In this document: positions 1 through 64,000 of the stretch, one piece after another
Layout of the letters: the number at the start of each line of letters is the position of its first letter
Numbering within the stretch: the first letter of the stretch is position 1
NCBI RefSeq assembly: GCF_027924905.1
Contig: NZ_AP027055.1
Location: 124,001-188,000, forward strand
DNA from: Limnohabitans sp. INBF002
GTDB taxonomy: Bacteria > Pseudomonadota > Gammaproteobacteria > Burkholderiales > Burkholderiaceae_C
Direction of reading: 5' to 3'
Length of the DNA: 64,000 bases
Program-made: the position numbers and the translations under genes
The notes under the pieces: generated by a model
Database searches by the model: none
What the model was told of the DNA's origin: nothing
The model's input: the letters and a program-made list of their open reading frames with translations, nothing else

Positions 1-1
1 C

Positions 2-1705
2 AACCGATTGAGCGACGAAGAAGTGGCTCGCTTTGCTGCGCAGCGCTATCGTTTTCCTGGCGTTGAAATTCGCGCGCGTTTGTTCCGCAACTACCCGTAC
101 AACCAACTGGCCAGCCACGTGATTGGCTACATCGGTCGTATCAACCAAGCGGAAAAAGGCAAGATTGAAGAGTCGGATGATGCGGGCAATTACCGTGGCA
201 CCGACTACATCGGCAAACTTGGTGTCGAGCAAAGCTACGAAACACAGTTGCACGGCACCACGGGCGTGCAAGAGATGGAAACCTCGGCAGGCGGACGCGC
301 CGTGCGCCGCCTCAACAGCAGCCAAGCGATTCCCGGCAACAGCGTGGTGTTGTCCATCGACATCAAGTTGCAAAAGCTGGTCGAAGACCTCTACGGCAAA
401 CGCCGTGGCGCCTTGGTGGCCCTTGACCCCAAGACCGGCGAAGTGCTGGCGTTTGTGAGCAAGCCCACCTTCGATCCCAACTTGTTTGTGGACGGCATTG
501 ACTCTGAAAACTGGGCGGCGCTCAATGAGTCCATCGACAAGCCTTTGTTGAATCGCGCCTTGCGCGGCACCTACCCGCCCGGCTCGACCTACAAGCCCTT
601 CATGGCTTTGGCCGCGTTGCAAACCGGCAAGCGTGCGGAGAAGACACTGATCTCCGACCCCGGCTACTTCATGTTTGGTAACCACCGCTTCCGTGACGAC
701 AAAGAGGGTGGCCATGGTGCGGTGGACATGTACAAGTCCATCGTCGAGTCGTGCGACACCTACTACTACACACTGGCGCGTGACATGGGCGTGGACTTGA
801 TGCACGACCAAATGAAACCCTTGGGTTTTGGCCAAATCACAGGCATCGACATTTTGGGTGAGTCGCGCGGCGTGCTGCCATCTACCGAGTGGAAACGCAA
901 CACCTACAAGAAGCCAGAGCAGCAACGTTGGTATTCAGGCGAAACCATTTCGCTGGGCATTGGTCAGGGTTACAACAACTTCACCATGCTGCAAATCGCG
1001 CACGCGATGGGCACCGTGGCCAACAACGGTTTGAAGATGAAGCCGCATTTGGTGCGCGAAGTGGTGGACGTTGAAACCAAGGCGTCGACCCTTGTGGCCA
1101 AGGAGCCCATCGGGCAACTGCCGTTGTCGCCAGAGAATTTAGAGGTCATCAAAAAAGGCATGATCGGTGTGAACGTCGAGGGCACGTCTGCCACCAGCTT
1201 CATTGGTGCGCAGTATGTGAGCGCCGGCAAAACGGGCACGGCGCAGGTGTTCACGGTCAAACAAAACGAAAAGTACAACGCAGCGGCCATTGATGAACGC
1301 ATGCGCGACCATGCGTTGTTCGTGGCGTTTGCGCCAGCAGACGACCCCAAAGTGGCCTTGGCCATGGTGGTAGAAAACGCTGGCTTTGGCGCTCAAAACG
1401 CAGCGCCGATTGCACGTCGCGTGTTTGATTTCGTCATCACGGGGCAGTACCCCTCACAAGAAGACATTGAAGCGGTGCAAAGAGGTCAGGCGACACGGCC
1501 AATTGGCAAACCCCGCCCAGTGGCCAGCGTACCTTGGCCGCCCAAGGCGGCTGAGTTGGCAGTGGAAGAGCCTGTCGTGGCTGCTTCTGCGGCTGAGAAA
1601 GCAGCTGCAGCCGCAGCAAAAGCCGCCTCGGCTGCTGCCAAATCTGCTTCCGCTGCTGCTGCGTCTGCGGCGGCGCAAAAGCCAGCTACCACCAGCCCAC
1701 GCTGA
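2..1705 (+). CDS. mrdA: Penicillin-binding protein 2, peptidoglycan transpeptidase (5'-truncated by window edge)
   Basis: Class B penicillin-binding protein that cross-links peptidoglycan of the lateral wall together with RodA/MreB. The open frame runs in from the left edge, so the N-terminal membrane anchor and part of the dimerisation domain are missing. Counting from the TTG at position 8, the transpeptidase motifs are in order: STYK with the acylated serine at about residue 193, SCD at about 248 and KTG at about 408. After the catalytic domain there is an unusual C-terminal tail of roughly 55 residues, rich in Ala, Ser and Lys, with no counterpart in Escherichia coli PBP2. The TTG at 8 is only the first possible start inside the window and should not be taken as the true start. 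The next gene is convergent. Confidence 0.93.
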   Translation, partial: NRLSDEEVARFAAQRYRFPGVEIRARLFRNYPYNQLASHVIGYIGRINQAEKGKIEESDDAGNYRGTDYIGKLGVEQSYETQLHGTTGVQEMETSAGGRAVRRLNSSQAIPGNSVVLSIDIKLQKLVEDLYGKRRGALVALDPKTGEVLAFVSKPTFDPNLFVDGIDSENWAALNESIDKPLLNRALRGTYPPGSTYKPFMALAALQTGKRAEKTLISDPGYFMFGNHRFRDDKEGGHGAVDMYKSIVESCDTYYYTLARDMGVDLMHDQMKPLGFGQITGIDILGESRGVLPSTEWKRNTYKKPEQQRWYSGETISLGIGQGYNNFTMLQIAHAMGTVANNGLKMKPHLVREVVDVETKASTLVAKEPIGQLPLSPENLEVIKKGMIGVNVEGTSATSFIGAQYVSAGKTGTAQVFTVKQNEKYNAAAIDERMRDHALFVAFAPADDPKVALAMVVENAGFGAQNAAPIARRVFDFVITGQYPSQEDIEAVQRGQATRPIGKPRPVASVPWPPKAAELAVEEPVVAASAAEKAAAAAAKAASAAAKSASAAAASAAAQKPATTSPR

Positions 1706-1730
1706 CCGGCCTCAAAGGCGCTGTTGGGCC

Positions 1731-2489
1731 TTAGCGCAAAAACGCGTCGTAGCTGGTTTTGCAAATCAGCGCGCTCACCACCACGATGAACATGCCACGC
1801 ACAAAACCTGCGCCGTGCTGCAACGCCATGCGCGTACCCAGCAAGCTACCCGCCACATTGGCCATGGCCATCGGCAGGGCCAAATGCCACCACACGTGGC
1901 CTTTCATTGTGAACAAGATCAAGGCGGCGATGTTGCTGGAAAGGTTCAACAGCTTGGCCGCCACCGACGCATTGAGAAAGTCATAGCCCAACCAACGCAC
2001 CAGCAAAAACACAAAGAAGCTGCCCGTGCCAGGCCCAAAAAATCCGTCGTAAAAACCAATGGTCAAACCGATGGTGGAGGTCGCCAATAACTCTGCACGG
2101 CCATGAAAGCGTGGCGCATGGTGGCGCCCCATGTCTTTGCGCATCAAGGTGTAGATCAGGACAACCAGCAAGACGACGGGTAACAAGCGACGCAAAAATT
2201 CGGGCGAAACCAAGGTCACCAGCCATGCGCCTGCAAAGGCGGCCACCATGGTGGTTGCCGCGGCTGGGAGCAAGGCTGACCAGCGCACCTGCACGCGACG
2301 GCTGTACTGCCAAGTGGCAAAGGCCGTGCCCCAAACCGACGCGCTTTTGTTGGTGCCAAACAACGTGGCGGGTGCCGTGGATGGGTAGACGGCGAAGAGG
2401 GCGGGTAGCAAGATCAAACCGCCGCCGCCGACGATTGAGTCCACAAAGCCAGCCAAAGCGGAGGCAAAGGTGGTGAAGAAAAGTTCCAT
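1731..2489 (-). CDS. TSUP-family (TauE/SafE) membrane transporter
   Basis: Integral membrane protein of the sulfite exporter TauE/SafE family (old DUF81), 252 residues. The first half carries the glycine-rich motif SIVGGGGLILLPAL around residue 20 and a second repeat with FYDGFFGPGTGSF near residue 150, the duplicated signature of the family. About seven to eight hydrophobic segments are visible. Members move sulfur- or carbon-containing organic anions; the substrate cannot be told from sequence. I chose the ATG at 2489 over an upstream one at 2537 because the alignment-like core begins at MELFFTTF and a CACAAT hexamer ends 6 nt upstream of it. A terminator and structured stretch lie just upstream, so the gene is probably transcribed alone. 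Confidence 0.88.
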   Translation of the reverse strand: MELFFTTFASALAGFVDSIVGGGGLILLPALFAVYPSTAPATLFGTNKSASVWGTAFATWQYSRRVQVRWSALLPAAATTMVAAFAGAWLVTLVSPEFLRRLLPVVLLVVLIYTLMRKDMGRHHAPRFHGRAELLATSTIGLTIGFYDGFFGPGTGSFFVFLLVRWLGYDFLNASVAAKLLNLSSNIAALILFTMKGHVWWHLALPMAMANVAGSLLGTRMALQHGAGFVRGMFIVVVSALICKTSYDAFLR

Positions 2490-2495
2490 GCGCAG

Positions 2496-2501
2496 ATTGT
2501 G
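2496..2501 (-). promoter_or_regulatory. Possible -10 of a leaderless promoter for the TSUP gene
   Basis: CACAAT on the minus strand ends 6 nt before the ATG at 2489, and no Shine-Dalgarno sequence is present. A start at the A of the ATG would give a leaderless mRNA. No convincing -35. One of a recurring set described in the findings. Confidence 0.3.
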
Positions 2502-2514
2502 GTCGGAAATGACG

Positions 2515-2555
2515 TGCCCAGAAAAAGCAAAAGGCACCGGGGGTAACCGGTGCCT
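2515..2555 (-). terminator. Rho-independent terminator downstream of the GMC oxidoreductase / structured RNA
   Basis: Perfect 9-bp inverted repeat AGGCACCGG (2532-2540) and CCGGTGCCT (2547-2555) with a 6-nt loop. Read on the minus strand it is followed by TTTTGCTTTTT, so it terminates leftward transcription coming from the GMC oxidoreductase or from the structured stretch next to it. Confidence 0.8.
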
Positions 2556-2556
2556 T

Positions 2557-2700
2557 TCCTGGGTGACGCCCCTTAGGAAGCGTCTGTTGTGTTTGTCTCC
2601 TCAGACCCTCGTGATACAGCGCTTACGCCGTTTCGAGTGCAATGACTGTAAGCGCCACTCAGTCTCCTTTTGCCTAGGATTTTCCCTTGCGGACTAACCC
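2557..2700 (-). ncRNA. Candidate structured RNA between GMC oxidoreductase and TSUP gene
   Basis: This 140-nt stretch follows the stop codon of the GMC oxidoreductase and ends at a strong terminator. On the minus strand it contains an 8-bp stem GCGCTTAC/GTAAGCGC, hairpins GTCT-GAGG-AGAC and GACGC/GCGTC, and ends that can pair in part (GGGT with ACCC). The words AGGCAAAAGGA and GAGGAGACAAAC recall pieces of glycine-riboswitch consensus, but the order and P1 pairing do not fit, and it does not look like 6S, tmRNA or SRP RNA. No promoter of its own was recognised. It could be an unknown riboswitch, an sRNA or a folded 3' UTR. Confidence 0.4.
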
Positions 2701-2714
2701 GAGGCGTATGCGAC

Positions 2715-4436
2715 TCACGCTTGCTCGGCTTCGTGCGCCAGCCATTGCGCGGCCTTTTCGGCCAGCATCAAGGTGGGGCTGTTGGTGTTGCCGCTGGTGA
2801 TGGTGGGCATCACGCTGGCATCCACCACGCGCAGGCCGCGCACCACGCCGCCGCGCCCATCTCGCACGCGCAACTCGGGGTCGACCACGGCCATGGCGTC
2901 GTCCAATCGCCCCATGCGCGCAGTACCCACGGGGTGGAAGATGGTGGTGGCAATGTCGCCCGCCAGTCGCGCCAAGTCTTCGTCGGTTTGGTATTGCACG
3001 CCAGGTTTGTACTCCTCAGGCTTGTATTTGGCGAGGGCCGGTTGGGCTGCGATGCGGCGTGTCACACGGAGCGAATCGGCAGCCACTTTGCGGTCCGCTT
3101 CGGTGCTCAGGTAGTTGGGTGCAATCTTGGGCGCATCTGCAAAGTTAGCGCTGGTGATGCTGACCGTGCCACGGCTGGTGGGGTTCAAGTTGCACACGCT
3201 GGCCGTGAAGGCAGAGAAGCTGTGCAGCGGTTCACCAAACGCATCTAAGCTGAGCGGCTGCACGTGGTACTCGATGTTGGGATACGGCTGGTCAGCGCTG
3301 CTGCGCGTGAAGGCGCCGAGTTGTGAGGGCGCCATGCTCATGGGGCCGCTGCGTTTGAAGGCGTATTCCAAACCAATCTTGGCTTTGCCCCACCAATTGC
3401 TGGCCAAGGTGTTGAGGGTTTGAACGCCCTGCACTTTGAAGACTGAGCGAATTTGCAAATGGTCTTGCAAGTTGGCGCCCACGCCTGGCAGGTCAATGAC
3501 CGGTTCAATGCCGTGTTGTTTCAGAAGCTCAGCAGGACCTAAGCCAGAGAGCTGCAAGATGTGAGGCGTGCCAATGGCACCTGCACTCAGCACCACCGAG
3601 TGCTTGGCTGTGACGGTGACATAGCCGTGACCCGTCCACACTTCAACGCCGTTGCAGCGTTGTGTGCCGTCTTCATCATTCGTCATGACGAGCTTGGCAA
3701 CTTGGGCGGATGACCACAACTCAAAGTTGGGGCGTGCGTAGCATGTGGGGCGAATGAAGGCCTTGGCGGTGTTCCAACGCCAGCCGCTTTTTTGGTTCAC
3801 TTCAAAGTAACCCACGCCTTCGTTGTTGCCACGGTTGAAGTCGTCGGTGGCGGGAATGCCCGCTTGCACAGCGGCTTGTGCAAACGCGTCGAGCACATCC
3901 CAGCGCAAGCGTTGCTTTTCGACCCGCCATTCACCGCCTGCAATGTGATGGCGCAAGGTTTCGCCGTACACGGTGTTGTCTGCCAGCAGCACTTCGCTGC
4001 GCTCGCCTTTGGCGCCGTGGGACGCATTGGCGCCGGCGTGGTGGTCTTCGTGGAGTTTGAAATAGGGCAGGGCGTTGTCCCAACGCCAGCGCGCGTCGCC
4101 GGTGATGTCGGCCCATTGGTCGTAGTCACGCGCTTGGCCGCGCATGTAAATCATGCCGTTGATGCTAGAGCAGCCGCCCAGCACTTTGCCGCGTGGGTAG
4201 CGCAAGCTGCGACCATTCAAGCCTTCATCGGGTGCGGTGTTGTAAAGCCAATCGGTGCGCGGGTTGCCAATGCAGTGCAAGTAGCCAACGGGGATGTGAA
4301 TCCAGTGGTAATCGTCTTTGCGGCCTGCTTCGATGAGCAGCACACGTTTGCTGGCGTTGGCGCTTAGGCGGTTGGCGAGCAAGCAGCCAGCGGTGCCGGC
4401 GCCGACGATGATGTAGTCAAACTGGGAATCACTCAT
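2715..4436 (-). CDS. GMC-family FAD oxidoreductase (choline/alcohol dehydrogenase-like)
   Basis: A 573-residue flavoprotein of the glucose-methanol-choline family that oxidises an alcohol group to the aldehyde or ketone. The N-terminus has the FAD dinucleotide-binding motif GAGTAGC (residues about 12-18) followed by the ribityl-contact EAG; the second family signature is RGKVLGGCSSINGMIYMRG near residue 85. The C-terminal catalytic region shows IFHPVGTARMG with the active-site histidine and the NTNSPTLMLAEKAA ending. It resembles BetA/AlkJ-type proteins in length, but there is no betB or betI nearby, so choline is only one possible substrate. It stands alone between repeat-rich DNA upstream and a terminator downstream. 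Confidence 0.9.
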   Translation of the reverse strand: MSDSQFDYIIVGAGTAGCLLANRLSANASKRVLLIEAGRKDDYHWIHIPVGYLHCIGNPRTDWLYNTAPDEGLNGRSLRYPRGKVLGGCSSINGMIYMRGQARDYDQWADITGDARWRWDNALPYFKLHEDHHAGANASHGAKGERSEVLLADNTVYGETLRHHIAGGEWRVEKQRLRWDVLDAFAQAAVQAGIPATDDFNRGNNEGVGYFEVNQKSGWRWNTAKAFIRPTCYARPNFELWSSAQVAKLVMTNDEDGTQRCNGVEVWTGHGYVTVTAKHSVVLSAGAIGTPHILQLSGLGPAELLKQHGIEPVIDLPGVGANLQDHLQIRSVFKVQGVQTLNTLASNWWGKAKIGLEYAFKRSGPMSMAPSQLGAFTRSSADQPYPNIEYHVQPLSLDAFGEPLHSFSAFTASVCNLNPTSRGTVSITSANFADAPKIAPNYLSTEADRKVAADSLRVTRRIAAQPALAKYKPEEYKPGVQYQTDEDLARLAGDIATTIFHPVGTARMGRLDDAMAVVDPELRVRDGRGGVVRGLRVVDASVMPTITSGNTNSPTLMLAEKAAQWLAHEAEQA

Positions 4437-4513
4437 GCCAAGGTCTCAAGTCTTTGTTGTTGTGTGCATGGATGGTAGCTTGTGCTTGTGGTTCGCTTGC
4501 CGTCGCAGTTGTA

Positions 4514-4617
4514 GTTGTCAGAGAAGGGGCGAGCTGGGCAGTGCGTTTTGCTCCTCGTCTGCTGCGCATCCGAATGTCGCTGCAACACACTACCCAGCCC
4601 GCCCCTTCTCTGACAAC
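4514..4617. repeat. Nested inverted-repeat element, arms of 30 bp
   Basis: A 30-bp arm at 4514-4543 is matched, with two differences, by the reverse complement at 4588-4617. The spacer between the arms (4544-4587) holds the left copy of a second, perfect 42-bp repeat. The element could form a long cruciform or RNA hairpin. Short frames in it are not convincing genes. Confidence 0.75.
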
Positions 4618-4753
4618 ATGGGCTTCGCTGTTGACACAGCTCAGTCCATGCATATCGGTTGCTTGTAAGCGTCATGCGCCCTTGCGTGTGCAGCGGTAGA
4701 TTGGGGTGGCATGTTGCAGCGACATTCGGATGCGCAGCAGACGAGGAGCAAAA
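4546..4753. repeat. Perfect 42-bp inverted repeat in the GMC-mmsA intergenic region
   Basis: Positions 4546-4587 and 4712-4753 are exact reverse complements over 42 bases, separated by 124 bases. This fills most of the 4437-4811 gap, which otherwise holds no supported gene. No transposase, target-site duplication or direct repeat array was seen. It may be a REP/MITE-type dispersed element, or the left-over of a rearranged tandem copy. Confidence 0.85.
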
Positions 4754-4811
4754 CATGTCGCTCCAAGCTGCCGAGGCACACGCAACCGCGCCAAACCCGA
4801 AGAGCAAGAAG

Positions 4812-6323
4812 TTACTTCGATGTAGGCATCACAAACTCAGCACCTTTGCCAATGCTCTCAGGCCAACGTTGCATGACGCTCTTTTGCTTGGTGTAGAAAC
4901 GCACACCTTCTTCGCCGTAGGCGTGCATGTCGCCAAACAAGCTCTTCTTCCAGCCGCCAAAGCCGTGCCATGCCATGGGCACAGGAATTGGCACGTTGAT
5001 GCCGACCATGCCCACTTGGATGTGGCGTGCGAATTCGCGGGCCACGTTGCCGTCGCGGGTGAAGCAGCTCACGCCGTTGCCAAACTCGTGGGCGTTGATG
5101 AGGTCCACGGCTTGGGCCAAGTCGGCCACGCGCAGGCAGCTCAACACGGGGCCAAAGATTTCTTCTTTGTAGATGCGCATGTCTGGGGTGACGTTGTCAA
5201 ACAAGGTGCCGCCCATCCAGAAGCCATCCTTGCAGCCTTCGCCAGCAGACGCGCCATCAAAGTTGCGGCCATCGACCAGCAAGCGTGCGCCTTCTTTCAC
5301 GCCTTGCTCGATGTAGCCGGTGATGCGCTTGTGCGCAATATCGGTCACGATGGGGCCCATTTCAGCGGCGAGGTTTTCGCCGTTGAGCACTTTCAAAGCT
5401 TTGGTGCGCTCAATCAACTTAGGCATGAGGCGATCTGCCACATCGCCCACCAACACGGCCACGCTGATGGCCATGCAGCGTTCACCGGCTGAGCCGTAGG
5501 CTGCGCCAATCAGGGCGTCGACTGCTTGATCAATGTCGGCATCGGGCATGACCACCATGTGGTTCTTTGCGCCGCCCAAGGCTTGTACGCGCTTGCCGTG
5601 GTGGGCGCCGGTCTCATAAATGTAGTTGGCGATGGGGGTGGAGCCCACAAAGCTCACCGCTTTCACATCGGGGTGAACCAACAAAGCGTCGACCGCTTCT
5701 TTGTCGCCTTGCACCACGTTGAATACGCCGTCTGGCAAGCCTGCTTGTTTGAGCAACTCGGCGATGAACAACGAAGGCGATGGGTCAATCGGGCTGGGTT
5801 TGAGCACAAAGGTGTTGCCAGCGGCAATGGCCACGGGAAACATCCAGGCGGGCACCATGACGGGGAAGTTGAAGGGCGTCACGCCCGCCACCACGCCGAG
5901 GGGTTGGCGCATGGTCCAGTTGTCGATGCCGGTGGACACTTGCTCGGTGAAATCGCCTTTGAGCAACTGAGGAATACCGGTGGCGAACTCGACGATGTCG
6001 ATGCCACGGCTCACTTCGCCTTGGGCGTCGGTGAACACTTTGCCGTGTTCGGCGGTGATCATGTGAGCCAGTTTGTCTTTGTTGGCGTTGAGCAGTTCTA
6101 AGAACTTGAACATCACACGGGCGCGGCGCAGGGGCGGTGTGTCGGCCCACGCGGGGAAAGCTTTGTGGGCGGCGGCCACGGCAGCGTTGACATCGGCCAC
6201 ATTGGCCAAGCTCACATTGGCTGTGACAGCGCCTGTGGCTGGGTTGTAGACGGGTTGGGTGCGGGTGCTGGTGCCGTTGGCAACGGCGCCGTTGATGTAA
6301 TGCGCGATGTGAGCTTGTGTCAT
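4812..6323 (-). CDS. mmsA: CoA-acylating methylmalonate-semialdehyde dehydrogenase
   Basis: Converts (methyl)malonate semialdehyde plus CoA and NAD to propionyl- or acetyl-CoA and CO2, in valine, beta-alanine and inositol breakdown; cytosolic. The 503-residue product has the family-typical [17 protein letters not shown] block at residues 151-167 and the catalytic cysteine in SAGERCMA (Cys283). The missing general-base glutamate of ordinary aldehyde dehydrogenases (the LGGAKNH segment near 250) is also characteristic of MmsA. The frame is open further upstream, but the ATG at 6323 gives the normal family N-terminus. It is divergent from a LysR regulator whose palindromic site lies in the gap, so regulation by that protein is likely. 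Confidence 0.93.
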
Positions 6324-6398
6324 GGGGTGTCTCGGTGTTGAGGAAAGATGACGCAGTGTAGGCAGGGCAGGTACATGAAACAAGCGCGAAACCTTGAA

Positions 6399-6426
6399 TT
6401 GATTGTTCAAAATAGTGAACAATCAA
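6399..6426. promoter_or_regulatory. Palindromic operator between mmsA and the LysR gene, overlapping a -10-like hexamer
   Basis: Inverted repeat TTGATTGTTCA (6399-6409) and TGAACAATCAA (6416-6426), 11-bp arms, 6-nt spacer; the T-N11-A type layout of LysR sites is present. AACAAT (6418-6423) inside the right arm ends 6 nt before the LysR ATG at 6430, so binding here could shut off the regulator's own promoter while controlling mmsA. Confidence 0.65.
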
Positions 6427-6429
6427 GCC

Positions 6430-7374
6430 ATGAATGACCAAAAAATCAGCGAACTTTGGCACCACCTGCATTGGCTCAGTGTGCTGGCCCAACAAGGCAG
6501 CTACACCGCTGCCGCTGCACGCCTCGGTGTGAGCAAGGCCGCCATGAGCCAGCGCATTGCCGAACTCGAACGCGCCGCGCGTGTGCCGCTGGTGCAGCGC
6601 ACCACCCGCAGCGTGCGTTTGACGGAAGCCGGGCAGCGCTTGGTGGACGACACCCGTGCGTCGTTTGAGCAAATCGAACACAGCTTTGCCCAAGTGCGTG
6701 ACTTGGCAGGTGTGCCCAGTGGCCTGTTGCGGGTCACCGCGCCCGTGGCCTTTGCACGTCAGCAGCTCGCCCCGCGTTTGGCTGACTTCTTGCGCGAGTA
6801 CCCAGAGGTGCGCATAGAGCTAGACATGGCAGACCGACTCAGCAGCTTGGCGACAGAAGGTTTTGACTTGGCCATTCGTCACACCGCCCGTCCACCCGAC
6901 ACGCACGTGGCATGGACTTTGTGCAGCACGCACTCGGTGTTGGTGGCCAGCAAAACTTATTTGCGCCGAGCGGGTACGCCGCAAACCCCCGCTGATTTGC
7001 AAGCGCACAACTGCCTGCATTACCTGCGCGCACAAGACACGCCCACGTGGACGCTGGCGCGTGTGAAGACCAAAGCCAAAGACAAAGACGAACGCATCAC
7101 GGTGCCTGTGACGGGGCAGCTGGCTGCCAACAACAGCGAGGCACTGCGTGAGGCCGCCTTAACGGGCTTGGGTATTGCGCTCTTGCCTGACTTCAGCGCG
7201 CAAGCGGCCTTGCAACAAGGCAAGCTCGTTCAGGTGCTGCCGGACTGGCAACCGGTCGGCGCGTTTGCCGAGCAGCTGTACGCCATTCGCCCGTATTCGC
7301 CCCATGTGCCACGTGCGGTCACGGCGTTTGTGGACTATTTGCGCAAGGCCTTGGCCGGAGGCTTCGCCGCTTAA
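6430..7374 (+). CDS. LysR-family transcriptional regulator
   Basis: A 314-residue regulator. The N-terminal winged helix-turn-helix is clear (GSYTAAAARLGVSKAAMSQ followed by RIAELER), then a linker helix and a periplasmic-binding-protein-like effector domain of the CrgA/GcvA-type subgroup (GLLRVTAPVAFARQQLAP, DLAIRHT). I start it at the ATG at 6430 rather than 6403, because the DNA-binding domain begins directly after it and the upstream codons lie in the operator palindrome. It is transcribed divergently from mmsA, with 106 bp between the starts, which makes mmsA its most likely target; the inducer is unknown. It converges with the SDR gene, with 49 bp between the stops. Confidence 0.9.
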   Translation: MNDQKISELWHHLHWLSVLAQQGSYTAAAARLGVSKAAMSQRIAELERAARVPLVQRTTRSVRLTEAGQRLVDDTRASFEQIEHSFAQVRDLAGVPSGLLRVTAPVAFARQQLAPRLADFLREYPEVRIELDMADRLSSLATEGFDLAIRHTARPPDTHVAWTLCSTHSVLVASKTYLRRAGTPQTPADLQAHNCLHYLRAQDTPTWTLARVKTKAKDKDERITVPVTGQLAANNSEALREAALTGLGIALLPDFSAQAALQQGKLVQVLPDWQPVGAFAEQLYAIRPYSPHVPRAVTAFVDYLRKALAGGFAA

Positions 7375-7423
7375 ACCTCGCACGCGATGGCACTCGTCCA
7401 AGCCCAAAGTGGGCGGCGGTGTT

Positions 7424-8170
7424 TTAGCGTCCGCCCGAAATTTCCATCAAGCTCATGGTGGTGTAACTGGCCGTATCGCTGAGCAGCCACACAATGGCTT
7501 GCGCCACTTCTTCAGAGGTGCCGCCGCGTTGCATGGGCACCAAGTGCGCCAAGTCACGTACGCGGTTGGGCAAGCCACCTGAGGCGTGGATGTCGGTGTC
7601 AATCAAGCCAGGGCGCACCGCGTTGACGCGGATACCTTCTGCCGCCACTTCTTTGGCGAGGCCGATGGTGAAGGCGTCGATGGCGCTTTTGGCCGCAGCG
7701 TAGTCCACGTATTGGCCGGGCGCGCCCAAGCGTGCAGCGGCGCTTGACACGTTGACGATGCTGCCGCCCGAGCCTCCGTGTGCCGTGCTCATGCGCTTGA
7801 CGGCTTCGCGTGCGCAGGCGAACGAGCCCAACACGTTGATGCGCATCATGCGTTCCCACCGTGCCCAGCTTTGGTCTTGCACTTTGGCGGTCACATCCAC
7901 CACGCCCGCGTTGTTGACGAGGCCTGAGATGCGACCCAGCTTGGCATCGACTTCGGCAAACATGCGCAAAATTTGCGCTTCGTCGCCCACATCGGCTTGC
8001 ACCGCGATGGCGGTGCCGCCTGCGTCTTGAATTTGCTTCACCACGCTGTCGGCCGCCGGTGCATTGCTGGCGTAATTCACGGCCACGGCCCAGCCTTGCT
8101 GCGCAGCTAAAACTGCAGTGGCGGCGCCAATGCCTCGGCTGGCGCCAGTGATCAAAAGTACAGGTTTCAT
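7424..8170 (-). CDS. Short-chain dehydrogenase/reductase
   Basis: NAD(P)-dependent oxidoreductase of the classical SDR family, 248 residues. Visible are the cofactor motif TGASRGIG (residues 8-15), NNAG near 88-91, the catalytic serine in VNVSSAAARLG and the YAAAK motif with catalytic Tyr and Lys near 160. Asn before TGAS-binding region and the sequence NYASN after beta-2 suggest NADP use, as in FabG- and YgfF-like enzymes. The ATG at 8170 is preceded by AGGAGACAAGA, a good ribosome-binding site, and removes 18 unlikely upstream residues. Substrate unknown; no partner gene gives a clue. Confidence 0.88.
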   Translation of the reverse strand: MKPVLLITGASRGIGAATAVLAAQQGWAVAVNYASNAPAADSVVKQIQDAGGTAIAVQADVGDEAQILRMFAEVDAKLGRISGLVNNAGVVDVTAKVQDQSWARWERMMRINVLGSFACAREAVKRMSTAHGGSGGSIVNVSSAAARLGAPGQYVDYAAAKSAIDAFTIGLAKEVAAEGIRVNAVRPGLIDTDIHASGGLPNRVRDLAHLVPMQRGGTSEEVAQAIVWLLSDTASYTTMSLMEISGGR

Positions 8171-8286
8171 TCTTGTCTCCTCAATGCGGTTGAGCGAACT
8201 TAATGGGCAGCACGATAGCACCAAGCCTTTGAAAACCCAGTAAGCTGTTCGATATTCACTTCCAAGAAATTTAAGGAGATCTCAAG

Positions 8287-8970
8287 ATGACTGTCAATTT
8301 GACTTCTGCAGACGGCTTTGTTTTTCCGGCCTATGTGGCGCAACCCAAGGGTACGCCCAAAGGCGCGGTGGTGGTCGTACAAGAGATTTTTGGTGTCAAC
8401 GCGCACATCCGTGAAGTGGCCGATGGCTATGCCGCGCAAGGTTATTTGGCCGTGGCACCCGCCACGTTCCACCGAGCCAAACATGGCGTGGAGCTGGGCT
8501 ACACGCCCGAAGACATGCAAGCCGGCATGGCGCTGAAAGCAGCGATCGAGTCCTTGCCTGCGCCAGGCGTGATGGCCGACATTCAAGCTGCGGTGGACTA
8601 CGCCGCTAAGACCAGCGGCGGCAAAGTCGGCATCGTGGGCTATTGCTGGGGCGGTTTGTTGGCGTGGCGTGCAGCGGCTTTGGTGACAGGCCTGAGCGCT
8701 GCCGTGCCTTATTACGGGGGGGGCTCAACGACGGACGAGGAAATCGCACGTCATCCCCATTGCCCCGTGCTGGCGCATTACGCAGAAGAAGACCACTGGA
8801 TTCCGCTAGAGACGGTGGAAAAGTTCAAGCACGCGCACCCTGAGGTGGCGGTGCATTTGTATCCCGCCAATCACGGCTTCAATTGCGACCACCGCGGTGC
8901 TTACCAAGAAGCGTCAGCCAAGTTGGCGTTGGTACGAACCTTGGCTTTCTTTGGCAAACACCTGGGCTAA
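8287..8970 (+). CDS. Dienelactone hydrolase family protein
   Basis: Cytosolic alpha/beta-hydrolase with a cysteine nucleophile, 227 residues. The triad is visible: Cys120 in GYCWGG, Asp169 in EEDHW and His196 in NHGFNC, with the Glu of QEIFG (33-36) that orients the cysteine in true dienelactone hydrolases. Family members open cyclic lactones in chlorocatechol breakdown, yet single-copy chromosomal versions such as this often act on other esters, and no catechol-pathway gene is adjacent. AAGGAGATCTCAAG before the ATG is a strong ribosome-binding site. The 116-bp gap to the SDR start must hold both divergent promoters. Confidence 0.9.
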   Translation: MTVNLTSADGFVFPAYVAQPKGTPKGAVVVVQEIFGVNAHIREVADGYAAQGYLAVAPATFHRAKHGVELGYTPEDMQAGMALKAAIESLPAPGVMADIQAAVDYAAKTSGGKVGIVGYCWGGLLAWRAAALVTGLSAAVPYYGGGSTTDEEIARHPHCPVLAHYAEEDHWIPLETVEKFKHAHPEVAVHLYPANHGFNCDHRGAYQEASAKLALVRTLAFFGKHLG

Positions 8971-8973
8971 GCG

Positions 8974-9545
8974 TCAATCGATTTGGGGGTTGCGCGCACT
9001 GCGCAGCACGCCCATGGCGGCATGGAAAAACGCCACCACCACAAAGCAGCCCATGAAGTCACCCAATGCCATGGCGGCGCTTTTGTGCCAAAGCTCTTCA
9101 CTCGTGGTGACCCCTTGCGCGAGATACAGCCAGTTGTGAACCAAGCCGTTCAGGACACTGGCCACGACCGACAACACCACGATGTGCTGATACCGTAAGT
9201 TGCTGAGATTTTTGCGGATGTGGAACAAACGCATGACCCCTAACGTCGCAATTGGGTAGGTCATCAAGCTCACAAAAGCGAAGTAAACAATGGCCGTCAT
9301 CGGCTTGTCTGGCCAAATGCTCGCGCCTAAATGCACGCTGACCACCATGATGCCCACGATGGCGGGTAAACGTCCGACCAGCACGGCTAAAAGCTTGACA
9401 CCTGCAGGCAAGAACAACAGGCTGATGCCAGCAGAGTAGACAAACAATGCGTCAAAGTACTGGTTCAGTCGAAAAGACACATTGAAAAGCAAGCCCGAAA
9501 TCACCGCGATGGCGATGTGTGACCTGCGAATTTCAGGCAAATGCA

Positions 9546-9546
<1 letters not shown>
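8974..9546 (-). CDS. Membrane protein of unknown function, coupled to hemB
   Basis: A 190-residue protein with about five to six hydrophobic segments and a short basic N-terminus. Its layout (VSFRLNQYFDALFVYSAGISLLFLPAG near the N-terminus) recalls the N-terminal part of MASE1-like sensory membrane domains, but no signalling domain follows, so I leave the function open. The ATG at 9546 overlaps the hemB stop as TGATG, pointing to translational coupling within one transcript. Convergent with the dienelactone hydrolase gene only 3 bp away. Confidence 0.7.
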
Positions 9547-10644
<1,098 letters not shown>

Positions 10645-10650
10645 GCATTC

Positions 10651-10747
10651 GGGCAGCTTGCTGCTCCCCGCTTTTCCTCCCTAAGCGGGCACCTTGCGCG
10701 TCAAAGCTGCCAGGTGACTTGGCCCGACCTCGTGTCGGGCTTTTTTT
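10651..10747 (+). ncRNA. Candidate small RNA with pyrimidine-rich hairpin loop
   Basis: About 97 nt between a good sigma-70-like promoter and a strong terminator. An outer stem GGCAGCTT (10652-10659)/AAGCTGCC (10704-10711) encloses an inner hairpin CCCGCTT (10667-10673)/AAGCGGG (10683-10689) whose 9-nt loop is TTCCTCCCT. That loop is complementary to Shine-Dalgarno sequences (GGGAGG), a design known from several proteobacterial regulatory sRNAs. The terminator hairpin is GCCCGAC-ctcgt-GTCGGGC followed by seven T. No protein frame is supported here. Alternatively this is an attenuated leader of hemJ, but hemJ seems to have its own start signal. Confidence 0.55.
10722..10747 (+). terminator. 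Rho-independent terminator upstream of hemJ
   Basis: Seven-base stem GCCCGAC/GTCGGGC, 5-nt loop, then seven T (10741-10747). It ends 21 nt before the hemJ ATG. Confidence 0.85.
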
Positions 10748-10756
10748 GAGCGCGGC

Positions 10757-10762
10757 TAAACT
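10757..10762 (+). promoter_or_regulatory. Possible -10 of a leaderless hemJ promoter
   Basis: TAAACT ends exactly 6 nt before the hemJ ATG at 10769, with no Shine-Dalgarno sequence and a terminator immediately upstream, so transcription would have to start at or near the start codon. Confidence 0.4.
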
Positions 10763-10768
10763 GGTCCT

Positions 10769-11197
10769 ATGCTTTGGATCAAATCTTTTCACATCATCTT
10801 CGTGGCCAGCTGGTTTGCGGGCTTGTTTTACTTACCTCGCATTTTTGTGAACTTGGCGCAAGTTGAGCCTAGGTCCGAGGCAGAAGAGGCGCGTTTGTTG
10901 CTGATGGCGCGCAAGTTGATGCGTTTCACCACCTTGTTGATGATTCCTGCCGTGGGCCTGGGTTTGTGGCTTTGGCTGGGCGTTGGTATTGGCATGGGCC
11001 CTGGCAATGGCTGGATGCATGCCAAGCTGACGGTGGTGCTGCTGGCGCTGGGCTACCACCATGGCTGTGGCCGCCTGCTTCGCAAATTTGAAACCCGAAC
11101 CAACACCCGTGGCCACGTGTGGTACCGCTGGTTCAACGAGATTCCGGTGGTCTTGCTGACCATTGCCGTGATCTTGGTGGTCGTCAAACCTTTCTAA
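10769..11197 (+). CDS. hemJ: Protoporphyrinogen IX oxidase HemJ
   Basis: Membrane enzyme that oxidises protoporphyrinogen IX to protoporphyrin IX, the penultimate heme step, in bacteria lacking HemG and HemY. The 142-residue product has four hydrophobic segments and the family signatures: the N-terminal MLWIKSFHIIFVASWFAGLF with its conserved histidine (His8) and WMHAKLTVVLLALGYHH (residues 82-98) with the conserved lysine. Length is normal for the family (UPF0093). Annotation pipelines often call it CopD-like. Its position opposite hemB supports the heme role. Confidence 0.9.
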   Translation: MLWIKSFHIIFVASWFAGLFYLPRIFVNLAQVEPRSEAEEARLLLMARKLMRFTTLLMIPAVGLGLWLWLGVGIGMGPGNGWMHAKLTVVLLALGYHHGCGRLLRKFETRTNTRGHVWYRWFNEIPVVLLTIAVILVVVKPF

Positions 11198-11213
11198 AAA
11201 ACACGCTTGGCCC

Positions 11214-12311
11214 ATGCGTAAAACCTCCGCTTGGCCTCTGTCGCAAATGTGCGTGGCGTTGATCGTCTACGCCAGTCTGTATCCGTTTGACCATTGGCGG
11301 GATCAAGGCATTTGGTCTTGGTCGTTCTTAACTGCACCTTGGCCCAAGTATTGGCTGGGCTTTGATGTGGTGGCAAACGTCCTCGGCTATGCCCCGTTGG
11401 GTTTTTTTCTGACCCTGAGCGCCATGCGCATGGGCTGGCAAACGCGCGTGGTCACGCTTTCGACCCTGGCGGCGGCTGTTTTGTCATTGGCGATGGAGGG
11501 TTTGCAAAGCTACTTGCCTGCGCGCGTGCCCTCGTTGCCTGACTTTTTGCTCAACACGCTGGGGGCATGGATCGGCGCCGTGTTGGCGAGCTCCTTGGAA
11601 CATTTGGGTTTGCTGCGCCGATGGAGCCAATTCCGTGAACGTTGGTTTGTCCGCGACGCTTATATGGCCTTGGTGTTGATGGCGGTGTGGCCTGCTGCGT
11701 TGCTCTTTCCAGTGGCTGTGCCTTTGGGCTTGGGCCAAGTGTGGGAGCGTGTGGAAGACGCGCTGACCAGTGCATTTGATGCCACGCCGTTTGAAGATTG
11801 GATTCCCCTGCGCGCGTTTGAACTAGAGCCATTGCTGCCGGGTGCCGAGTTGTTGTGTGTGATGTTGGGCTTGCTCGTGCCTTGCTTGCTGGGATTTGGT
11901 GTGATTCGCCAAGCCGGGCAACGCTTTTTGTACATGCTGTTGGTGCTGTGCATGGCCTTGGGCGTGAGCGCTTTATCCGCTGCGTTGAGCTACGGCCCAG
12001 TACATGCTTGGACTTGGCTGGATTTGCCTGTGATGTTGGGTCTCCTTTTTGGCGGTGTGGTGGCCTTGTTCTTTTTACCGCTGTCGGCCCGTACGGCTTG
12101 GACGTTTTTGTTGCTCGCGCTGCTTGTGCAGCAAAGTGTGCTGAACCAATCGCCGGAAAGCGCTTACTTCGCGCAAACTTTGCAAACTTGGGAGCAAGGC
12201 CGTTTCATCCGTTTTCACGGACTTGTGCAATGGCTGGGCTGGCTGTGGCCCTATGCCGTGCTGATGCTGGCGCTGGTGCGTGTGTCGCGCGATCGCAGCA
12301 CCCAAAACTAA
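11214..12311 (+). CDS. VanZ-like family membrane protein
   Basis: A 365-residue membrane protein with about ten hydrophobic segments. The N-terminal third matches the VanZ-like pattern: SLYPFDHW near the start, then DVVANVLGYAPLGFF, AMEGLQSYLPARVPSLPDFLLNTLGAWIGA. VanZ itself confers low-level teicoplanin resistance in enterococci, but proteobacterial relatives are of unknown role, probably in envelope biology. The C-terminal part is unassigned. It follows hemJ by 16 bp and is probably co-transcribed with it. No good Shine-Dalgarno is visible before the ATG. Confidence 0.8.
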   Translation: MRKTSAWPLSQMCVALIVYASLYPFDHWRDQGIWSWSFLTAPWPKYWLGFDVVANVLGYAPLGFFLTLSAMRMGWQTRVVTLSTLAAAVLSLAMEGLQSYLPARVPSLPDFLLNTLGAWIGAVLASSLEHLGLLRRWSQFRERWFVRDAYMALVLMAVWPAALLFPVAVPLGLGQVWERVEDALTSAFDATPFEDWIPLRAFELEPLLPGAELLCVMLGLLVPCLLGFGVIRQAGQRFLYMLLVLCMALGVSALSAALSYGPVHAWTWLDLPVMLGLLFGGVVALFFLPLSARTAWTFLLLALLVQQSVLNQSPESAYFAQTLQTWEQGRFIRFHGLVQWLGWLWPYAVLMLALVRVSRDRSTQN

Positions 12312-12314
12312 AAT
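12309..12314 (+). promoter_or_regulatory. Possible -10 of a leaderless promoter for the 2Fe-2S protein gene
   Basis: TAAAAT, overlapping the stop codon of the VanZ-like gene, ends 6 nt before the ATG at 12321; no Shine-Dalgarno sequence. Confidence 0.4.
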
Positions 12315-12320
12315 TCACCT

Positions 12321-12656
12321 ATGACACAAACTTCTTATTACAAACACCACATCTTTTTCTGCCTGAATCAGCGTGAGAACGGCCAAGATTGCTGCGCCAA
12401 CCATGGCGCGCAAGAAGCGTTTGACCACTGCAAAGCCCAAGTCAAGGCAGCGGGCCTTGCGGGCGTAGGCGGCGTGCGGGTGAACAAAGCGGGCTGCTTA
12501 GACCGCTGCGCAGGCGGTCCCGTGGCGGTGGTGTATCCAGAGGGCGTTTGGTACACCGTGATGGATCAAAGCGATGTGAACGAAATCGTTGAAAGCCACC
12601 TGAAGAACGGCCAAGTGGTCGAGCGCTTGGTGGTGCCCGCCCACGTGGGGCGTTGA
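12321..12656 (+). CDS. Thioredoxin-like [2Fe-2S] ferredoxin family protein
   Basis: A 111-residue soluble protein. The four cysteines of the thioredoxin-like ferredoxin fold are visible: the first pair in FFCLNQRENGQDCC near residues 14-25 and the second in KAGCLDRCAGGP near residues 60-65. Such proteins are small electron carriers; the partner is unknown. It sits between the VanZ-like gene and an alpha/beta hydrolase, 7 bp upstream of the latter, a pair often found together in Comamonadaceae-like genomes by my recollection. Confidence 0.85.
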   Translation: MTQTSYYKHHIFFCLNQRENGQDCCANHGAQEAFDHCKAQVKAAGLAGVGGVRVNKAGCLDRCAGGPVAVVYPEGVWYTVMDQSDVNEIVESHLKNGQVVERLVVPAHVGR

Positions 12657-12663
12657 GGCAGTC

Positions 12664-13287
12664 ATGAATTCACAAACCCAAAAAATCACCCTTCAAGGCG
12701 AAGCGGGTGTCATTGAAGCTTTGCGTGACGAGCCCGAGGGCGTGTCGCGTGGCGTGGCCATCGTGGCGCACCCGCACCCTTTGTTTGGCGGCACCATGGA
12801 CAACAAAGTGGTGCAAACACTGGCGCGTGCCTTTGTGCAATGCGGCTGGACGGTGGTGCGTTTTAATTTTCGCGGCGTCGGCGCGTCGGCGGGCGAGCAC
12901 GATGCAGGTGCTGGCGAAGCGCGCGACTTTTCGCGCGTGGTTGAGCAAGTGGCACCGACCGGGCCGCTGGCCATTGCGGGCTTCTCGTTTGGCTCTTTTG
13001 TGGCCAGCCATGCTTTGGCTGAGCTGCACACGCACCGCGTGATTGAGAAGGTGGCCTTCGTTGGGACTGCGGCGCAGCGCTTCACTGTCGCACCTGTGGC
13101 ACCCGAGTTGCATGACAAAACCTTGGTGGTGCATGGCGAGCAAGACGACACCGTGTCATTGGCTTCCGTCATGGATTGGGCGCGTCCACAAAGCCTGCCG
13201 GTGACGGTGGTGCCTGGTGGTGGCCATTTCTTTCATGGACAATTGCCGCTTCTCAAGAATTTAGTAGTGCGTCATTTGCAGGGCTAA
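12664..13287 (+). CDS. Alpha/beta hydrolase
   Basis: A 207-residue cytosolic hydrolase of the short YfhR/CocE-related group. The oxyanion-hole segment HPHPLFGGTMDNKVV is at residues 36-50, the nucleophile is Ser108 in GFSFGS, and Asp161 (HGEQDD) and His188 (GGGHFFHG) complete the triad. Substrate is not predictable. It is 7 bp downstream of the 2Fe-2S protein gene, and a terminator overlaps its stop codon, so it closes that transcription unit. Confidence 0.85.
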   Translation: MNSQTQKITLQGEAGVIEALRDEPEGVSRGVAIVAHPHPLFGGTMDNKVVQTLARAFVQCGWTVVRFNFRGVGASAGEHDAGAGEARDFSRVVEQVAPTGPLAIAGFSFGSFVASHALAELHTHRVIEKVAFVGTAAQRFTVAPVAPELHDKTLVVHGEQDDTVSLASVMDWARPQSLPVTVVPGGGHFFHGQLPLLKNLVVRHLQG

Positions 13288-13317
13288 GCCCTGCTAGCGC
13301 TTGCGGGGCTTTTGCTT
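13287..13317 (+). terminator. Terminator after the alpha/beta hydrolase gene
   Basis: AGCCCTGC (13287-13294) pairs with GCGGGGCT (13303-13310) with one G-T pair, then TTTTGCTT. Confidence 0.7.
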
Positions 13318-13364
13318 AAAAAGCGAGCCCAATTCTTTGGCTCATTTTTCATCTGAAGACCGTC

Positions 13365-14528
13365 ATGACACGATTCCTGCGCACCACTTTCATCGGCTTT
13401 TTGATGGGCTTGACTTGCGTGTTTCAAGCGCAGGCACAAGTGCCGCAGCCACCTGAAATTGCGGCACGTGCGTATTTGCTGGTGGATTTGACGGCGCAGC
13501 AAACCTTGGCGGAGTTGGATGCCGATAAGCCGATTGAGCAAGCGTCGCTGACGAAGTTGATGACCGCCTACATCGTGTTTGATGCGCTCAAGGCCAAAAA
13601 AATCAGTCTGCAACAAACCTTTGGCGTGAGCGAGCGCGCATGGAAGATGCCCGGCTCGCGCATGTTCATTGATCCCAAGATGAAAGTGCCTGTTGAAGAC
13701 CTCATCAAAGGCATGATTGTTCAGTCTGGCAACGATGCCACCATGGCTTTGGCCGAAGGTGTGGGCGGCACGGTGGAGCACTTTGTGCAGATGATGAATG
13801 CCCAAGCCAAAGTGCTCGGCATGAAATCCACCGGTTACAAAAACCCAGAAGGCTTGACCGAGCCCGGTCACACCACCACCGCGCGTGACCTGAGCATCTT
13901 GGCGGGTCGCTTGATGCAAGACTTTCCGGATTACGTGGGCTACTACGCCATCAAAAAATACCGCTATCCCGGCACACCTGCGGCCAATGAAAGCAACCGC
14001 AACTTGCTGTTGTCTCGCGACCCCAGTGTGGATGGCTTGAAAACAGGCCACACCGATGCTGCGGGCTTTTGTTTGATTGCCACCGCAAAGCGTGACGCAC
14101 CAGGCGTGGGTCAACGTCGTTTGTTGTCGATTGTGTTGGGGGCTTCCAGCGAGAACGCGCGAGCCACTGAATCGCAAAAGCTGCTGAACTGGGGTTACAC
14201 CGCGTTTGACGCCATCAAGTTGTTTGATGCGAACCAAGCGGTGGTCACGCCCAATGTTTGGAAGGGTCGTGGCAACCAAGTCAAATTGGGCCGCTTCGCG
14301 CCCATCGTGGTGGCGGTGCCGGCTGGCGCTGCTGGGCGCATTCAAACCCAAGTGGCCCGCCCTGAGCCTTTGGTTGCGCCACTCAACCGGGGCCAAACCG
14401 TGGGTGCTTTGAAGGTCACTCTGGACCAGAAGCCGCTGGTGGATGTGCCTTTGTTAGTGCTCGAAACCGTCGAACAAGCAGGTTTCGTGGGCCGTGCTTG
14501 GGATGCCGTGCGCTTGTGGGTCAAGTAA
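13365..14528 (+). CDS. dacC: D-alanyl-D-alanine carboxypeptidase (PBP5/6 type)
   Basis: Low-molecular-weight PBP that trims the terminal D-Ala from peptidoglycan pentapeptides; periplasmic and held to the membrane. The 387-residue product has a signal peptide (cleavage near FQAQA, residue 24), then SLTK with the acylated Ser61, SGN at 121-123 and KTG at 226-228. The C-terminal PBP5 beta domain follows (about residues 275-370), and the last residues RAWDAVRLWVK can form the amphipathic membrane anchor. The symbol dacA would serve equally well. It lies alone between a terminator and the str operon promoter. Confidence 0.93.
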   Translation: MTRFLRTTFIGFLMGLTCVFQAQAQVPQPPEIAARAYLLVDLTAQQTLAELDADKPIEQASLTKLMTAYIVFDALKAKKISLQQTFGVSERAWKMPGSRMFIDPKMKVPVEDLIKGMIVQSGNDATMALAEGVGGTVEHFVQMMNAQAKVLGMKSTGYKNPEGLTEPGHTTTARDLSILAGRLMQDFPDYVGYYAIKKYRYPGTPAANESNRNLLLSRDPSVDGLKTGHTDAAGFCLIATAKRDAPGVGQRRLLSIVLGASSENARATESQKLLNWGYTAFDAIKLFDANQAVVTPNVWKGRGNQVKLGRFAPIVVAVPAGAAGRIQTQVARPEPLVAPLNRGQTVGALKVTLDQKPLVDVPLLVLETVEQAGFVGRAWDAVRLWVK

Positions 14529-14556
14529 GCGCTATTTGAGGCATTTCGGCCTAGAT

Positions 14557-14585
14557 TTGCCTCCCCCTCCCGATGCTGATACACT
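14557..14585 (+). promoter_or_regulatory. Candidate str operon promoter
   Basis: TTGCCT (14557-14562), 17-nt spacer, TACACT (14580-14585). The leader that follows contains the perfect inverted repeat TTCGGAA-T-TTCCGAA (14595-14609), about 50 nt before rpsL. Confidence 0.5.
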
Positions 14586-14656
14586 AGAAGGCTTTTCGGA
14601 ATTTCCGAAGGGATTCACGTTTTCTTTTTAATTCAAACGTTTAGGGACGTTTTTCA

Positions 14657-15034
14657 ATGCCAACCATCAATCAACTGGTGCGTCAGGGGCGCGAGGTCGA
14701 AACGACCAAGTCTAAAAGCCCTGCGATGCAAAATTCTCCACAACGTCGTGGCGTGTGCACCCGTGTGTACACCACGACTCCTAAGAAGCCTAACTCTGCG
14801 CTGCGTAAAGTTGCCAAAGTTCGCTTGACCAACGGTTTCGAAGTCATTTCGTACATCGGCGGTGAAGGTCACAACTTGCAAGAACATAGCGTCGTGCTCG
14901 TGCGCGGCGGTCGTGTCAAAGACTTGCCAGGTGTTCGTTACCACATCGTGCGCGGTTCGCTCGATTTGCAAGGTGTTAAAGACCGTAAGCAATCGCGTTC
15001 TAAGTACGGCGCTAAAAAGCCTAAGGCTAAGTAA
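14657..15034 (+). CDS. rpsL: 30S ribosomal protein S12
   Basis: First gene of the str operon; S12 lines the decoding centre of the 30S subunit. It is 125 residues, the usual betaproteobacterial length. The decoding loops are wild type for streptomycin response: [12 protein letters not shown] around the Lys43 position and PGVRYH around Lys88. The C-terminus [11 protein letters not shown] is normal. Leader hairpin and promoter lie just upstream. Confidence 0.98.
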
Positions 15035-15182
15035 GCACTGGTCTTTTGATCAAACAGGTGCTGTTTCCCGCGTGGCGCGGTGAATCAGCGTAGTGACCCG
15101 CTGTGGGTCGAGTAAGTGAAAACCAAAATGGTTTTTGCGGTGTCTGAAAAAGATGCCAACTGAAGCAAATAAGAGGTGAAAT

Positions 15183-15653
15183 ATGCCACGTCGTCGCGAA
15201 GTCCCTAAACGTGAAATCTTGCCGGATCCAAAGTACGGCAATGTTGAGCTGTCCAAATTCATGAACGTGATCATGGAAGGCGGCAAGAAAGCTGTTGCTG
15301 AGCGCATCATTTATGGTGCCTTGGAGCAAATCGAACAAAAATCGGGCAAAGATCCGCTCGAGTTGTTCACTGTGGCCATCAACAACGTCAAGCCCATGGT
15401 GGAAGTTAAATCCCGCCGCGTGGGTGGTGCCAACTACCAGGTGCCCGTTGAAGTCCGCCCTGTCCGTCGCTTGGCTTTGTCCATGCGCTGGTTGAAAGAA
15501 GCCGCCCGCAAGCGCGGTGAAAAGTCCATGGCCTTGCGCTTGGCCAACGAATTGTTGGAAGCCTCTGAAGGTCGTGGCGGTGCCATGAAAAAGCGTGACG
15601 AAGTTCACCGCATGGCCGAAGCCAACAAGGCATTCAGCCACTTCCGCTTCTAA
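15183..15653 (+). CDS. rpsG: 30S ribosomal protein S7
   Basis: A 156-residue S7 that nucleates assembly of the 30S head. Starts with the standard [28 protein letters not shown] before the ATG is a good ribosome-binding site. The 148-bp gap after rpsL contains small hairpins such as GACCC-gctgt-GGGTC (around 15107-15121), the place where S7 represses its operon in E. coli, though I cannot match the E. coli site itself. Confidence 0.98.
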
Positions 15654-15668
15654 ATTCAAAGGTAAAAA

Positions 15669-17771
15669 ATGGCTCGCAATACCCCCATTGAGCGCTATCG
15701 CAACATTGGTATTTCAGCGCACATTGACGCTGGTAAAACCACCACGACAGAGCGTATTCTTTTTTACACCGGTGTGAACCACAAGATTGGTGAAGTGCAT
15801 GATGGCGCCGCCACCATGGACTGGATGGAGCAAGAGCAAGAGCGTGGCATCACGATCACTTCTGCTGCGACCACTTGTTTCTGGAAGGGCATGGATGGCT
15901 CTTTCGCTGACCACCGCATCAACATCATTGACACCCCTGGCCACGTTGACTTCACGATTGAAGTTGAGCGTTCTATGCGTGTGCTCGACGGTGCTTGCAT
16001 GGTTTACTGCGCGGTGGGTGGCGTTCAGCCCCAATCCGAAACCGTGTGGCGTCAAGCTAACAAGTACAAAGTGCCACGTTTGGCCTTTGTGAACAAGATG
16101 GACCGTACAGGTGCTAACTTCTTCAAGGTCGTGGACCAGATGAAATTGCGCTTGAAGGCCAATCCTGTGCCAATCGTGATCCCAATCGGCGCTGAAGACA
16201 ACTTCAAAGGCGTGGTTGACCTTCGCAAAATGAAAGCCATCATTTGGGACGAAGCGTCTCAAGGTATGAAGTTCACTTTCGAAGAAATTCCAGCCGACTT
16301 GGTGGAATTGGCCAAAGAGTGGCGCGAAAAGATGGTGGAAGCTGCGGCTGAAGCCTCGGAAGAGTTGATGAACAAGTACCTCGAAGAAGGTGACTTGACT
16401 GAAGAAGAAATCACACACGGTCTTCGTGTGCGCACCATCAACAGCGAAATTCAACCGATGTTGTGCGGTACAGCGTTCAAGAACAAGGGCGTTCAACGTA
16501 TGTTGGATGCTGTGCTTGAGTTGATGCCTTCTCCATTGGACGTGAAAGCGATCAAGGGCTTCGACGAAGACGAAAAAGAAGTGATCCGTAAAGCGGATGA
16601 CAACGAGAAGTTCTCGGCTTTGGCGTTCAAGTTGATGACCGATCCATTTGTGGGTCAGTTGACTTTCGTGCGCGTTTACTCTGGCGTTCTGAAAAAGGGC
16701 GACACGGTGTACAACCCCGTGCGCGGCAAGAAAGAGCGTATCGGTCGTATCGTGCAAATGCACGCCAACAATCGTGAAGAAGTCGACGAAATTCGTGCGG
16801 GCGACATCGCTGCTTGCGTGGGCTTGAAAGACGTCACGACCGGTGAAACTTTGTGCGATCCAGCAGCCGTGATCACCTTGGAGCGCATGGTGTTCCCTGA
16901 CTCCGTGATCCGCCAAGCTGTTGAGCCAAAAACAAAAGCTGACCAAGAAAAAATGGGCATGGCTTTGTCTCGTTTGGCTGCAGAAGATCCTTCTTTCCGC
17001 GTGCAAACCGACGAAGAATCTGGCCAGACCATCATCGGTGGTCAGGGCGAATTGCACTTGGAAATTATTGTCGACCGCATGAAGCGCGAATTCGGCGTGG
17101 AAGCCAACGTGGGCAAGCCTCAAGTGGCTTACCGCGAAACCATTCGCAAGACTGTGGAAGAGGCTGAAGGCAAGTTCGTGCGTCAGTCTGGCGGTAAAGG
17201 CCAGTACGGTCACGTGGTGCTCAAGGTTGAGCCTCAAGAAGCTGGTAAAGGCTTCGAGTTCGTTGACGCTATCAAGGGCGGTGTGGTTCCTCGCGAATAC
17301 ATCCCCGCGGTTGAAAAAGGCGTGATCGAAGCTTTGGGCCAAGGCGTGTTGGCTGGTTACCCAGTCGTTGACGTCAAGGTCACTCTGCACTTCGGTTCGT
17401 ACCATGATGTGGACTCGAACGAAATGGCTTTCAAAATGGCCGCCATCTTTGGTTTCAAAGAAGGTTGCCGCAAAGCTGGTCCCGTCATTCTGGAGCCCAT
17501 GATGGCTGTGGAAGTTGAGACGCCTGAAGACTACGCAGGTAGCGTGATGGGCGACTTGTCCTCACGTCGCGGCATGGTGCAAGGTATGGACGACATGGTC
17601 GGTGGCGGTAAAGCGATTAAAGCTGAAGTGCCGTTGTCTGAAATGTTCGGCTACTCAACCACACTGCGTTCGATGTCACAAGGCCGCGCGACTTACACGA
17701 TGGAATTCAAGCACTACGCTGAAGCCCCTCGTAACGTTGCGGAAGCCATCGTGGCCGCCCGCGCAAAATAA
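15669..17771 (+). CDS. fusA: Elongation factor G
   Basis: Translational GTPase that drives translocation and, with RRF, ribosome recycling; 700 residues. The G motifs are clear: AHIDAGKTT (G1), the switch [13 protein letters not shown] (G3) and NKMDRTG (G4), followed by domains [14 protein letters not shown] near the C-terminus is typical of bacterial EF-G 1. It starts 15 bp after rpsG with an AAAGGTAAAA ribosome-binding site. Codon use is strongly biased, as in neighbouring ribosomal genes. Confidence 0.98.
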
Positions 17772-17802
17772 AAACCCCATGGGGCTGCGTCAAGCGGCCC
17801 CT

Positions 17803-17862
17803 GTCTGCGACGATGCGCCGCCCTGTCACCCGTGCGGGGCGAATCAGCAGCATCGTGCAGAC
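17803..17862 (+). promoter_or_regulatory. Long hairpin in the fusA-tuf intergenic region
   Basis: GTCTGCgACGATGC (17803-17816) pairs with GCATCGTGCAGAC (17850-17862), 13 bp with one bulged G, and a GCCC/GGGC stem can form inside. No T-run follows, so it is not a simple terminator. Its place 40 nt before tuf suggests a processing site, RNA stabiliser or leader control of EF-Tu. Confidence 0.55.
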
Positions 17863-17902
17863 ATAAAACCTGTACACGGGCACTGCTCTTTGGAGAAAAG
17901 AA

Positions 17903-19093
<1,191 letters not shown>

Positions 19094-19106
19094 TCAAGGA
19101 ATTTAA

Positions 19107-19421
19107 ATGTCCTCGAAGCAAAAGATCCGCATCCGCCTGAAGGCGTTTGACTACAAATTGATCGACCAGTCTGCAGCTGAGATCGTTGACACTGCCAAGC
19201 GCACCGGCGCGATTGTCAAGGGCCCCGTGCCTTTGCCAACACGCATGAAGCGTTTTGACATCTTGCGTTCACCGCACGTCAACAAGACCAGCCGTGACCA
19301 GCTCGAAATCCGTACCCACCAGCGTTTGATGGACATCGTGGACCCAACTGATAAAACAGTTGACGCCTTGATGAAACTCGACCTGCCAGCGGGCGTGGAC
19401 GTCGAAATCAAATTGCAATAA
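19107..19421 (+). CDS. rpsJ: 30S ribosomal protein S10
   Basis: 104-residue S10, also the NusE transcription factor of antitermination complexes. The sequence begins [15 protein letters not shown] and contains the usual [18 protein letters not shown] block. The gene is placed directly behind tuf and is separated by almost 200 bp from rplC, so it probably belongs with the str transcript as much as with S10. Confidence 0.97.
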
Positions 19422-19488
19422 AAATTAAACGTTATTGTAGTTTTGGAGTGGGTGAATAGCCCATTCCAACCCCCGCGCCAACGAGTAG

Positions 19489-19518
19489 TTGCTCTTGGCG
19501 CGGTTTTCGCGATATACT
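19489..19518 (+). promoter_or_regulatory. Candidate promoter between rpsJ and rplC
   Basis: TTGCTC (19489-19494), 18-nt spacer, TATACT (19513-19518). It is followed by a hairpin CTCCGT-gcaatttgt-ACGGAG in the leader. This would make rplC to rpsQ a separately driven unit. Confidence 0.5.
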
Positions 19519-19619
19519 CGCGGGCTCCGTGCAATTTGTACGGAGATTTATCAACCGTCTTTCACATAAAAACGTAACTGCCAATTGAAGTGGTTGCGGT
19601 GAGAGTTTTGGAGAAAACA

Positions 19620-20285
19620 ATGAGTCAAAGCATCCGTTTGGGATTGCTGGGCCGCAAGGTGGGCATGATGCGTCTGTTCACTGATGATGGGGATGCAATC
19701 CCTGTCACGGTGTTGGATGTGTCCAACAACCGCGTGACCCAAGTGAAAACCCAGGAAAACGACGGCTATGTGGCCTTGCAGGTCACATTCGGCGCACGTA
19801 AAGCATCTCGTGTGACCAAGCCAATGGCTGGACACCTTGCGAAAGCAGGCGTCGAAGCCGGTGAAATCATCAAAGAATTCCAAGTGACTGCTGATGTTGC
19901 AGCTAAGTACGCCGCTGGCGCTACTGTGCCTGTGACGGATGTGTTTGCTGTGGGCCAAAAGGTGGACGTGCAAGGCACAACCATCGGTAAGGGCTTTGCT
20001 GGCACCATCAAGCGTCACCACTTCAAGTCACAGCGCGCGTCGCACGGTAACAGCCGTTCGCACAACGTGCCTGGCTCTATCGGTATGGCACAAGACCCAG
20101 GTCGCGTGTTCCCCGGTAAGCGCATGTCTGGCCATTTGGGCGACGACATCGTGACGACACAAAACCTCGACGTGATTCGCATCGACGAAGCTCGCCAACT
20201 GTTGATGATCCGTGGCGCAGTGCCTGGCTCAGCCGGTGGCTTCGTGACTGTGCATCCCGCCGTCAAAGCTAAAGGAGCGAACTGA
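19620..20285 (+). CDS. rplC: 50S ribosomal protein L3
   Basis: 221-residue L3, an early assembly protein reaching the peptidyl transferase centre. The ATG at 19620, behind GGAGAAAACA, gives the correct N-terminus ([19 protein letters not shown]); a GTG 30 nt upstream is open but adds foreign residues. The glutamine-methylation segment [18 protein letters not shown] is present. Overlaps rplD by one base (TGATG). Confidence 0.97.
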
Positions 20286-20905
20286 TGCAAGTCGAACTCC
20301 TGAACGACCAAGGTCAAGCAGCGTCTAAATACGACGCCCCTGAAACCGTGTTCGGTCGTGAATACAACGAAGATCTGGTTCACCAGATCGTGGTCGCTTA
20401 CCAAGCTAACGCGCGTCAAGGCACTCGTGCCCAAAAAGACCGTGAGCAAGTGAAGCACTCCACCAAGAAGCCGTTCAAGCAAAAAGGCACCGGCCGCGCT
20501 CGCGCTGGTATGACGTCATCGCCTCTGTGGCGTGGCGGCGGTCGCATTTTCCCGAACATGCCTAACGAGAACTTCACACAGAAGATCAATAAGAAGATGT
20601 ACCGCGCTGGTATGGCTTCGATCTTGTCCCAATTGGCCCGCGAAGGTCGTTTGGCTGTGGTTGAGTCTTTGAAGGTTGACGCTCCTAAAACCAAACTGTT
20701 GGCAGCTAAATTCAAGGCCATGAACCTTGAGTCCGTGTTGGTGATCTCCGAGGAAGTTGATGACAACTTGTACTTGGCTTCACGCAACTTGCCAAACGTG
20801 TTGGTGGTTGAGCCTCGTTACGCTGATCCACTGTCATTGGTGCACTACCGTAAAGTCCTCGTGACTAAGGGTGCCATGGACCAACTCAAGGAGATGTTCG
20901 CATGA
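20285..20905 (+). CDS. rplD: 50S ribosomal protein L4
   Basis: 206-residue L4, exit-tunnel protein and, in enterobacteria, autogenous repressor of the S10 operon. The tunnel extension region [16 protein letters not shown] is intact, with no macrolide-type changes visible. Coupled to rplC by a one-base and to rplW by a four-base (ATGA) overlap. Confidence 0.97.
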
Positions 20906-21216
20906 GCGCACACAAATTTGACGAAGGTCGTTTGATGCAATTGTTGGTCTCTCCCGTCGTGTCCGAAAAGGCCACCATGGTTGCAGAGAAGCACAACGTT
21001 GTGACATTCAAGGTGCTGCAAAACGCTACTAAACCTGAGATCAAGGCCGCTGTGGAATTGATGTTCAAGGTTGAAGTTCAAGGCGTGAATGTGGTGAACA
21101 CAAAAGGCAAAACCAAGCGTTTTGGTAAGTCCATTGGCCGTCGCGACAACGTTCGTAAAGCTTATGTGACTCTGAAAGCTGGTCAAGAACTGAACATCTC
21201 TGGGGAGGCCGCTTAA
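20902..21216 (+). CDS. rplW: 50S ribosomal protein L23
   Basis: 104-residue L23, the docking site of trigger factor and SRP at the tunnel exit. Segment [19 protein letters not shown] and the basic [15 protein letters not shown] loop are typical. Start overlaps the rplD stop. Confidence 0.97.
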
Positions 21217-21218
21217 TC

Positions 21219-22043
21219 ATGGCAGTCATCAAGATGAAACCTACGTCGCCCGGTCAACGTGGCGTCGTTAAAGTTACCCGTGATCACCTCCACAAAGGTG
21301 AACCTTACGCTCCGTTGCTGGAACCCCAGCACCAAAAATCGGGTCGTAACAACAACGGTCACATCACTACCCGTCATAAGGGCGGTGGTCACAAGCATCA
21401 CTACCGCGTGGTGGATTTCAAGCGTAACAAAGACGCTATCCCCGCGAAAGTGGAACGCATTGAATACGATCCAAACCGTACGGCACACATCGCTTTGGTG
21501 TGTTACGCAGACGGCGAGCGTCGCTACATCATTGCCCCACGTGGTTTGGAAGTTGGCGCATCGTTGCTCAGCGGTTCGGAAGCCCCGATCCGTGCAGGTA
21601 ACACCTTGCCCATCCGCAACATTCCAGTGGGTTCAACCATTCACTGTATCGAACTGAAGCCAGGTGCTGGTGCGCAAATCGCGCGTTCAGCCGGTACATC
21701 AGCCACTTTGTTGGCTCGTGAAGGCACTTACGCTCAAGTGCGTATGCGCTCGGGTGAAGTTCGCAAGATCCATATCGAATGCCGCGCCACCATCGGTGAA
21801 GTTGCAAACGAAGAACACAGCCTCCGCCAATTGGGTAAAGCTGGTGTCAAGCGCTGGATGGGTATTCGCCCAACCGTGCGTGGCGTCGCTATGAACCCAG
21901 TGGATCACCCACATGGTGGTGGTGAGGGTCGCACCGGTGAAGGCCGTCATGCAGTTGACCCATGGGGTAACCTGACAAAAGGCTACCGTACCCGTAACAA
22001 CAAACGCACACAAGTCATGATTGTGTCGCGTCGTAAAAAGTAA
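21219..22043 (+). CDS. rplB: 50S ribosomal protein L2
   Basis: 274-residue L2 of the peptidyl transferase region. The conserved histidine-containing motif [13 protein letters not shown] is present near residue 225, and the C-terminus [17 protein letters not shown] is normal. It lies 2 bp after rplW. Confidence 0.97.
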
Positions 22044-22053
22044 GGGGTAACAA

Positions 22054-22332
22054 ATGACTCGCTCTCTCAAAAAGGGTCCGTTTGTTGACCATCATTTGGT
22101 TGCCAAGGTCGACAAGGCCATCGCAACTAAAGATAAAAAGCCAGTGAAAACTTGGTCACGTCGTTCCATGATCTTGCCCGATTTCATCGGCTTGACCATT
22201 GCTGTGCACAACGGCAAACAACACGTGCCCGTGTATATCACTGACCAAATGGTGGGTCACAAGTTGGGCGAATTCGCTCTGACTCGTACCTTCAAAGGTC
22301 ACCCCGCGGACAAAAAAGTCCAGAAGAAATAA
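22054..22332 (+). CDS. rpsS: 30S ribosomal protein S19
   Basis: 92-residue S19 of the 30S head, forming intersubunit contacts with the A-site region. Starts [14 protein letters not shown] and contains [13 protein letters not shown], as expected. Standard position between rplB and rplV. Confidence 0.97.
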
Positions 22333-22341
22333 GGAAAGACC

Positions 22342-22671
22342 ATGGAAACACGTGCAGTCCTTAGGGGCGTCCGTTTGTCGGTCGACAAAGGCCGTTTGGT
22401 CGCGGACATGATCCGCGGCAAAAAAGTTGACCAGGCTCTGAACATCCTGACGTTCACGCAGAAAAAAGCTGCTGGCATCGTCAAGAAAGTTTTGGAATCT
22501 GCGATTGCTAACGCTGAACACAACGACGGTGCAGACATCGACGAGTTGAAGGTGAAAACCATCTACGTCGAAAAAGGCGCCACGCTCAAGCGTTTCACTG
22601 CCCGCGCCAAAGGCCGCGGTAACAGTATCAGCAAGCCTACCTGTCACGTTTACGTGACAGTCGGTAACTGA
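22342..22671 (+). CDS. rplV: 50S ribosomal protein L22
   Basis: 109-residue L22 whose hairpin lines the exit tunnel; the tip segment [17 protein letters not shown] is intact. Standard S10-operon position with an AAGGAAAGACC ribosome-binding site. Confidence 0.97.
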
Positions 22672-22686
22672 AAGGTATAGGAAGAT

Positions 22687-23574
22687 ATGGGACAAAAAAT
22701 CCACCCCACAGGCTTTCGCCTTGCAGTGAGCCGTAACTGGGCTAGCCGTTGGTACGCAAGCAACAATGACTTCGCTGGCATGCTGGCTGAAGACATCAAA
22801 GTGCGCGAATACCTGAAGACCAAGCTGAAAAACGCTTCTGTCTCTCGCGTTCTCATCGAGCGTCCCGCTAAAAGCGCACGCATCACCATCTTCTCGGCTC
22901 GTCCAGGCGTGGTGATCGGCAAAAAAGGCGAAGACATCGAGAACTTGAAGAAAGAACTCGCAGCGCGTTTGGGCGTGCCAGTCGCAGTCAACATCGAAGA
23001 AGTGCGTAAGCCTGAAATCGATGCTCAATTGATCGCTGACAGCATCACTCAACAGCTCGAAAAACGCATCATGTTCCGTCGCGCTATGAAGCGCGCCATG
23101 CAAAACGCCATGCGTCTGGGTGCCCAAGGCATCAAGATCATGTCGGCAGGTCGTTTGAACGGCATCGAGATCGCACGTACCGAGTGGTACCGTGAAGGTC
23201 GCGTGCCACTTCACACCCTGCGTGCAGACATCGATTACGCAACTTCTGAAGCTAAAACCACTTACGGCATCATCGGTGTCAAAGTGTGGGTTTACAAAGG
23301 CGATACCCTGGGTCGTAACGACCTGCCGGCCGCCGTTGAGCCACGTGCTGAAGAAGAGCGTCGTCCTCGCGGTCCCCGTCGTGATGCTCGCCCTACCGGT
23401 GACCGTCCCGCACGCAGCGGCGCTCGTCGTCCTGCAGGTACCAATGCCGCACCAACGGATGGCAGCGATAAACCCGCTGAAGCCGCTGATGCCCCTAAAA
23501 CTGCCGTCAAGCGCGTCCGCAAGGTTGCCGCGCCCGCATCCACTGGCACGGCTGCGGACGGAACAGGAGAATAA
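22687..23574 (+). CDS. rpsC: 30S ribosomal protein S3 with long C-terminal extension
   Basis: S3 of the mRNA entry tunnel and helicase centre. The first 225 residues are ordinary (KH domain with [16 protein letters not shown], then the [20 protein letters not shown] signature). The protein is 295 residues long, about 60 more than E. coli S3. The extra tail is rich in Arg, Pro and Ala (for instance [18 protein letters not shown]) and then acidic to basic again, clearly disordered. Such tails occur in other Burkholderiales; function unknown. Confidence 0.97.
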
Positions 23575-23576
23575 GC

Positions 23577-23993
23577 ATGCTGCAACCAGCACGCCGTAAA
23601 TACCGCAAAGAGCAAAAAGGCCGCAACACCGGCATCGCAACACGTGGTAACACAGTTGCATTCGGTGACTTCGGTCTGAAATCCACCGATCGCGGCCGTC
23701 TGACGGCCCGCCAGATCGAGGCCGCACGTCGTGCGATCTCTCGTCACGTCAAACGTGGCGGCCGTATCTGGATTCGTGTGTTCCCTGACAAGCCGATCTC
23801 CCAAAAGCCTGCTGAAGTGCGTATGGGTAACGGTAAAGGTAACCCCGAGTACTACGTGGCTGAGATCCAACCCGGCAAGGTCCTCTACGAAATCGTAGGC
23901 GTCCCTGAAGAGTTGGCCCGTGAAGCATTCCGTCTGGCCGCTGCAAAGCTGCCCTTGCGCACCACATTCGTGGCTCGCATGATCGGCCAGTAA
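23577..23993 (+). CDS. rplP: 50S ribosomal protein L16
   Basis: 138-residue L16 near the A-site tRNA and L7/L12 stalk base. [17 protein letters not shown] start and [23 protein letters not shown] are typical. The arginine hydroxylated by RoxA in E. coli lies in this last block. 2 bp after rpsC. Confidence 0.97.
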
Positions 23994-24010
23994 TTCAGGA
24001 GAAATAAGAA

Positions 24011-24205
24011 ATGAAAGCTGCTGAACTGCGCCAAAAAGACGTTGCCGGCCTCGAAGCTGAAGTCAAAGAGTTGCAAAAAGCTCACTTTGGCTTGCGCATG
24101 CAAAAAGGTACGCAACAACTCAACAACACGTCACAACTGCGTTCTACACGTCGCAGTATTGCCCGTGCGAAAACCATTCTTGCTGAAAAGCAAGCCGCCA
24201 AGTAA
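24011..24205 (+). CDS. rpmC: 50S ribosomal protein L29
   Basis: 64-residue L29, a helical protein next to L23 at the tunnel exit. Starts [10 protein letters not shown] and has the [14 protein letters not shown] helix. Ribosome-binding site AGGAGAAATAAG. Confidence 0.96.
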
Positions 24206-24208
24206 GGA

Positions 24209-24484
24209 GTGAACATGACGGACGCTAAGAAATCCCTCAAACGCACCTTGATTGGCAAGGTGGTTAGCGACAAGCGCGCTAAAACTGTGACTGTGCTCGT
24301 GGAGCGTCGTGTGAAGCACGCCCTCTACGGCAAGATCGTGGCTAAGTCCTCGAAGTATCACGCTCACGACGAAACAGGTGCCTACCACCTGGGCGACGTG
24401 ATCGAGATCACTGAAAGCAAGCCAATTTCGAAAACCAAAAACTGGGTCGTGACCCGTTTGGTTGAGAAAGCGGCAGCGGTTTAA
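24209..24484 (+). CDS. rpsQ: 30S ribosomal protein S17
   Basis: 91-residue S17, a primary 16S rRNA-binding protein with an OB fold; [27 protein letters not shown] is characteristic. It is the last gene of the S10 operon here: a strong terminator follows within 40 bp, and rplN does not come next. Confidence 0.97.
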
Positions 24485-24520
24485 ATACCAAAGAGCTTCG
24501 GCTCTGCAAGGCTAAAGAAA

Positions 24521-24550
24521 ACGACCCACAATGTGGGTCGTTTTTGTTTT
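24521..24550 (+). terminator. Terminator closing the S10 operon after rpsQ
   Basis: ACGACCCACA (24521-24530) and TGTGGGTCGT (24532-24541) form a near-perfect hairpin, followed by TTTTTGTTTTTG. Confidence 0.9.
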
Positions 24551-24576
24551 TGTAACGTCATATTTTTGGAGACACC

Positions 24577-25083
24577 ATGATCAAAGTTGGAGACACCCTG
24601 CCACACACCACCCTGATGGAATATTCAGAGGTTGAAGGCGAAGGCTGCAGCATTGGCCCAAATGCCGTGGACGTGGCAAAAGCCACTGCCGGTAAGACCA
24701 TTGCTTTGTTTGCGTTGCCGGGCGCTTTTACACCCACTTGCTCTGCCAAGCATGTGCCGGGCTATGTAGAAAAATTCGAACAATTCAAAGCCGCTGGCGT
24801 TGATGAAATTTGGTGTGTGAGCGTGAATGATGCGTTTGTGATGGGCGCTTGGGCACGTGACCAACACACCAACGGCAAAGTGCGCATGTTGGCGGATGGC
24901 AGTGCTGATTTCGCCAAAGCCACCGGCCTCACCTTGGACCTGACTGCGCGCGGCATGGGCTTGCGTAGCGATCGATACTCGATGCTCGTCAAAGACGGCA
25001 AAGTGGTGAACCTGAACGCGGAAGCGCCAGGCAAATTTGAAGTGAGCGACGCAGAGACCTTGCTGGCTCAAGCAAAAGCTTAA
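24577..25083 (+). CDS. Peroxiredoxin of the Prx5/redoxin type
   Basis: Thiol peroxidase that reduces hydrogen and organic peroxides; cytosolic, 168 residues. The peroxidatic cysteine is Cys55 in PGAFTPTCS, with the Thr and downstream Arg (about residue 128) of the active site. The GAWARDQ and GMGLRSDRYSMLV segments place it in the Prx5 group rather than AhpC. The reductant is probably glutathione/glutaredoxin or thioredoxin. TTGGAGACACC gives a ribosome-binding site. It is flanked by terminators on both sides, hence monocistronic, and sits where rplN is found in many other genomes. Confidence 0.93.
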   Translation: MIKVGDTLPHTTLMEYSEVEGEGCSIGPNAVDVAKATAGKTIALFALPGAFTPTCSAKHVPGYVEKFEQFKAAGVDEIWCVSVNDAFVMGAWARDQHTNGKVRMLADGSADFAKATGLTLDLTARGMGLRSDRYSMLVKDGKVVNLNAEAPGKFEVSDAETLLAQAKA

Positions 25084-25095
25084 TTCGCCAGTTGC

Positions 25096-25127
25096 AAAAA
25101 AGCCGCGCCAATCAGCGCGGCTTTTTT
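25096..25127. terminator. Bidirectional terminator between peroxiredoxin and cytochrome b561
   Basis: AGCCGCGC (25101-25108)/GCGCGGCT (25115-25122), loop CAATCA, with A-run on the left and T-run on the right; works for both convergent genes. Confidence 0.9.
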
Positions 25128-25139
25128 ACGTCTCAACAA

Positions 25140-25823
25140 TTAGCCGAGATTGACCAAGCGATACACCACATAGCCGCACCCCACCAACACACTTAACGCG
25201 AAAAGCCGCGAAGTCAAGGTGTCGCGTGAGTGGTGTGTCTCAGGCGGCAGCACTTTGTCCCCCGTCAGCATGGGGGTGATCAAGTCATCTTGTTTGATGC
25301 GCTTGTGATACAGCACGGCTCCCACGTGCGCCACGACCAAGAGGATCAGAAGAACTTTGCCAATGTCACTGTGGTATTCGGTGGCCCTAGAGACCCATTC
25401 GGACGAGACGAGGGCCGTCCAAGGTCCGGTGTTGGAAATCTCATCGTCGCTCATGAAGCCACTCAACACCTGAGCGAACAAAACGGCCAATATGGCCAAT
25501 ACAGACAGCGCGCCCAATGGGTTATGGCCCACGCTATGCGGGGTTTGCTTGGCGCGCACCGCCTGCACATAAGACAACAGCTTAGAGGGCGTTGGCACAA
25601 AGTGCACGAAGCGTGACCAGTGACCACCCACAACACCCCAAATCAAACGGAAAAAAACCAAGGTCAGCACAACATAGCCAAGCATGAAGTGAATTGGCAT
25701 GGCATCGCCGCCGATTTCACCGCTGATGACCAATCCTGCGACCGACAGCGCTAGCAAAATATGAAAAACACGTGTGGGAAGATCCCAGATGCGAATGCGT
25801 TGAAAAGAAGAAGCGTGGTGCAT
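25140..25823 (-). CDS. Cytochrome b561-type membrane protein
   Basis: Diheme b-type membrane cytochrome of the CybB/YceI-adjacent or NiFe-hydrogenase b-subunit group; 227 residues with about four to five membrane helices. The opening RIWDLPTRVFHILLALSV with its histidine, plus HFMLGY, HSDIGK and VAHVGAVLYH, provide the heme ligands. It passes electrons between quinones and a c-type partner; the divergent cytochrome c' gene is a natural candidate. I used the ATG at 25823, because the first 20 residues of the longer frame are not family-like. Confidence 0.85.
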   Translation of the reverse strand: MHHASSFQRIRIWDLPTRVFHILLALSVAGLVISGEIGGDAMPIHFMLGYVVLTLVFFRLIWGVVGGHWSRFVHFVPTPSKLLSYVQAVRAKQTPHSVGHNPLGALSVLAILAVLFAQVLSGFMSDDEISNTGPWTALVSSEWVSRATEYHSDIGKVLLILLVVAHVGAVLYHKRIKQDDLITPMLTGDKVLPPETHHSRDTLTSRLFALSVLVGCGYVVYRLVNLG

Positions 25824-25918
25824 GTGTGAGCAATGGCGGTGGCAAAAAGACAAGGTGATGGAAAGTTCGTAAACTCCGGCCACCTAAACGCGTATTTTCA
25901 ACCTTAAAGGATCGACTT

Positions 25919-26380
25919 ATGAAAAAAACAATTCTGACCTTGCTTGCAGTCAGCGCAGCAGCGATCAGCATCTCGGCCTTTGCACAATCGTCGCCATTTG
26001 CCAAACCGGAAGATGCCGTCAAGTACCGTAAAGCCGCCTTGACTGTGACCGCCGCGCATTTTGGTCGTTTGGGTGCGATGGCCCAGGGTAAGGTGCCGTT
26101 TGATGCCAAGGCGGCTGCAGAGAATGCCGACATCGTTGCCAACATGTCCAAGTTGCCTTGGGCTGCGTTTGGCGAAGGCACCGATGTGGGCGAAACCAAG
26201 GCCAAGCCTGAGATTTGGAAGCAAAACGCCAAGTTCAAAGAGGCCTCAGAAAAGTTCCAGGCTGAAGCCACAAAGTTGGCCGCAGCCGCTAAAAGCGGCA
26301 AAGAAGATACTTTCAAAACAGCTTTCTCGGCAACCGCCGGTACTTGCAAGTCATGTCACGATGACTTCAGAGCCAAATAA
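25919..26380 (+). CDS. Cytochrome c' (class II c-type cytochrome)
   Basis: Periplasmic four-helix-bundle cytochrome, 153 residues. A signal peptide ends at about AFA-QSS (residue 23). The C-terminal heme site CKSCH spans residues 143-147, the class II arrangement. These proteins bind NO or act as small electron carriers. AAAGGATCGACTT precedes the ATG. It is divergent from cytochrome b561, a common pairing. A long hairpin lies 42 bp after the stop. Confidence 0.92.
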   Translation: MKKTILTLLAVSAAAISISAFAQSSPFAKPEDAVKYRKAALTVTAAHFGRLGAMAQGKVPFDAKAAAENADIVANMSKLPWAAFGEGTDVGETKAKPEIWKQNAKFKEASEKFQAEATKLAAAAKSGKEDTFKTAFSATAGTCKSCHDDFRAK

Positions 26381-26422
26381 GCAAAGGCGTTAAGACGCGC
26401 GCGGTTTCCACAACTTGCGCTC

Positions 26423-26465
26423 ATGCAAACGGGGTACTGGCCATGAGGCCGTGCCCCGTTTGCAT
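26423..26465 (+). terminator. Long stem-loop after cytochrome c' gene
   Basis: ATGCAAACGGGG (26423-26434) and CCCCGTTTGCAT (26454-26465) are a perfect 12-bp stem; the loop contains GGCC-atga-GGCC. Only TTT follows, so it may be a terminator or an RNA-stabilising hairpin. Confidence 0.6.
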
Positions 26466-26548
26466 TTGAAAATCATGCACATGTCGGCCACGTGACAGCC
26501 CATGAACGGCCAAGGCACTACGCGCGCTGCCCAGCTCCAGAGAACTTA

Positions 26549-26554
26549 GATAAT
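26549..26554 (+). promoter_or_regulatory. Possible -10 of a leaderless promoter for the lipoprotein gene
   Basis: GATAAT ends 7 nt before the ATG at 26562; no Shine-Dalgarno sequence. This supports 26562 over the ATG at 26553, which overlaps the hexamer. Confidence 0.4.
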
Positions 26555-26561
26555 GCAAGCC

Positions 26562-27101
26562 ATGACAGGACGTGCGACGCGCTCAATTTCTTTACTTGCC
26601 TTGGCTGCGGCGCTTGGGGCCTGCACGCCTGCGCTCAACTGGCGGCAGGTGAGCGCAGGCACTTCCGGCGTGATGTGGTTGATGCCATGCAAGCCAGATC
26701 AGGCGACACGTCCGGTGACCTTGCGTGTCGCCAATCAAGATGTGCAAATCAGTTTGTTGCTGCAGGGGTGCGAAGCCAGCAATATGCAATTCACTTTTGG
26801 GCAGATGGTTGTGCCGCAAGGATTAACAGCGAGTGATGCGATGCGTGCATGGCGCTTGGCAAGTGTGGCCCCGCTCGAAGCCGCGCCAGCCGATGTGTTG
26901 GTGCAAACCTGGGCGATCCAAGGTGCCCGTGCGCAGACGCCGCCAGAGCGTGCCCAGGTCGTGACTGGAACGCACCAAGTGCAGTGGGTGTGGTTTGCCG
27001 ATGGCAACAAAATTTATCAAGCAGCTGTGTATGGCACAGCCAAGGACAAAGGTTTGCCAGAGGCTGCCGAAACTTATTTTTCAGGAATCAAATTGCCATG
27101 A
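26562..27101 (+). CDS. Predicted lipoprotein of unknown function
   Basis: A 179-residue protein not recognised as a known family. From the ATG at 26562 it has a basic start, a hydrophobic stretch and the lipobox LGAC (Cys at about residue 21), so it should be anchored in the outer or inner membrane. Three further cysteines (PCKPD, QGCEAS) could form disulfides. It overlaps the following MFS transporter gene by four bases (ATGA), so both are translated from one mRNA and may work together. An alternative start is 26553. Confidence 0.75.
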   Translation: MTGRATRSISLLALAAALGACTPALNWRQVSAGTSGVMWLMPCKPDQATRPVTLRVANQDVQISLLLQGCEASNMQFTFGQMVVPQGLTASDAMRAWRLASVAPLEAAPADVLVQTWAIQGARAQTPPERAQVVTGTHQVQWVWFADGNKIYQAAVYGTAKDKGLPEAAETYFSGIKLP

Positions 27102-28336
27102 GCCATGATGTGTTGTCTCGCCGCACCGCGGTGTGGGTCTTTGTGGCGTTTGCTTCGGCCTATTTTTTATCCGCGTTGCTGCGCGCCATCACGGCCACGC
27201 TCTCGCCGACATTGAGCTTGGAATTTGGCTTGCAGGCACGTGATCTGGGGCTCTTGGCCGGCGGTTATTTTTTAGGCTTCTCCCTCACGCAGTTGCCCAT
27301 GGGGCATTGGTTGGATCAGCACGGCCCCAAGAAAGTGGTGCTTAGCTTTTTGGGTGTCGCTGTGGTGGGCTGTCTGGCATTTGCATGGGCCACAGACTTC
27401 GGCGGCTTGTTGTTGGCCCGCGTGCTGATTGGTGTCGGTGTGAGTGCTTGTTTGATGGCACCACTGACAGGCTATCGCCGTTGGTTGGTTCTTGAAAAAC
27501 AACAGCGCGCTAACGCGTGGATGCTGATGACAGGTGCGTTCGGTATGCTGGCGTCGACCTTGCCGGTGCAATGGCTGCTGCCCGTGATCGGTTGGCGCTG
27601 GATGTTTGTTGGTTTGGCGTTGTTGATTGTTTTGTCCATGGCATTGATGGCCTGGCAGGTTCCCAAGTGGCGCATTGCAGAGCCACCCGCCACAACGCGC
27701 ACGCCAGCCAAACCCGTTGGCATTTTGGCAAGCTACAAACAAGTGTGGGCACATCCGTACTTTCGCAGTCTCACCCCGATGGGTTTCTTCAACTATGGCG
27801 GGTTGATCGCGATGCAAACCTTGTGGGCGGGGCCTTGGATGATCAAGGTGGCAGGCTACACATCGCTGGAAGCTGCAACGGGCTTGTTTTGGATCAACGT
27901 GTGCATGTTGGTGACGTTTTGGATTTGGGGTTTGGTGACGCCGATGCTGTACGCGCGCGGCCTGAACGCCAACAAGTTGATGACGTATGGCGTGCCCTTG
28001 AATTTTTGTGTGCAGACTTACATTGTGTTGGCTGGGGCCGATGCGGGTGCGTTGCATTGGGCCTTGTTTTGCATCAGCAGTTCGTTTGTGTCGCTTGCAC
28101 AGCCTGCGGTGGGCATGGCGTTTCCCACGGCGCTGGCGGGGCGGGCTTTGTCGGCCTATAACTTGGTGCTGTTCTTGGGCGTGTTTGTGGTGCAGTGGGG
28201 CATGGGCTTGATGATTGACGGGTTTAAAACCGCCGGTTGGCAAGAGCCACAAGCCTTTCAGTGCGCCATGGCTGTATTTTTTACATGTTGCCTGGCGTCT
28301 TACGGCTATTTTTTGAAGCACAAATCAGACAGCTGA
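27098..28336 (+). CDS. Major facilitator superfamily transporter
   Basis: A 412-residue inner-membrane protein with twelve predicted helices. The loop 2-3 motif MGHWLDQHGPKKV (near residue 68) is the MFS signature, and RVLIGVGVSACLMAPLTGYRRW matches the motif-B region of the nitrate/cyanate-like (YbjJ/CynX) branch. Substrate unknown. The ATG at 27098 overlaps the lipoprotein stop. The frame is open another 250 bp upstream, but that part lies over the lipoprotein gene and looks like a shadow. Confidence 0.88.
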   Translation: MSHDVLSRRTAVWVFVAFASAYFLSALLRAITATLSPTLSLEFGLQARDLGLLAGGYFLGFSLTQLPMGHWLDQHGPKKVVLSFLGVAVVGCLAFAWATDFGGLLLARVLIGVGVSACLMAPLTGYRRWLVLEKQQRANAWMLMTGAFGMLASTLPVQWLLPVIGWRWMFVGLALLIVLSMALMAWQVPKWRIAEPPATTRTPAKPVGILASYKQVWAHPYFRSLTPMGFFNYGGLIAMQTLWAGPWMIKVAGYTSLEAATGLFWINVCMLVTFWIWGLVTPMLYARGLNANKLMTYGVPLNFCVQTYIVLAGADAGALHWALFCISSSFVSLAQPAVGMAFPTALAGRALSAYNLVLFLGVFVVQWGMGLMIDGFKTAGWQEPQAFQCAMAVFFTCCLASYGYFLKHKSDS

Positions 28337-28364
28337 TAATGCGCGGCAGACCTCGCTTTTTTAT

Positions 28365-28811
28365 ATGAACAACCGCATCCTCATCATCGCCCATGCGCCG
28401 CTGGCCAGTGCCTTGCGTGACTGCGCCATGCATGTGTATTCCGAGTGCGCGGCGGATGTGATTGCGCTAGACGTTTTGCCAGACGCGCAGCCTGAAGACA
28501 CGTTGGCGCAAGCCTTGGACGTGGCTGGCGCAGCCTTGGACAGTGGTTTGTTGGTCCTGACCGATATTTTTGGCGCGACGCCAGCCAACGTTGCGCAAAA
28601 ACTGGTCGCGGGCAGCAACGCCAAACTCATTGCGGGCGTGAACTTGCCCATGTTGTTTAGAAGTGTGTGTTATCGCCACGAGTCGCTCGACGCGCTGGTG
28701 GCGCGCGCACTCGCGGGTGGTACGCAAGGCGTGATGCAAGTTGCGATCACCGCCCCTCAAAATCAAAACCGTCGAATCCATGATCAAAACCACAACGACC
28801 ATCAGCAATAA
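28365..28811 (+). CDS. PTS EIIA component, mannose (EIIA-Man) type
   Basis: 148-residue phosphocarrier. His10 in RILIIAHAPL is the phosphorylation site of the mannose-class IIA fold, and TDIFGATPANVAQKL is the family core. No IIB, IIC or IID gene follows, so in this organism the chain EI-HPr-EIIA most likely regulates carbon or PHB metabolism rather than importing sugar, as described for other betaproteobacteria. Its 3' end overlaps the HPr gene by 32 bp. The last 15 residues are Asn/His/Gln-rich, partly because of that overlap. Confidence 0.9.
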   Translation: MNNRILIIAHAPLASALRDCAMHVYSECAADVIALDVLPDAQPEDTLAQALDVAGAALDSGLLVLTDIFGATPANVAQKLVAGSNAKLIAGVNLPMLFRSVCYRHESLDALVARALAGGTQGVMQVAITAPQNQNRRIHDQNHNDHQQ

Positions 28812-29049
28812 ATTGGGCCTGCACGCGCGTGCTTCCGCCAAACTCACCAAACTCGCCGGCAGCTTTCCGTGCGAAGTCTGGATCAGCAAAGGCGAGCGCC
28901 GTGTGAATGCGAAAAGCATCATGGGCGTCATGATGTTGGCGGCCGGCATTGGCAGCGAGGTTGAGCTGGAAACCGATGGTGCCCAAGAGCAAGAAGCCAT
29001 GGACGGCTTGTTGGCACTCATCGCCGACAAGTTTGGCGAAGGCGAGTAA
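28780..29049 (+). CDS. ptsH: Phosphocarrier protein HPr
   Basis: 89-residue HPr. His15 in GLHARASAK is the phospho-accepting residue for EI, and Ser46 in AKSIMGVMML is the position modified by HPr kinase in organisms that have one. The ATG at 28780 gives the exact family N-terminus; the open frame starts 39 bp earlier. Lies inside the end of the EIIA gene and 8 bp before ptsI, so the three genes form an operon. Confidence 0.94.
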   Translation: MIKTTTTISNKLGLHARASAKLTKLAGSFPCEVWISKGERRVNAKSIMGVMMLAAGIGSEVELETDGAQEQEAMDGLLALIADKFGEGE

Positions 29050-29057
29050 GGGCGCAC

Positions 29058-30818
29058 ATGACATTCTCAGTCCACGGTCTTGCAGTCGCACGCGGCATCG
29101 CCATTGGGCGTGCGGTGCTGGTGGCATCCAGTCGCGTGGATGTGGCTCACTATTTCATCGAAGCCACACAAGTCGCTTCCGAAATTGAGCGCCTTTCAGA
29201 AGCGCGCCAGGCGGTGATGGCTGAGTTGCAGCAACTGCACGACAACTTGCCCAAAGAGTCGCCCCCAGAGCTGGCTGCGATTCTTGAGGTTCACCTCATG
29301 CTGCTGGACGACACCATGCTGGCTGACGGCGTGGCGCAGTGGGTGAAAGATCGTTTGTACAACGCCGAGTGGGCGTTGACCTCGCAGCTGGATGTGGTCG
29401 CACGCCAGTTCGACGAGATGGATGACCCGTATTTGCGCGAGCGCAAAGGTGATCTTGAGCAAGTGGTGGAGCGCATGCTGCGCCACATGAAAGGCATGCC
29501 GCATGTGATGCCCCAAGTCTCCCCCAAGCGTAGCAATCAGCCGCGTCAGCAAGATTTGCAGCTGGGTGATGAGATGGATGTCCCCTTGGTCTTGGTGGCG
29601 CACGACCTGTCGCCAGCCGACATGTTGCAATTCAAGCAAAGCGTGTTTGCCGGTTTTGTCACCGATGTCGGCGGCAAAACATCGCACACCGCCATCGTGG
29701 CGCGCAGCTTGGATATCCCTGCTGTGGTGGGTGCGCGCACGGCAAGTCAGCTGGTGCGACAAGACGACTGGATCATCATTGATGGTGATGCGGGCGTGGT
29801 CATTGTCAATCCCTCGCCCATCATCTTGGCGGAATACGGCTTCAAGCAACGTCAGGCAGAAGTCGAGCGTGAACGGCTTTCACGTTTGCGCCACACACCT
29901 GCAGTGACCCTAGATGGTCAGCGCGTGGACTTGTTGGCCAACATTGAAATGCCCGAGGACTCGCCTGCGGCTTTGGGCGTCGGTGCGGTGGGTGTGGGCT
30001 TGTTCCGCAGCGAGTTTTTGTTCATGGGTCGCGAAGGTGCGTTGCCTGATGAGGAAGAGCAGTTCCAAGCCTATCGACGCGCGGTGGAGGGCATGAAAGG
30101 CTTGCCCGTCACCATTCGCACGGTCGATGTGGGGGCCGACAAGCCCTTGGACCGCGCGATGAAAGAGGAAGCCCACTTGAACCCTGCGTTGGGTTTGCGA
30201 GCCATTCGCTGGAGCTTGGCTGACCCTGCGATGTTCTTGACGCAGTTACGCGCCATCTTGCGTGCGGCGGCTTATGGACAGGTTCATTTGCTCATTCCCA
30301 TGCTGGCGCATGCGCGCGAAATTCAGCAAACGCTGGCGCTGCTTGAGCAAGCGCGCAAGCAGCTAGACGCGCGTGGCTTGGCATTTGGCCCTGTGAAAAT
30401 TGGCGCCATGATTGAAGTGCCCGCTGCGGCACTCAGTGTGAAGATGTTCTTGCGCTATTTCGACTTCTTGTCGATTGGTACAAACGACTTGATTCAATAC
30501 ACCTTGGCCATTGACCGCGCCGATGAGTCAGTGGCACACCTGTATGACCCGCTACACCCAGCGGTGCTGCGTTTGGTGGCGGATGTCATTGCTGAGTGCC
30601 GCGCGCAGGGCAAGGGTGTGAGTGTCTGTGGCGAAATGGCGGGCGACCCCACGCTCACACGCTTGCTGTTGGGTTTGGGTCTGCGTAGTTTTTCGATGCA
30701 CCCCACGCAAATCTTGGCCGTCAAGCAAGAGATCATTCGTGCGGACGCCTTGCGCCTTGAGGCGTGGTCGCAAGGCGTGTTGGCCAGCGATGAGCCGGCC
30801 GAGCTGATGGGGCTTTAA
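29058..30818 (+). CDS. ptsI: PTS enzyme I (PEP-protein phosphotransferase)
   Basis: 586-residue enzyme that takes phosphate from PEP and gives it to HPr. The N-terminal domain has the phospho-histidine His210 in [11 protein letters not shown]; the PEP-binding barrel follows, with [19 protein letters not shown], the [10 protein letters not shown] motif and the active-site cysteine in [10 protein letters not shown]. Third gene of the EIIA-HPr-EI operon. Its stop overlaps that of lipA on the other strand by four bases. Confidence 0.96.
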
Positions 30819-31813
30819 GCTTTCGCAGCTTCTGACGCCGCGTGGGCTTGCTGGTCTGCGTGATAGCTCGACCGCACCATGGCGCCGACGGCGGCATGGC
30901 TAAAGCCCATCTCGTAAGCCTTCTCTTCAAACATCTTGAACGTGTCTGGGTGCACGTAGCGGCGCACAGGGATGTGGCTGGTGCTAGGCGCCAAGTATTG
31001 GCCGATGGTGAGCATGTCGATGTTGTGATCGCGCATGTCTTGCATGACTTGCAAAATCTCTTCGTCCGTCTCGCCGAGGCCCACCATCAAGCCGCTTTTA
31101 GTGGGCACGTTGGGGTGGAGGGCTTTGAATTTTTTGAGCAAGTTCAAGCTGAAGGCGTAGTCGCTGCCAGGGCGCGCTTCTTTGTAGAGGCGTGGCACGG
31201 TTTCCATGTTGTGGTTCATCACATCAGGTGGTGCGGCTTTGAGAATTTCCAAAGCGCGGTCGTCACGGCCGCGGAAGTCGGGCACCAAAATTTCGATTTG
31301 CGTTTGGGGTGACAGCTCGCGTGTGCGGCGAATGCAGTCCACAAAGTGTTGGCTGCCACCGTCGCGCAAGTCATCGCGGTCCACGCTGGTGATGACCACG
31401 TATTTCAGTTTCAACTCAGCAATGGTTTTGGCCAAGTTTTCGGGTTCGTTTACATCGAGCGGGTCGGGGCGGCCATGGCCCACGTCGCAGAAGGGGCAGC
31501 GGCGGGTGCACTTGTCGCCCATGATCATGAATGTCGCGGTGCCTTTGCCGAAGCATTCACCAATGTTGGGGCAGCTGGCTTCTTCGCACACGGTCACCAA
31601 CTTGTTGGCGCGCAGCACATCTTTGATTTCGTAAAAACGCGTGGACGGCGAGCCTGCTTTGACGCGAATCCAATCCGGCTTTTTCAGCACTTCGCTTTGC
31701 TCTACTTTCACGGGAATGCGTGAGAGTTTGGCGGCTGCTTTTTGCTTGGCCGAGGCGTTGTAGTTTTCGACGGTTTGCGCTTCGCGCACAACTGGGTTGT
31801 CAGGGGTAGACAT
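30815..31813 (-). CDS. lipA: Lipoyl synthase
   Basis: Radical-SAM enzyme inserting two sulfurs into octanoyl groups on lipoyl domains of pyruvate and oxoglutarate dehydrogenases. Both iron-sulfur sites are visible in the 332-residue product: the auxiliary CX4CX5C in [12 protein letters not shown] and the radical-SAM CX3CX2C in CTRRCPFC. The conserved C-terminal RSSYHADQ holds the serine that ligates the auxiliary cluster. It is 19 bp downstream of lipB. Confidence 0.97.
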
Positions 31814-31832
31814 AACGAGTGGCCCTGTGGAG

Positions 31833-32510
31833 TCAGGGCGCCAAATAGGTGACGAGCTTTTGGCTCAAAACATCAGCGGCGTCTTGCCAGCTGACCGATG
31901 CGCCGATTGTAGAAAGATCGACGGTTTGCAAACCTTGATAGCCACAAGGGTTGATGCGTTGGTAGGGTGATAGGTCCATGGCCACATTCAGCGCCACACC
32001 GTGGTACGTGCAATGGCGGCTGACTTTGATGCCGAGTGCCGCGATTTTCCCCAGGCCCGCAAAGTCTGGGTCTTTGCTGCCGTCTTTTTGCGGGCGCTGT
32101 GCCAGCATGGCGTGGCTGTGTGGGTTGTCTAAGCGCACATAGATGCCAGGCGCACCAGACACGCGGTGTCCCGTCACGCCAAAGTGATCGAGCGTGCGAA
32201 TCACGGCCTCTTCAATGCGGTACACATATTCTTTGACGTAGTAGCCTGCACGTTTGAGGTCAATCAGCGGGTAGGCCACCACTTGGCCTGGGCCATGAAA
32301 TGTCACTTGCCCGCCGCGGTTGGTGGGAACGACAGGGATGTCCCCTGGGGCAAGCAAGTGGTCGTCGTGCCCGGCGAGTCCCTGCGTGAATACGGGGGGG
32401 TGTTCGCAAACCCATAGTTCATCCGGTGTATCGGACGTGCGTGCGGTCGTGAAATCCTGCATCGCTTGGTAGGTTGGCAGGTACGGCACAAGGCCGAGTT
32501 GTTTGATCAC
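31833..32510 (-). CDS. lipB: Octanoyltransferase LipB
   Basis: Transfers octanoate from acyl-carrier protein to lipoyl domains, the step before LipA. 225 residues, with the family blocks [37 protein letters not shown] (catalytic lysine) and [10 protein letters not shown] (catalytic cysteine). Start overlaps the DUF493 gene stop as ATGA, so translation is coupled. Confidence 0.96.
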
Positions 32511-32800
32511 AGAACCACTTTCACCATGGGGTGAGAGGTGAGGGTACGGTACAGCTCGTCGAGTTGTTCGCGGCTGGTGGCGGTCACAGTGATGGTGACG
32601 CCTAAATAATTGCCGCCTTTGCTTTCTCGCAACTCAATGGTGGTGGCGTCAAATGCGGGGTCAAATTGCTCGGCAATGTAGGTCACCGCATGCACAAAAC
32701 CATCGGCCTTCGTTCCCATGACTTTGATGGGAAAAAGGCTTGGATACTCGATCAGCGAGTCAGCACGAGGGTTTTCTGGGGGGGGGCTTGAGCTTGTCAT
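32507..32800 (-). CDS. YbeD-like DUF493 family protein
   Basis: 97-residue ACT-like-fold protein, homologous to E. coli YbeD, which lies next to lipB there too. Contains [11 protein letters not shown] and [18 protein letters not shown]. Its role is unclear; the conserved neighbourhood suggests a link to lipoate metabolism. First gene of the ybeD-lipB-lipA operon. GATAAT ends 7 nt before the ATG and there is no Shine-Dalgarno sequence. Confidence 0.88.
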
Positions 32801-32807
32801 GTGGGAA

Positions 32808-32813
32808 ATTATC
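32808..32813 (-). promoter_or_regulatory. Possible -10 of a leaderless promoter for the ybeD-lipB-lipA operon
   Basis: GATAAT on the minus strand ends 7 nt before the ATG at 32800; no Shine-Dalgarno sequence. Confidence 0.4.
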
Positions 32814-32848
32814 CTCTTCTTGGTGCAATCAGCCTAAAAGCGTATGTG

Positions 32849-32877
32849 TTATCACGTACAATAATTGGCTCTATAGA
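32849..32877 (+). promoter_or_regulatory. Candidate atp operon promoter
   Basis: TTATCA (32849-32854), 17-nt spacer, TATAGA (32872-32877), about 33 bp before atpI. A TACAAT at 32857-32862 is an alternative -10. Confidence 0.4.
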
Positions 32878-32909
32878 GGCTAGTGGATGTAACCTGGGCG
32901 TAAACAAAC

Positions 32910-33386
32910 ATGACCAGAATACAACCCGAAGATCAAGAAAACGTACAAGACACGTTTGAGCCGCTCACCGCCGAAGAGGTGGCCGAGTTGCGCAAGCGGC
33001 AGCCCCTTCTGTCGGTATGGCGGGTGGTCGGAGTCCAGGTCATGCTGGGGCTCTTGGTGGCGGGTTTTGTGTGGTTGGTGTCAGGACGTATGGCGGCTGT
33101 GTATTCGGCGCTTTACGGAGCTCTGGCGGTGATCGCCCCTGCGGCGCTCTTTGCGCGAGGCTTGACCAGTCGGGTTGCCTCCGTGAATGTTGGTGCTGCG
33201 GTGTTTGGCTTTTTCCTCTGGGAGATGGTCAAAATAGGCTTGACGGTCGCAATGTTGTTTGCGGCTCCGCGTCTTGTGAGTGATTTGAGCTGGCCTGCCA
33301 TGTTGGCGGGTCTGGTAGTGACAATGAAGGTGTATTGGGTGGCGCTTGGCTTTCGCAAGGTGTTTTACCCGATCAATCCAACTTAA
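32910..33386 (+). CDS. atpI: ATP synthase subunit I (AtpI-like assembly protein)
   Basis: 158-residue membrane protein with four hydrophobic segments after a charged N-terminus; it ends with the typical [15 protein letters not shown]. AtpI helps c-ring assembly and is dispensable in E. coli. First gene of the atp operon, 14 bp before atpB. Confidence 0.88.
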
Positions 33387-33400
33387 AGAAGAGCGAACGA

Positions 33401-34559
<1,159 letters not shown>

Positions 34560-34589
34560 TCTAGCAACTACCAAAAGAAAGGTGTTGCC

Positions 34590-35060
34590 GTGAGCATCAA
34601 CGCAACCCTGTTCGTCCAGATGATCGTTTTTGCGGTCTTGGTGTGGTTCACGATGAAATTCGTGTGGCCACCCATCGCAAGCGCCCTCGACGAACGTTCA
34701 GAAAAAATTGCCCATGGTTTGGCTGCGGCCGAACATGCCAAGATTGAACTGTCCAATGCGCACAAAGAAGTTGAACTCAAGCTGGCCGAAACCCGCAATG
34801 AGTCCACTGCTTTGTTGGCTGACGCAGAGCGTCGTGCACAACACTTGATCGACGAAGCCAAGGCTCATGCCACGGTTGAAGCGAACAAGATTGTTGCTGC
34901 TGCTCATGCAGAAGCTGCGCAAGAAGTCGTGAAAGCCCGTGAAGCACTGCGTGAGCAAGTGGCTGCATTGGCTGTCAAAGGTGCCGAGCAGATTCTCCGT
35001 AAGGAAGTCAACGCTGGTGTCCACGCCGACTTGCTGGGCCGTCTGAAGACTGAGCTGTAA
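34590..35060 (+). CDS. atpF: ATP synthase Fo subunit b
   Basis: 156-residue peripheral stalk subunit: one N-terminal membrane helix ([22 protein letters not shown]) followed by a long Ala/Glu-rich coiled coil. It starts with GTG at 34590, behind AAAGAAAGGTGTT. Confidence 0.96.
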
Positions 35061-35069
35061 GAGGACAAC

Positions 35070-35600
35070 ATGGCCGAACTCGCCACCATTGCCCGCCCTT
35101 ACGCAGAAGCTTTGTTCAAGGCTTCGGCCGCAGACCTGAGCGGTACCGCTGCATGGCTCGAAGAGCTTGCAGCGATCGCTGGGAACGCCCAATTACTGCA
35201 ATTTGCAGAAGGCCCCAAAGTCACATCAAGCCAAGTGTTTGATTTGATTTCTGGTGTTGCTAAATCCAAATTGCCAACTGCTGCGCAAAACTTTTTGCGC
35301 GCCGTGATTGACAACGGTCGCTTGAGCGCGCTGCCCGAAGTGGCAACGCAATTCCGCGCACATGTCAACGCGCAAAGCGGTACGGCAGACGCTGTTGTGT
35401 ACAGCGCTTTTGACATCGACGCAGCAGCTTTGGCTGATGTGAAGACGACTCTTGAAAAGCGTTTTGGCCGCAAACTCAACGTCTCTGTGGCCTTGCAGCC
35501 TGAGCTGATTGGCGGTATTCGCGTGGTGGTGGGTGACGAAGTGTTGGACACTTCTGTCAAAGCCCGTTTAGATCAAATGAAAGTTGCGCTGACGGCTTAA
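35070..35600 (+). CDS. atpH: ATP synthase F1 subunit delta
   Basis: 176-residue subunit linking the peripheral stalk to the alpha subunits. Starts [14 protein letters not shown], and the C-terminus has the typical [17 protein letters not shown]. 9 bp after atpF. Confidence 0.96.
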
Positions 35601-35636
35601 TGCCTGTCAGCCCTAACAAGAAAGAAGGAAAGAGTC

Positions 35637-37175
35637 ATGCAACTCAATCCAGCAGAAATCTCTGAGCTGATTAAGAGCCGTATCGAAGGTTTGGGCAATG
35701 AAGCCAACGTTCGTAATCAAGGCACCGTTTTGTCGGTGACTGACGGTATCGTTCGCGTGCACGGTCTTTCAGACGCGATGCAAGGCGAAATGTTGGAGTT
35801 CCCCAACAACACATTCGGTCTGGCCCTGAACCTCGAGCGTGACTCGGTCGGTGCTGTGATCTTGGGTGAGTACGAGCACATCTCTGAAGGCGACATTGTC
35901 AAATGTACAGGTCGCATTTTGGAAGTGCCAGTCGGCCCTGAATTGATTGGCCGCGTGGTGAACGCTTTGGGTCAGCCTATCGACGGCAAAGGCCCGATCA
36001 ACGCCAAGATGACTGACGTGATCGAAAAGGTTGCACCAGGCGTTATTGCTCGCGAATCCGTGAGCCAGCCTATGCAAACAGGTCTGAAGTCTGTTGACTC
36101 CATGGTGCCCGTGGGCCGTGGTCAGCGCGAGTTGATCATTGGTGACCGTCAAACAGGTAAAACAGCTGTTGCGATCGACGCCATCATCAACCAAAAAGGT
36201 CAAAACATGACCTGCGTTTACGTCGCGATTGGCCAAAAAGCCTCGTCGATCAAAAACGTGGTGCGCGCTTTGGAACAAGCTGGCGCGATGGAGTACACCA
36301 TCGTTGTGGCCGCTTCTGCTTCTGAGTCTGCAGCGATGCAATACGTGTCCGCCTACTCCGGCTGCACGATGGGCGAATACTTCCGCGACCGTGGCGAAGA
36401 CGCCTTGATCGTGTATGACGATTTGTCTAAGCAAGCTGTGGCTTACCGCCAAGTGTCTTTGCTGTTGCGTCGCCCACCAGGCCGCGAAGCTTACCCTGGC
36501 GACGTGTTCTATCTCCACAGCCGTTTGCTCGAGCGCGCTGCCCGCGTGAACGCCGACTACGTCGAAGCCTTCACCAAAGGCGCCGTCAAAGGCAAAACGG
36601 GTTCATTGACTGCATTGCCAATCATTGAAACCCAAGCCGGTGACGTGTCTGCTTTCGTGCCAACCAACGTGATTTCGATCACTGACGGTCAGATCTTCTT
36701 GGAAACCTCGTTGTTCAACGCTGGTATCCGTCCTGCGATCAACGCCGGTATCTCGGTGTCTCGCGTGGGTGGTGCAGCGCAAACGAAATTGATCAAGAAC
36801 TTGTCCGGTGGTATCCGTACCGACTTGGCTCAGTACCGTGAATTGGCAGCGTTTGCTCAGTTCGCTTCTGACCTCGACGAAGCCACACGTAAACAGCTTG
36901 ACCGCGGTGCTCGCGTGACTGAATTGCTCAAACAAGCTCAGTACAGCCCACAGTCCATCAGCATCATGGGTTCAACCCTGTTTGCGGTGAACAAAGGCTT
37001 CATGGACGACATCGAAGTCAAACAAGTTCTGCACTTTGAATATGAAATGCACGCTTACCTCAAAGCTAAGCACGCTGCCTTGTTGGCCAAACTCGAAGCC
37101 GACAAAGCCATGGACAAAGATGCCGAGGCCGAACTGACCGCAGCATTGACTGCGTTCAAGAAAACCTTTGCTTAA
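35637..37175 (+). CDS. atpA: ATP synthase F1 subunit alpha
   Basis: 512-residue non-catalytic nucleotide-binding subunit. P-loop GDRQTGKTA near residue 170, [28 protein letters not shown], and the arginine finger in the SRVGGAAQ region. Order and spacing are standard. Confidence 0.98.
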
Positions 37176-37201
37176 TTCCTACCTGACACAAGGAGCCTCA
37201 A

Positions 37202-38068
37202 ATGGCAGCAGGTAAGGAAATTCGCGGCAAGATCAAATCGGTGGAAAACACCAAGAAGATCACCAAAGCCATGGAAATGGTCGCCGCGTCTAAGATGCGT
37301 AAGGCGCAAGACCGCATGCGTGCGGCTCGCCCTTACAGCGAGAAAATTCGCCATGTCGCGGCTAACCTCGGCAAGGCCAATCCTGAGTACGTTCACCCCT
37401 TCATGGAAGTGAATCACGCCAAGGACGTGGGCCTGATCGTGGTCACCACAGACAAAGGCTTGTGCGGCGGTCTCAACACCAACGTGTTGCGTATGGTGGC
37501 GAACAAGCTGCGTGACTTGCAAACCGAAGGGCACAAAGCGCAAGCTGTGGCCATCGGTAACAAAGGTCTGGGCTTCTTAGGTCGTTCAGGTGTCAAAGTT
37601 GTGGCGCATGCGACACAGCTGGGTGACACCCCTCACCTCGACAAGCTCATTGGCCCAGTCAAGGTGTTGTTGGATGCGTATGTCAACGGCGAGATCAATT
37701 CGGTCCAGCTGTGTTACACGCGTTTCATCAACACCATGAAGCAAGAGTCTGTGGTTGAGCAGCTTCTGCCTTTGTCGGCCGAAGTGCTGAAAACGCACGA
37801 AGTGCACAGCACTTGGGATTACATCTACGAACCGGACGCGCAAACTGTCATCGACGAATTGTTGCTCCGCTACGTGGAAGCTATGGTGTATCAAGCTGTG
37901 GCTGAAAGTATGGCGTCCGAGCAATCGGCCCGTATGGTTGCGATGAAGTCTGCGACCGACAACGCTGGGAACGTGATCAACGAACTCAAACTGGTTTACA
38001 ACAAGACGCGTCAAGCGGCGATTACGAAAGAACTTTCGGAAATCGTTGCCGGTGCGGCTGCTGTCTGA
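37202..38068 (+). CDS. atpG: ATP synthase F1 subunit gamma
   Basis: 288-residue central-stalk rotor. The N-terminal coiled coil ([25 protein letters not shown]) and the C-terminal [20 protein letters not shown] helix pair are conserved; the DKGLCGGLN motif is present. Confidence 0.98.
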
Positions 38069-38074
38069 TTTTAA

Positions 38075-39493
<1,419 letters not shown>

Positions 39494-39501
39494 GAGATCC
39501 T

Positions 39502-39918
39502 ATGAGTACCATCCACGTAGATGTCGTCAGCGCAGAAGAGTTGATCTTCTCCGGCGAAGCCACTTTTGTGGCTTTGCCAGGCGAGGCGGGCGAGCTCGGT
39601 ATTTATCCGCGCCACACGCCGCTGATTTCACGCATCCGTCCCGGTTCGGTGCGCATTCACACGGCTGATGGTGGTGAAGAGTTTGTTTTCGTAGCAGGAG
39701 GCATTCTTGAAGTGCAACCCGACTGCGTCACCGTCATGTCTGACACCGCTGTGCGCGGCAAAGACATGGACGAAGAAAAAGCAAACGCAGCCAAACTCGC
39801 AGCTGAAGAAGCCGTGAAGAACGCAAAATCAGACGTTGATCTGGCTCGTGCTCGCTCAGAGCTGACCATTTTGGCTGCTGAATTGTCGGCCTTGCGCCGC
39901 TACCGCGCTCACAAGTAA
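39502..39918 (+). CDS. atpC: ATP synthase F1 subunit epsilon
   Basis: 138-residue regulatory subunit: a beta-sandwich with [21 protein letters not shown] and a C-terminal helical hairpin that inhibits ATP hydrolysis. Last gene of the operon, followed by a terminator. Confidence 0.97.
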
Positions 39919-39940
39919 TTGCTGTGCGCGTCAGCGTTCA

Positions 39941-39971
39941 AAAGCCCCTGCCTCGCGGTCGGGGCTTTTTT
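39941..39971 (+). terminator. Terminator of the atp operon
   Basis: AAAGCCCC (39941-39948)/GGGGCTTT (39961-39968) with a 12-nt loop and a T-run. Confidence 0.85.
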
Positions 39972-39989
39972 ATTGCGCAAAAATAAGTG

Positions 39990-39995
39990 GACAAT
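39990..39995 (+). promoter_or_regulatory. Possible -10 of a leaderless promoter for the SnoaL-like gene
   Basis: GACAAT ends 7 nt before the ATG at 40003, just after the atp terminator; no Shine-Dalgarno sequence. Confidence 0.35.
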
Positions 39996-40002
39996 TTGCC
40001 CC

Positions 40003-40452
40003 ATGCCTAAAGCCAAACTTCATGCAGCCACCGTCGGTGGCACAGCCGACGCCATTGAGAGCCAGTTTTACGAAGCCTTGCAAACAGGCGACATCGAAAA
40101 ACTCATGCGCTGTTGGGCGGATGAAGATGACATTGTTTGCGTCCATCCAGGTGGCCCTCGTTTGATTGGCAGTGCCAGCATCCGTGCTGCTTTTGAAGCC
40201 ATGTTTGCGAATGGCACGATTGCCGCGCGCCCAGAGCATGTGTGCAAAGTCGAATCGCTCACCAGCGCCATGCACAATGTCATTGAACGCATTGCTTTGC
40301 TCACCACCGATGGCACGCAAGAGGCGGTGGTGGTCGCCACCAATGTTTATCAGCGCACGGCACAAGGGTGGCGCATGGTGGCACACCACGCCAGCCCAGG
40401 CACAGCGCCCACACACGCCGAAGCGCACGAAGCACCACAGGTCTTGCATTGA
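40003..40452 (+). CDS. SnoaL/NTF2-like (DUF4440-type) protein
   Basis: 149-residue soluble protein with the cone-shaped NTF2-like fold: AIESQFYEALQTGDIEKLMRCWADEDDIVCVHPGGPRLIG followed by the closing strand GWRMVAHHASPG. Typical function unknown; relatives include ketosteroid-isomerase-like enzymes. The ATG at 40003 is chosen since the upstream open frame lies over the atp terminator. The stop overlaps the TTG start of the next gene (TTGA). Confidence 0.8.
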   Translation: MPKAKLHAATVGGTADAIESQFYEALQTGDIEKLMRCWADEDDIVCVHPGGPRLIGSASIRAAFEAMFANGTIAARPEHVCKVESLTSAMHNVIERIALLTTDGTQEAVVVATNVYQRTAQGWRMVAHHASPGTAPTHAEAHEAPQVLH

Positions 40453-41429
40453 TTTGGGACTACCGCGCGCCTTGGTGGTTGCCAGGCGGAAATCTTCAAA
40501 CGATTTACGCCGCCAAACTCGCGCGTCGCTATTCGGGCCACAAGCCGCAATGGTCACGTGAACGATGGGACACGCCCGACAGTGATTTTGTCGATGTCGA
40601 TTGGCGCGTTGAGGAGAGCCCACTTACAGAAGATGCACCACTGTTCGTGCTGTTTCATGGCCTAGAAGGGTCATCCAGTAGCCATTACGCCGAAGCGTTT
40701 GCTGAAGAAACGCGCGCACGCGGCTGGCGTATGGCCGTGCCACACTTTCGCGGCTGCAGTGGCGAAATCAACTGGGCTCCGCGTGCTTACCACTCGGGTG
40801 ATTTTGAGGAAATTGCATGGATGCTCAGTCGTTTGAGGCAGCAGCACAGTGGTCCAATCTATGCCGTAGGCATCTCACTGGGCGGTAATGCGCTCATGCG
40901 TTGGGCGGGAGAGATGGGCCATGCCGCAGCCCAAGTCGTCAACGGCGTTGTTTCTGTGTGTTCGCCGGTTGATTTAACGGCCAGCGGTCACGCCATTGAC
41001 ACTGGTTTAAACAAAGCGATTTATGCCCGTATGTTTTTGGCCACGATGAAGCCACGCGCCATGCAAAAGTTACAGCAATTTCCTGGCTTGTTCGACCCGC
41101 TCGAACTGATGGCAGCTAACACCCTTTATGCGTTTGACAATGTGTTCACAGCGCCGCTACACGGCTTTCGTGGCACCGATGATTATTGGGATCGCGCCAG
41201 CGCCAAGCCTGGCCTGTCGCGTGTGCAAGTGCCTGCATTGGTGCTGAATGCACGCAACGACCCATTCATCCCTGCCAGTAGCTTGCCGACTCAAGACCAA
41301 GTGAGCGATCATGTCACGCTTTGGCAACCCAACACGGGCGGGCATGTGGGCTTTGCCTCCGGCCGCTTTCCTGGTGACTTGAAAGAAATGCCCTGGGCCG
41401 TCTCAGAATGGATGACACAACATGGATGA
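40449..41429 (+). CDS. YheT-family alpha/beta hydrolase
   Basis: 326-residue hydrolase of the YheT/ABHD1-3 group. PWWLPGGNLQTIYAAKL at the N-terminus and HGLEGSSSSHYAEAF are diagnostic; the nucleophile lies in GISLGGNALMRW, the acid in NARNDPFIP and the histidine in NTGGHVGFASG. The family is linked to esters of medium-chain acids and lipids. The start is uncertain: I use the TTG at 40449, which overlaps the previous stop, because the frame upstream only shadows the SnoaL gene. It overlaps the next gene by eight bases. Confidence 0.85.
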   Translation: MIWDYRAPWWLPGGNLQTIYAAKLARRYSGHKPQWSRERWDTPDSDFVDVDWRVEESPLTEDAPLFVLFHGLEGSSSSHYAEAFAEETRARGWRMAVPHFRGCSGEINWAPRAYHSGDFEEIAWMLSRLRQQHSGPIYAVGISLGGNALMRWAGEMGHAAAQVVNGVVSVCSPVDLTASGHAIDTGLNKAIYARMFLATMKPRAMQKLQQFPGLFDPLELMAANTLYAFDNVFTAPLHGFRGTDDYWDRASAKPGLSRVQVPALVLNARNDPFIPASSLPTQDQVSDHVTLWQPNTGGHVGFASGRFPGDLKEMPWAVSEWMTQHG

Positions 41430-41952
41430 CCTCGTTCACCAAGCCATGGCTAAATGGCCCAATGTGCCCGACTGCTACGGCTGGTTGGGGCTAGACGCAC
41501 GCGGCGATTGGTACATGCGCGACGATCAAGCGCAAGCACTAGGTTCATTTACCCAAAGCAAAGGCTCTCGCCTTGCGCATGAAAAACTGATCGCGTTCAT
41601 TGGACGCAACTACGAATCCGATAAGCAAGGCCATTGGTTTTTTCAAAATGGCCCGCAACGCGTCTACGTCGAACTAGAGGCCACGCCATGGGTTTGGCGC
41701 TTGCAGCCCGATGGCAGCATTCAATCGCATACAGGTTCCATTGCACGAATGCAGCGCTGCATCGTGGACGAGCATGGTCGTCTCTACCTTGACACCGAGC
41801 AAGGGTTTGGCTTGGTCCACACCCAAGACGTGCTTCAAGCCGCTGATTTGATCGAATCCGGCCTGTGGGTGCCACAAGAAGTGCCAGCTAGCGAACTGCC
41901 CAAGCGATTTGGCTACGTGCGCAGCCCGCAACAGGCGAACGGTCTAAAGTGA
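41422..41952 (+). CDS. Conserved hypothetical protein, betaproteobacterial type
   Basis: 176-residue soluble protein of no known function. Conserved-looking elements are the N-terminal NVPDCYGWLGLDARGDWYMRD and the central GRNYESDKQGHWFFQNGPQRVYVELE. It probably corresponds to one of the DUF29xx families restricted to Burkholderiales, but I am not sure which. It overlaps the YheT gene by eight bases, so the two are co-expressed, and it is closed by a terminator. Confidence 0.75.
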   Translation: MDDLVHQAMAKWPNVPDCYGWLGLDARGDWYMRDDQAQALGSFTQSKGSRLAHEKLIAFIGRNYESDKQGHWFFQNGPQRVYVELEATPWVWRLQPDGSIQSHTGSIARMQRCIVDEHGRLYLDTEQGFGLVHTQDVLQAADLIESGLWVPQEVPASELPKRFGYVRSPQQANGLK

Positions 41953-41956
41953 CATA

Positions 41957-41984
41957 AAAAAAACCGGCTCATGAGCCGGTTTTT
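41957..41984. terminator. Bidirectional terminator
   Basis: Perfect palindrome AAACCGGCTCATGAGCCGGTTT (41961-41982) flanked by A- and T-runs, between two convergent genes. Confidence 0.9.
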
Positions 41985-41999
41985 GAGAGAAGCGAATGC

Positions 42000-42506
42000 T
42001 TATTTGCTTTCAGGCTTCTTGGGTTCGGTGAACTTTGCACCAGCTGCGTTGGCCATATAAACCACGGCGCGACCGATTTCAAAGTCTTCAAAGTCGCCAC
42101 CACTTTGTGGACCCATGGCGCCTTTGCCTTTGAGGGCCGACGTCAACAATGCGTCGTAGCCTTTGCCGATACGAGCGCCCCAAGCGCCTGCATCGCCAAA
42201 CTTAGGTGAGCCAGCAGCGCCTGTGGCGTGGCAAGCGGAGCACTGGCCCTTGAACACGTCTTCGCCGCTGCGAGCGGCGCGGTTGGCATCTTTGATTTCA
42301 ACAGAGCCGACTTTTTGAATACGTGCAGCCACGGCTTCGGGTTCGTTCGAAGATCCGGCCTGGGGTTTGTTGGCAGATGTGACGTATGCCACCAGGCCAA
42401 TGATGACGAACACAGGCAATACAAATGAATACAACACAGCCATCAGGAGTTGCTTGGGGGTTTTGATAGGACCTGTGTGGTCTTCTTCGTGGTGTTGGTT
42501 GCTCAT
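42000..42506 (-). CDS. Membrane-anchored c-type cytochrome (cytochrome c5-like)
   Basis: 168-residue cytochrome with an N-terminal membrane anchor (residues about 20-45, not cleaved) and a periplasmic class I heme domain. The heme site is CSACH (residues 89-93) and the axial Met is in KGAMGPQSGG (Met131). It may carry electrons between the bc1 complex and a terminal oxidase. AGGATTTAAAA precedes the ATG. Confidence 0.9.
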   Translation of the reverse strand: MSNQHHEEDHTGPIKTPKQLLMAVLYSFVLPVFVIIGLVAYVTSANKPQAGSSNEPEAVAARIQKVGSVEIKDANRAARSGEDVFKGQCSACHATGAAGSPKFGDAGAWGARIGKGYDALLTSALKGKGAMGPQSGGDFEDFEIGRAVVYMANAAGAKFTEPKKPESK

Positions 42507-42561
42507 TTTTAAATCCTGTAAGAAGGGGCTCTAGAACTGATGGAAATTATAGCGGGGCCCC

Positions 42562-42567
42562 TACAAT
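42562..42567 (+). promoter_or_regulatory. Candidate -10 for tRNA-Arg (and possibly dctP)
   Basis: TACAAT, 16 nt before the tRNA 5' end; a weak TGATGG lies 18 nt upstream as a possible -35. Confidence 0.4.
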
Positions 42568-42583
42568 GCCAAGTCACAAAAGC

Positions 42584-42659
42584 GCGGCTGTAGCTCAGTG
42601 GATAGAGTATTGGCCTCCGAAGCCAAGGGTCGTGGGTTCGATCCCCGCCAGCCGCACCA
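42584..42659 (+). tRNA. tRNA-Arg, anticodon CCG
   Basis: 76-nt cloverleaf including encoded CCA. Acceptor arms GCGGCTG and CAGCCGC pair fully; the D-arm has AGCTCAGTGGATAGAG; the anticodon stem TTGGC/GCCAA holds loop CTCCGAA, reading CGG arginine codons; the T-arm GTGGGTTCGATCCCCGC is normal. It precedes dctP by only 34 bp with no terminator between. Confidence 0.96.
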
Positions 42660-42693
42660 AACTTTAATTCGCACTCTTTTGGAAAACTTACAA

Positions 42694-43677
42694 ATGACGA
42701 CTCTTCGCCGCACCGCTTTGATGACTTTGGTCGCTTTGGCCACCACTTCGGGCTTTGCCGTTGCTCAAACCGCCAAAGAAGTCAAAGTGGGCTACGCCTT
42801 GGCTGTCAACTCGCACTATGGTGCCGCCGCTCAAACTTGGGCTGACTCGGTTGAAAAATCCACAAAAGGCGCTTACAAATTCAAGCAGTTCCCAGCCAGC
42901 GCCTTGGGCGGTGAGCGCGAGTTGATCGAAGGTCTGCAATTGGGCACCGTTGAAGCTGTGATTGTGTCCACAGGCGCGTTGAGCAACTTTGTGCCTGAAG
43001 TGGGCGTGGTTGACATTCCCTTCTTGTTCCGTGACACCGCCCATGCCCGCAAAGTGCTGGATGGCGAGTTTGGCCAAGACTTGTTGACCAAGTTCAAAAA
43101 GCGCGGCCTCATCGCCTTGGCTTGGGGTGAGCAAGGCTTTCGCCACTTGAGCAACAACAAGCGCCCGGTGACCAAAGCCGAAGACATCAAAGGCATGAAG
43201 ATTCGCGTCACAGAGAACCCTGTGCACATTGCCGCATTCCGCACGCTTGGTGCGTCACCCACGCCCATGGCTTGGCCTGAAGTGATTGGTGCTTTGCAGC
43301 AAGGCACCATTGATGGCCAAGAAAACCCGGTGTCGGTGTTCGTGTCCGCCAAATTGTGGCAAGTGCAAAAACATTTGTCGTTGACGGCCCACGTCTACGC
43401 GCCGATGGCTTTGATCGTGTCGCCTGCTTTCTTTGGTTCTTTGACCGATGCTGAAAAAGTGGCCTTCATCGAAGGCGCCAAAGCCGGTGCTTTGGCGTCA
43501 CGCAAGTTCGTGGACGATGTGGAGAAGAAGGCTGTGACCGAAATCCAATCACACGGCGTGCAAGTGGTCACCAAAGTGGATGTGGCGTCTTTCCAAGCGG
43601 GTGTGGCACCTGCTTACAAGCAATACGCGGCCAAGTTTGGTCAGTCCACCATCGACAAAATCACACAAACCAAGTAA
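42694..43677 (+). CDS. dctP: TRAP transporter substrate-binding protein DctP
   Basis: 327-residue periplasmic binding protein of a tripartite ATP-independent transporter. Signal peptide ends near FAVAQ (residue 25). The core blocks EDIKGMKIRVTENP and MAWPEVIGALQQGTIDGQENP are the DctP signature, with the arginine in KIRV that binds the carboxylate of organic-acid ligands. Ligand unknown. The ATG at 42694 is used; upstream in-frame codons lie over the tRNA. A stem-loop with T-rich tail separates it from dctQ. Confidence 0.93.
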   Translation: MTTLRRTALMTLVALATTSGFAVAQTAKEVKVGYALAVNSHYGAAAQTWADSVEKSTKGAYKFKQFPASALGGERELIEGLQLGTVEAVIVSTGALSNFVPEVGVVDIPFLFRDTAHARKVLDGEFGQDLLTKFKKRGLIALAWGEQGFRHLSNNKRPVTKAEDIKGMKIRVTENPVHIAAFRTLGASPTPMAWPEVIGALQQGTIDGQENPVSVFVSAKLWQVQKHLSLTAHVYAPMALIVSPAFFGSLTDAEKVAFIEGAKAGALASRKFVDDVEKKAVTEIQSHGVQVVTKVDVASFQAGVAPAYKQYAAKFGQSTIDKITQTK

Positions 43678-43699
43678 TTCAAGCTTCGCTTGCGTACTG

Positions 43700-43730
43700 C
43701 GCCCGGACAAGTCCGGGCGTTCTTCTTTTC
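43700..43730 (+). terminator. Terminator/attenuator between dctP and dctQ
   Basis: CGCCCGGA (43700-43707)/TCCGGGCG (43712-43719), loop CAAG, then TTCTTCTTTT. Within the operon it would lower transporter mRNA relative to the binding protein. Confidence 0.75.
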
Positions 43731-43762
43731 TCTTTTAAAACAGCACTTGCTGTTGAACGCAC

Positions 43763-44278
43763 ATGTTGAACCGATTTGAGCGCGTGTTGGTGGCCACCAA
43801 CCGGTGGGTGTTGATTCTGTTGTTGCTGGTCATGTCCTGCATCGTGTTTGCCAATGTGGTGTTGCGTTACACCACGGGTGATTCGATTGTGTGGGCCGAA
43901 GAAGTGGCGCGCCACATGATGATTTGGGTCACCTTTTTAGGGGCTGGTTTGGTGTTGCGTTTTGGTGGCCATGTGGCCATTGACAACTTTCATCACGCAG
44001 TGGGTGAGCAGGGCGCACGCGTGGTGCGCGCGATCGTGGCGCTGGGTCTGGGTGCTTTCTTTTTGGTGATGATGTACTTCTCCATTCTCTACGTCTGGGC
44101 GACGCGCTTTCAAACTACGGCGGCAACTGACATTCCGATTGCTTGGATTTATGCCGCCATGCCTGTTGGCTTTTTGTTGCTCTTTGTGCATTTGCTTTTC
44201 ATCGTGCGCGGTTACATCGGCCACGGCAACTACATCACTTCAGACGAGATGGATGCTGAATCCGCAGCCTCACTATGA
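43763..44278 (+). CDS. dctQ: TRAP transporter small permease DctQ
   Basis: 171-residue four-helix membrane subunit; WAEEVARHMMIWVTFLGAG and HVAIDNF are family hallmarks. ATGA overlap with dctM. Confidence 0.9.
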   Translation: MLNRFERVLVATNRWVLILLLLVMSCIVFANVVLRYTTGDSIVWAEEVARHMMIWVTFLGAGLVLRFGGHVAIDNFHHAVGEQGARVVRAIVALGLGAFFLVMMYFSILYVWATRFQTTAATDIPIAWIYAAMPVGFLLLFVHLLFIVRGYIGHGNYITSDEMDAESAASL

Positions 44279-45558
44279 CCCTCACACTTTTCATCGCAGC
44301 CGTTGTGCTGATGACCCTCGGCTTCCCCGTGGCATTTGCACTCGCTATTTCCGCGTCGCTCGCCGTCTTTGTGGGCGGGCGCTATCCGCAGTTGGTGGTG
44401 TTCAAAGAAATGTTCACAGGCATTGACAGCTTCCCGCTGATGGCTGTGCCGTTTTTTATTCTGGCCGCTGAGCTCATGTCGGGCGGCGCACTCACCTTGG
44501 TGCTGCTGCGCTTTGCGTCGCAATTCGTGGGGCATTTGCGCGGCGGTTTGGGCTATGCCAACGTGCTGTCACTCACCTTGTTTTCCGGCATCTCCGGCTC
44601 GGCTTTGGCAGATGCCGCAGGCCCCGGCTCCATGATGGTGAAGATGATGGAGAAAGCAGGCTACTCACGTGCCTATGCGGCGGCGCTGACGTCGAGCACA
44701 GCCATTGTGGGCCCCATCATTCCGCCGTCCATCAGCATGATCATTTATGCCATGCAGGACGAACAGGTGTCAGTGGGCGGCTTGTTCATGGCCGGTTTCA
44801 TCCCTGGCATCTTGATCGCGCTGGCCATGGCCTTTGTGAACTGGCGCATTTGTCGCAAGCGCAACTACCGCTCCACCGAGCCACGTCCCTCCGCGCGTGA
44901 AATGCTGGTCACCAGTTTCAAAGCCATTCCCGCGTTGATGTTGATTGTGTTGATCTTGGTGGGCATTCGTTTCGGCATCTTCACGCCCACCGAGGCTTCG
45001 GTGGTGGCGGTGTTTTACGCGCTGATTTGCGGCAAATGGATTTACCGCACCTTGGAGTGGAAAGCATTGCCCGGCATTGCTGCGCGTTCGTCGTTGTTGA
45101 CGGCTTCGGTGTTGTTGGTGATGGCCACCTCGGCGGCATTTGCATGGGTGTTGACCGTTGAGGGCGTGCCACAGCAGGTGTCGCAAACCATCGTGGAATG
45201 GAACCTCTCGCCCGTGGCCTTCCTCATCGTGGTGAACATTTTGTTGCTGGTGTTTGGCATCTTCATGGAGCCCTTGCCAGGCGTGATGATTTTGGTGCCC
45301 ATCTTGGCCCCCGTGGCTTTGGCTTTGGGCATTGACCCCACGCACTTTGCGATGGTGGTCATCGTCAACTTGACCTTGGGCATGATCACGCCGCCAGTGG
45401 GTGGCTTGCTGTTTGTCACCGCGGTGGCGACACGCGTGTCGATGGCCGATCTGACGCGCGAATTGCCGCCCTTCTTGCTGGCGCATTTTGTGGTGTTGGT
45501 GTTGCTGACTTTTGTGCCTGAGCTCTCCACCTGGCTGCCGCACACCTTGGGCTTCTAA
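44275..45558 (+). CDS. dctM: TRAP transporter large permease DctM
   Basis: 427-residue permease with about twelve helices that performs sodium-coupled transport. SGISGSALADAAGPG and IVGPIIPPSISMIIYA in the first half, and GMITPPVGGLLFVTA in the second, are the repeated DctM hairpin signatures. A terminator follows. Confidence 0.95.
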   Translation: MTLTLFIAAVVLMTLGFPVAFALAISASLAVFVGGRYPQLVVFKEMFTGIDSFPLMAVPFFILAAELMSGGALTLVLLRFASQFVGHLRGGLGYANVLSLTLFSGISGSALADAAGPGSMMVKMMEKAGYSRAYAAALTSSTAIVGPIIPPSISMIIYAMQDEQVSVGGLFMAGFIPGILIALAMAFVNWRICRKRNYRSTEPRPSAREMLVTSFKAIPALMLIVLILVGIRFGIFTPTEASVVAVFYALICGKWIYRTLEWKALPGIAARSSLLTASVLLVMATSAAFAWVLTVEGVPQQVSQTIVEWNLSPVAFLIVVNILLLVFGIFMEPLPGVMILVPILAPVALALGIDPTHFAMVVIVNLTLGMITPPVGGLLFVTAVATRVSMADLTRELPPFLLAHFVVLVLLTFVPELSTWLPHTLGF

Positions 45559-45576
45559 GCCAAACGGAAGTCCAAC

Positions 45577-45611
45577 AAAAAAGGCTTTGCAGCAATGCAA
45601 AGCCTTTTTGT
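45577..45611. terminator. Bidirectional terminator between dctM and rsmI
   Basis: AAGGCTTTGCA (45581-45591)/TGCAAAGCCTT (45596-45606), GCAA loop, with A-run before and T-run after. Confidence 0.9.
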
Positions 45612-45630
45612 TTGGAGCATCGCTGACGGT

Positions 45631-46542
45631 TTACGTGTTGGCTTTCAATTCCAACGCGCGGTCATACAGCGCGTTCTTCGCTTCGCCGCTGATTTCAGCT
45701 GCGACTTTGACCGCTGTTTTCAGAGGCAGCTCTTGCATCAAAATTTTGAGCAAGCGGTCGTTGTCCGTGCCCGCCGCGCGCTCTTGTGCTTGCGCGTGGA
45801 CCACCAGGGCAAATTCACCGCGTGTGCGCTGTGCATTGCCCTGTAGCCAAGCTGCCAAATCTTGCGCCGCCACCGTGGCAATTTCTTCAAACTGTTTGGT
45901 CAACTCGCGGCCCACCGTCACGGGGCGCTCGCCCAGCACGCCCAAGGCGGTGGCCAGCGCCTCGATGCGATGCGGCGCTTCCAGCAGCACCTGGGTGCGT
46001 GGCTCTTGGGCCAGCACCTCGACCGCGTGGCCGCGTTCGGTGGCTTTGGAGGGCAAAAAACCGACGAACACAAAACCAGACGAGTCATGTGCGGGCGTGC
46101 CGCAGGCACTCAACAGGGCCGTCACGCTGCTGGCGCCTGGCAAAGGCATCACACGCAAACCTGCGCTTTGCACCTGCCACGCCAAGCGTGCGCCGGGGTC
46201 ACTCACGGCAGGGGTGCCGGCGTCGCTCACATAGGCCACGCGCTGCCCGGCTTGCAGACGGCGAATCACTTCCTCGGCGGCTTCGGCTTCGTTGTGCTGA
46301 TGGACGGCCAGCCAATGGGACGCGGATTTATCGATGCCGTAGGCGCGCAGCAAAGTTTGTGAGTGGCGCGTGTCCTCACAGGCCAGCGTGTCGCAAAGAC
46401 TCAGCACATGCAAGGCACGCAAGCTGATGTCGGCCAAATTGCCAATGGGCGTGGCCACCACATACAGCGTGCCTGCCGGGTGGTTTTGGTTTGCGGCGGC
46501 GGCGTGCGCGGCAGACAAGGCGGAATCAAAGTTAGCGTTCAT
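45631..46542 (-). CDS. rsmI: 16S rRNA 2'-O-methyltransferase RsmI
   Basis: 303-residue SAM-dependent enzyme that 2'-O-methylates C1402 of 16S rRNA in the P site. Family blocks: LYVVATPIGNLADISLRAL, EDTRHSQTLL, YVSDAGTPAVSDPG and PLPGASSVTALLSACG. The ATG at 46542 is used instead of 46587, since 46587 would overlap the divergent yraN start. It faces yraN with only 12 bp between the starts, a pairing conserved with E. coli (yraL/yraN). Confidence 0.95.
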   Translation of the reverse strand: MNANFDSALSAAHAAAANQNHPAGTLYVVATPIGNLADISLRALHVLSLCDTLACEDTRHSQTLLRAYGIDKSASHWLAVHQHNEAEAAEEVIRRLQAGQRVAYVSDAGTPAVSDPGARLAWQVQSAGLRVMPLPGASSVTALLSACGTPAHDSSGFVFVGFLPSKATERGHAVEVLAQEPRTQVLLEAPHRIEALATALGVLGERPVTVGRELTKQFEEIATVAAQDLAAWLQGNAQRTRGEFALVVHAQAQERAAGTDNDRLLKILMQELPLKTAVKVAAEISGEAKNALYDRALELKANT

Positions 46543-46554
46543 CAAGGAGATGCT

Positions 46555-46965
46555 GTGAACAAACCCGATGGTCAAAGGCCAGCGCAAAAACTAGCGCGTG
46601 TGCAACTGCAATCAACCACCAAGCAAAAAGGAGATGCGGCCGAAGACCGCGCGTTGCAACATTTACAGGCGCAGGGTCTGCAACTGGTGCAACGCAATTA
46701 TCGGACGCCTGGGCGAGGCGGCGGCGAAATAGATTTGATCGTCCGCGACGCCGATGGCACGCTGGTTTTTGTCGAGGTGCGCCAGCGCGGCAGGCAAGAC
46801 CACGGCGGAGCCTTAGCCAGCATCACGCCGACCAAGCAACGGCGAATTGTGTTTGCCGCCCGTCATTTCTTATTGAAATTGCGCCAAATACCACCATGTA
46901 GGTTTGACATCGTGGCGGTTGAGGGCGAGGATTTGCACTGGTTTAAAGCCGCTTTTAATGCTTAA
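46555..46965 (+). CDS. yraN: YraN/UPF0102 family nuclease-like protein
   Basis: 136-residue protein with the Holliday-junction-resolvase-like fold: KGDAAEDRALQHLQAQGLQLVQRNYRTPGRGGGEIDLIVRDADGTLVFVEVRQR-type region carries the acidic GEIDLI and VEVR nuclease motifs. Function unknown. I start at GTG 46555, which follows AAGGAGATGCT at normal distance; the long upstream frame overlaps rsmI antisense. Confidence 0.88.
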   Translation: MNKPDGQRPAQKLARVQLQSTTKQKGDAAEDRALQHLQAQGLQLVQRNYRTPGRGGGEIDLIVRDADGTLVFVEVRQRGRQDHGGALASITPTKQRRIVFAARHFLLKLRQIPPCRFDIVAVEGEDLHWFKAAFNA

Positions 46966-48257
<1,292 letters not shown>

Positions 48258-48274
48258 TCGCGCATGACCAATTA

Positions 48275-48300
48275 AAAAGCCCCGCATGCGGGACTTTTTT
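48275..48300. terminator. Bidirectional terminator after dolP
   Basis: AGCCCCGCA/TGCGGGACT hairpin (48279-48296) with one mismatch, A-run upstream and T-run downstream. Confidence 0.8.
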
Positions 48301-48314
48301 GTGGGCGATCAGGC

Positions 48315-49229
48315 TTAGCGCAAACGCTTGATCAAGCTAGACGTGTCCCAGCGGTTGCCACCCATTTTTTGCACGTCGCCGTAGAACTGGTCGACCATTT
48401 GCGTCACAGGCAACACTGCGCCGTTGCGCTTGGCTTCGTCAAACACCAGGCCCAAATCTTTGCGCATCCAATCCACCGCAAAGCCGAAATCAAACTTGTC
48501 GGCCACCATGGTCTTGCCGCGGTTGTCCAGTTGCCAGCTCTGCGCCGCACCTTTGCCAATCACGTCGAGCACGAGGTTCATGTCGAGGCCCGCTTTTTGG
48601 CCAAAGGCAATGGCTTCGCTCAGGCCTTGTACCAAGCCCGCGATACAGATTTGGTTAACCATCTTGGTCAGTTGGCCTGCACCGGGTTCACCTATCAAGG
48701 TGAACGCACGAGAGAAGGCCATGGCCACAGGCTTGACGCGCTCAAACACGGGCGCATCGCCGCCGCACATGACCGTCAGCAAGCCGTTTTGCGCACCGCC
48801 TTGACCACCCGACACCGGCGCGTCGATGAAGTGAATGCCGAGGTTCTTGGCTGCGGTGTAAATCTCGCGGGCCACATCGGCAGAGGCGGTGGTGTGGTCC
48901 ACCAAAACGGTGCCCGGCTCCATGCCTGCCAGTATGCCGTCGGCGCCAAACACCACCGAGCGTAAGTCGTTGTCATTGCCCACACAGCAAAACACAATGC
49001 TGGCGCCTTTGGCGGCTTCGCGTGGGGTGAGTGCGCTCTTCGGGGCTTTGCTGGCTGCAAACTCTTTCACCCAAGCTTCAGCCTTGGCGGGTGAGCGGTT
49101 GTACACCGTCACCGCGTGACCTGCCGTGGCCAAGTGGCCGGCCATGGGGTAGCCCATCACACCCATGCCGATGAAGGCAACGTGGGCAGAGGCGGTGGGT
49201 TCGTAGGTTTTGGCGTTGATGCTGGACAT
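48315..49229 (-). CDS. NAD(P)-dependent beta-hydroxyacid dehydrogenase (HIBADH family)
   Basis: 304-residue enzyme of the 3-hydroxyisobutyrate / tartronate-semialdehyde reductase family. N-terminal Rossmann motif FIGMGVMGYPMA, substrate motif DAPVSGGQGGAQNGLL and the catalytic lysine region GQLTKMVNQI are present. It could act with valine or glyoxylate metabolism; mmsA is 42 kb away. Follows pilT on the same strand with a hairpin between. Confidence 0.9.
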   Translation of the reverse strand: MSSINAKTYEPTASAHVAFIGMGVMGYPMAGHLATAGHAVTVYNRSPAKAEAWVKEFAASKAPKSALTPREAAKGASIVFCCVGNDNDLRSVVFGADGILAGMEPGTVLVDHTTASADVAREIYTAAKNLGIHFIDAPVSGGQGGAQNGLLTVMCGGDAPVFERVKPVAMAFSRAFTLIGEPGAGQLTKMVNQICIAGLVQGLSEAIAFGQKAGLDMNLVLDVIGKGAAQSWQLDNRGKTMVADKFDFGFAVDWMRKDLGLVFDEAKRNGAVLPVTQMVDQFYGDVQKMGGNRWDTSSLIKRLR

Positions 49230-49251
49230 GGTTATTTCAGTAGAGGGTTGA

Positions 49252-49282
49252 ACTGCGCTGAATCATAGGGGTTCAGCGCAGT
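49252..49282 (-). repeat. Stem-loop between pilT and the HIBADH-like gene
   Basis: Perfect 11-bp inverted repeat ACTGCGCTGAA (49252-49262)/TTCAGCGCAGT (49272-49282), 9-nt loop. No T-run, so it may stall or protect RNA rather than terminate. Confidence 0.55.
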
Positions 49283-49314
49283 CCTTGGTGTCACGCGGGC
49301 AACCTTGGATGTGC

Positions 49315-50334
49315 TTAGGAGATCAGTCCTTGGTGGCGGGCGTCTTGAAGCGCTTGGGCCATGCTTTGCATGCCGTACGCGGCACCTGTTTGCTGGGTGC
49401 TTTGCATCTGTGCGGTTTTGCCCTCGCGAATCAGGTGACGAATGGCGGGGGTGGCCACCAGCGTTTCAAACACCGCCACGCGGCCATCTTTCGTTGGTGT
49501 GGGGCAGAGTGTTTGCGACACCACGCCCACCAACGCATCGCTGAGTTGGGTGCGTACCAAGGCTTTTTCGTGTGCGTCAAACACATCCACCATGCGCTCG
49601 ACCGTGGCCGCCGCGCTGCGCGTGTGCAGGCTGGCCAGCACCAAGTGCCCGGTTTCGGCGGCTGTGAGGGCGAGGCGAATGGTTTCTAGGTCGCGCAGCT
49701 CACCCACCAAAATCACGTCGGGGTCTTCGCGCAAGGCGGCGCGTAACGCGTGCGCAAAGCTGTGGCTATGCGTGCCAATTTCGCGCTGGGTAATCAGGCA
49801 TTGATCGCTGGTGTGCACAAACTCAATCGGGTCTTCCAGCGTCACGAGGTGTTGCTGCGTGCTGGTGTTCAGGTGTTGCACCATCGCGGCCAAGGTGGTG
49901 GATTTGCCAGAGCCCGTTGGCCCTGTCACCAACAGCAAACCAACTTGCTTGAGCAAGTCCGGCAGCACACGCGGTGCGTGCAACGCCGCCAGCGTGGGCG
50001 TGCCGCTGGGAATGTGGCGCATCACCGTGCCGCAGCCGTGTTGTTGCATGAAGGCATTCGCCCGAAAACGCCCCAGCTCGGGCACGGCAAATGCGAAGTC
50101 AACTTCATGGCCTTGCATGAATTGCGTGTGTTGCGCTTCGTCCATCAAGTCAGTCAACATTCTTTGTAGCGCTTCATGCGCGAGCGGGTGAGACGTGGTG
50201 GGGCCTTGCAGCGGCGTCAACACGCCTTGCGCGCGCACCTGGGGCGCCAACCCTGCCGACAGGTGTAAATCAGACGCGTGTTGCGCCACCGCTTGGGTGA
50301 GGAGTTCATTCAAAGTCAGCGCTGTGTGGGGCAT
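49315..50334 (-). CDS. pilT: Type IV pilus retraction ATPase PilT
   Basis: 339-residue hexameric ATPase powering pilus retraction. Walker A GPTGSGKST near residue 135, the Asp box in LEDPIEF, Walker B LREDPDVILVGELRDLET and the His box TGHLVLASLHT are intact. In many betaproteobacteria yggS-pilT-pilU is conserved; here pilU does not follow. The ATG at 50334 has AAGGAGAACGGC upstream. Confidence 0.93.
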   Translation of the reverse strand: MPHTALTLNELLTQAVAQHASDLHLSAGLAPQVRAQGVLTPLQGPTTSHPLAHEALQRMLTDLMDEAQHTQFMQGHEVDFAFAVPELGRFRANAFMQQHGCGTVMRHIPSGTPTLAALHAPRVLPDLLKQVGLLLVTGPTGSGKSTTLAAMVQHLNTSTQQHLVTLEDPIEFVHTSDQCLITQREIGTHSHSFAHALRAALREDPDVILVGELRDLETIRLALTAAETGHLVLASLHTRSAAATVERMVDVFDAHEKALVRTQLSDALVGVVSQTLCPTPTKDGRVAVFETLVATPAIRHLIREGKTAQMQSTQQTGAAYGMQSMAQALQDARHQGLIS

Positions 50335-50364
50335 GCCGTTCTCCTTGTTAAAGTTGTACCCAAG

Positions 50365-51081
50365 ATGACTACGCCAGACCACGTGCTACACGACAAACTC
50401 CAAGCTGTGCAAACCCGCATTGCAGCGGCTTGTGCCGCGAGTGGCCGCCCTGCGGATGCGGTGCAACTATTGGCAGTTTCTAAAACGTTCAGCGCCGACG
50501 ATGTGCGCCAAGTGGCGGCCTGTGGTCAGCGCAATTTTGGAGAGAACTACATCCAAGAAGGGGTAGACAAAATCACCGCTTTGCAAGGTGTCGCACCCAC
50601 GTTGGTGTGGCACTGCATTGGTCCCATCCAAAGCAACAAGACCAAACTGGTGGCCAAGCACTTCGATTGGGCGCACACCGTGGACCGCCTCAAAATCGCG
50701 CAGCGTTTGAGTGACCAACGCCCTGCGCACTTGGCGCCGTTGAACGTGTGTTTGCAGGTCAACATTGATGGTGGCGAAACCAAATCGGGGATTGACCCCG
50801 TCGATGTGCTGGCGCTGGCTCAAGAAGTAGCTAAGCTGCCGCGCTTGGTATTGCGCGGCCTCATGACCATTCCTGACCCTGTGGAGGGCTTTGAGCGCCA
50901 AGTGGCCGTACACGCCAAAGCACGCGCCTTGTTTGACGAGGTGAAAGCTGCGCTGAGCCTGCCCCAGTTCGACACCCTGTCGATGGGCATGACGGGCGAC
51001 TTAGAGGCCGCCGTCCACGCGGGCAGCACGATGGTGCGGGTGGGGACGGCGATTTTTGGTGGGCGAAGTTACGCCGCTTAA
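50365..51081 (+). CDS. yggS: PLP-homeostasis protein YggS/PLPBP
   Basis: 238-residue pyridoxal-phosphate-binding barrel without known catalysis; buffers PLP and affects amino-acid pools. LLAVSKTFSADDVRQ (PLP-lysine), NFGENYIQEG, WHCIGPIQSNKTK and GMTGDLEAAVHAGSTMVRVGTAIFG are diagnostic. Divergent from pilT, 30 bp between starts. Confidence 0.95.
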   Translation: MTTPDHVLHDKLQAVQTRIAAACAASGRPADAVQLLAVSKTFSADDVRQVAACGQRNFGENYIQEGVDKITALQGVAPTLVWHCIGPIQSNKTKLVAKHFDWAHTVDRLKIAQRLSDQRPAHLAPLNVCLQVNIDGGETKSGIDPVDVLALAQEVAKLPRLVLRGLMTIPDPVEGFERQVAVHAKARALFDEVKAALSLPQFDTLSMGMTGDLEAAVHAGSTMVRVGTAIFGGRSYAA

Positions 51082-51093
51082 AAGCGCAACAAA

Positions 51094-52596
51094 TTAAAAC
51101 CGCGGCAAATCCGGATGCTTGATCTGCCCCGCGCGCACCAACATCTTGCCGTATTCGGCACAGCGGTGCAGGGTGGGGATGACCTTGCCGGGGTTCAGTA
51201 AACCTTTGCTGTCAAAGGCGCGCTTGACGCCAAACATCTGTTCGTTTTCTTCGGCGCTGAACTGCACGCACATGCTGTTCACCTTCTCGATGCCCACGCC
51301 GTGCTCGCCCGTCACCGTGCCGCCCATGGCCACGCTGGTTTCCAAAATATCGGCGCCAAACTGTTCGCAGCGGTGCATTTGGTCTGGGTCGTTGGCATCA
51401 AACAGAATCAGCGGGTGCAAGTTGCCATCACCTGCATGAAACACGTTCAGGCAGCGCAGCTGGTATTTCTTTTCCATCTCTTGAATGGCTTGCAGGATGT
51501 CGGCCAAACGCTTGCGCGGGATGGTGCTGTCCATGCACATGTAATCGGGGCTGATGCGGCCCGAGGCGGGGAACGCGTTTTTGCGACCGCTCCAAAACTT
51601 CATGCGTTGCGCTTCGTCGCGACTCACGGTGATGGCCGTCGCACCGCAGCCGCGCAACACCTCGCTCATGCGGCCAATTTCTTCTTCCACCTCTTCGGGT
51701 GTGCCGTCGCTCTCGCACAGCAAAATCGCGGCGGCACTCAGGTCGTAGTCGGCGTGCACAAAGTCTTCCACGGCGGCAGTCATGGGGCCGTCCATCATCT
51801 CTAAGCCGGCGGGGATGATGCCTGCGGCAATCACTGCAGCCACCGCGTCGCCCGCTTTGCGCACATCGTCAAAGCTGGCCATGATGCAGCGAGCCAGTTG
51901 TGGCTTGGGCACGAGCTTGACGGTCACCTCCGTGGTCACCGCCAACATGCCTTCGCTGCCCACGACCACGGGCAACAGGTCGAGACCCGGTGTGTCGAGT
52001 GCATCGCTGCCAAACTCAATCGGCTCACCTTCAATGGTGAAGCCTTTGACCTTGAGCACGTTGTGCACGGTGAGGCCGTATTTCAAACAATGCACGCCAC
52101 CCGAGTTCTCGGCCACGTTGCCGCCGATGGTGCAGGCAATTTGACTCGATGGGTCGGGCGCGTAATACAGCCCGTATTGCGACACCGCTTCGCTGATGGC
52201 GAGGTTGCGCACCCCGCACTGCACCACGGCAGTTCGGGCGACGGGGTCGATGTTGAGGATTTGGTTGAACTTGGCCAGCGACAGCGTCACACCCATCGTG
52301 TGCGGCATCGCGCCACCCGAGAGGCCAGTGCCAGCACCGCGTGCGACCACGGGCACGTCTAGTGCATAACAGGCCTTGAGCACAGCTTGCACTTGGTCCA
52401 CCGTCTCGGGCAAGGCCACGCACATGGGGCGGGCGCGGTAGGCGGTGAGGCCGTCGCACTCGTAAGGCACGGTGTCCTCGGTGGTGTAGAGCAGGGCGTG
52501 CTGTGGCAGCACTTGCAGCAGGGCTTGCACCACTTGAGCTTGGCGCTCGGCCCGGGCAAGGGTGGTTTGCTGGTCGTTTGACAGTGGAGCGTTCAT
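51094..52596 (-). CDS. glcD: FAD-linked oxidase, GlcD-like
   Basis: 500-residue FAD-binding (PCMH-type) oxidase. The FAD region PVVARGAGTGLSGGAMP is clear near residue 80, GGNVAENSGGVHCLKYG follows, and the C-terminal FAD-oxidase domain has NVFHAGDGNLHPLILFD and GTVTGEHGVGIEK. This matches glycolate oxidase subunit GlcD, but glcE and glcF are not next to it, so D-lactate or D-2-hydroxyglutarate dehydrogenase is possible. TAAAGT ends 7 nt before the ATG and no Shine-Dalgarno sequence is seen. Confidence 0.85.
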   Translation of the reverse strand: MNAPLSNDQQTTLARAERQAQVVQALLQVLPQHALLYTTEDTVPYECDGLTAYRARPMCVALPETVDQVQAVLKACYALDVPVVARGAGTGLSGGAMPHTMGVTLSLAKFNQILNIDPVARTAVVQCGVRNLAISEAVSQYGLYYAPDPSSQIACTIGGNVAENSGGVHCLKYGLTVHNVLKVKGFTIEGEPIEFGSDALDTPGLDLLPVVVGSEGMLAVTTEVTVKLVPKPQLARCIMASFDDVRKAGDAVAAVIAAGIIPAGLEMMDGPMTAAVEDFVHADYDLSAAAILLCESDGTPEEVEEEIGRMSEVLRGCGATAITVSRDEAQRMKFWSGRKNAFPASGRISPDYMCMDSTIPRKRLADILQAIQEMEKKYQLRCLNVFHAGDGNLHPLILFDANDPDQMHRCEQFGADILETSVAMGGTVTGEHGVGIEKVNSMCVQFSAEENEQMFGVKRAFDSKGLLNPGKVIPTLHRCAEYGKMLVRAGQIKHPDLPRF

Positions 52597-52603
52597 GTCA
52601 GGG

Positions 52604-52609
52604 ACTTTA
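52604..52609 (-). promoter_or_regulatory. Possible -10 of a leaderless glcD promoter
   Basis: TAAAGT on the minus strand ends 7 nt before the ATG at 52596; no Shine-Dalgarno sequence. Confidence 0.35.
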
Positions 52610-52690
52610 CGGCAAAACTTGGGGTTGGCGTGTGAAGAAAGTTACAGCTTGTTTTGAAAAGGTTTTGTTGGCTTACTTCGTTCGCGTCAA

Positions 52691-52732
52691 GTGAGCAGCG
52701 ATGTAAGCCGTGTGGCGGTACCGGCTCCTCAC
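52691..52732. repeat. Nested inverted repeats downstream of the LysR gene
   Basis: GTGAG (52691-52695)/CTCAC (52728-52732) enclosing AGCCG (52706-52710)/CGGCT (52722-52726). May act as a weak terminator for the LysR gene; nothing else is recognised in 52610-52763. Confidence 0.4.
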
Positions 52733-52763
52733 ATTCACAGCGAGAGAAAACAACGCAACGAAA

Positions 52764-53639
52764 TTAAGGAACAGCCTTCTTCAACCAGTCAGCAAACGCC
52801 GCACATTCCCAGCGGTCCATGGCCCCCGTGCGCCAACACAAGTAGTGCCCATGCGGGCTAGGCACTTGACGCGGGAAGATGCGCACCAGCGTGCCGTTTT
52901 CTAGCCACGGTGCGCCTAACTTTAAGCGCACCAGGCCCACGCCCAAGCCCTGCGCGGAGGCGTCGCACATCAAGCCAATGTCGTTGAAGCTGCTGCCGTC
53001 AATGGGCTCTGGCCAGTCTTGGTCGTGCGCGGCAAACCACGTGCGCCAAGGCTCCAAGGGGCTGCGCAACAAGGTGGCGTCGGCCAAGTCTTCGGGTGTC
53101 TCAAACGGGCCGTGTTCGCGGATGTAGGCGGGTGAGGCCATGGGCGTCACGTCGTCTTTCATGATGCACACATGCTCGACATCGGCGTAGCGGCCAGTGC
53201 CAAAACGGATGGTCAGGTCGGCGTCTTCGGCCACCACGTCCAGCAGCGGAATGCTGACCTGCAAGATGATGTCAATCTCGGGGTACGCGTCGGCAAACTG
53301 GCGCAGGCGCGGCATCAAGATGGAGCGTGCAAAAGTGGGTGTCACGGCCAAGCGCAGTTTGCGTTTGCCGGGTGTGGCGCTGCCGTCTTTGCCAGGAAAG
53401 CGCTCAAGAATAGACAAGCCTTCGCGCACATGGGCCAGATATTCGCTGCCCTCGGTGGTGAGCGAAAAGTCGGCGCGGCCAAAGAGTTTGACGCCCAACA
53501 ACTGTTCCAGCTGCTTCACACGGTGGCTCACCGCGCTGGGGGTCACGCATTGCTCTTCAGCGGCTTGGGTGACCGAGCGCAACCGCGCCAACGCCTCAAA
53601 CGTGAGCAAGCACTGGATGGGCGGGATGCGGCTGGTCAT
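52764..53639 (-). CDS. LysR-family regulator, GcvA type
   Basis: 291-residue regulator. Helix-turn-helix with LRSVTQAAEEQCVTPSAVSHRVKQLEQLLG, then an effector domain with the GcvA-type blocks LFGRADFSLTTEGSEYL, LTIRFGTGRYADVEH and ASAQGLGVGLVRL. GcvA proteins control glycine cleavage or amino-acid-related genes. It starts 6 bp after purU on the same strand, hence shares its mRNA; a one-carbon metabolism link is plausible, glcD downstream is another possible target. Confidence 0.88.
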   Translation of the reverse strand: MTSRIPPIQCLLTFEALARLRSVTQAAEEQCVTPSAVSHRVKQLEQLLGVKLFGRADFSLTTEGSEYLAHVREGLSILERFPGKDGSATPGKRKLRLAVTPTFARSILMPRLRQFADAYPEIDIILQVSIPLLDVVAEDADLTIRFGTGRYADVEHVCIMKDDVTPMASPAYIREHGPFETPEDLADATLLRSPLEPWRTWFAAHDQDWPEPIDGSSFNDIGLMCDASAQGLGVGLVRLKLGAPWLENGTLVRIFPRQVPSPHGHYLCWRTGAMDRWECAAFADWLKKAVP

Positions 53640-53645
53640 GTCGCT

Positions 53646-54491
53646 TTATTTGAAGATGACGGTCTTGTGGCCGTTCAGCAGCACGCGGTGTTCGCTGTGC
53701 CACTTGACAGCGCGGGCCAACACTTGGCTTTCGGTGTCACGGCCTTGGGCGGTGAAGTCTTCCACGGTTTTGCTGTGGTCCACGCGGGCCACGTCTTGCT
53801 CAATGATGGGGCCTTCGTCCAAGTCGGCGGTCACGTAGTGGGCGGTGGCGCCAATCAGTTTCACGCCACGGTCGTGCGCTTGGTAATAAGGCTTGGCACC
53901 CTTGAAGCTGGGCAAGAAGCTGTGGTGAATGTTGATGGCGCGGCCTGACAATTTCTTGCACAAGTCGTCGCTCAAGATTTGCATGTAGCGGGCCAGCACC
54001 ACCAGCTCAGCGCCTTCGGCCTCAATCACTTCATACGCTTTGGCTTCGGCTTGCGCCTTGGTCGCTGCCGTGACGGGGATGTGGTGGAACGGCACGTTGT
54101 AGCTGGCCGCCAGTTGGTAAAACTCGCGGTGGTTGCTGATGATGGCCCGAATGTCCAAAGGCAGCAGGCCGCTTTTGACGCGGAACAACAAGTCGTTCAA
54201 GCAATGACCCTCTTTGCTGACCATCAACACCGTGCGCATGGGTTGGGTGGTGTCATGCAGGGTCCACTTCATGCCAAAGGTGTCAGCAAAGGTGGCGAGC
54301 TGCGAACGTAACTCGTCTTGGCCCACGGCATCGCAGGCGAACTGCACGCGCATGAAGAACAGGCCGGTGTCGTGGTCGTTGTACTGGGCGGCTTCTTCGA
54401 TGTTGCCTTTGCGCTCCAGCAAAAAGCCAGATACGGCGTGCACGATGCCCTGACGGTCGGGGCAAGACAAATTAAGGATGTATGCAGTCAT
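53646..54491 (-). CDS. purU: Formyltetrahydrofolate deformylase
   Basis: 281-residue enzyme that hydrolyses 10-formyl-THF to formate and THF, balancing the one-carbon pool. N-terminal ACT domain (ILNLSCPDRQGIVHAVSGF) and C-terminal formyltransferase-like domain with NHREF, HIPVT, YMQILSDDLC and the HHSFLPSFKGA catalytic region. TACAAT ends 7 nt before the ATG, without Shine-Dalgarno sequence. Confidence 0.95.
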   Translation of the reverse strand: MTAYILNLSCPDRQGIVHAVSGFLLERKGNIEEAAQYNDHDTGLFFMRVQFACDAVGQDELRSQLATFADTFGMKWTLHDTTQPMRTVLMVSKEGHCLNDLLFRVKSGLLPLDIRAIISNHREFYQLAASYNVPFHHIPVTAATKAQAEAKAYEVIEAEGAELVVLARYMQILSDDLCKKLSGRAINIHHSFLPSFKGAKPYYQAHDRGVKLIGATAHYVTADLDEGPIIEQDVARVDHSKTVEDFTAQGRDTESQVLARAVKWHSEHRVLLNGHKTVIFK

Positions 54492-54498
54492 GTGCGCA

Positions 54499-54504
54499 AT
54501 TGTA
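54499..54504 (-). promoter_or_regulatory. Possible -10 of a leaderless purU promoter
   Basis: TACAAT on the minus strand, one mismatch to TATAAT, ends 7 nt before the ATG at 54491. A terminator for the upstream gene lies just beyond. Confidence 0.5.
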
Positions 54505-54520
54505 GGTAGGACTGGGCATG

Positions 54521-54542
54521 AAAAAGGGCGCCGAAGCGCCCT
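54521..54542 (-). terminator. Terminator of the DUF3567 gene
   Basis: AGGGCGC (54525-54531)/GCGCCCT (54536-54542), CGAA tetraloop, followed on the minus strand by TTTTT. Confidence 0.85.
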
Positions 54543-54563
54543 AGGTGTCTTGCCTGCGCAGGC

Positions 54564-54842
54564 TCAGTGCACCACGACCGGGTTCTGGGCCAGTTCGGCG
54601 TAGCCAGCCAAGGTGTCTTCCACCTCTTCTTGGGTGGGGGCGTTTTCTTGCCAAGCGCGCAAATGGGCTTGGAACTGCTCGGCCCATGAGCCTTCTAGGT
54701 AAATCTCTTTGCCTGAGCGCTTGTCCACGATCTCAAAGCCATGGCGGGCCAAGGCAGGCACGTCGGGGCGCACAGGCACCAACGCGTCATCCACCTGCAG
54801 GTGCATGACCGAATACGTGTCGGAGTTGTAGAGCATGTCCAT
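54564..54842 (-). CDS. DUF3567 family protein
   Basis: 92-residue protein of a family restricted to Burkholderiales; function unknown. Conserved pattern MLYNSDTYSVMHLQ, HGFEIVDKRSGKEIYLEG and the end PVVVH. The ATG at 54842 matches the family start; an ATG at 54872 would add ten residues. Monocistronic, with its own terminator. Confidence 0.82.
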   Translation of the reverse strand: MDMLYNSDTYSVMHLQVDDALVPVRPDVPALARHGFEIVDKRSGKEIYLEGSWAEQFQAHLRAWQENAPTQEEVEDTLAGYAELAQNPVVVH

Positions 54843-54901
54843 AGGAATCTTTCGGCGGAAAACGAATTGCATCTAAGCATATCGGATTCAAAAGCTCAAA
54901 T

Positions 54902-55984
54902 TCAAGGGCTGGGCTTTTCGGCTTTGCTTAAAAGTTGGTCCACAAAGTCGCCATTGGCGTTGGTGATGCGCAAACGCACGGGCAAATAACCCAGCGTGGG
55001 GGCGAACCAGAGTTCAATTTGCTGGTCAAACTCTCGGCGCGGCTTGCGGTTGAGCTTGATGGCGCTGATGTCGCCAAAGGGCAATTGCAACATTTCTTCT
55101 TTTTCCACCAAGAATTGCCACACCTCGGCTTCGCGCTGCGACACGGTTTGGAACGACAACATGGTGCCCGCTGGAAAACGCGTGGGGTCAGCCGCCAGCA
55201 GGCTGCTGAGCTGCAACACCACGCTCAAGCGGTCTTGCGCGCCTTTGAGCAGTGGCGCATCGGGTGAATTGGCGCTGAAGGTGATGAGGCCTTTGTCACG
55301 CTGAAAGTGCGCGGCCTGCTCGCTGCGGGTTTTGTCGCCAAAGCGGGTAGGCATGAGGCCTTCCGCGCCCAACGTGCCTTTGCTGATTTGTACGCGTGAG
55401 CCCAACAAAAAGGCACTCACCTCTAAACGGGCTTCATAGTCTTTGCCGTCTTGCAGCCACTGCAACTCGGCAGAGGCCCAGTAGCTGAAGCCTTTGGCTT
55501 GGCCTTGCACTTGGTATTTGAGCAAAGCCGAGTCGGGTGCTTTGAAGGCGGTGACGTCTGTCAAACCTTCGCTGCCTGCGCGTTTGTAGGGCGGCAGGTC
55601 CACACCTGTGGCACTGCGCGCTGGCAGGCCCACCGGGGCACTGAGGTCTTGGCCAAGGTCGTCAAACTTCAACGGCGGGGTGGCTGCGCTGGCTTCGGCT
55701 GGCGCTTCCTCTGTGGGGGCGGGGGCTCGTTTGGAAGGCGTGGGTGGCACGGGCTTGGGCACTTGGGGCGCACGCGGCGCCGCGACTTCAATTTGGCGTG
55801 TGACCAACGCTTGTGTGCGCAAGGGTTTGCCCGACTCGGGTGCGAGCCACAAGGGCGCGCCCGCCAAGAGCCAAAGGTGCAACAACAACACGCCAGCCAC
55901 CAGCAGCACCGCATGTTTGCGTTGCAAATGAGGCAGACGGGCGGGTAGGGCACGGGCGTGCATGACGACGGAGCGAACTTTCAT
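54902..55984 (-). CDS. DUF3108 domain envelope protein
   Basis: 360-residue protein with an N-terminal membrane anchor (residues about 24-46), a Pro/Ala-rich linker (about 70-120, like TonB-type periplasm-spanning linkers) and a C-terminal periplasmic DUF3108 domain (LKYQVQGQAKGFSYWASAELQW to the end). Unknown function, possibly outer-membrane or lipid handling. Start at 55984 leaves only 11 bp to the divergent FAH gene; ATG 55963 is the alternative. Confidence 0.8.
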   Translation of the reverse strand: MKVRSVVMHARALPARLPHLQRKHAVLLVAGVLLLHLWLLAGAPLWLAPESGKPLRTQALVTRQIEVAAPRAPQVPKPVPPTPSKRAPAPTEEAPAEASAATPPLKFDDLGQDLSAPVGLPARSATGVDLPPYKRAGSEGLTDVTAFKAPDSALLKYQVQGQAKGFSYWASAELQWLQDGKDYEARLEVSAFLLGSRVQISKGTLGAEGLMPTRFGDKTRSEQAAHFQRDKGLITFSANSPDAPLLKGAQDRLSVVLQLSSLLAADPTRFPAGTMLSFQTVSQREAEVWQFLVEKEEMLQLPFGDISAIKLNRKPRREFDQQIELWFAPTLGYLPVRLRITNANGDFVDQLLSKAEKPSP

Positions 55985-55989
55985 AGAAT
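55984..55989 (+). promoter_or_regulatory. Possible -10 of a leaderless promoter for the FAH-family gene
   Basis: TAGAAT ends 6 nt before the ATG at 55996; no Shine-Dalgarno sequence. The hexamer overlaps the start codon of the divergent DUF3108 gene. Confidence 0.45.
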
Positions 55990-55995
55990 CGTGGC

Positions 55996-56955
55996 ATGAA
56001 ATTAGCCACATACAAAGACGGTACACGCGACGGACAACTGGTGGTCGTGTCTCGCGATTTGAGCACCGCGCATTATGCGACGGGCATTGTCTCGCGCCTG
56101 CAGCAAGCACTGGATGACTGGGGTTTCATGGCCCCGCAGCTGCAAGACTTGTATGAAACCCTCAACAACGGCAAAGCGCGTCACGCTTTTCCGTTTGACC
56201 CCGCTTTGTGCATGGCCCCGCTGCCACGCGCCTACCAACGCTTGAAAGGCCAGGCTTACGCCAACCACGCGACCTTGCTGGGTGATGCTGAGGTCGACTT
56301 GGCGGTCCACCAAGCTGCCAGCGACCCACTGCTGGGCGCGCAAGACCACGTGGTGTGCGCCAACGAAAACTTAGGCGTCGATTTTTCTGCCGAAATCGCC
56401 GTCGTCACCGGCGATGTGGCACTAGGTGCATCAGCAGACGATGCCTTAGAAGGCATTCGCTTGGTGATGTTGTCCAACGACATCACGCTGCGCAACGTGG
56501 GCAGCCGCGTGCAAAGTCAGCCCGCCACCGCATTCAGCCCCGTAGCCGTGACGCTTGACGAATTGGGCGACGCCTGGGACAACGGCTGCGTGCACCTGAC
56601 GGTGCAAGTGGCCTGGAATGGCCGCAAAGTGGGCATGTGCGACGCGGGCACAGACATGACGTATGCGTTCGGTCAGCTCGTGGCGCACGCCAGCAAAACC
56701 CGCGCATTGCGCGCAGGCACGGTCGTGAGCAGCGGCACGGTCAGCAACGCAGGCTTTGAGAAAAACGGCAAAAAAGAATGGCCCAAGGGCTACAGCTGCA
56801 TTGCCGAAAAGCGCGCCATGGAAGACGCATTGGATGGCAAAACCACCACCGACTTCATGAAGTTTGGTGACACCGTGCGCATCGAAGCCAAGGGCAAAGA
56901 TGGCCAAAGCGTGTTTGGTGCGATTGACCAAGAGCTGGCCCCGTTGAACGCTTGA
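55996..56955 (+). CDS. Fumarylacetoacetate hydrolase family protein
   Basis: 319-residue metal-dependent C-C hydrolase or decarboxylase. The FAH core has DFSAEIAVVTGD with the metal-binding acidic residues, LSNDITLRN, and the closing TVVSSGTVSNAG region. No adjacent aromatic-catabolic genes define a substrate. Terminator follows. Confidence 0.88.
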   Translation: MKLATYKDGTRDGQLVVVSRDLSTAHYATGIVSRLQQALDDWGFMAPQLQDLYETLNNGKARHAFPFDPALCMAPLPRAYQRLKGQAYANHATLLGDAEVDLAVHQAASDPLLGAQDHVVCANENLGVDFSAEIAVVTGDVALGASADDALEGIRLVMLSNDITLRNVGSRVQSQPATAFSPVAVTLDELGDAWDNGCVHLTVQVAWNGRKVGMCDAGTDMTYAFGQLVAHASKTRALRAGTVVSSGTVSNAGFEKNGKKEWPKGYSCIAEKRAMEDALDGKTTTDFMKFGDTVRIEAKGKDGQSVFGAIDQELAPLNA

Positions 56956-56970
56956 GTCTTTCGGCACAAC

Positions 56971-57005
56971 AAAAAGCCCGCTGACGTGAGTGAGCGGGCT
57001 TTTTT
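56971..57005. terminator. Terminator after FAH gene (bidirectional)
   Basis: AGCCCGCT (56975-56982)/AGCGGGCT (56993-57000), A-run on the left, T-run on the right. Confidence 0.88.
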
Positions 57006-57031
57006 GTGGGCGGCGTTGAGGCCGCGTCGTC

Positions 57032-57403
57032 TTATTTGACGAGTGCGGGGTCAGCGCCCATGTTGTCAAGCTTCTTGAAATATTGACGCGCCATGGCCAC
57101 CACTTGTGCGTCGGTGGGGTGGTCGCTCGACACGCTGTCCACCACGTTCACATGGGCGTGGTGTTGCTTGCACCAATCGCGGAACTCGTCGCGTGCAATG
57201 CCGGGGCCAGTCACCAACACTTCGTGCGTGCCTTCGAGGGCTTTGGCGATGTCTGCATACATCGTGGCGGTGTCGTTTTGCTTGCCTTGGTGCTTGTGGT
57301 GGGTGCGTGATTTGACGCGTTGGCTCTCCACATGCTCACGGTCAAACATCAACACGTGGGCTTCTTGGTGGTCCATCCAAACAACGGCGTGAAAAGTGGT
57401 CAT
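57032..57403 (-). CDS. eRF1-like 'translational machinery' family protein
   Basis: 123-residue cytosolic protein with an archaeal/eukaryal release-factor-like fold by family resemblance: FHAVVWMDHQEAHVLMFDREHVE at the N-terminus, VLVTGPGIARDEF in the middle, DAQVVAMARQYFKK at the end. Such bacterial proteins are named translational machinery protein, but their role is unproven. Lies 16 bp downstream of the DksA/TraR-type gene. ATG at 57403 chosen; the longer frame has an unlikely Lys/Thr-rich start. Confidence 0.75.
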   Translation of the reverse strand: MTTFHAVVWMDHQEAHVLMFDREHVESQRVKSRTHHKHQGKQNDTATMYADIAKALEGTHEVLVTGPGIARDEFRDWCKQHHAHVNVVDSVSSDHPTDAQVVAMARQYFKKLDNMGADPALVK

Positions 57404-57419
57404 GTGTTTTCTTTCTCTC

Positions 57420-57785
57420 TTAGTGGTGGTTGTGTTCAGCTTTTTCTTGGCAGCCAATGCAGCGCGCGGCTTCGGGCGCTGCGTTCAGACGTGCTTCGGG
57501 AATCAGGACGTCGCAGTCGGTGCAGTGGCCGTATGTGCCTGCATTTAAGCGGGCCAAGGCCTCGTCAATGGCGGCGAGCTCTGCGGTTTCGTGTTCGTTG
57601 ATGGCGAACTCTAGGTCGCGTGCCGTGTTGACTTGTGCGTCTGAGTCTTCGTTGTGCGCGAAGTGTTCAGCCGCCACGTCAGCGCGGCTGGTTTTACCGC
57701 CGCGTTGCTGTGCAATTTGTGCAAGTAAGTCGGCGCGTTGGGCTTCCAGCTTTTGCTTGAAGGCGGTGGCATGTTGTGCGTCCAT
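57420..57785 (-). CDS. TraR/DksA-family zinc-finger protein
   Basis: 121-residue protein with an N-terminal coiled coil and a C-terminal four-cysteine zinc finger (CTDCDVLIPEARLNAAPEAARCIGCQ-type region, Cys pairs about 21 residues apart), followed by a His tail. Relatives bind the RNA polymerase secondary channel. It lacks the DxxDxA tip of true DksA as far as I can see. AGGAGCCCTG precedes the ATG. Operon with the eRF1-like gene. Confidence 0.85.
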   Translation of the reverse strand: MDAQHATAFKQKLEAQRADLLAQIAQQRGGKTSRADVAAEHFAHNEDSDAQVNTARDLEFAINEHETAELAAIDEALARLNAGTYGHCTDCDVLIPEARLNAAPEAARCIGCQEKAEHNHH

Positions 57786-57879
57786 CAGGGCTCCTCTTTG
57801 TTTAACTTGATGTTGCGCGCATCTTGCCCGTGATTCATTGACAGAGGTCAAGAAACGACGGCTTATCCGTGCGATACGA

Positions 57880-57885
57880 CATAAT
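57880..57885 (+). promoter_or_regulatory. Possible -10 of a leaderless promoter for the DUF2946 gene
   Basis: CATAAT ends 7 nt before the ATG at 57893; no Shine-Dalgarno sequence. A TTGACA at 57838-57843 lies too far upstream to pair with it. Confidence 0.4.
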
Positions 57886-57892
57886 CAAACGC

Positions 57893-58249
57893 ATGCAACG
57901 CTTGCGCCACGCCATCCAACTCACCCGCTTTGTGCTGGTGTGGTTTGCTTTGTCGGTGGGCGTGGCCATGGCATCGCCTGTCGTCAACCCACACGGCATG
58001 GACCTCGTCTGTACCAGCACCGGCAGCATGAAGTTGGTGATGCCGGGTGACGATGATGTGGCTGCGTCTAGCCACACGCTGGACTGTCCGTTGTGTGCAT
58101 CCATCAGCGCCCCGCCGCCTGCGCTCAACACCACGTTGACGCAAGCTTCTCCTTTGGCTCATGCCATGCAGCCGCCGGCTGCAGCGCACATTGCGGCCAC
58201 CACGGCGCCTCCGCTGCCCTCGCGCGGCCCACCTGCTGTCTTCCTTTAA
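57893..58249 (+). CDS. DUF2946 family secreted protein, copper-cluster type
   Basis: 118-residue protein with an N-terminal signal or anchor (ends near VAMASPVV, residue 30). The conserved segment has LVCTSTGSMKLV and HTLDCPLCASISAPPP, a Cys-x-x-Cys that could bind metal, then a His/Ala/Pro-rich end. DUF2946 genes are often found beside copper transport genes, and here YcnI and PCuAC follow. Confidence 0.78.
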   Translation: MQRLRHAIQLTRFVLVWFALSVGVAMASPVVNPHGMDLVCTSTGSMKLVMPGDDDVAASSHTLDCPLCASISAPPPALNTTLTQASPLAHAMQPPAAAHIAATTAPPLPSRGPPAVFL

Positions 58250-58396
58250 TTCTCTTCTGCGGGTTTGAGGCTTTTGCCTCGACCTGGTGTGTGGGTGTCG
58301 TGCTGCGCGTTGGCGCACATGCCGCCCTCGAGATGACACAGGTCATGTATGCCTCATGTCGAGGATGCAATGACCGAATAAGCAATGGAAGACAAG

Positions 58397-58945
58397 ATGA
58401 CGAAACATTTCAAAACACTAGCGCAGTGCGTGCTGGTCAGCGTGACATGCGTGGCGCTGCAAGCGCACGCCCACATCACCTTAGCCGAGCCACAAGCGGT
58501 GGCGGGCAGCTATTACAAAGCCACGCTGCGTGTGGGCCACGGTTGCAACGGGGCCGCCACCACGGGCATCACGGTGCATGTGCCTGCTGGGTTTCAAGCC
58601 GCCAAGCCTCAGCCCAAAGTGGGTTGGACGCTGGCGGTCCAAAAAGCCAAGCTCGCGCAGCCCTACAACAGCCACGGCAAAACGGTGACCGAGGATGTGG
58701 TGACTTTGCAGTGGACTGCCAGCCAAGACGCGGCATTGCCCGATGCGCAGTTTGACGAGTTCGCGTTCATGGGCCGCTTACCCGATCAAGCCGGCCCTTT
58801 GTGGGTGAAGATTTTGCAAACCTGCGAGCGCGGTCAAAATGACTGGTCAGACCTACCTGCCAGTGGCACCTCAACGCGCGGTTTGAAGCAACCCGCTGCG
58901 CTGCTGGACGTGCAAGCCGCACCCAAACACGAACACCACCATTAA
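58397..58945 (+). CDS. YcnI-like (DUF1775) copper-binding protein
   Basis: 182-residue periplasmic protein. The signal peptide should be cut after QAHA so that the mature protein starts with His (HITLAEPQAVAGSYYKATLRVGHGC); this N-terminal histidine is the copper ligand of YcnI proteins, together with a Trp/Glu region. It ends with KHEHHH, an extra metal-binding tail. I chose the ATG at 58397 because GGAAG precedes it; 58385 is the alternative. No C-terminal anchor. Confidence 0.88.
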   Translation: MTKHFKTLAQCVLVSVTCVALQAHAHITLAEPQAVAGSYYKATLRVGHGCNGAATTGITVHVPAGFQAAKPQPKVGWTLAVQKAKLAQPYNSHGKTVTEDVVTLQWTASQDAALPDAQFDEFAFMGRLPDQAGPLWVKILQTCERGQNDWSDLPASGTSTRGLKQPAALLDVQAAPKHEHHH

Positions 58946-58962
58946 TCCCAAGGAGTTTTTAC

Positions 58963-59457
58963 ATGCCATTCGCTAAACACCTCATCGCCGCCGTATTCAC
59001 CACCGTGTGTGCCGTCAGTGCCTTCGCCCAAAACGTGACCGTCACCGACGCATGGGCACGCGCCACCGTGCAAGGCCAAAAGGCCACCGGTGCGTTTATG
59101 AAAATCACCGCCAAAGACAACGCCAAATTGGTGGGCGTGAGCAGCCCCGTCGCAGGCGTGGCCGAGATTCATGAAATGAAAATGGACAAAGACGTGATGC
59201 GCATGAACGCCTTGCCCAACGGTCTAGACCTGCCCGCTGGCAAAGCGGTGGAGCTCAAACCCGGCGGTTACCACGTGATGTTGATGGACTTGAAAGCGCC
59301 CTTGGCTAAAGACACCACCGTGCCTGTGACCTTGATGTTTGAAGATGTCAAAGGTGTGAAATCAAAGGTGGAGCTTAAGGTGCAAGTGGGGATGCAAGCG
59401 CCCATGATGCAACATCAAAAACAGATGGAACACAACCACGCTGATCACAAGCACTGA
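58963..59457 (+). CDS. Periplasmic copper chaperone PCu(A)C
   Basis: 164-residue protein with signal peptide ending at SAFAQ (residue 23). The Cu(I) motif of His and Met ligands is visible: EIHEMKMDKDVMRM and, about 21 residues after its Met, GGYHVMLM. The C-terminus is rich in Met and His (MMQHQKQMEHNHADHKH), a second copper site in this group. It delivers copper to the CuA or CuB centre of cytochrome oxidase. 17 bp after the YcnI gene. Confidence 0.93.
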   Translation: MPFAKHLIAAVFTTVCAVSAFAQNVTVTDAWARATVQGQKATGAFMKITAKDNAKLVGVSSPVAGVAEIHEMKMDKDVMRMNALPNGLDLPAGKAVELKPGGYHVMLMDLKAPLAKDTTVPVTLMFEDVKGVKSKVELKVQVGMQAPMMQHQKQMEHNHADHKH

Positions 59458-59528
59458 GTTGCACATCGCACACCGGCGGTGGTTTTGTTTTGGTTTAATG
59501 TGTGTGAACAACCCAACAGGAGACAGCC

Positions 59529-60200
59529 ATGACCAACCCCACCGGTTTTGATTTCACAAAGTTCGTACCGGGCTTTGACTTCCTAAAGAACTTAACGCCT
59601 GGTAACGCGTCGTCGGCTTCGGCGACGGCCCCAGGATGGGTCGCCCCCACACTCGACCCAGAAGAGTTGGAAAAGCGCATTCAAGAACTCAAGACCGTGC
59701 AGTTTTGGCTAGAGCAAAACGCCAAAGCCGTGGGGGCCACGATTCAAGCGTTGGAGGTGCAGCGCATGACGTTGGCCACCCTCAAGGGCATGAACATGAG
59801 CTTCAACGATTTGGCCGAATCGCTCAAGGTCAAGCCGCAAGAGGCAGCACCTGCGGCGTCTCAATACGCATTCACACAAGCTGAACCAGCCCAGGCAGCG
59901 CCTGAACCTGAGGCACCCAAGGCAGAGCCCAAAGCCAGCAAATCGCGCAGCAAAAAAGCAGAGGCTTCGGGGGTAGACCCTTCGCATTGGTGGGGTGCGT
60001 TGACCGACCAGTTTCAGCACATTGCTGCTCAAGCCATGACGGACATGGCCCACCGCGCCCAAGCGCATGCGGCGACAGAGACCGCTGCACCTGCTGCCAA
60101 AAAGACAGCCGCCAAAACAGCTGCGCGCAAGTCTGCCGCGCCTAAAACAGCGGCACGTAAAACGCCTGCACGCAAAACCGCTGCTAAAGCGAAACGATGA
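59529..60200 (+). CDS. PhaM-like PHA granule protein
   Basis: 223-residue protein. The N-terminal half has FVPGFDFLKNL and LEKRIQELKTVQFWLEQN, matching PhaM/PHB-granule proteins that activate PHA synthase. The C-terminal 55 residues are repeats of AAKK/AARK type, the histone-H1-like tail that lets PhaM bind DNA and tie granules to the nucleoid. CAGGAGACAGCC is a good ribosome-binding site. Stop overlaps the FIST gene (ATGA). Confidence 0.82.
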   Translation: MTNPTGFDFTKFVPGFDFLKNLTPGNASSASATAPGWVAPTLDPEELEKRIQELKTVQFWLEQNAKAVGATIQALEVQRMTLATLKGMNMSFNDLAESLKVKPQEAAPAASQYAFTQAEPAQAAPEPEAPKAEPKASKSRSKKAEASGVDPSHWWGALTDQFQHIAAQAMTDMAHRAQAHAATETAAPAAKKTAAKTAARKSAAPKTAARKTPARKTAAKAKR

Positions 60201-61468
60201 AACTCTTTCCCTACGGCCACGCCACACATCCGCAGTGGGAGATGGCTGCAGGGTTGGTGCTCGCGCAGTTGCGCGCGCACATGGCATTGCCCGAATACGC
60301 CAGTGCGCCGCACTTGGGGTTGCTCTACATCACCGACCATTACGCCAACCACGCGCAAGCTATCTTGGCGCACTTGAGCGCGGAGTTGCCCGAGGTCACC
60401 GATTGGGCGGGCACGGTGGGTGTAGGCATTGCGGCCAACAACGTGGAGTACTTTGATGAGCCCGCGCTCAGCGTCATGCTGTGCGACATTGCGCCCGAAC
60501 ACTACCGTGTGTTCAGTGGCGTGGCGCCATTGGCGCAAGCGGGGACGACAGGCAGTCACTTTGTGCCGCACACCGCGCTCTTGCATGCAGATGCCCAGAC
60601 ACCCGACGTGCCCGAGTTGATTGCCGAATTGGCGCAGCGCACGGCCAGTGGCTATGTGTTTGGTGGTTTGGCCGCCAGCCGTCGCGATGTGGTGCAGTTT
60701 GCGCTGAATGGTGACGGCAACATGGCAGGGCAAGGCAAAGCCTCAGGCGTGTTTCATGGCGGTTTGAGTGGGGTCGCCTTTGATGCTGATGTGGCCATGG
60801 TGTCGCGCGTCACGCAAGGCTGCTTGCCCGTGGCCAAAGCACACACCATCACCAGCGCCGACAACCACGTGGTGCTGACCTTAGACAACGAGCCTGCCCT
60901 GGATGTGCTGGAACGCGACCTGCAGATCAACCTCACCGACACCCAACCTGCCATTGCCAAAGTGCGCGCGACGCTGGTGGGCTTGTCGGCTGAAGATGAC
61001 GCCTCTGTCAAACGCACGGGTGAGTTTGACGATGCGGTGCTGGTGCGCCACATCATCGGCATCGACCCCGCGCGTGAAGCGGTGGCCGTGGCGCAACCCG
61101 TGGACGTGGGCATGCGCCTCACGTTTTGCCAGCGCAATGCAGCGGCTGCGCGTGCCGATCTGACACGCATCTGTGCCGAAATTCGGGAGGCCCTAGAGCC
61201 CGAAGAAATGACCGCCGATTTGGCGGGTGCGCTGAGTGCAGACACCAACATCAACCCACACCCAGCACGCCGAATGGCGGGCGCCATTTATGTGAGCTGT
61301 GCTGGCCGAGGCGGCCCCCACTTTGGTGGGCCGAGCGCCGAGATGCACATCGTCCGTCGCGCTTTGGGCGATGTGCCGCTGGTGGGCTTCTTTGCGGGTG
61401 GTGAAATTGCCCACCAAGCGTTGCATGGCTACACCGGCGTTTTGACGGTGTTCACCACCGAGGCTTAA
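60197..61468 (+). CDS. FIST N- and C-domain sensor protein
   Basis: 423-residue protein made of a FIST N domain (about residues 30-230) and FIST C domain (about 245-400); GRGGPHFGGPSAEMHIVRRALGDVPLVGFFAGGEIA is the C-domain signature. FIST domains are thought to bind small ligands, usually fused to signalling domains; here there is none and no signal peptide. Translation is coupled to the PhaM-like gene. Confidence 0.88.
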   Translation: MKLFPYGHATHPQWEMAAGLVLAQLRAHMALPEYASAPHLGLLYITDHYANHAQAILAHLSAELPEVTDWAGTVGVGIAANNVEYFDEPALSVMLCDIAPEHYRVFSGVAPLAQAGTTGSHFVPHTALLHADAQTPDVPELIAELAQRTASGYVFGGLAASRRDVVQFALNGDGNMAGQGKASGVFHGGLSGVAFDADVAMVSRVTQGCLPVAKAHTITSADNHVVLTLDNEPALDVLERDLQINLTDTQPAIAKVRATLVGLSAEDDASVKRTGEFDDAVLVRHIIGIDPAREAVAVAQPVDVGMRLTFCQRNAAAARADLTRICAEIREALEPEEMTADLAGALSADTNINPHPARRMAGAIYVSCAGRGGPHFGGPSAEMHIVRRALGDVPLVGFFAGGEIAHQALHGYTGVLTVFTTEA

Positions 61469-61495
61469 CGAGGCGCTAAGCCTCGGTTGGGTTTT
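61458..61495. terminator. Terminator between FIST gene and dctA
   Basis: CCGAGGCTTA (61458-61467)/TAAGCCTCGG (61477-61486), 9-nt loop, overlapping the FIST stop, then TTGGGTTTT. Confidence 0.7.
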
Positions 61496-62831
61496 AGTGC
61501 TTAGCCGCCATCTGCGCTTCTTTTTGATCGAGGATGACCTCAGGCGCATCCAGCTCTTCGGGGCTTGGGTTGTTCAGGCCGTCGTGCAAGCGTTGCATGT
61601 CCAAGTCGCCGGTCCACTTGGCCACCACCAAGGTGGCCACGCCGTTGCCGACCAAGTTGGTCAAGGCGCGTGCTTCAGACATGAAGCGGTCAATGCCCAA
61701 GATGAGCGCCAAGCCTGCCACAGGCACGCCGCCGACAGCTGACAAGGTCGCGGCCAACACGATGAAACCACTGCCCGTGATGCCCGCAGCGCCTTTGGAG
61801 GTGAGCAACAACACCGCCAACAAGGTGAGCTGTTGGGTCAGGCTCATGGGGGTGTCGGTGGCTTGCGCGATGAACACAGCGGCCATCGTCAAGTAAATGG
61901 AAGTGCCGTCCAAGTTGAACGAATAGCCCGTTGGGATCACCAAGCCCACCACTGATTTGCGTGCGCCAAGGTTTTCCATTTTCTCCATCATGCGTGGCAA
62001 GACAGATTCAGAAGACGAGGTGCCCAACACAATCAGCAACTCTTCTTTGATGTACTTCACGAACTTCCAGATGCTGAAGCCGTGCAACTTGCTGATGAGC
62101 CCAAGCACCACGAACACAAAAATCAAACACGTCAGATAGAACGTGCCCATCAATTTGCCGAGCGAGAACAACGAGGCCACACCGTACTTGCCAATGGTGA
62201 AGGCCATCGCGCCAAACGCACCGATGGGCGCCACTTTCATGATGATGCCCACGATGTCAAACAAGACGTGCGACAGCTTTTCGATGAAGTCAAACACCAT
62301 CGTGCCGCGGCCGCCAAACTTGTGCAGCGCAAAACCGAACAACACAGAGAACAACAACACTTGCAAAATTTCGCCCTTGGCAAACGCATCGACCACCGAC
62401 GTGGGGATGACGTTCAACAAGAAGTCCACGGTGCCTTGCATCTTGCCGGGCGCGGTGTAGGCGGCGATGCTTTTGGTGTCGAGCGTTGAGGCATCCACAT
62501 TCATGCCCACGCCGGGCTGCACAAAGTTGACGATGAGCAAGCCGATGACGAGCGCCAAAGTGCTGACCACTTCAAAGTACAGCAGCGCCAAGCCACCGGT
62601 CTTGCCGACCTTCTTCATATCTTCCATGCCGGCGATACCCACCACCACGGTGCAGAAGATGATGGGGGCGATGATCATCTTGATGAGTTTGATGAAGCCG
62701 TCGCCCAAAGGCTTCATGTCTGTGCCGACTTGTGGGTAGAAGTGGCCAAGCAAAACGCCGACGACCACGGCGAATAGCACTTGGGCGTAGAGCGATTTGT
62801 AGATGGGTTTTTGGGTGGGCGCGGTGGACAT
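61494..62831 (-). CDS. dctA: C4-dicarboxylate transporter DctA
   Basis: 445-residue sodium/proton-dicarboxylate symporter of the DAACS family, importing succinate, fumarate and malate. The re-entrant serine-rich motif [38 protein letters not shown] and [15 protein letters not shown] are diagnostic. TTAGGAATTTCAC precedes the ATG. Single gene. Confidence 0.95.
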
Positions 62832-62914
62832 GTGAAATTCCTAAGTGTTAACCCTAGGAATTTAACCCTCCAAACCCTTGCCTCTCATGTGGGTTTCCAC
62901 ATGGTCACCGTGCG

Positions 62915-64000
<1,086 letters not shown>

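Follow-up and report, generated by a model that had tools for sequence, protein, structure and literature searches.

Does Limnohabitans sp. INBF002 begin a share of its genes without an mRNA leader? The question arises from a 64,000-nt stretch of contig NZ_AP027055.1 (positions 124,001 to 188,000; hereafter the window), in which an earlier note had listed thirteen genes with a hexamer carrying A at position 2 and T at position 6 (A2/T6) that ends 6 or 7 nt before the ATG. All thirteen hexamers are present at the listed spacings (Table 1), and nine of the starts were reproduced exactly by the gene finder, which placed those of ybeD and glcD further downstream and made no call for the 2Fe-2S and ‘lipoprotein’ genes. 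Under the loose rule (any A2/T6 hexamer) 14 of the 70 genes called in the window match (binomial P 0.01), five of them absent from the original list, and the chance rate anticipated there (one start in eight for two spacings) is close to the roughly one in ten that we counted outside the window (94.8 of 928 starts per pair of control offsets). Under the strict rule (NANAAT or TANNNT) applied at 6 or 7 nt, nine of the 70 genes match, as compared to 1.5 expected (P 2e-5).

Table 1. Candidate -10 hexamers of the thirteen listed genes and SD-positive starts in the window (positions are those of the window).
Gene	Hexamer	Hexamer positions	Strand	Distance to ATG (nt)	Start	Posterior
TauE/SafE (TSUP)	CACAAT	2496..2501	-	6	2489	0.85
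LysR-type regulator	AACAAT	6418..6423	+	6	6430	0.77
hemB	CACAAT	10564..10569	-	7	10556	0.55
hemJ	TAAACT	10757..10762	+	6	10769	0.91
2Fe-2S ferredoxin-like gene	TAAAAT	12309..12314	+	6	12321	0.96
‘Lipoprotein’	GATAAT	26549..26554	+	7	26562	0.92
ybeD (DUF493)	GATAAT	32808..32813	-	7	32800	0.89
SnoaL-like gene	GACAAT	39990..39995	+	7	40003	0.87
diaA / phosphoheptose-isomerase-like	TATCAT	46969..46974	+	6	46981	0.93
glcD	TAAAGT	52604..52609	-	7	52596	0.58
purU	TACAAT	54499..54504	-	7	54491	0.95
FAH	TAGAAT	55984..55989	+	6	55996	0.88
DUF2946 gene	CATAAT	57880..57885	+	7	57893	0.78
SD-positive ribosomal or ATP-synthase starts					19620, 20285, 21219, 34311, 35637, 38090	

Outside the window, 58 stretches amounting to 1.16 Mb (44.7% of the genome) yielded 928 gene starts, called from coding potential alone. 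Of these, 62 have a strict hexamer ending at exactly 6 nt from the start and 25 one ending at 7 nt, as compared to a mean of 10.1 per offset over 48 control offsets (sd 4.0, highest count 19); for offset 6 the Poisson P is 3e-28, and only 8 cases fall at offset 5. For NANAAT, 15 cases at 7 nt compare with 3.9 expected. The loose rule is enriched at 6 nt (103 vs 53.5) and stands at chance level at 7 nt (54 vs 53.5), for which reason it was dropped as a classifier. A mixture model with a free offset and separate Shine-Dalgarno (SD), -10 and null components yielded 82, 25, 15 and 7 expected cases at offsets 6, 7, 8 and 9, a total of 2.9 over offsets 10-20 and a small hump at 25-37, the position expected of a -10 that serves an ordinary leader (a one-motif model had drifted to the SD motif and was discarded). 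The genome-wide alignment by which the earlier note proposed to check its reading gave a narrow -10 peak in non-SD genes, highest at 6 nt and continuing over 7 to 9, with hardly any cases between it and the weak hump; no such peak was found among 6,585 internal ATGs of the same genome. As the mixture model also gives 19.8 spurious cases on shuffled upstreams (129.7 of 944 on the real ones), its 14% is an upper figure, and we estimate from these patterns that the leaderless-type class comprises about 8 to 14% of the sampled starts. The learned consensus is TACAAT (offsets 4-9; A2 0.75, A4 0.77, A5 0.68, T6 0.83), the hexamer being only weakly constrained ([T/G]A[C/A/T]AAT). AUG is generally regarded as the preferred start codon of leaderless mRNAs, yet the ATG share is barely higher in the class (94/103 vs 806/928 overall); a pyrimidine at -1 is found in approximately 65/76 class members vs 484/682 (P 0.007, counts rebuilt from rounded fractions).

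Starts that fail the SD rule used here are common (636 of the 928), and it is among them that the signal is concentrated: NANAAT lies at 6 nt in 34/636 non-SD genes vs 2/292 SD genes (P 3e-4). The thirteen window genes had been described as devoid of SD sequences; at least diaA (AAGG) and ybeD (GAGG) do have SD-like four-mers within -17..-4, both further out than a usual SD. The contrast drawn with ribosomal and atp genes stands for all six identified ribosomal or ATP-synthase genes (Table 1) and fails for starts called beside them (22780, 34620 and 39502) and for that of EF-Tu (17939), which do not pass the rule and some of which may be misplaced calls. Furthermore, a posterior >0.5 is reached by 77 of 483 unit-leading genes, as compared to 26 of the 445 that follow a same-strand gene at <=60 nt (P 7e-7). 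The accompanying idea that leaderless starts belong to single-gene units found no support, a same-strand gene following within 60 nt in 37 of 76 high-posterior genes and 30 of 76 controls (P 0.33). A TTGACA-like -35 is not enriched in the class (z -0.6) by a test of little power, since leadered promoter sets show no clear -35 either (z -0.1 in the same genome; z 0.8, only a hint, in E. coli). TGn precedes the hexamer in 9/76 cases vs 6.0 expected (it is visible by eye in many purU and some hemB sequences of the relatives), and upstream base composition departs from background at two places only, with G at -2 (0.42) and with a shortage of A at -1 of the hexamer.

We argue that in these genes a housekeeping-sigma promoter is very probably fused with the start codon. 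The usual distance from the -10 to the transcription start is 6 to 9 nt, and since the hexamer ends 6 to 9 nt before the ATG (most often exactly 6), RNA polymerase would be expected to initiate on the A of the ATG or at most 3 nt before it. The resulting mRNA would carry neither leader nor SD sequence and would be translated by the leaderless route, in which 70S ribosomes bind a 5'-terminal AUG. From the layout we infer where the transcripts begin, which sigma factor acts and that 70S ribosomes translate them; observed directly are a -10 peak at a fixed distance, confined to non-SD genes and concentrated at unit-leading positions, and the conservation of this -10 for five genes.

This conservation emerged from relatives read for hemB, hemJ, diaA, purU, FAH, glcD, ybeD and the 2Fe-2S gene. 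Within the genus 15 loci per gene were read (2Fe-2S, FAH, glcD and ybeD), and at family level (hemJ, diaA, purU, FAH, glcD and ybeD) each search gave up to 60 genomes, of which the better-matching half, 30 per gene, was read, the window's own gene being included in both. For hemJ (match below the NCBIfam and above the Pfam cut-off), a strict -10 lies at 6-9 nt in 29 of the 30 best-matching genera and an SD in 0 of 30; the corresponding figures for the -10 are 26/30 for diaA and 25/30 for purU (mostly at 8-9 nt). Within the genus, 10 of the 11 purU loci having a start keep the hexamer at 6-7 nt (L150 had no start, L151 no hexamer), and it was found in 0/5 sequences from other families of the order. 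The 2Fe-2S gene (present in 16 of 19 genus genomes) retains its -10 in all 15 genus loci (14 at 6 nt, one at 7) although the spacer letters differ. In the case of hemB (porphobilinogen synthase by family match), the best 80 of 590 relatives were compared, their families being assigned provisionally by genome name: CACAAT precedes an in-frame ATG by 6-9 nt in 19 of 23 Comamonadaceae (it is missing in four) and in 0 of 40 other named genomes (another strict hexamer in 1/40), and 17 unassigned MAGs, counted separately, gave a strict hexamer in 4; control offsets 20-23 gave 0/23, 0/17 MAGs and 5/40 others. Among these 80 the layout is absent from the Burkholderia sequences, and one Cupriavidus sequence has it with a different hexamer. 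The 8-9 nt spacing of purU in most genera and of hemB in four of five Variovorax sequences implies a leader of 1-3 nt. In the orthologues of all five genes (hemB, hemJ, diaA, purU and 2Fe-2S) the hexamer is retained while the spacer changes.

For single genes of the window the hexamer could be a chance match or part of an operator, which we regard as possible though rather unlikely and which concerns above all the LysR-type regulator and also ybeD. The LysR hexamer is situated inside a perfect 11-bp inverted repeat (6399-6409 / 6416-6426) and may be an operator part; ybeD is hardly conserved (2/30 best-matching sequences in the family; 5/15 in the genus, with shifting start positions), and chance supplies about 20 strict hexamers per neighbouring-offset pair among the 928 starts, from which the expectation for the window derives. 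The nine strict matches observed there cannot mostly be of this origin. FAH and glcD change their layout between relatives: FAH has a strict hexamer in 6 and an SD in 5 of 13 genus loci (L416 and L424, lacking the N-terminus, were left out), and in 4 and 13 of the 30 best-matching genera, respectively, while glcD keeps the hexamer at 7 nt in its three closest relatives (6/15 genus loci in total; 11/29 at family level, one of the 30 best-matching sequences having no start). The ‘lipoprotein’, which has no match in Pfam or NCBIfam, is of uncertain start, since a second ATG in the same frame (26553) lies 9 nt before the listed one and shares letters with the GATAAT.

A more general alternative, to which we assign very little probability, is that transcription of these genes starts at more distant promoters, giving normal leaders, and that the hexamer assists translation in place of the SD, for instance as a patch that is unstructured or binds S1. 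Such a role would suit the abundance of non-SD starts, and signals of this AT-rich, non-SD kind have been described elsewhere among bacteria (PMC3160421); an unstructured patch, however, requires neither a distance sharp to a single base (the drop between offsets 6 and 5) nor an A2..T6 pattern, the hexamers of individual genes (TATCAT, TACACT, GACAAT, CACAAT) vary and yet all fit a -10, and the rarity of the class close behind a same-strand gene is what a promoter should show, whereas a ribosome site should not. Least probable of all is that the -10 is real and the start miscalled, with a later codon used behind an ordinary leader, for although start calls are computational, those of ybeD and ‘lipoprotein’ are ambiguous and the spacing of FAH and glcD is kept in some relatives and lost in others, the ATG of hemJ and diaA sits at the same codon in 30/30 sequences aligned from residue 1, and that of the 2Fe-2S gene in 13/15 genus loci.

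Returning to promoters fused with start codons, we surveyed the functions of the 76 high-posterior genes, for which 25 of 135 matched families were listed. The proposal that the class consists of housekeeping and metabolic genes fits those seen in this partial list: single matches to the dnaE, aroC, argJ, murJ, ftsW/rodA and pth families, and three LysR-type regulators, occur among the matches listed (other regulators may be hidden among the further matched families). Among ten genes hand-picked from the 76, alaS, glnS, argS and dbpA were identified, two had no match and one could be named no more precisely than as an ABC transporter ATPase, no equivalog exceeding its cut-off.

The same counts were made in three other genomes. 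In a member of the same family (G033), NANAAT occurs 3 and 7 times at offsets 6 and 7 vs 0.9 per offset (333 starts), while a genome of the same order and another family (G025) has 4 and 1 of 298 starts at these offsets (background 1.8) and no clear peak, which given the few starts is weak evidence of absence. E. coli, run through the same pipeline, has NANAAT at 6 nt in 1 of 277 starts and no peak. For the latter two genomes the figures are fixed-matrix and pattern counts only, the de novo mixture model having fitted other motifs there.

Leaderless starts are usually presented as a hallmark of archaea, actinobacteria and Deinococcus-Thermus, and Comamonadaceae are a widespread environmental family. 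As far as can be judged from the layouts, leaderless starts seem fairly common in this Limnohabitans genome, though a minority, and kept between genera for several genes. We tentatively extend this, with somewhat less than even confidence, to the proposal that in Comamonadaceae the fusion of promoter and start codon is selectively maintained for core genes, involving about one tenth of genes and no recognisable -35, with initiation switching in FAH and glcD. The core genes so maintained would be hemB and hemJ (heme synthesis), purU, diaA and the 2Fe-2S ferredoxin, joined in the Limnohabitans genome by several tRNA synthetases, and FAH and glcD would switch to or from leadered initiation among close relatives. 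Were this proposal true, Comamonadaceae would possess a permanent second route of translation on which initiation factors or stress could act, and a family that keeps leaderless core genes across genera would be well suited to the question of what they are retained for. The FAH and glcD differences between close relatives make a switch of initiation mode directly testable. Moreover, start callers that expect an SD can misplace leaderless starts, which bears on annotation.

In the freely accessible literature we found neither mapped 5' ends nor reports of leaderless genes for Comamonadaceae, and comparison is with other members of the order and beyond. In Burkholderia cenocepacia J2315, leaderless transcripts were mapped with a TA-rich box directly upstream; transcription begins at the start codon itself in 72 genes and no more than 10 nt from it in 42, and 24 of these leaderless transcripts are tRNAs (PMC4603805). 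For Cupriavidus metallidurans CH34, leaderless starts are given as 4.67% of primary starts (PMC7563307). Both species belong to the same order as Limnohabitans, and their leaderless sets are described as over-represented in transcriptional regulators (B. cenocepacia, PMC4603805) and in the transcription (K) and replication/repair (L) classes (C. metallidurans, PMC7563307); unlike both, the Limnohabitans class, on its partial list, is seen to contain translation and metabolism genes, with few LysR-type regulators (3/76). The leaderless translation by 70S ribosomes studied in E. coli (PMC9031893) resembles the Limnohabitans layout in having the start codon at or near the 5' end and no SD, whereas our E. 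coli sample differs in lacking the layout peak. Closest are the TA-led genes of Zheng et al. 2011, which likewise combine a -10-like signal ~10 bp upstream of the start with the lack of an SD and, according to the part of that survey at hand, were detected in nine of the 71 beta-proteobacterial genomes, at 6.8% on average (range 2.8-10.6; PMC3160421); the Limnohabitans share given above was obtained by a different method, and the lineage is unnamed in that part of the survey, to which the present analysis adds gene-by-gene conservation across genera. Leaderless genes are thus already known in betaproteobacteria, and Limnohabitans adds a new case.

The 13 hexamer sites of the earlier note, -10-like sequences with A at position 2 and T at position 6 ending 6-7 nt before an ATG without a Shine-Dalgarno (SD) sequence, were all found in place when the sequence was re-read. 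The window spans bases 124001-188000 of the single-contig, 2.59 Mb genome. Outside it, we sampled 58 segments of 20 kb each, which add up to 1.16 Mb or 44.7% of that genome and do not overlap the window; in these, genes were called by a three-periodic Markov model and starts were chosen from coding potential and start codon alone, so that the -10 had no direct influence on the start calls. The genome-wide alignment that the note had proposed yielded, for 928 starts, a -10 peak at a fixed distance: strict hexamers (NANAAT or TANNNT) ended 6, 7 and 8 nt before the start codon in 62, 25 and 14 cases, against a background of 10.1 per offset (sd 4.0, maximum 19). Taken separately, NANAAT occurred 36 and 15 times at offsets 6 and 7 (vs 3.9 per offset at 15-40), and TANNNT 35 and 12 times (vs 8.3). 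The looser A2/T6 rule held at offset 6 (103 vs 53.5) but not at offset 7 (54 vs 53.5). The association with genes lacking an SD was borne out (NANAAT at offset 6 in 34/636 non-SD vs 2/292 SD genes). No peak was seen at 6,585 internal ATGs. A -10 model left free to choose any offset from 0 to 59 settled on 6, 7, 8 and 9, with 10-20 almost empty and a small hump at 25-37, the region where leadered promoters would belong.

The strict-hexamer excess at offsets 6-8 amounts to 71/928 starts (7.6%), which is an underestimate, since the strict patterns overlook weaker boxes. When starts were instead divided between SD, -10 and null components in one model, 132/928 (14.2%) fell into the leaderless-type class (87/483 among unit-leading genes). 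The same model found 19.8 cases on shuffled upstreams, as against 129.7/944 on real ones. A fair range for the share of gene starts in this class is thus 8-14%. With the same pipeline, NANAAT was found 3 and 7 times at offsets 6 and 7 (vs 0.9) in a genome of the same family (G033, 333 starts), and 1 and 3 times (vs 2.4) in 350 kb of E. coli K-12 (277 starts); a genome from another family of the order (G025, 298 starts) gave no clear peak (4 and 1 vs 1.8).

Among the best 80 of 590 hemB relatives, 19/23 Comamonadaceae have CACAAT at a distance of 6-9 nt from an in-frame ATG downstream of it, and a strict hexamer at that distance is present in 1/40 other named genomes and 4/17 unassigned MAGs; the best matches among named genomes belong to Comamonadaceae, with Polaromonas, Caenimonas, Variovorax and Hydrogenophaga among them. 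Six further genes were read in those 30 genera of the family that matched each of them best (the upper half of each search). A strict hexamer lay 6-9 nt ahead of the start for hemJ in 29/30, diaA in 26/30 and purU in 25/30, and for glcD, FAH and ybeD in 11/29, 4/30 and 2/30 (control windows of four offsets: mean 0.3-1.9 rows). The 2Fe-2S gene carries the hexamer in 15/15 rows of the genus (TA[A/G]AAT in 14, AATAAT in one) with varying spacer letters. For purU, 10/11 rows within the genus lie at 6-7 nt and none of five in other families of the order has the hexamer, while elsewhere in the family it stands mostly at 8-9 nt; the hexamer-ATG distance is therefore not perfectly rigid, and at 8-9 nt the leader would be as long as 3 nt. 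FAH is divided within the genus (hexamer 6/13, SD 5/13, neither 2), and a TAAAGT/TACAGT-like box precedes glcD in several species at distances from the ATG that vary between them (loci L444-L452, L261-L289), upstreams that would form a natural gradation between leaderless and leadered starts.

The inverted repeat before the LysR-type gene looks like an operator over its -10, and so like a simple site of autoregulation; the FAH -10, given the proximity of the divergent start, lies either upstream of the neighbouring gene or within it; and, in the sample outside the window, the short methionine synthase match suggests a split MetH.

Coordinates of features beside leaderless-type starts
Feature	Location	Description
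LysR inverted repeat	window 6399-6426	perfect 11-bp arms, 6 nt between arms, directly 5' of the LysR-type regulator ATG
hemB/hemJ	window 10556-10769	divergent, starts 212 bp apart; both with promoter-start fusion in most family rows read
FAH/divergent gene	window 55963-55996	FAH start and called neighbour start 32 bp apart; neighbour's start call uncertain
MetH-like protein	L003:2620-3663	347 aa, TACAAT-6 leaderless-type start; matches about the first quarter only of MetH (methionine synthase) profiles

That transcription starts on the ATG is the plain and, in our view, highly probable reading, since a -10-type hexamer is separated from the start codon by the spacing that normally lies between a -10 and +1, in genes that lack an SD and more often come first in their unit. 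The protein fixes the position of that start codon, and in several genes the hexamer is retained as the sequence around it drifts. Where the transcript ends lie, which sigma factor acts and how the ribosome binds are inferred from this, translation presumably proceeding by the leaderless route described for E. coli (review PMC9031893). The weak point conceded in the earlier note, the lack of a visible -35, remains: neither TTGACA-like nor TGn enrichment was found in the class, by a test equally blind to the -35 in this genome's leadered promoters. Its notion of single-gene units was not sustained, as 37 of 76 high-posterior leaderless-type genes have a close downstream gene vs 30 of 76 controls. 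Ten genes chosen from these 76 include, by name, alaS, glnS, argS, dbpA and a part of metH. Among the 25 of 135 matched families listed, DNA polymerase III alpha, chorismate synthase, ArgJ, MurJ, FtsW/RodA and peptidyl-tRNA hydrolase have one match each, and LysR and histidine-kinase-type ATPase domains three each (LysR is absent among the 25 of 130 families listed for the controls); these partial lists give no clear enrichment in either direction.

Leaderless genes in beta-proteobacteria are already known, and leaderless transcripts have been mapped in Burkholderia cenocepacia and Cupriavidus metallidurans (consulted parts of PMC4603805 and PMC7563307, respectively). In the open-access literature searched we found no paper with both 'leaderless' and 'Comamonadaceae'. 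The present analysis adds how widespread such genes are in this lineage, their between-genera conservation at named core genes, and the genes that switch. According to PMC3160421, leaderless genes occur in 9 of 71 beta-proteobacterial genomes, in which they make up a mean of 6.8%, and up to 10.6%, as compared to 8-14% of the sampled starts, by a different method, in Limnohabitans sp. INBF002.
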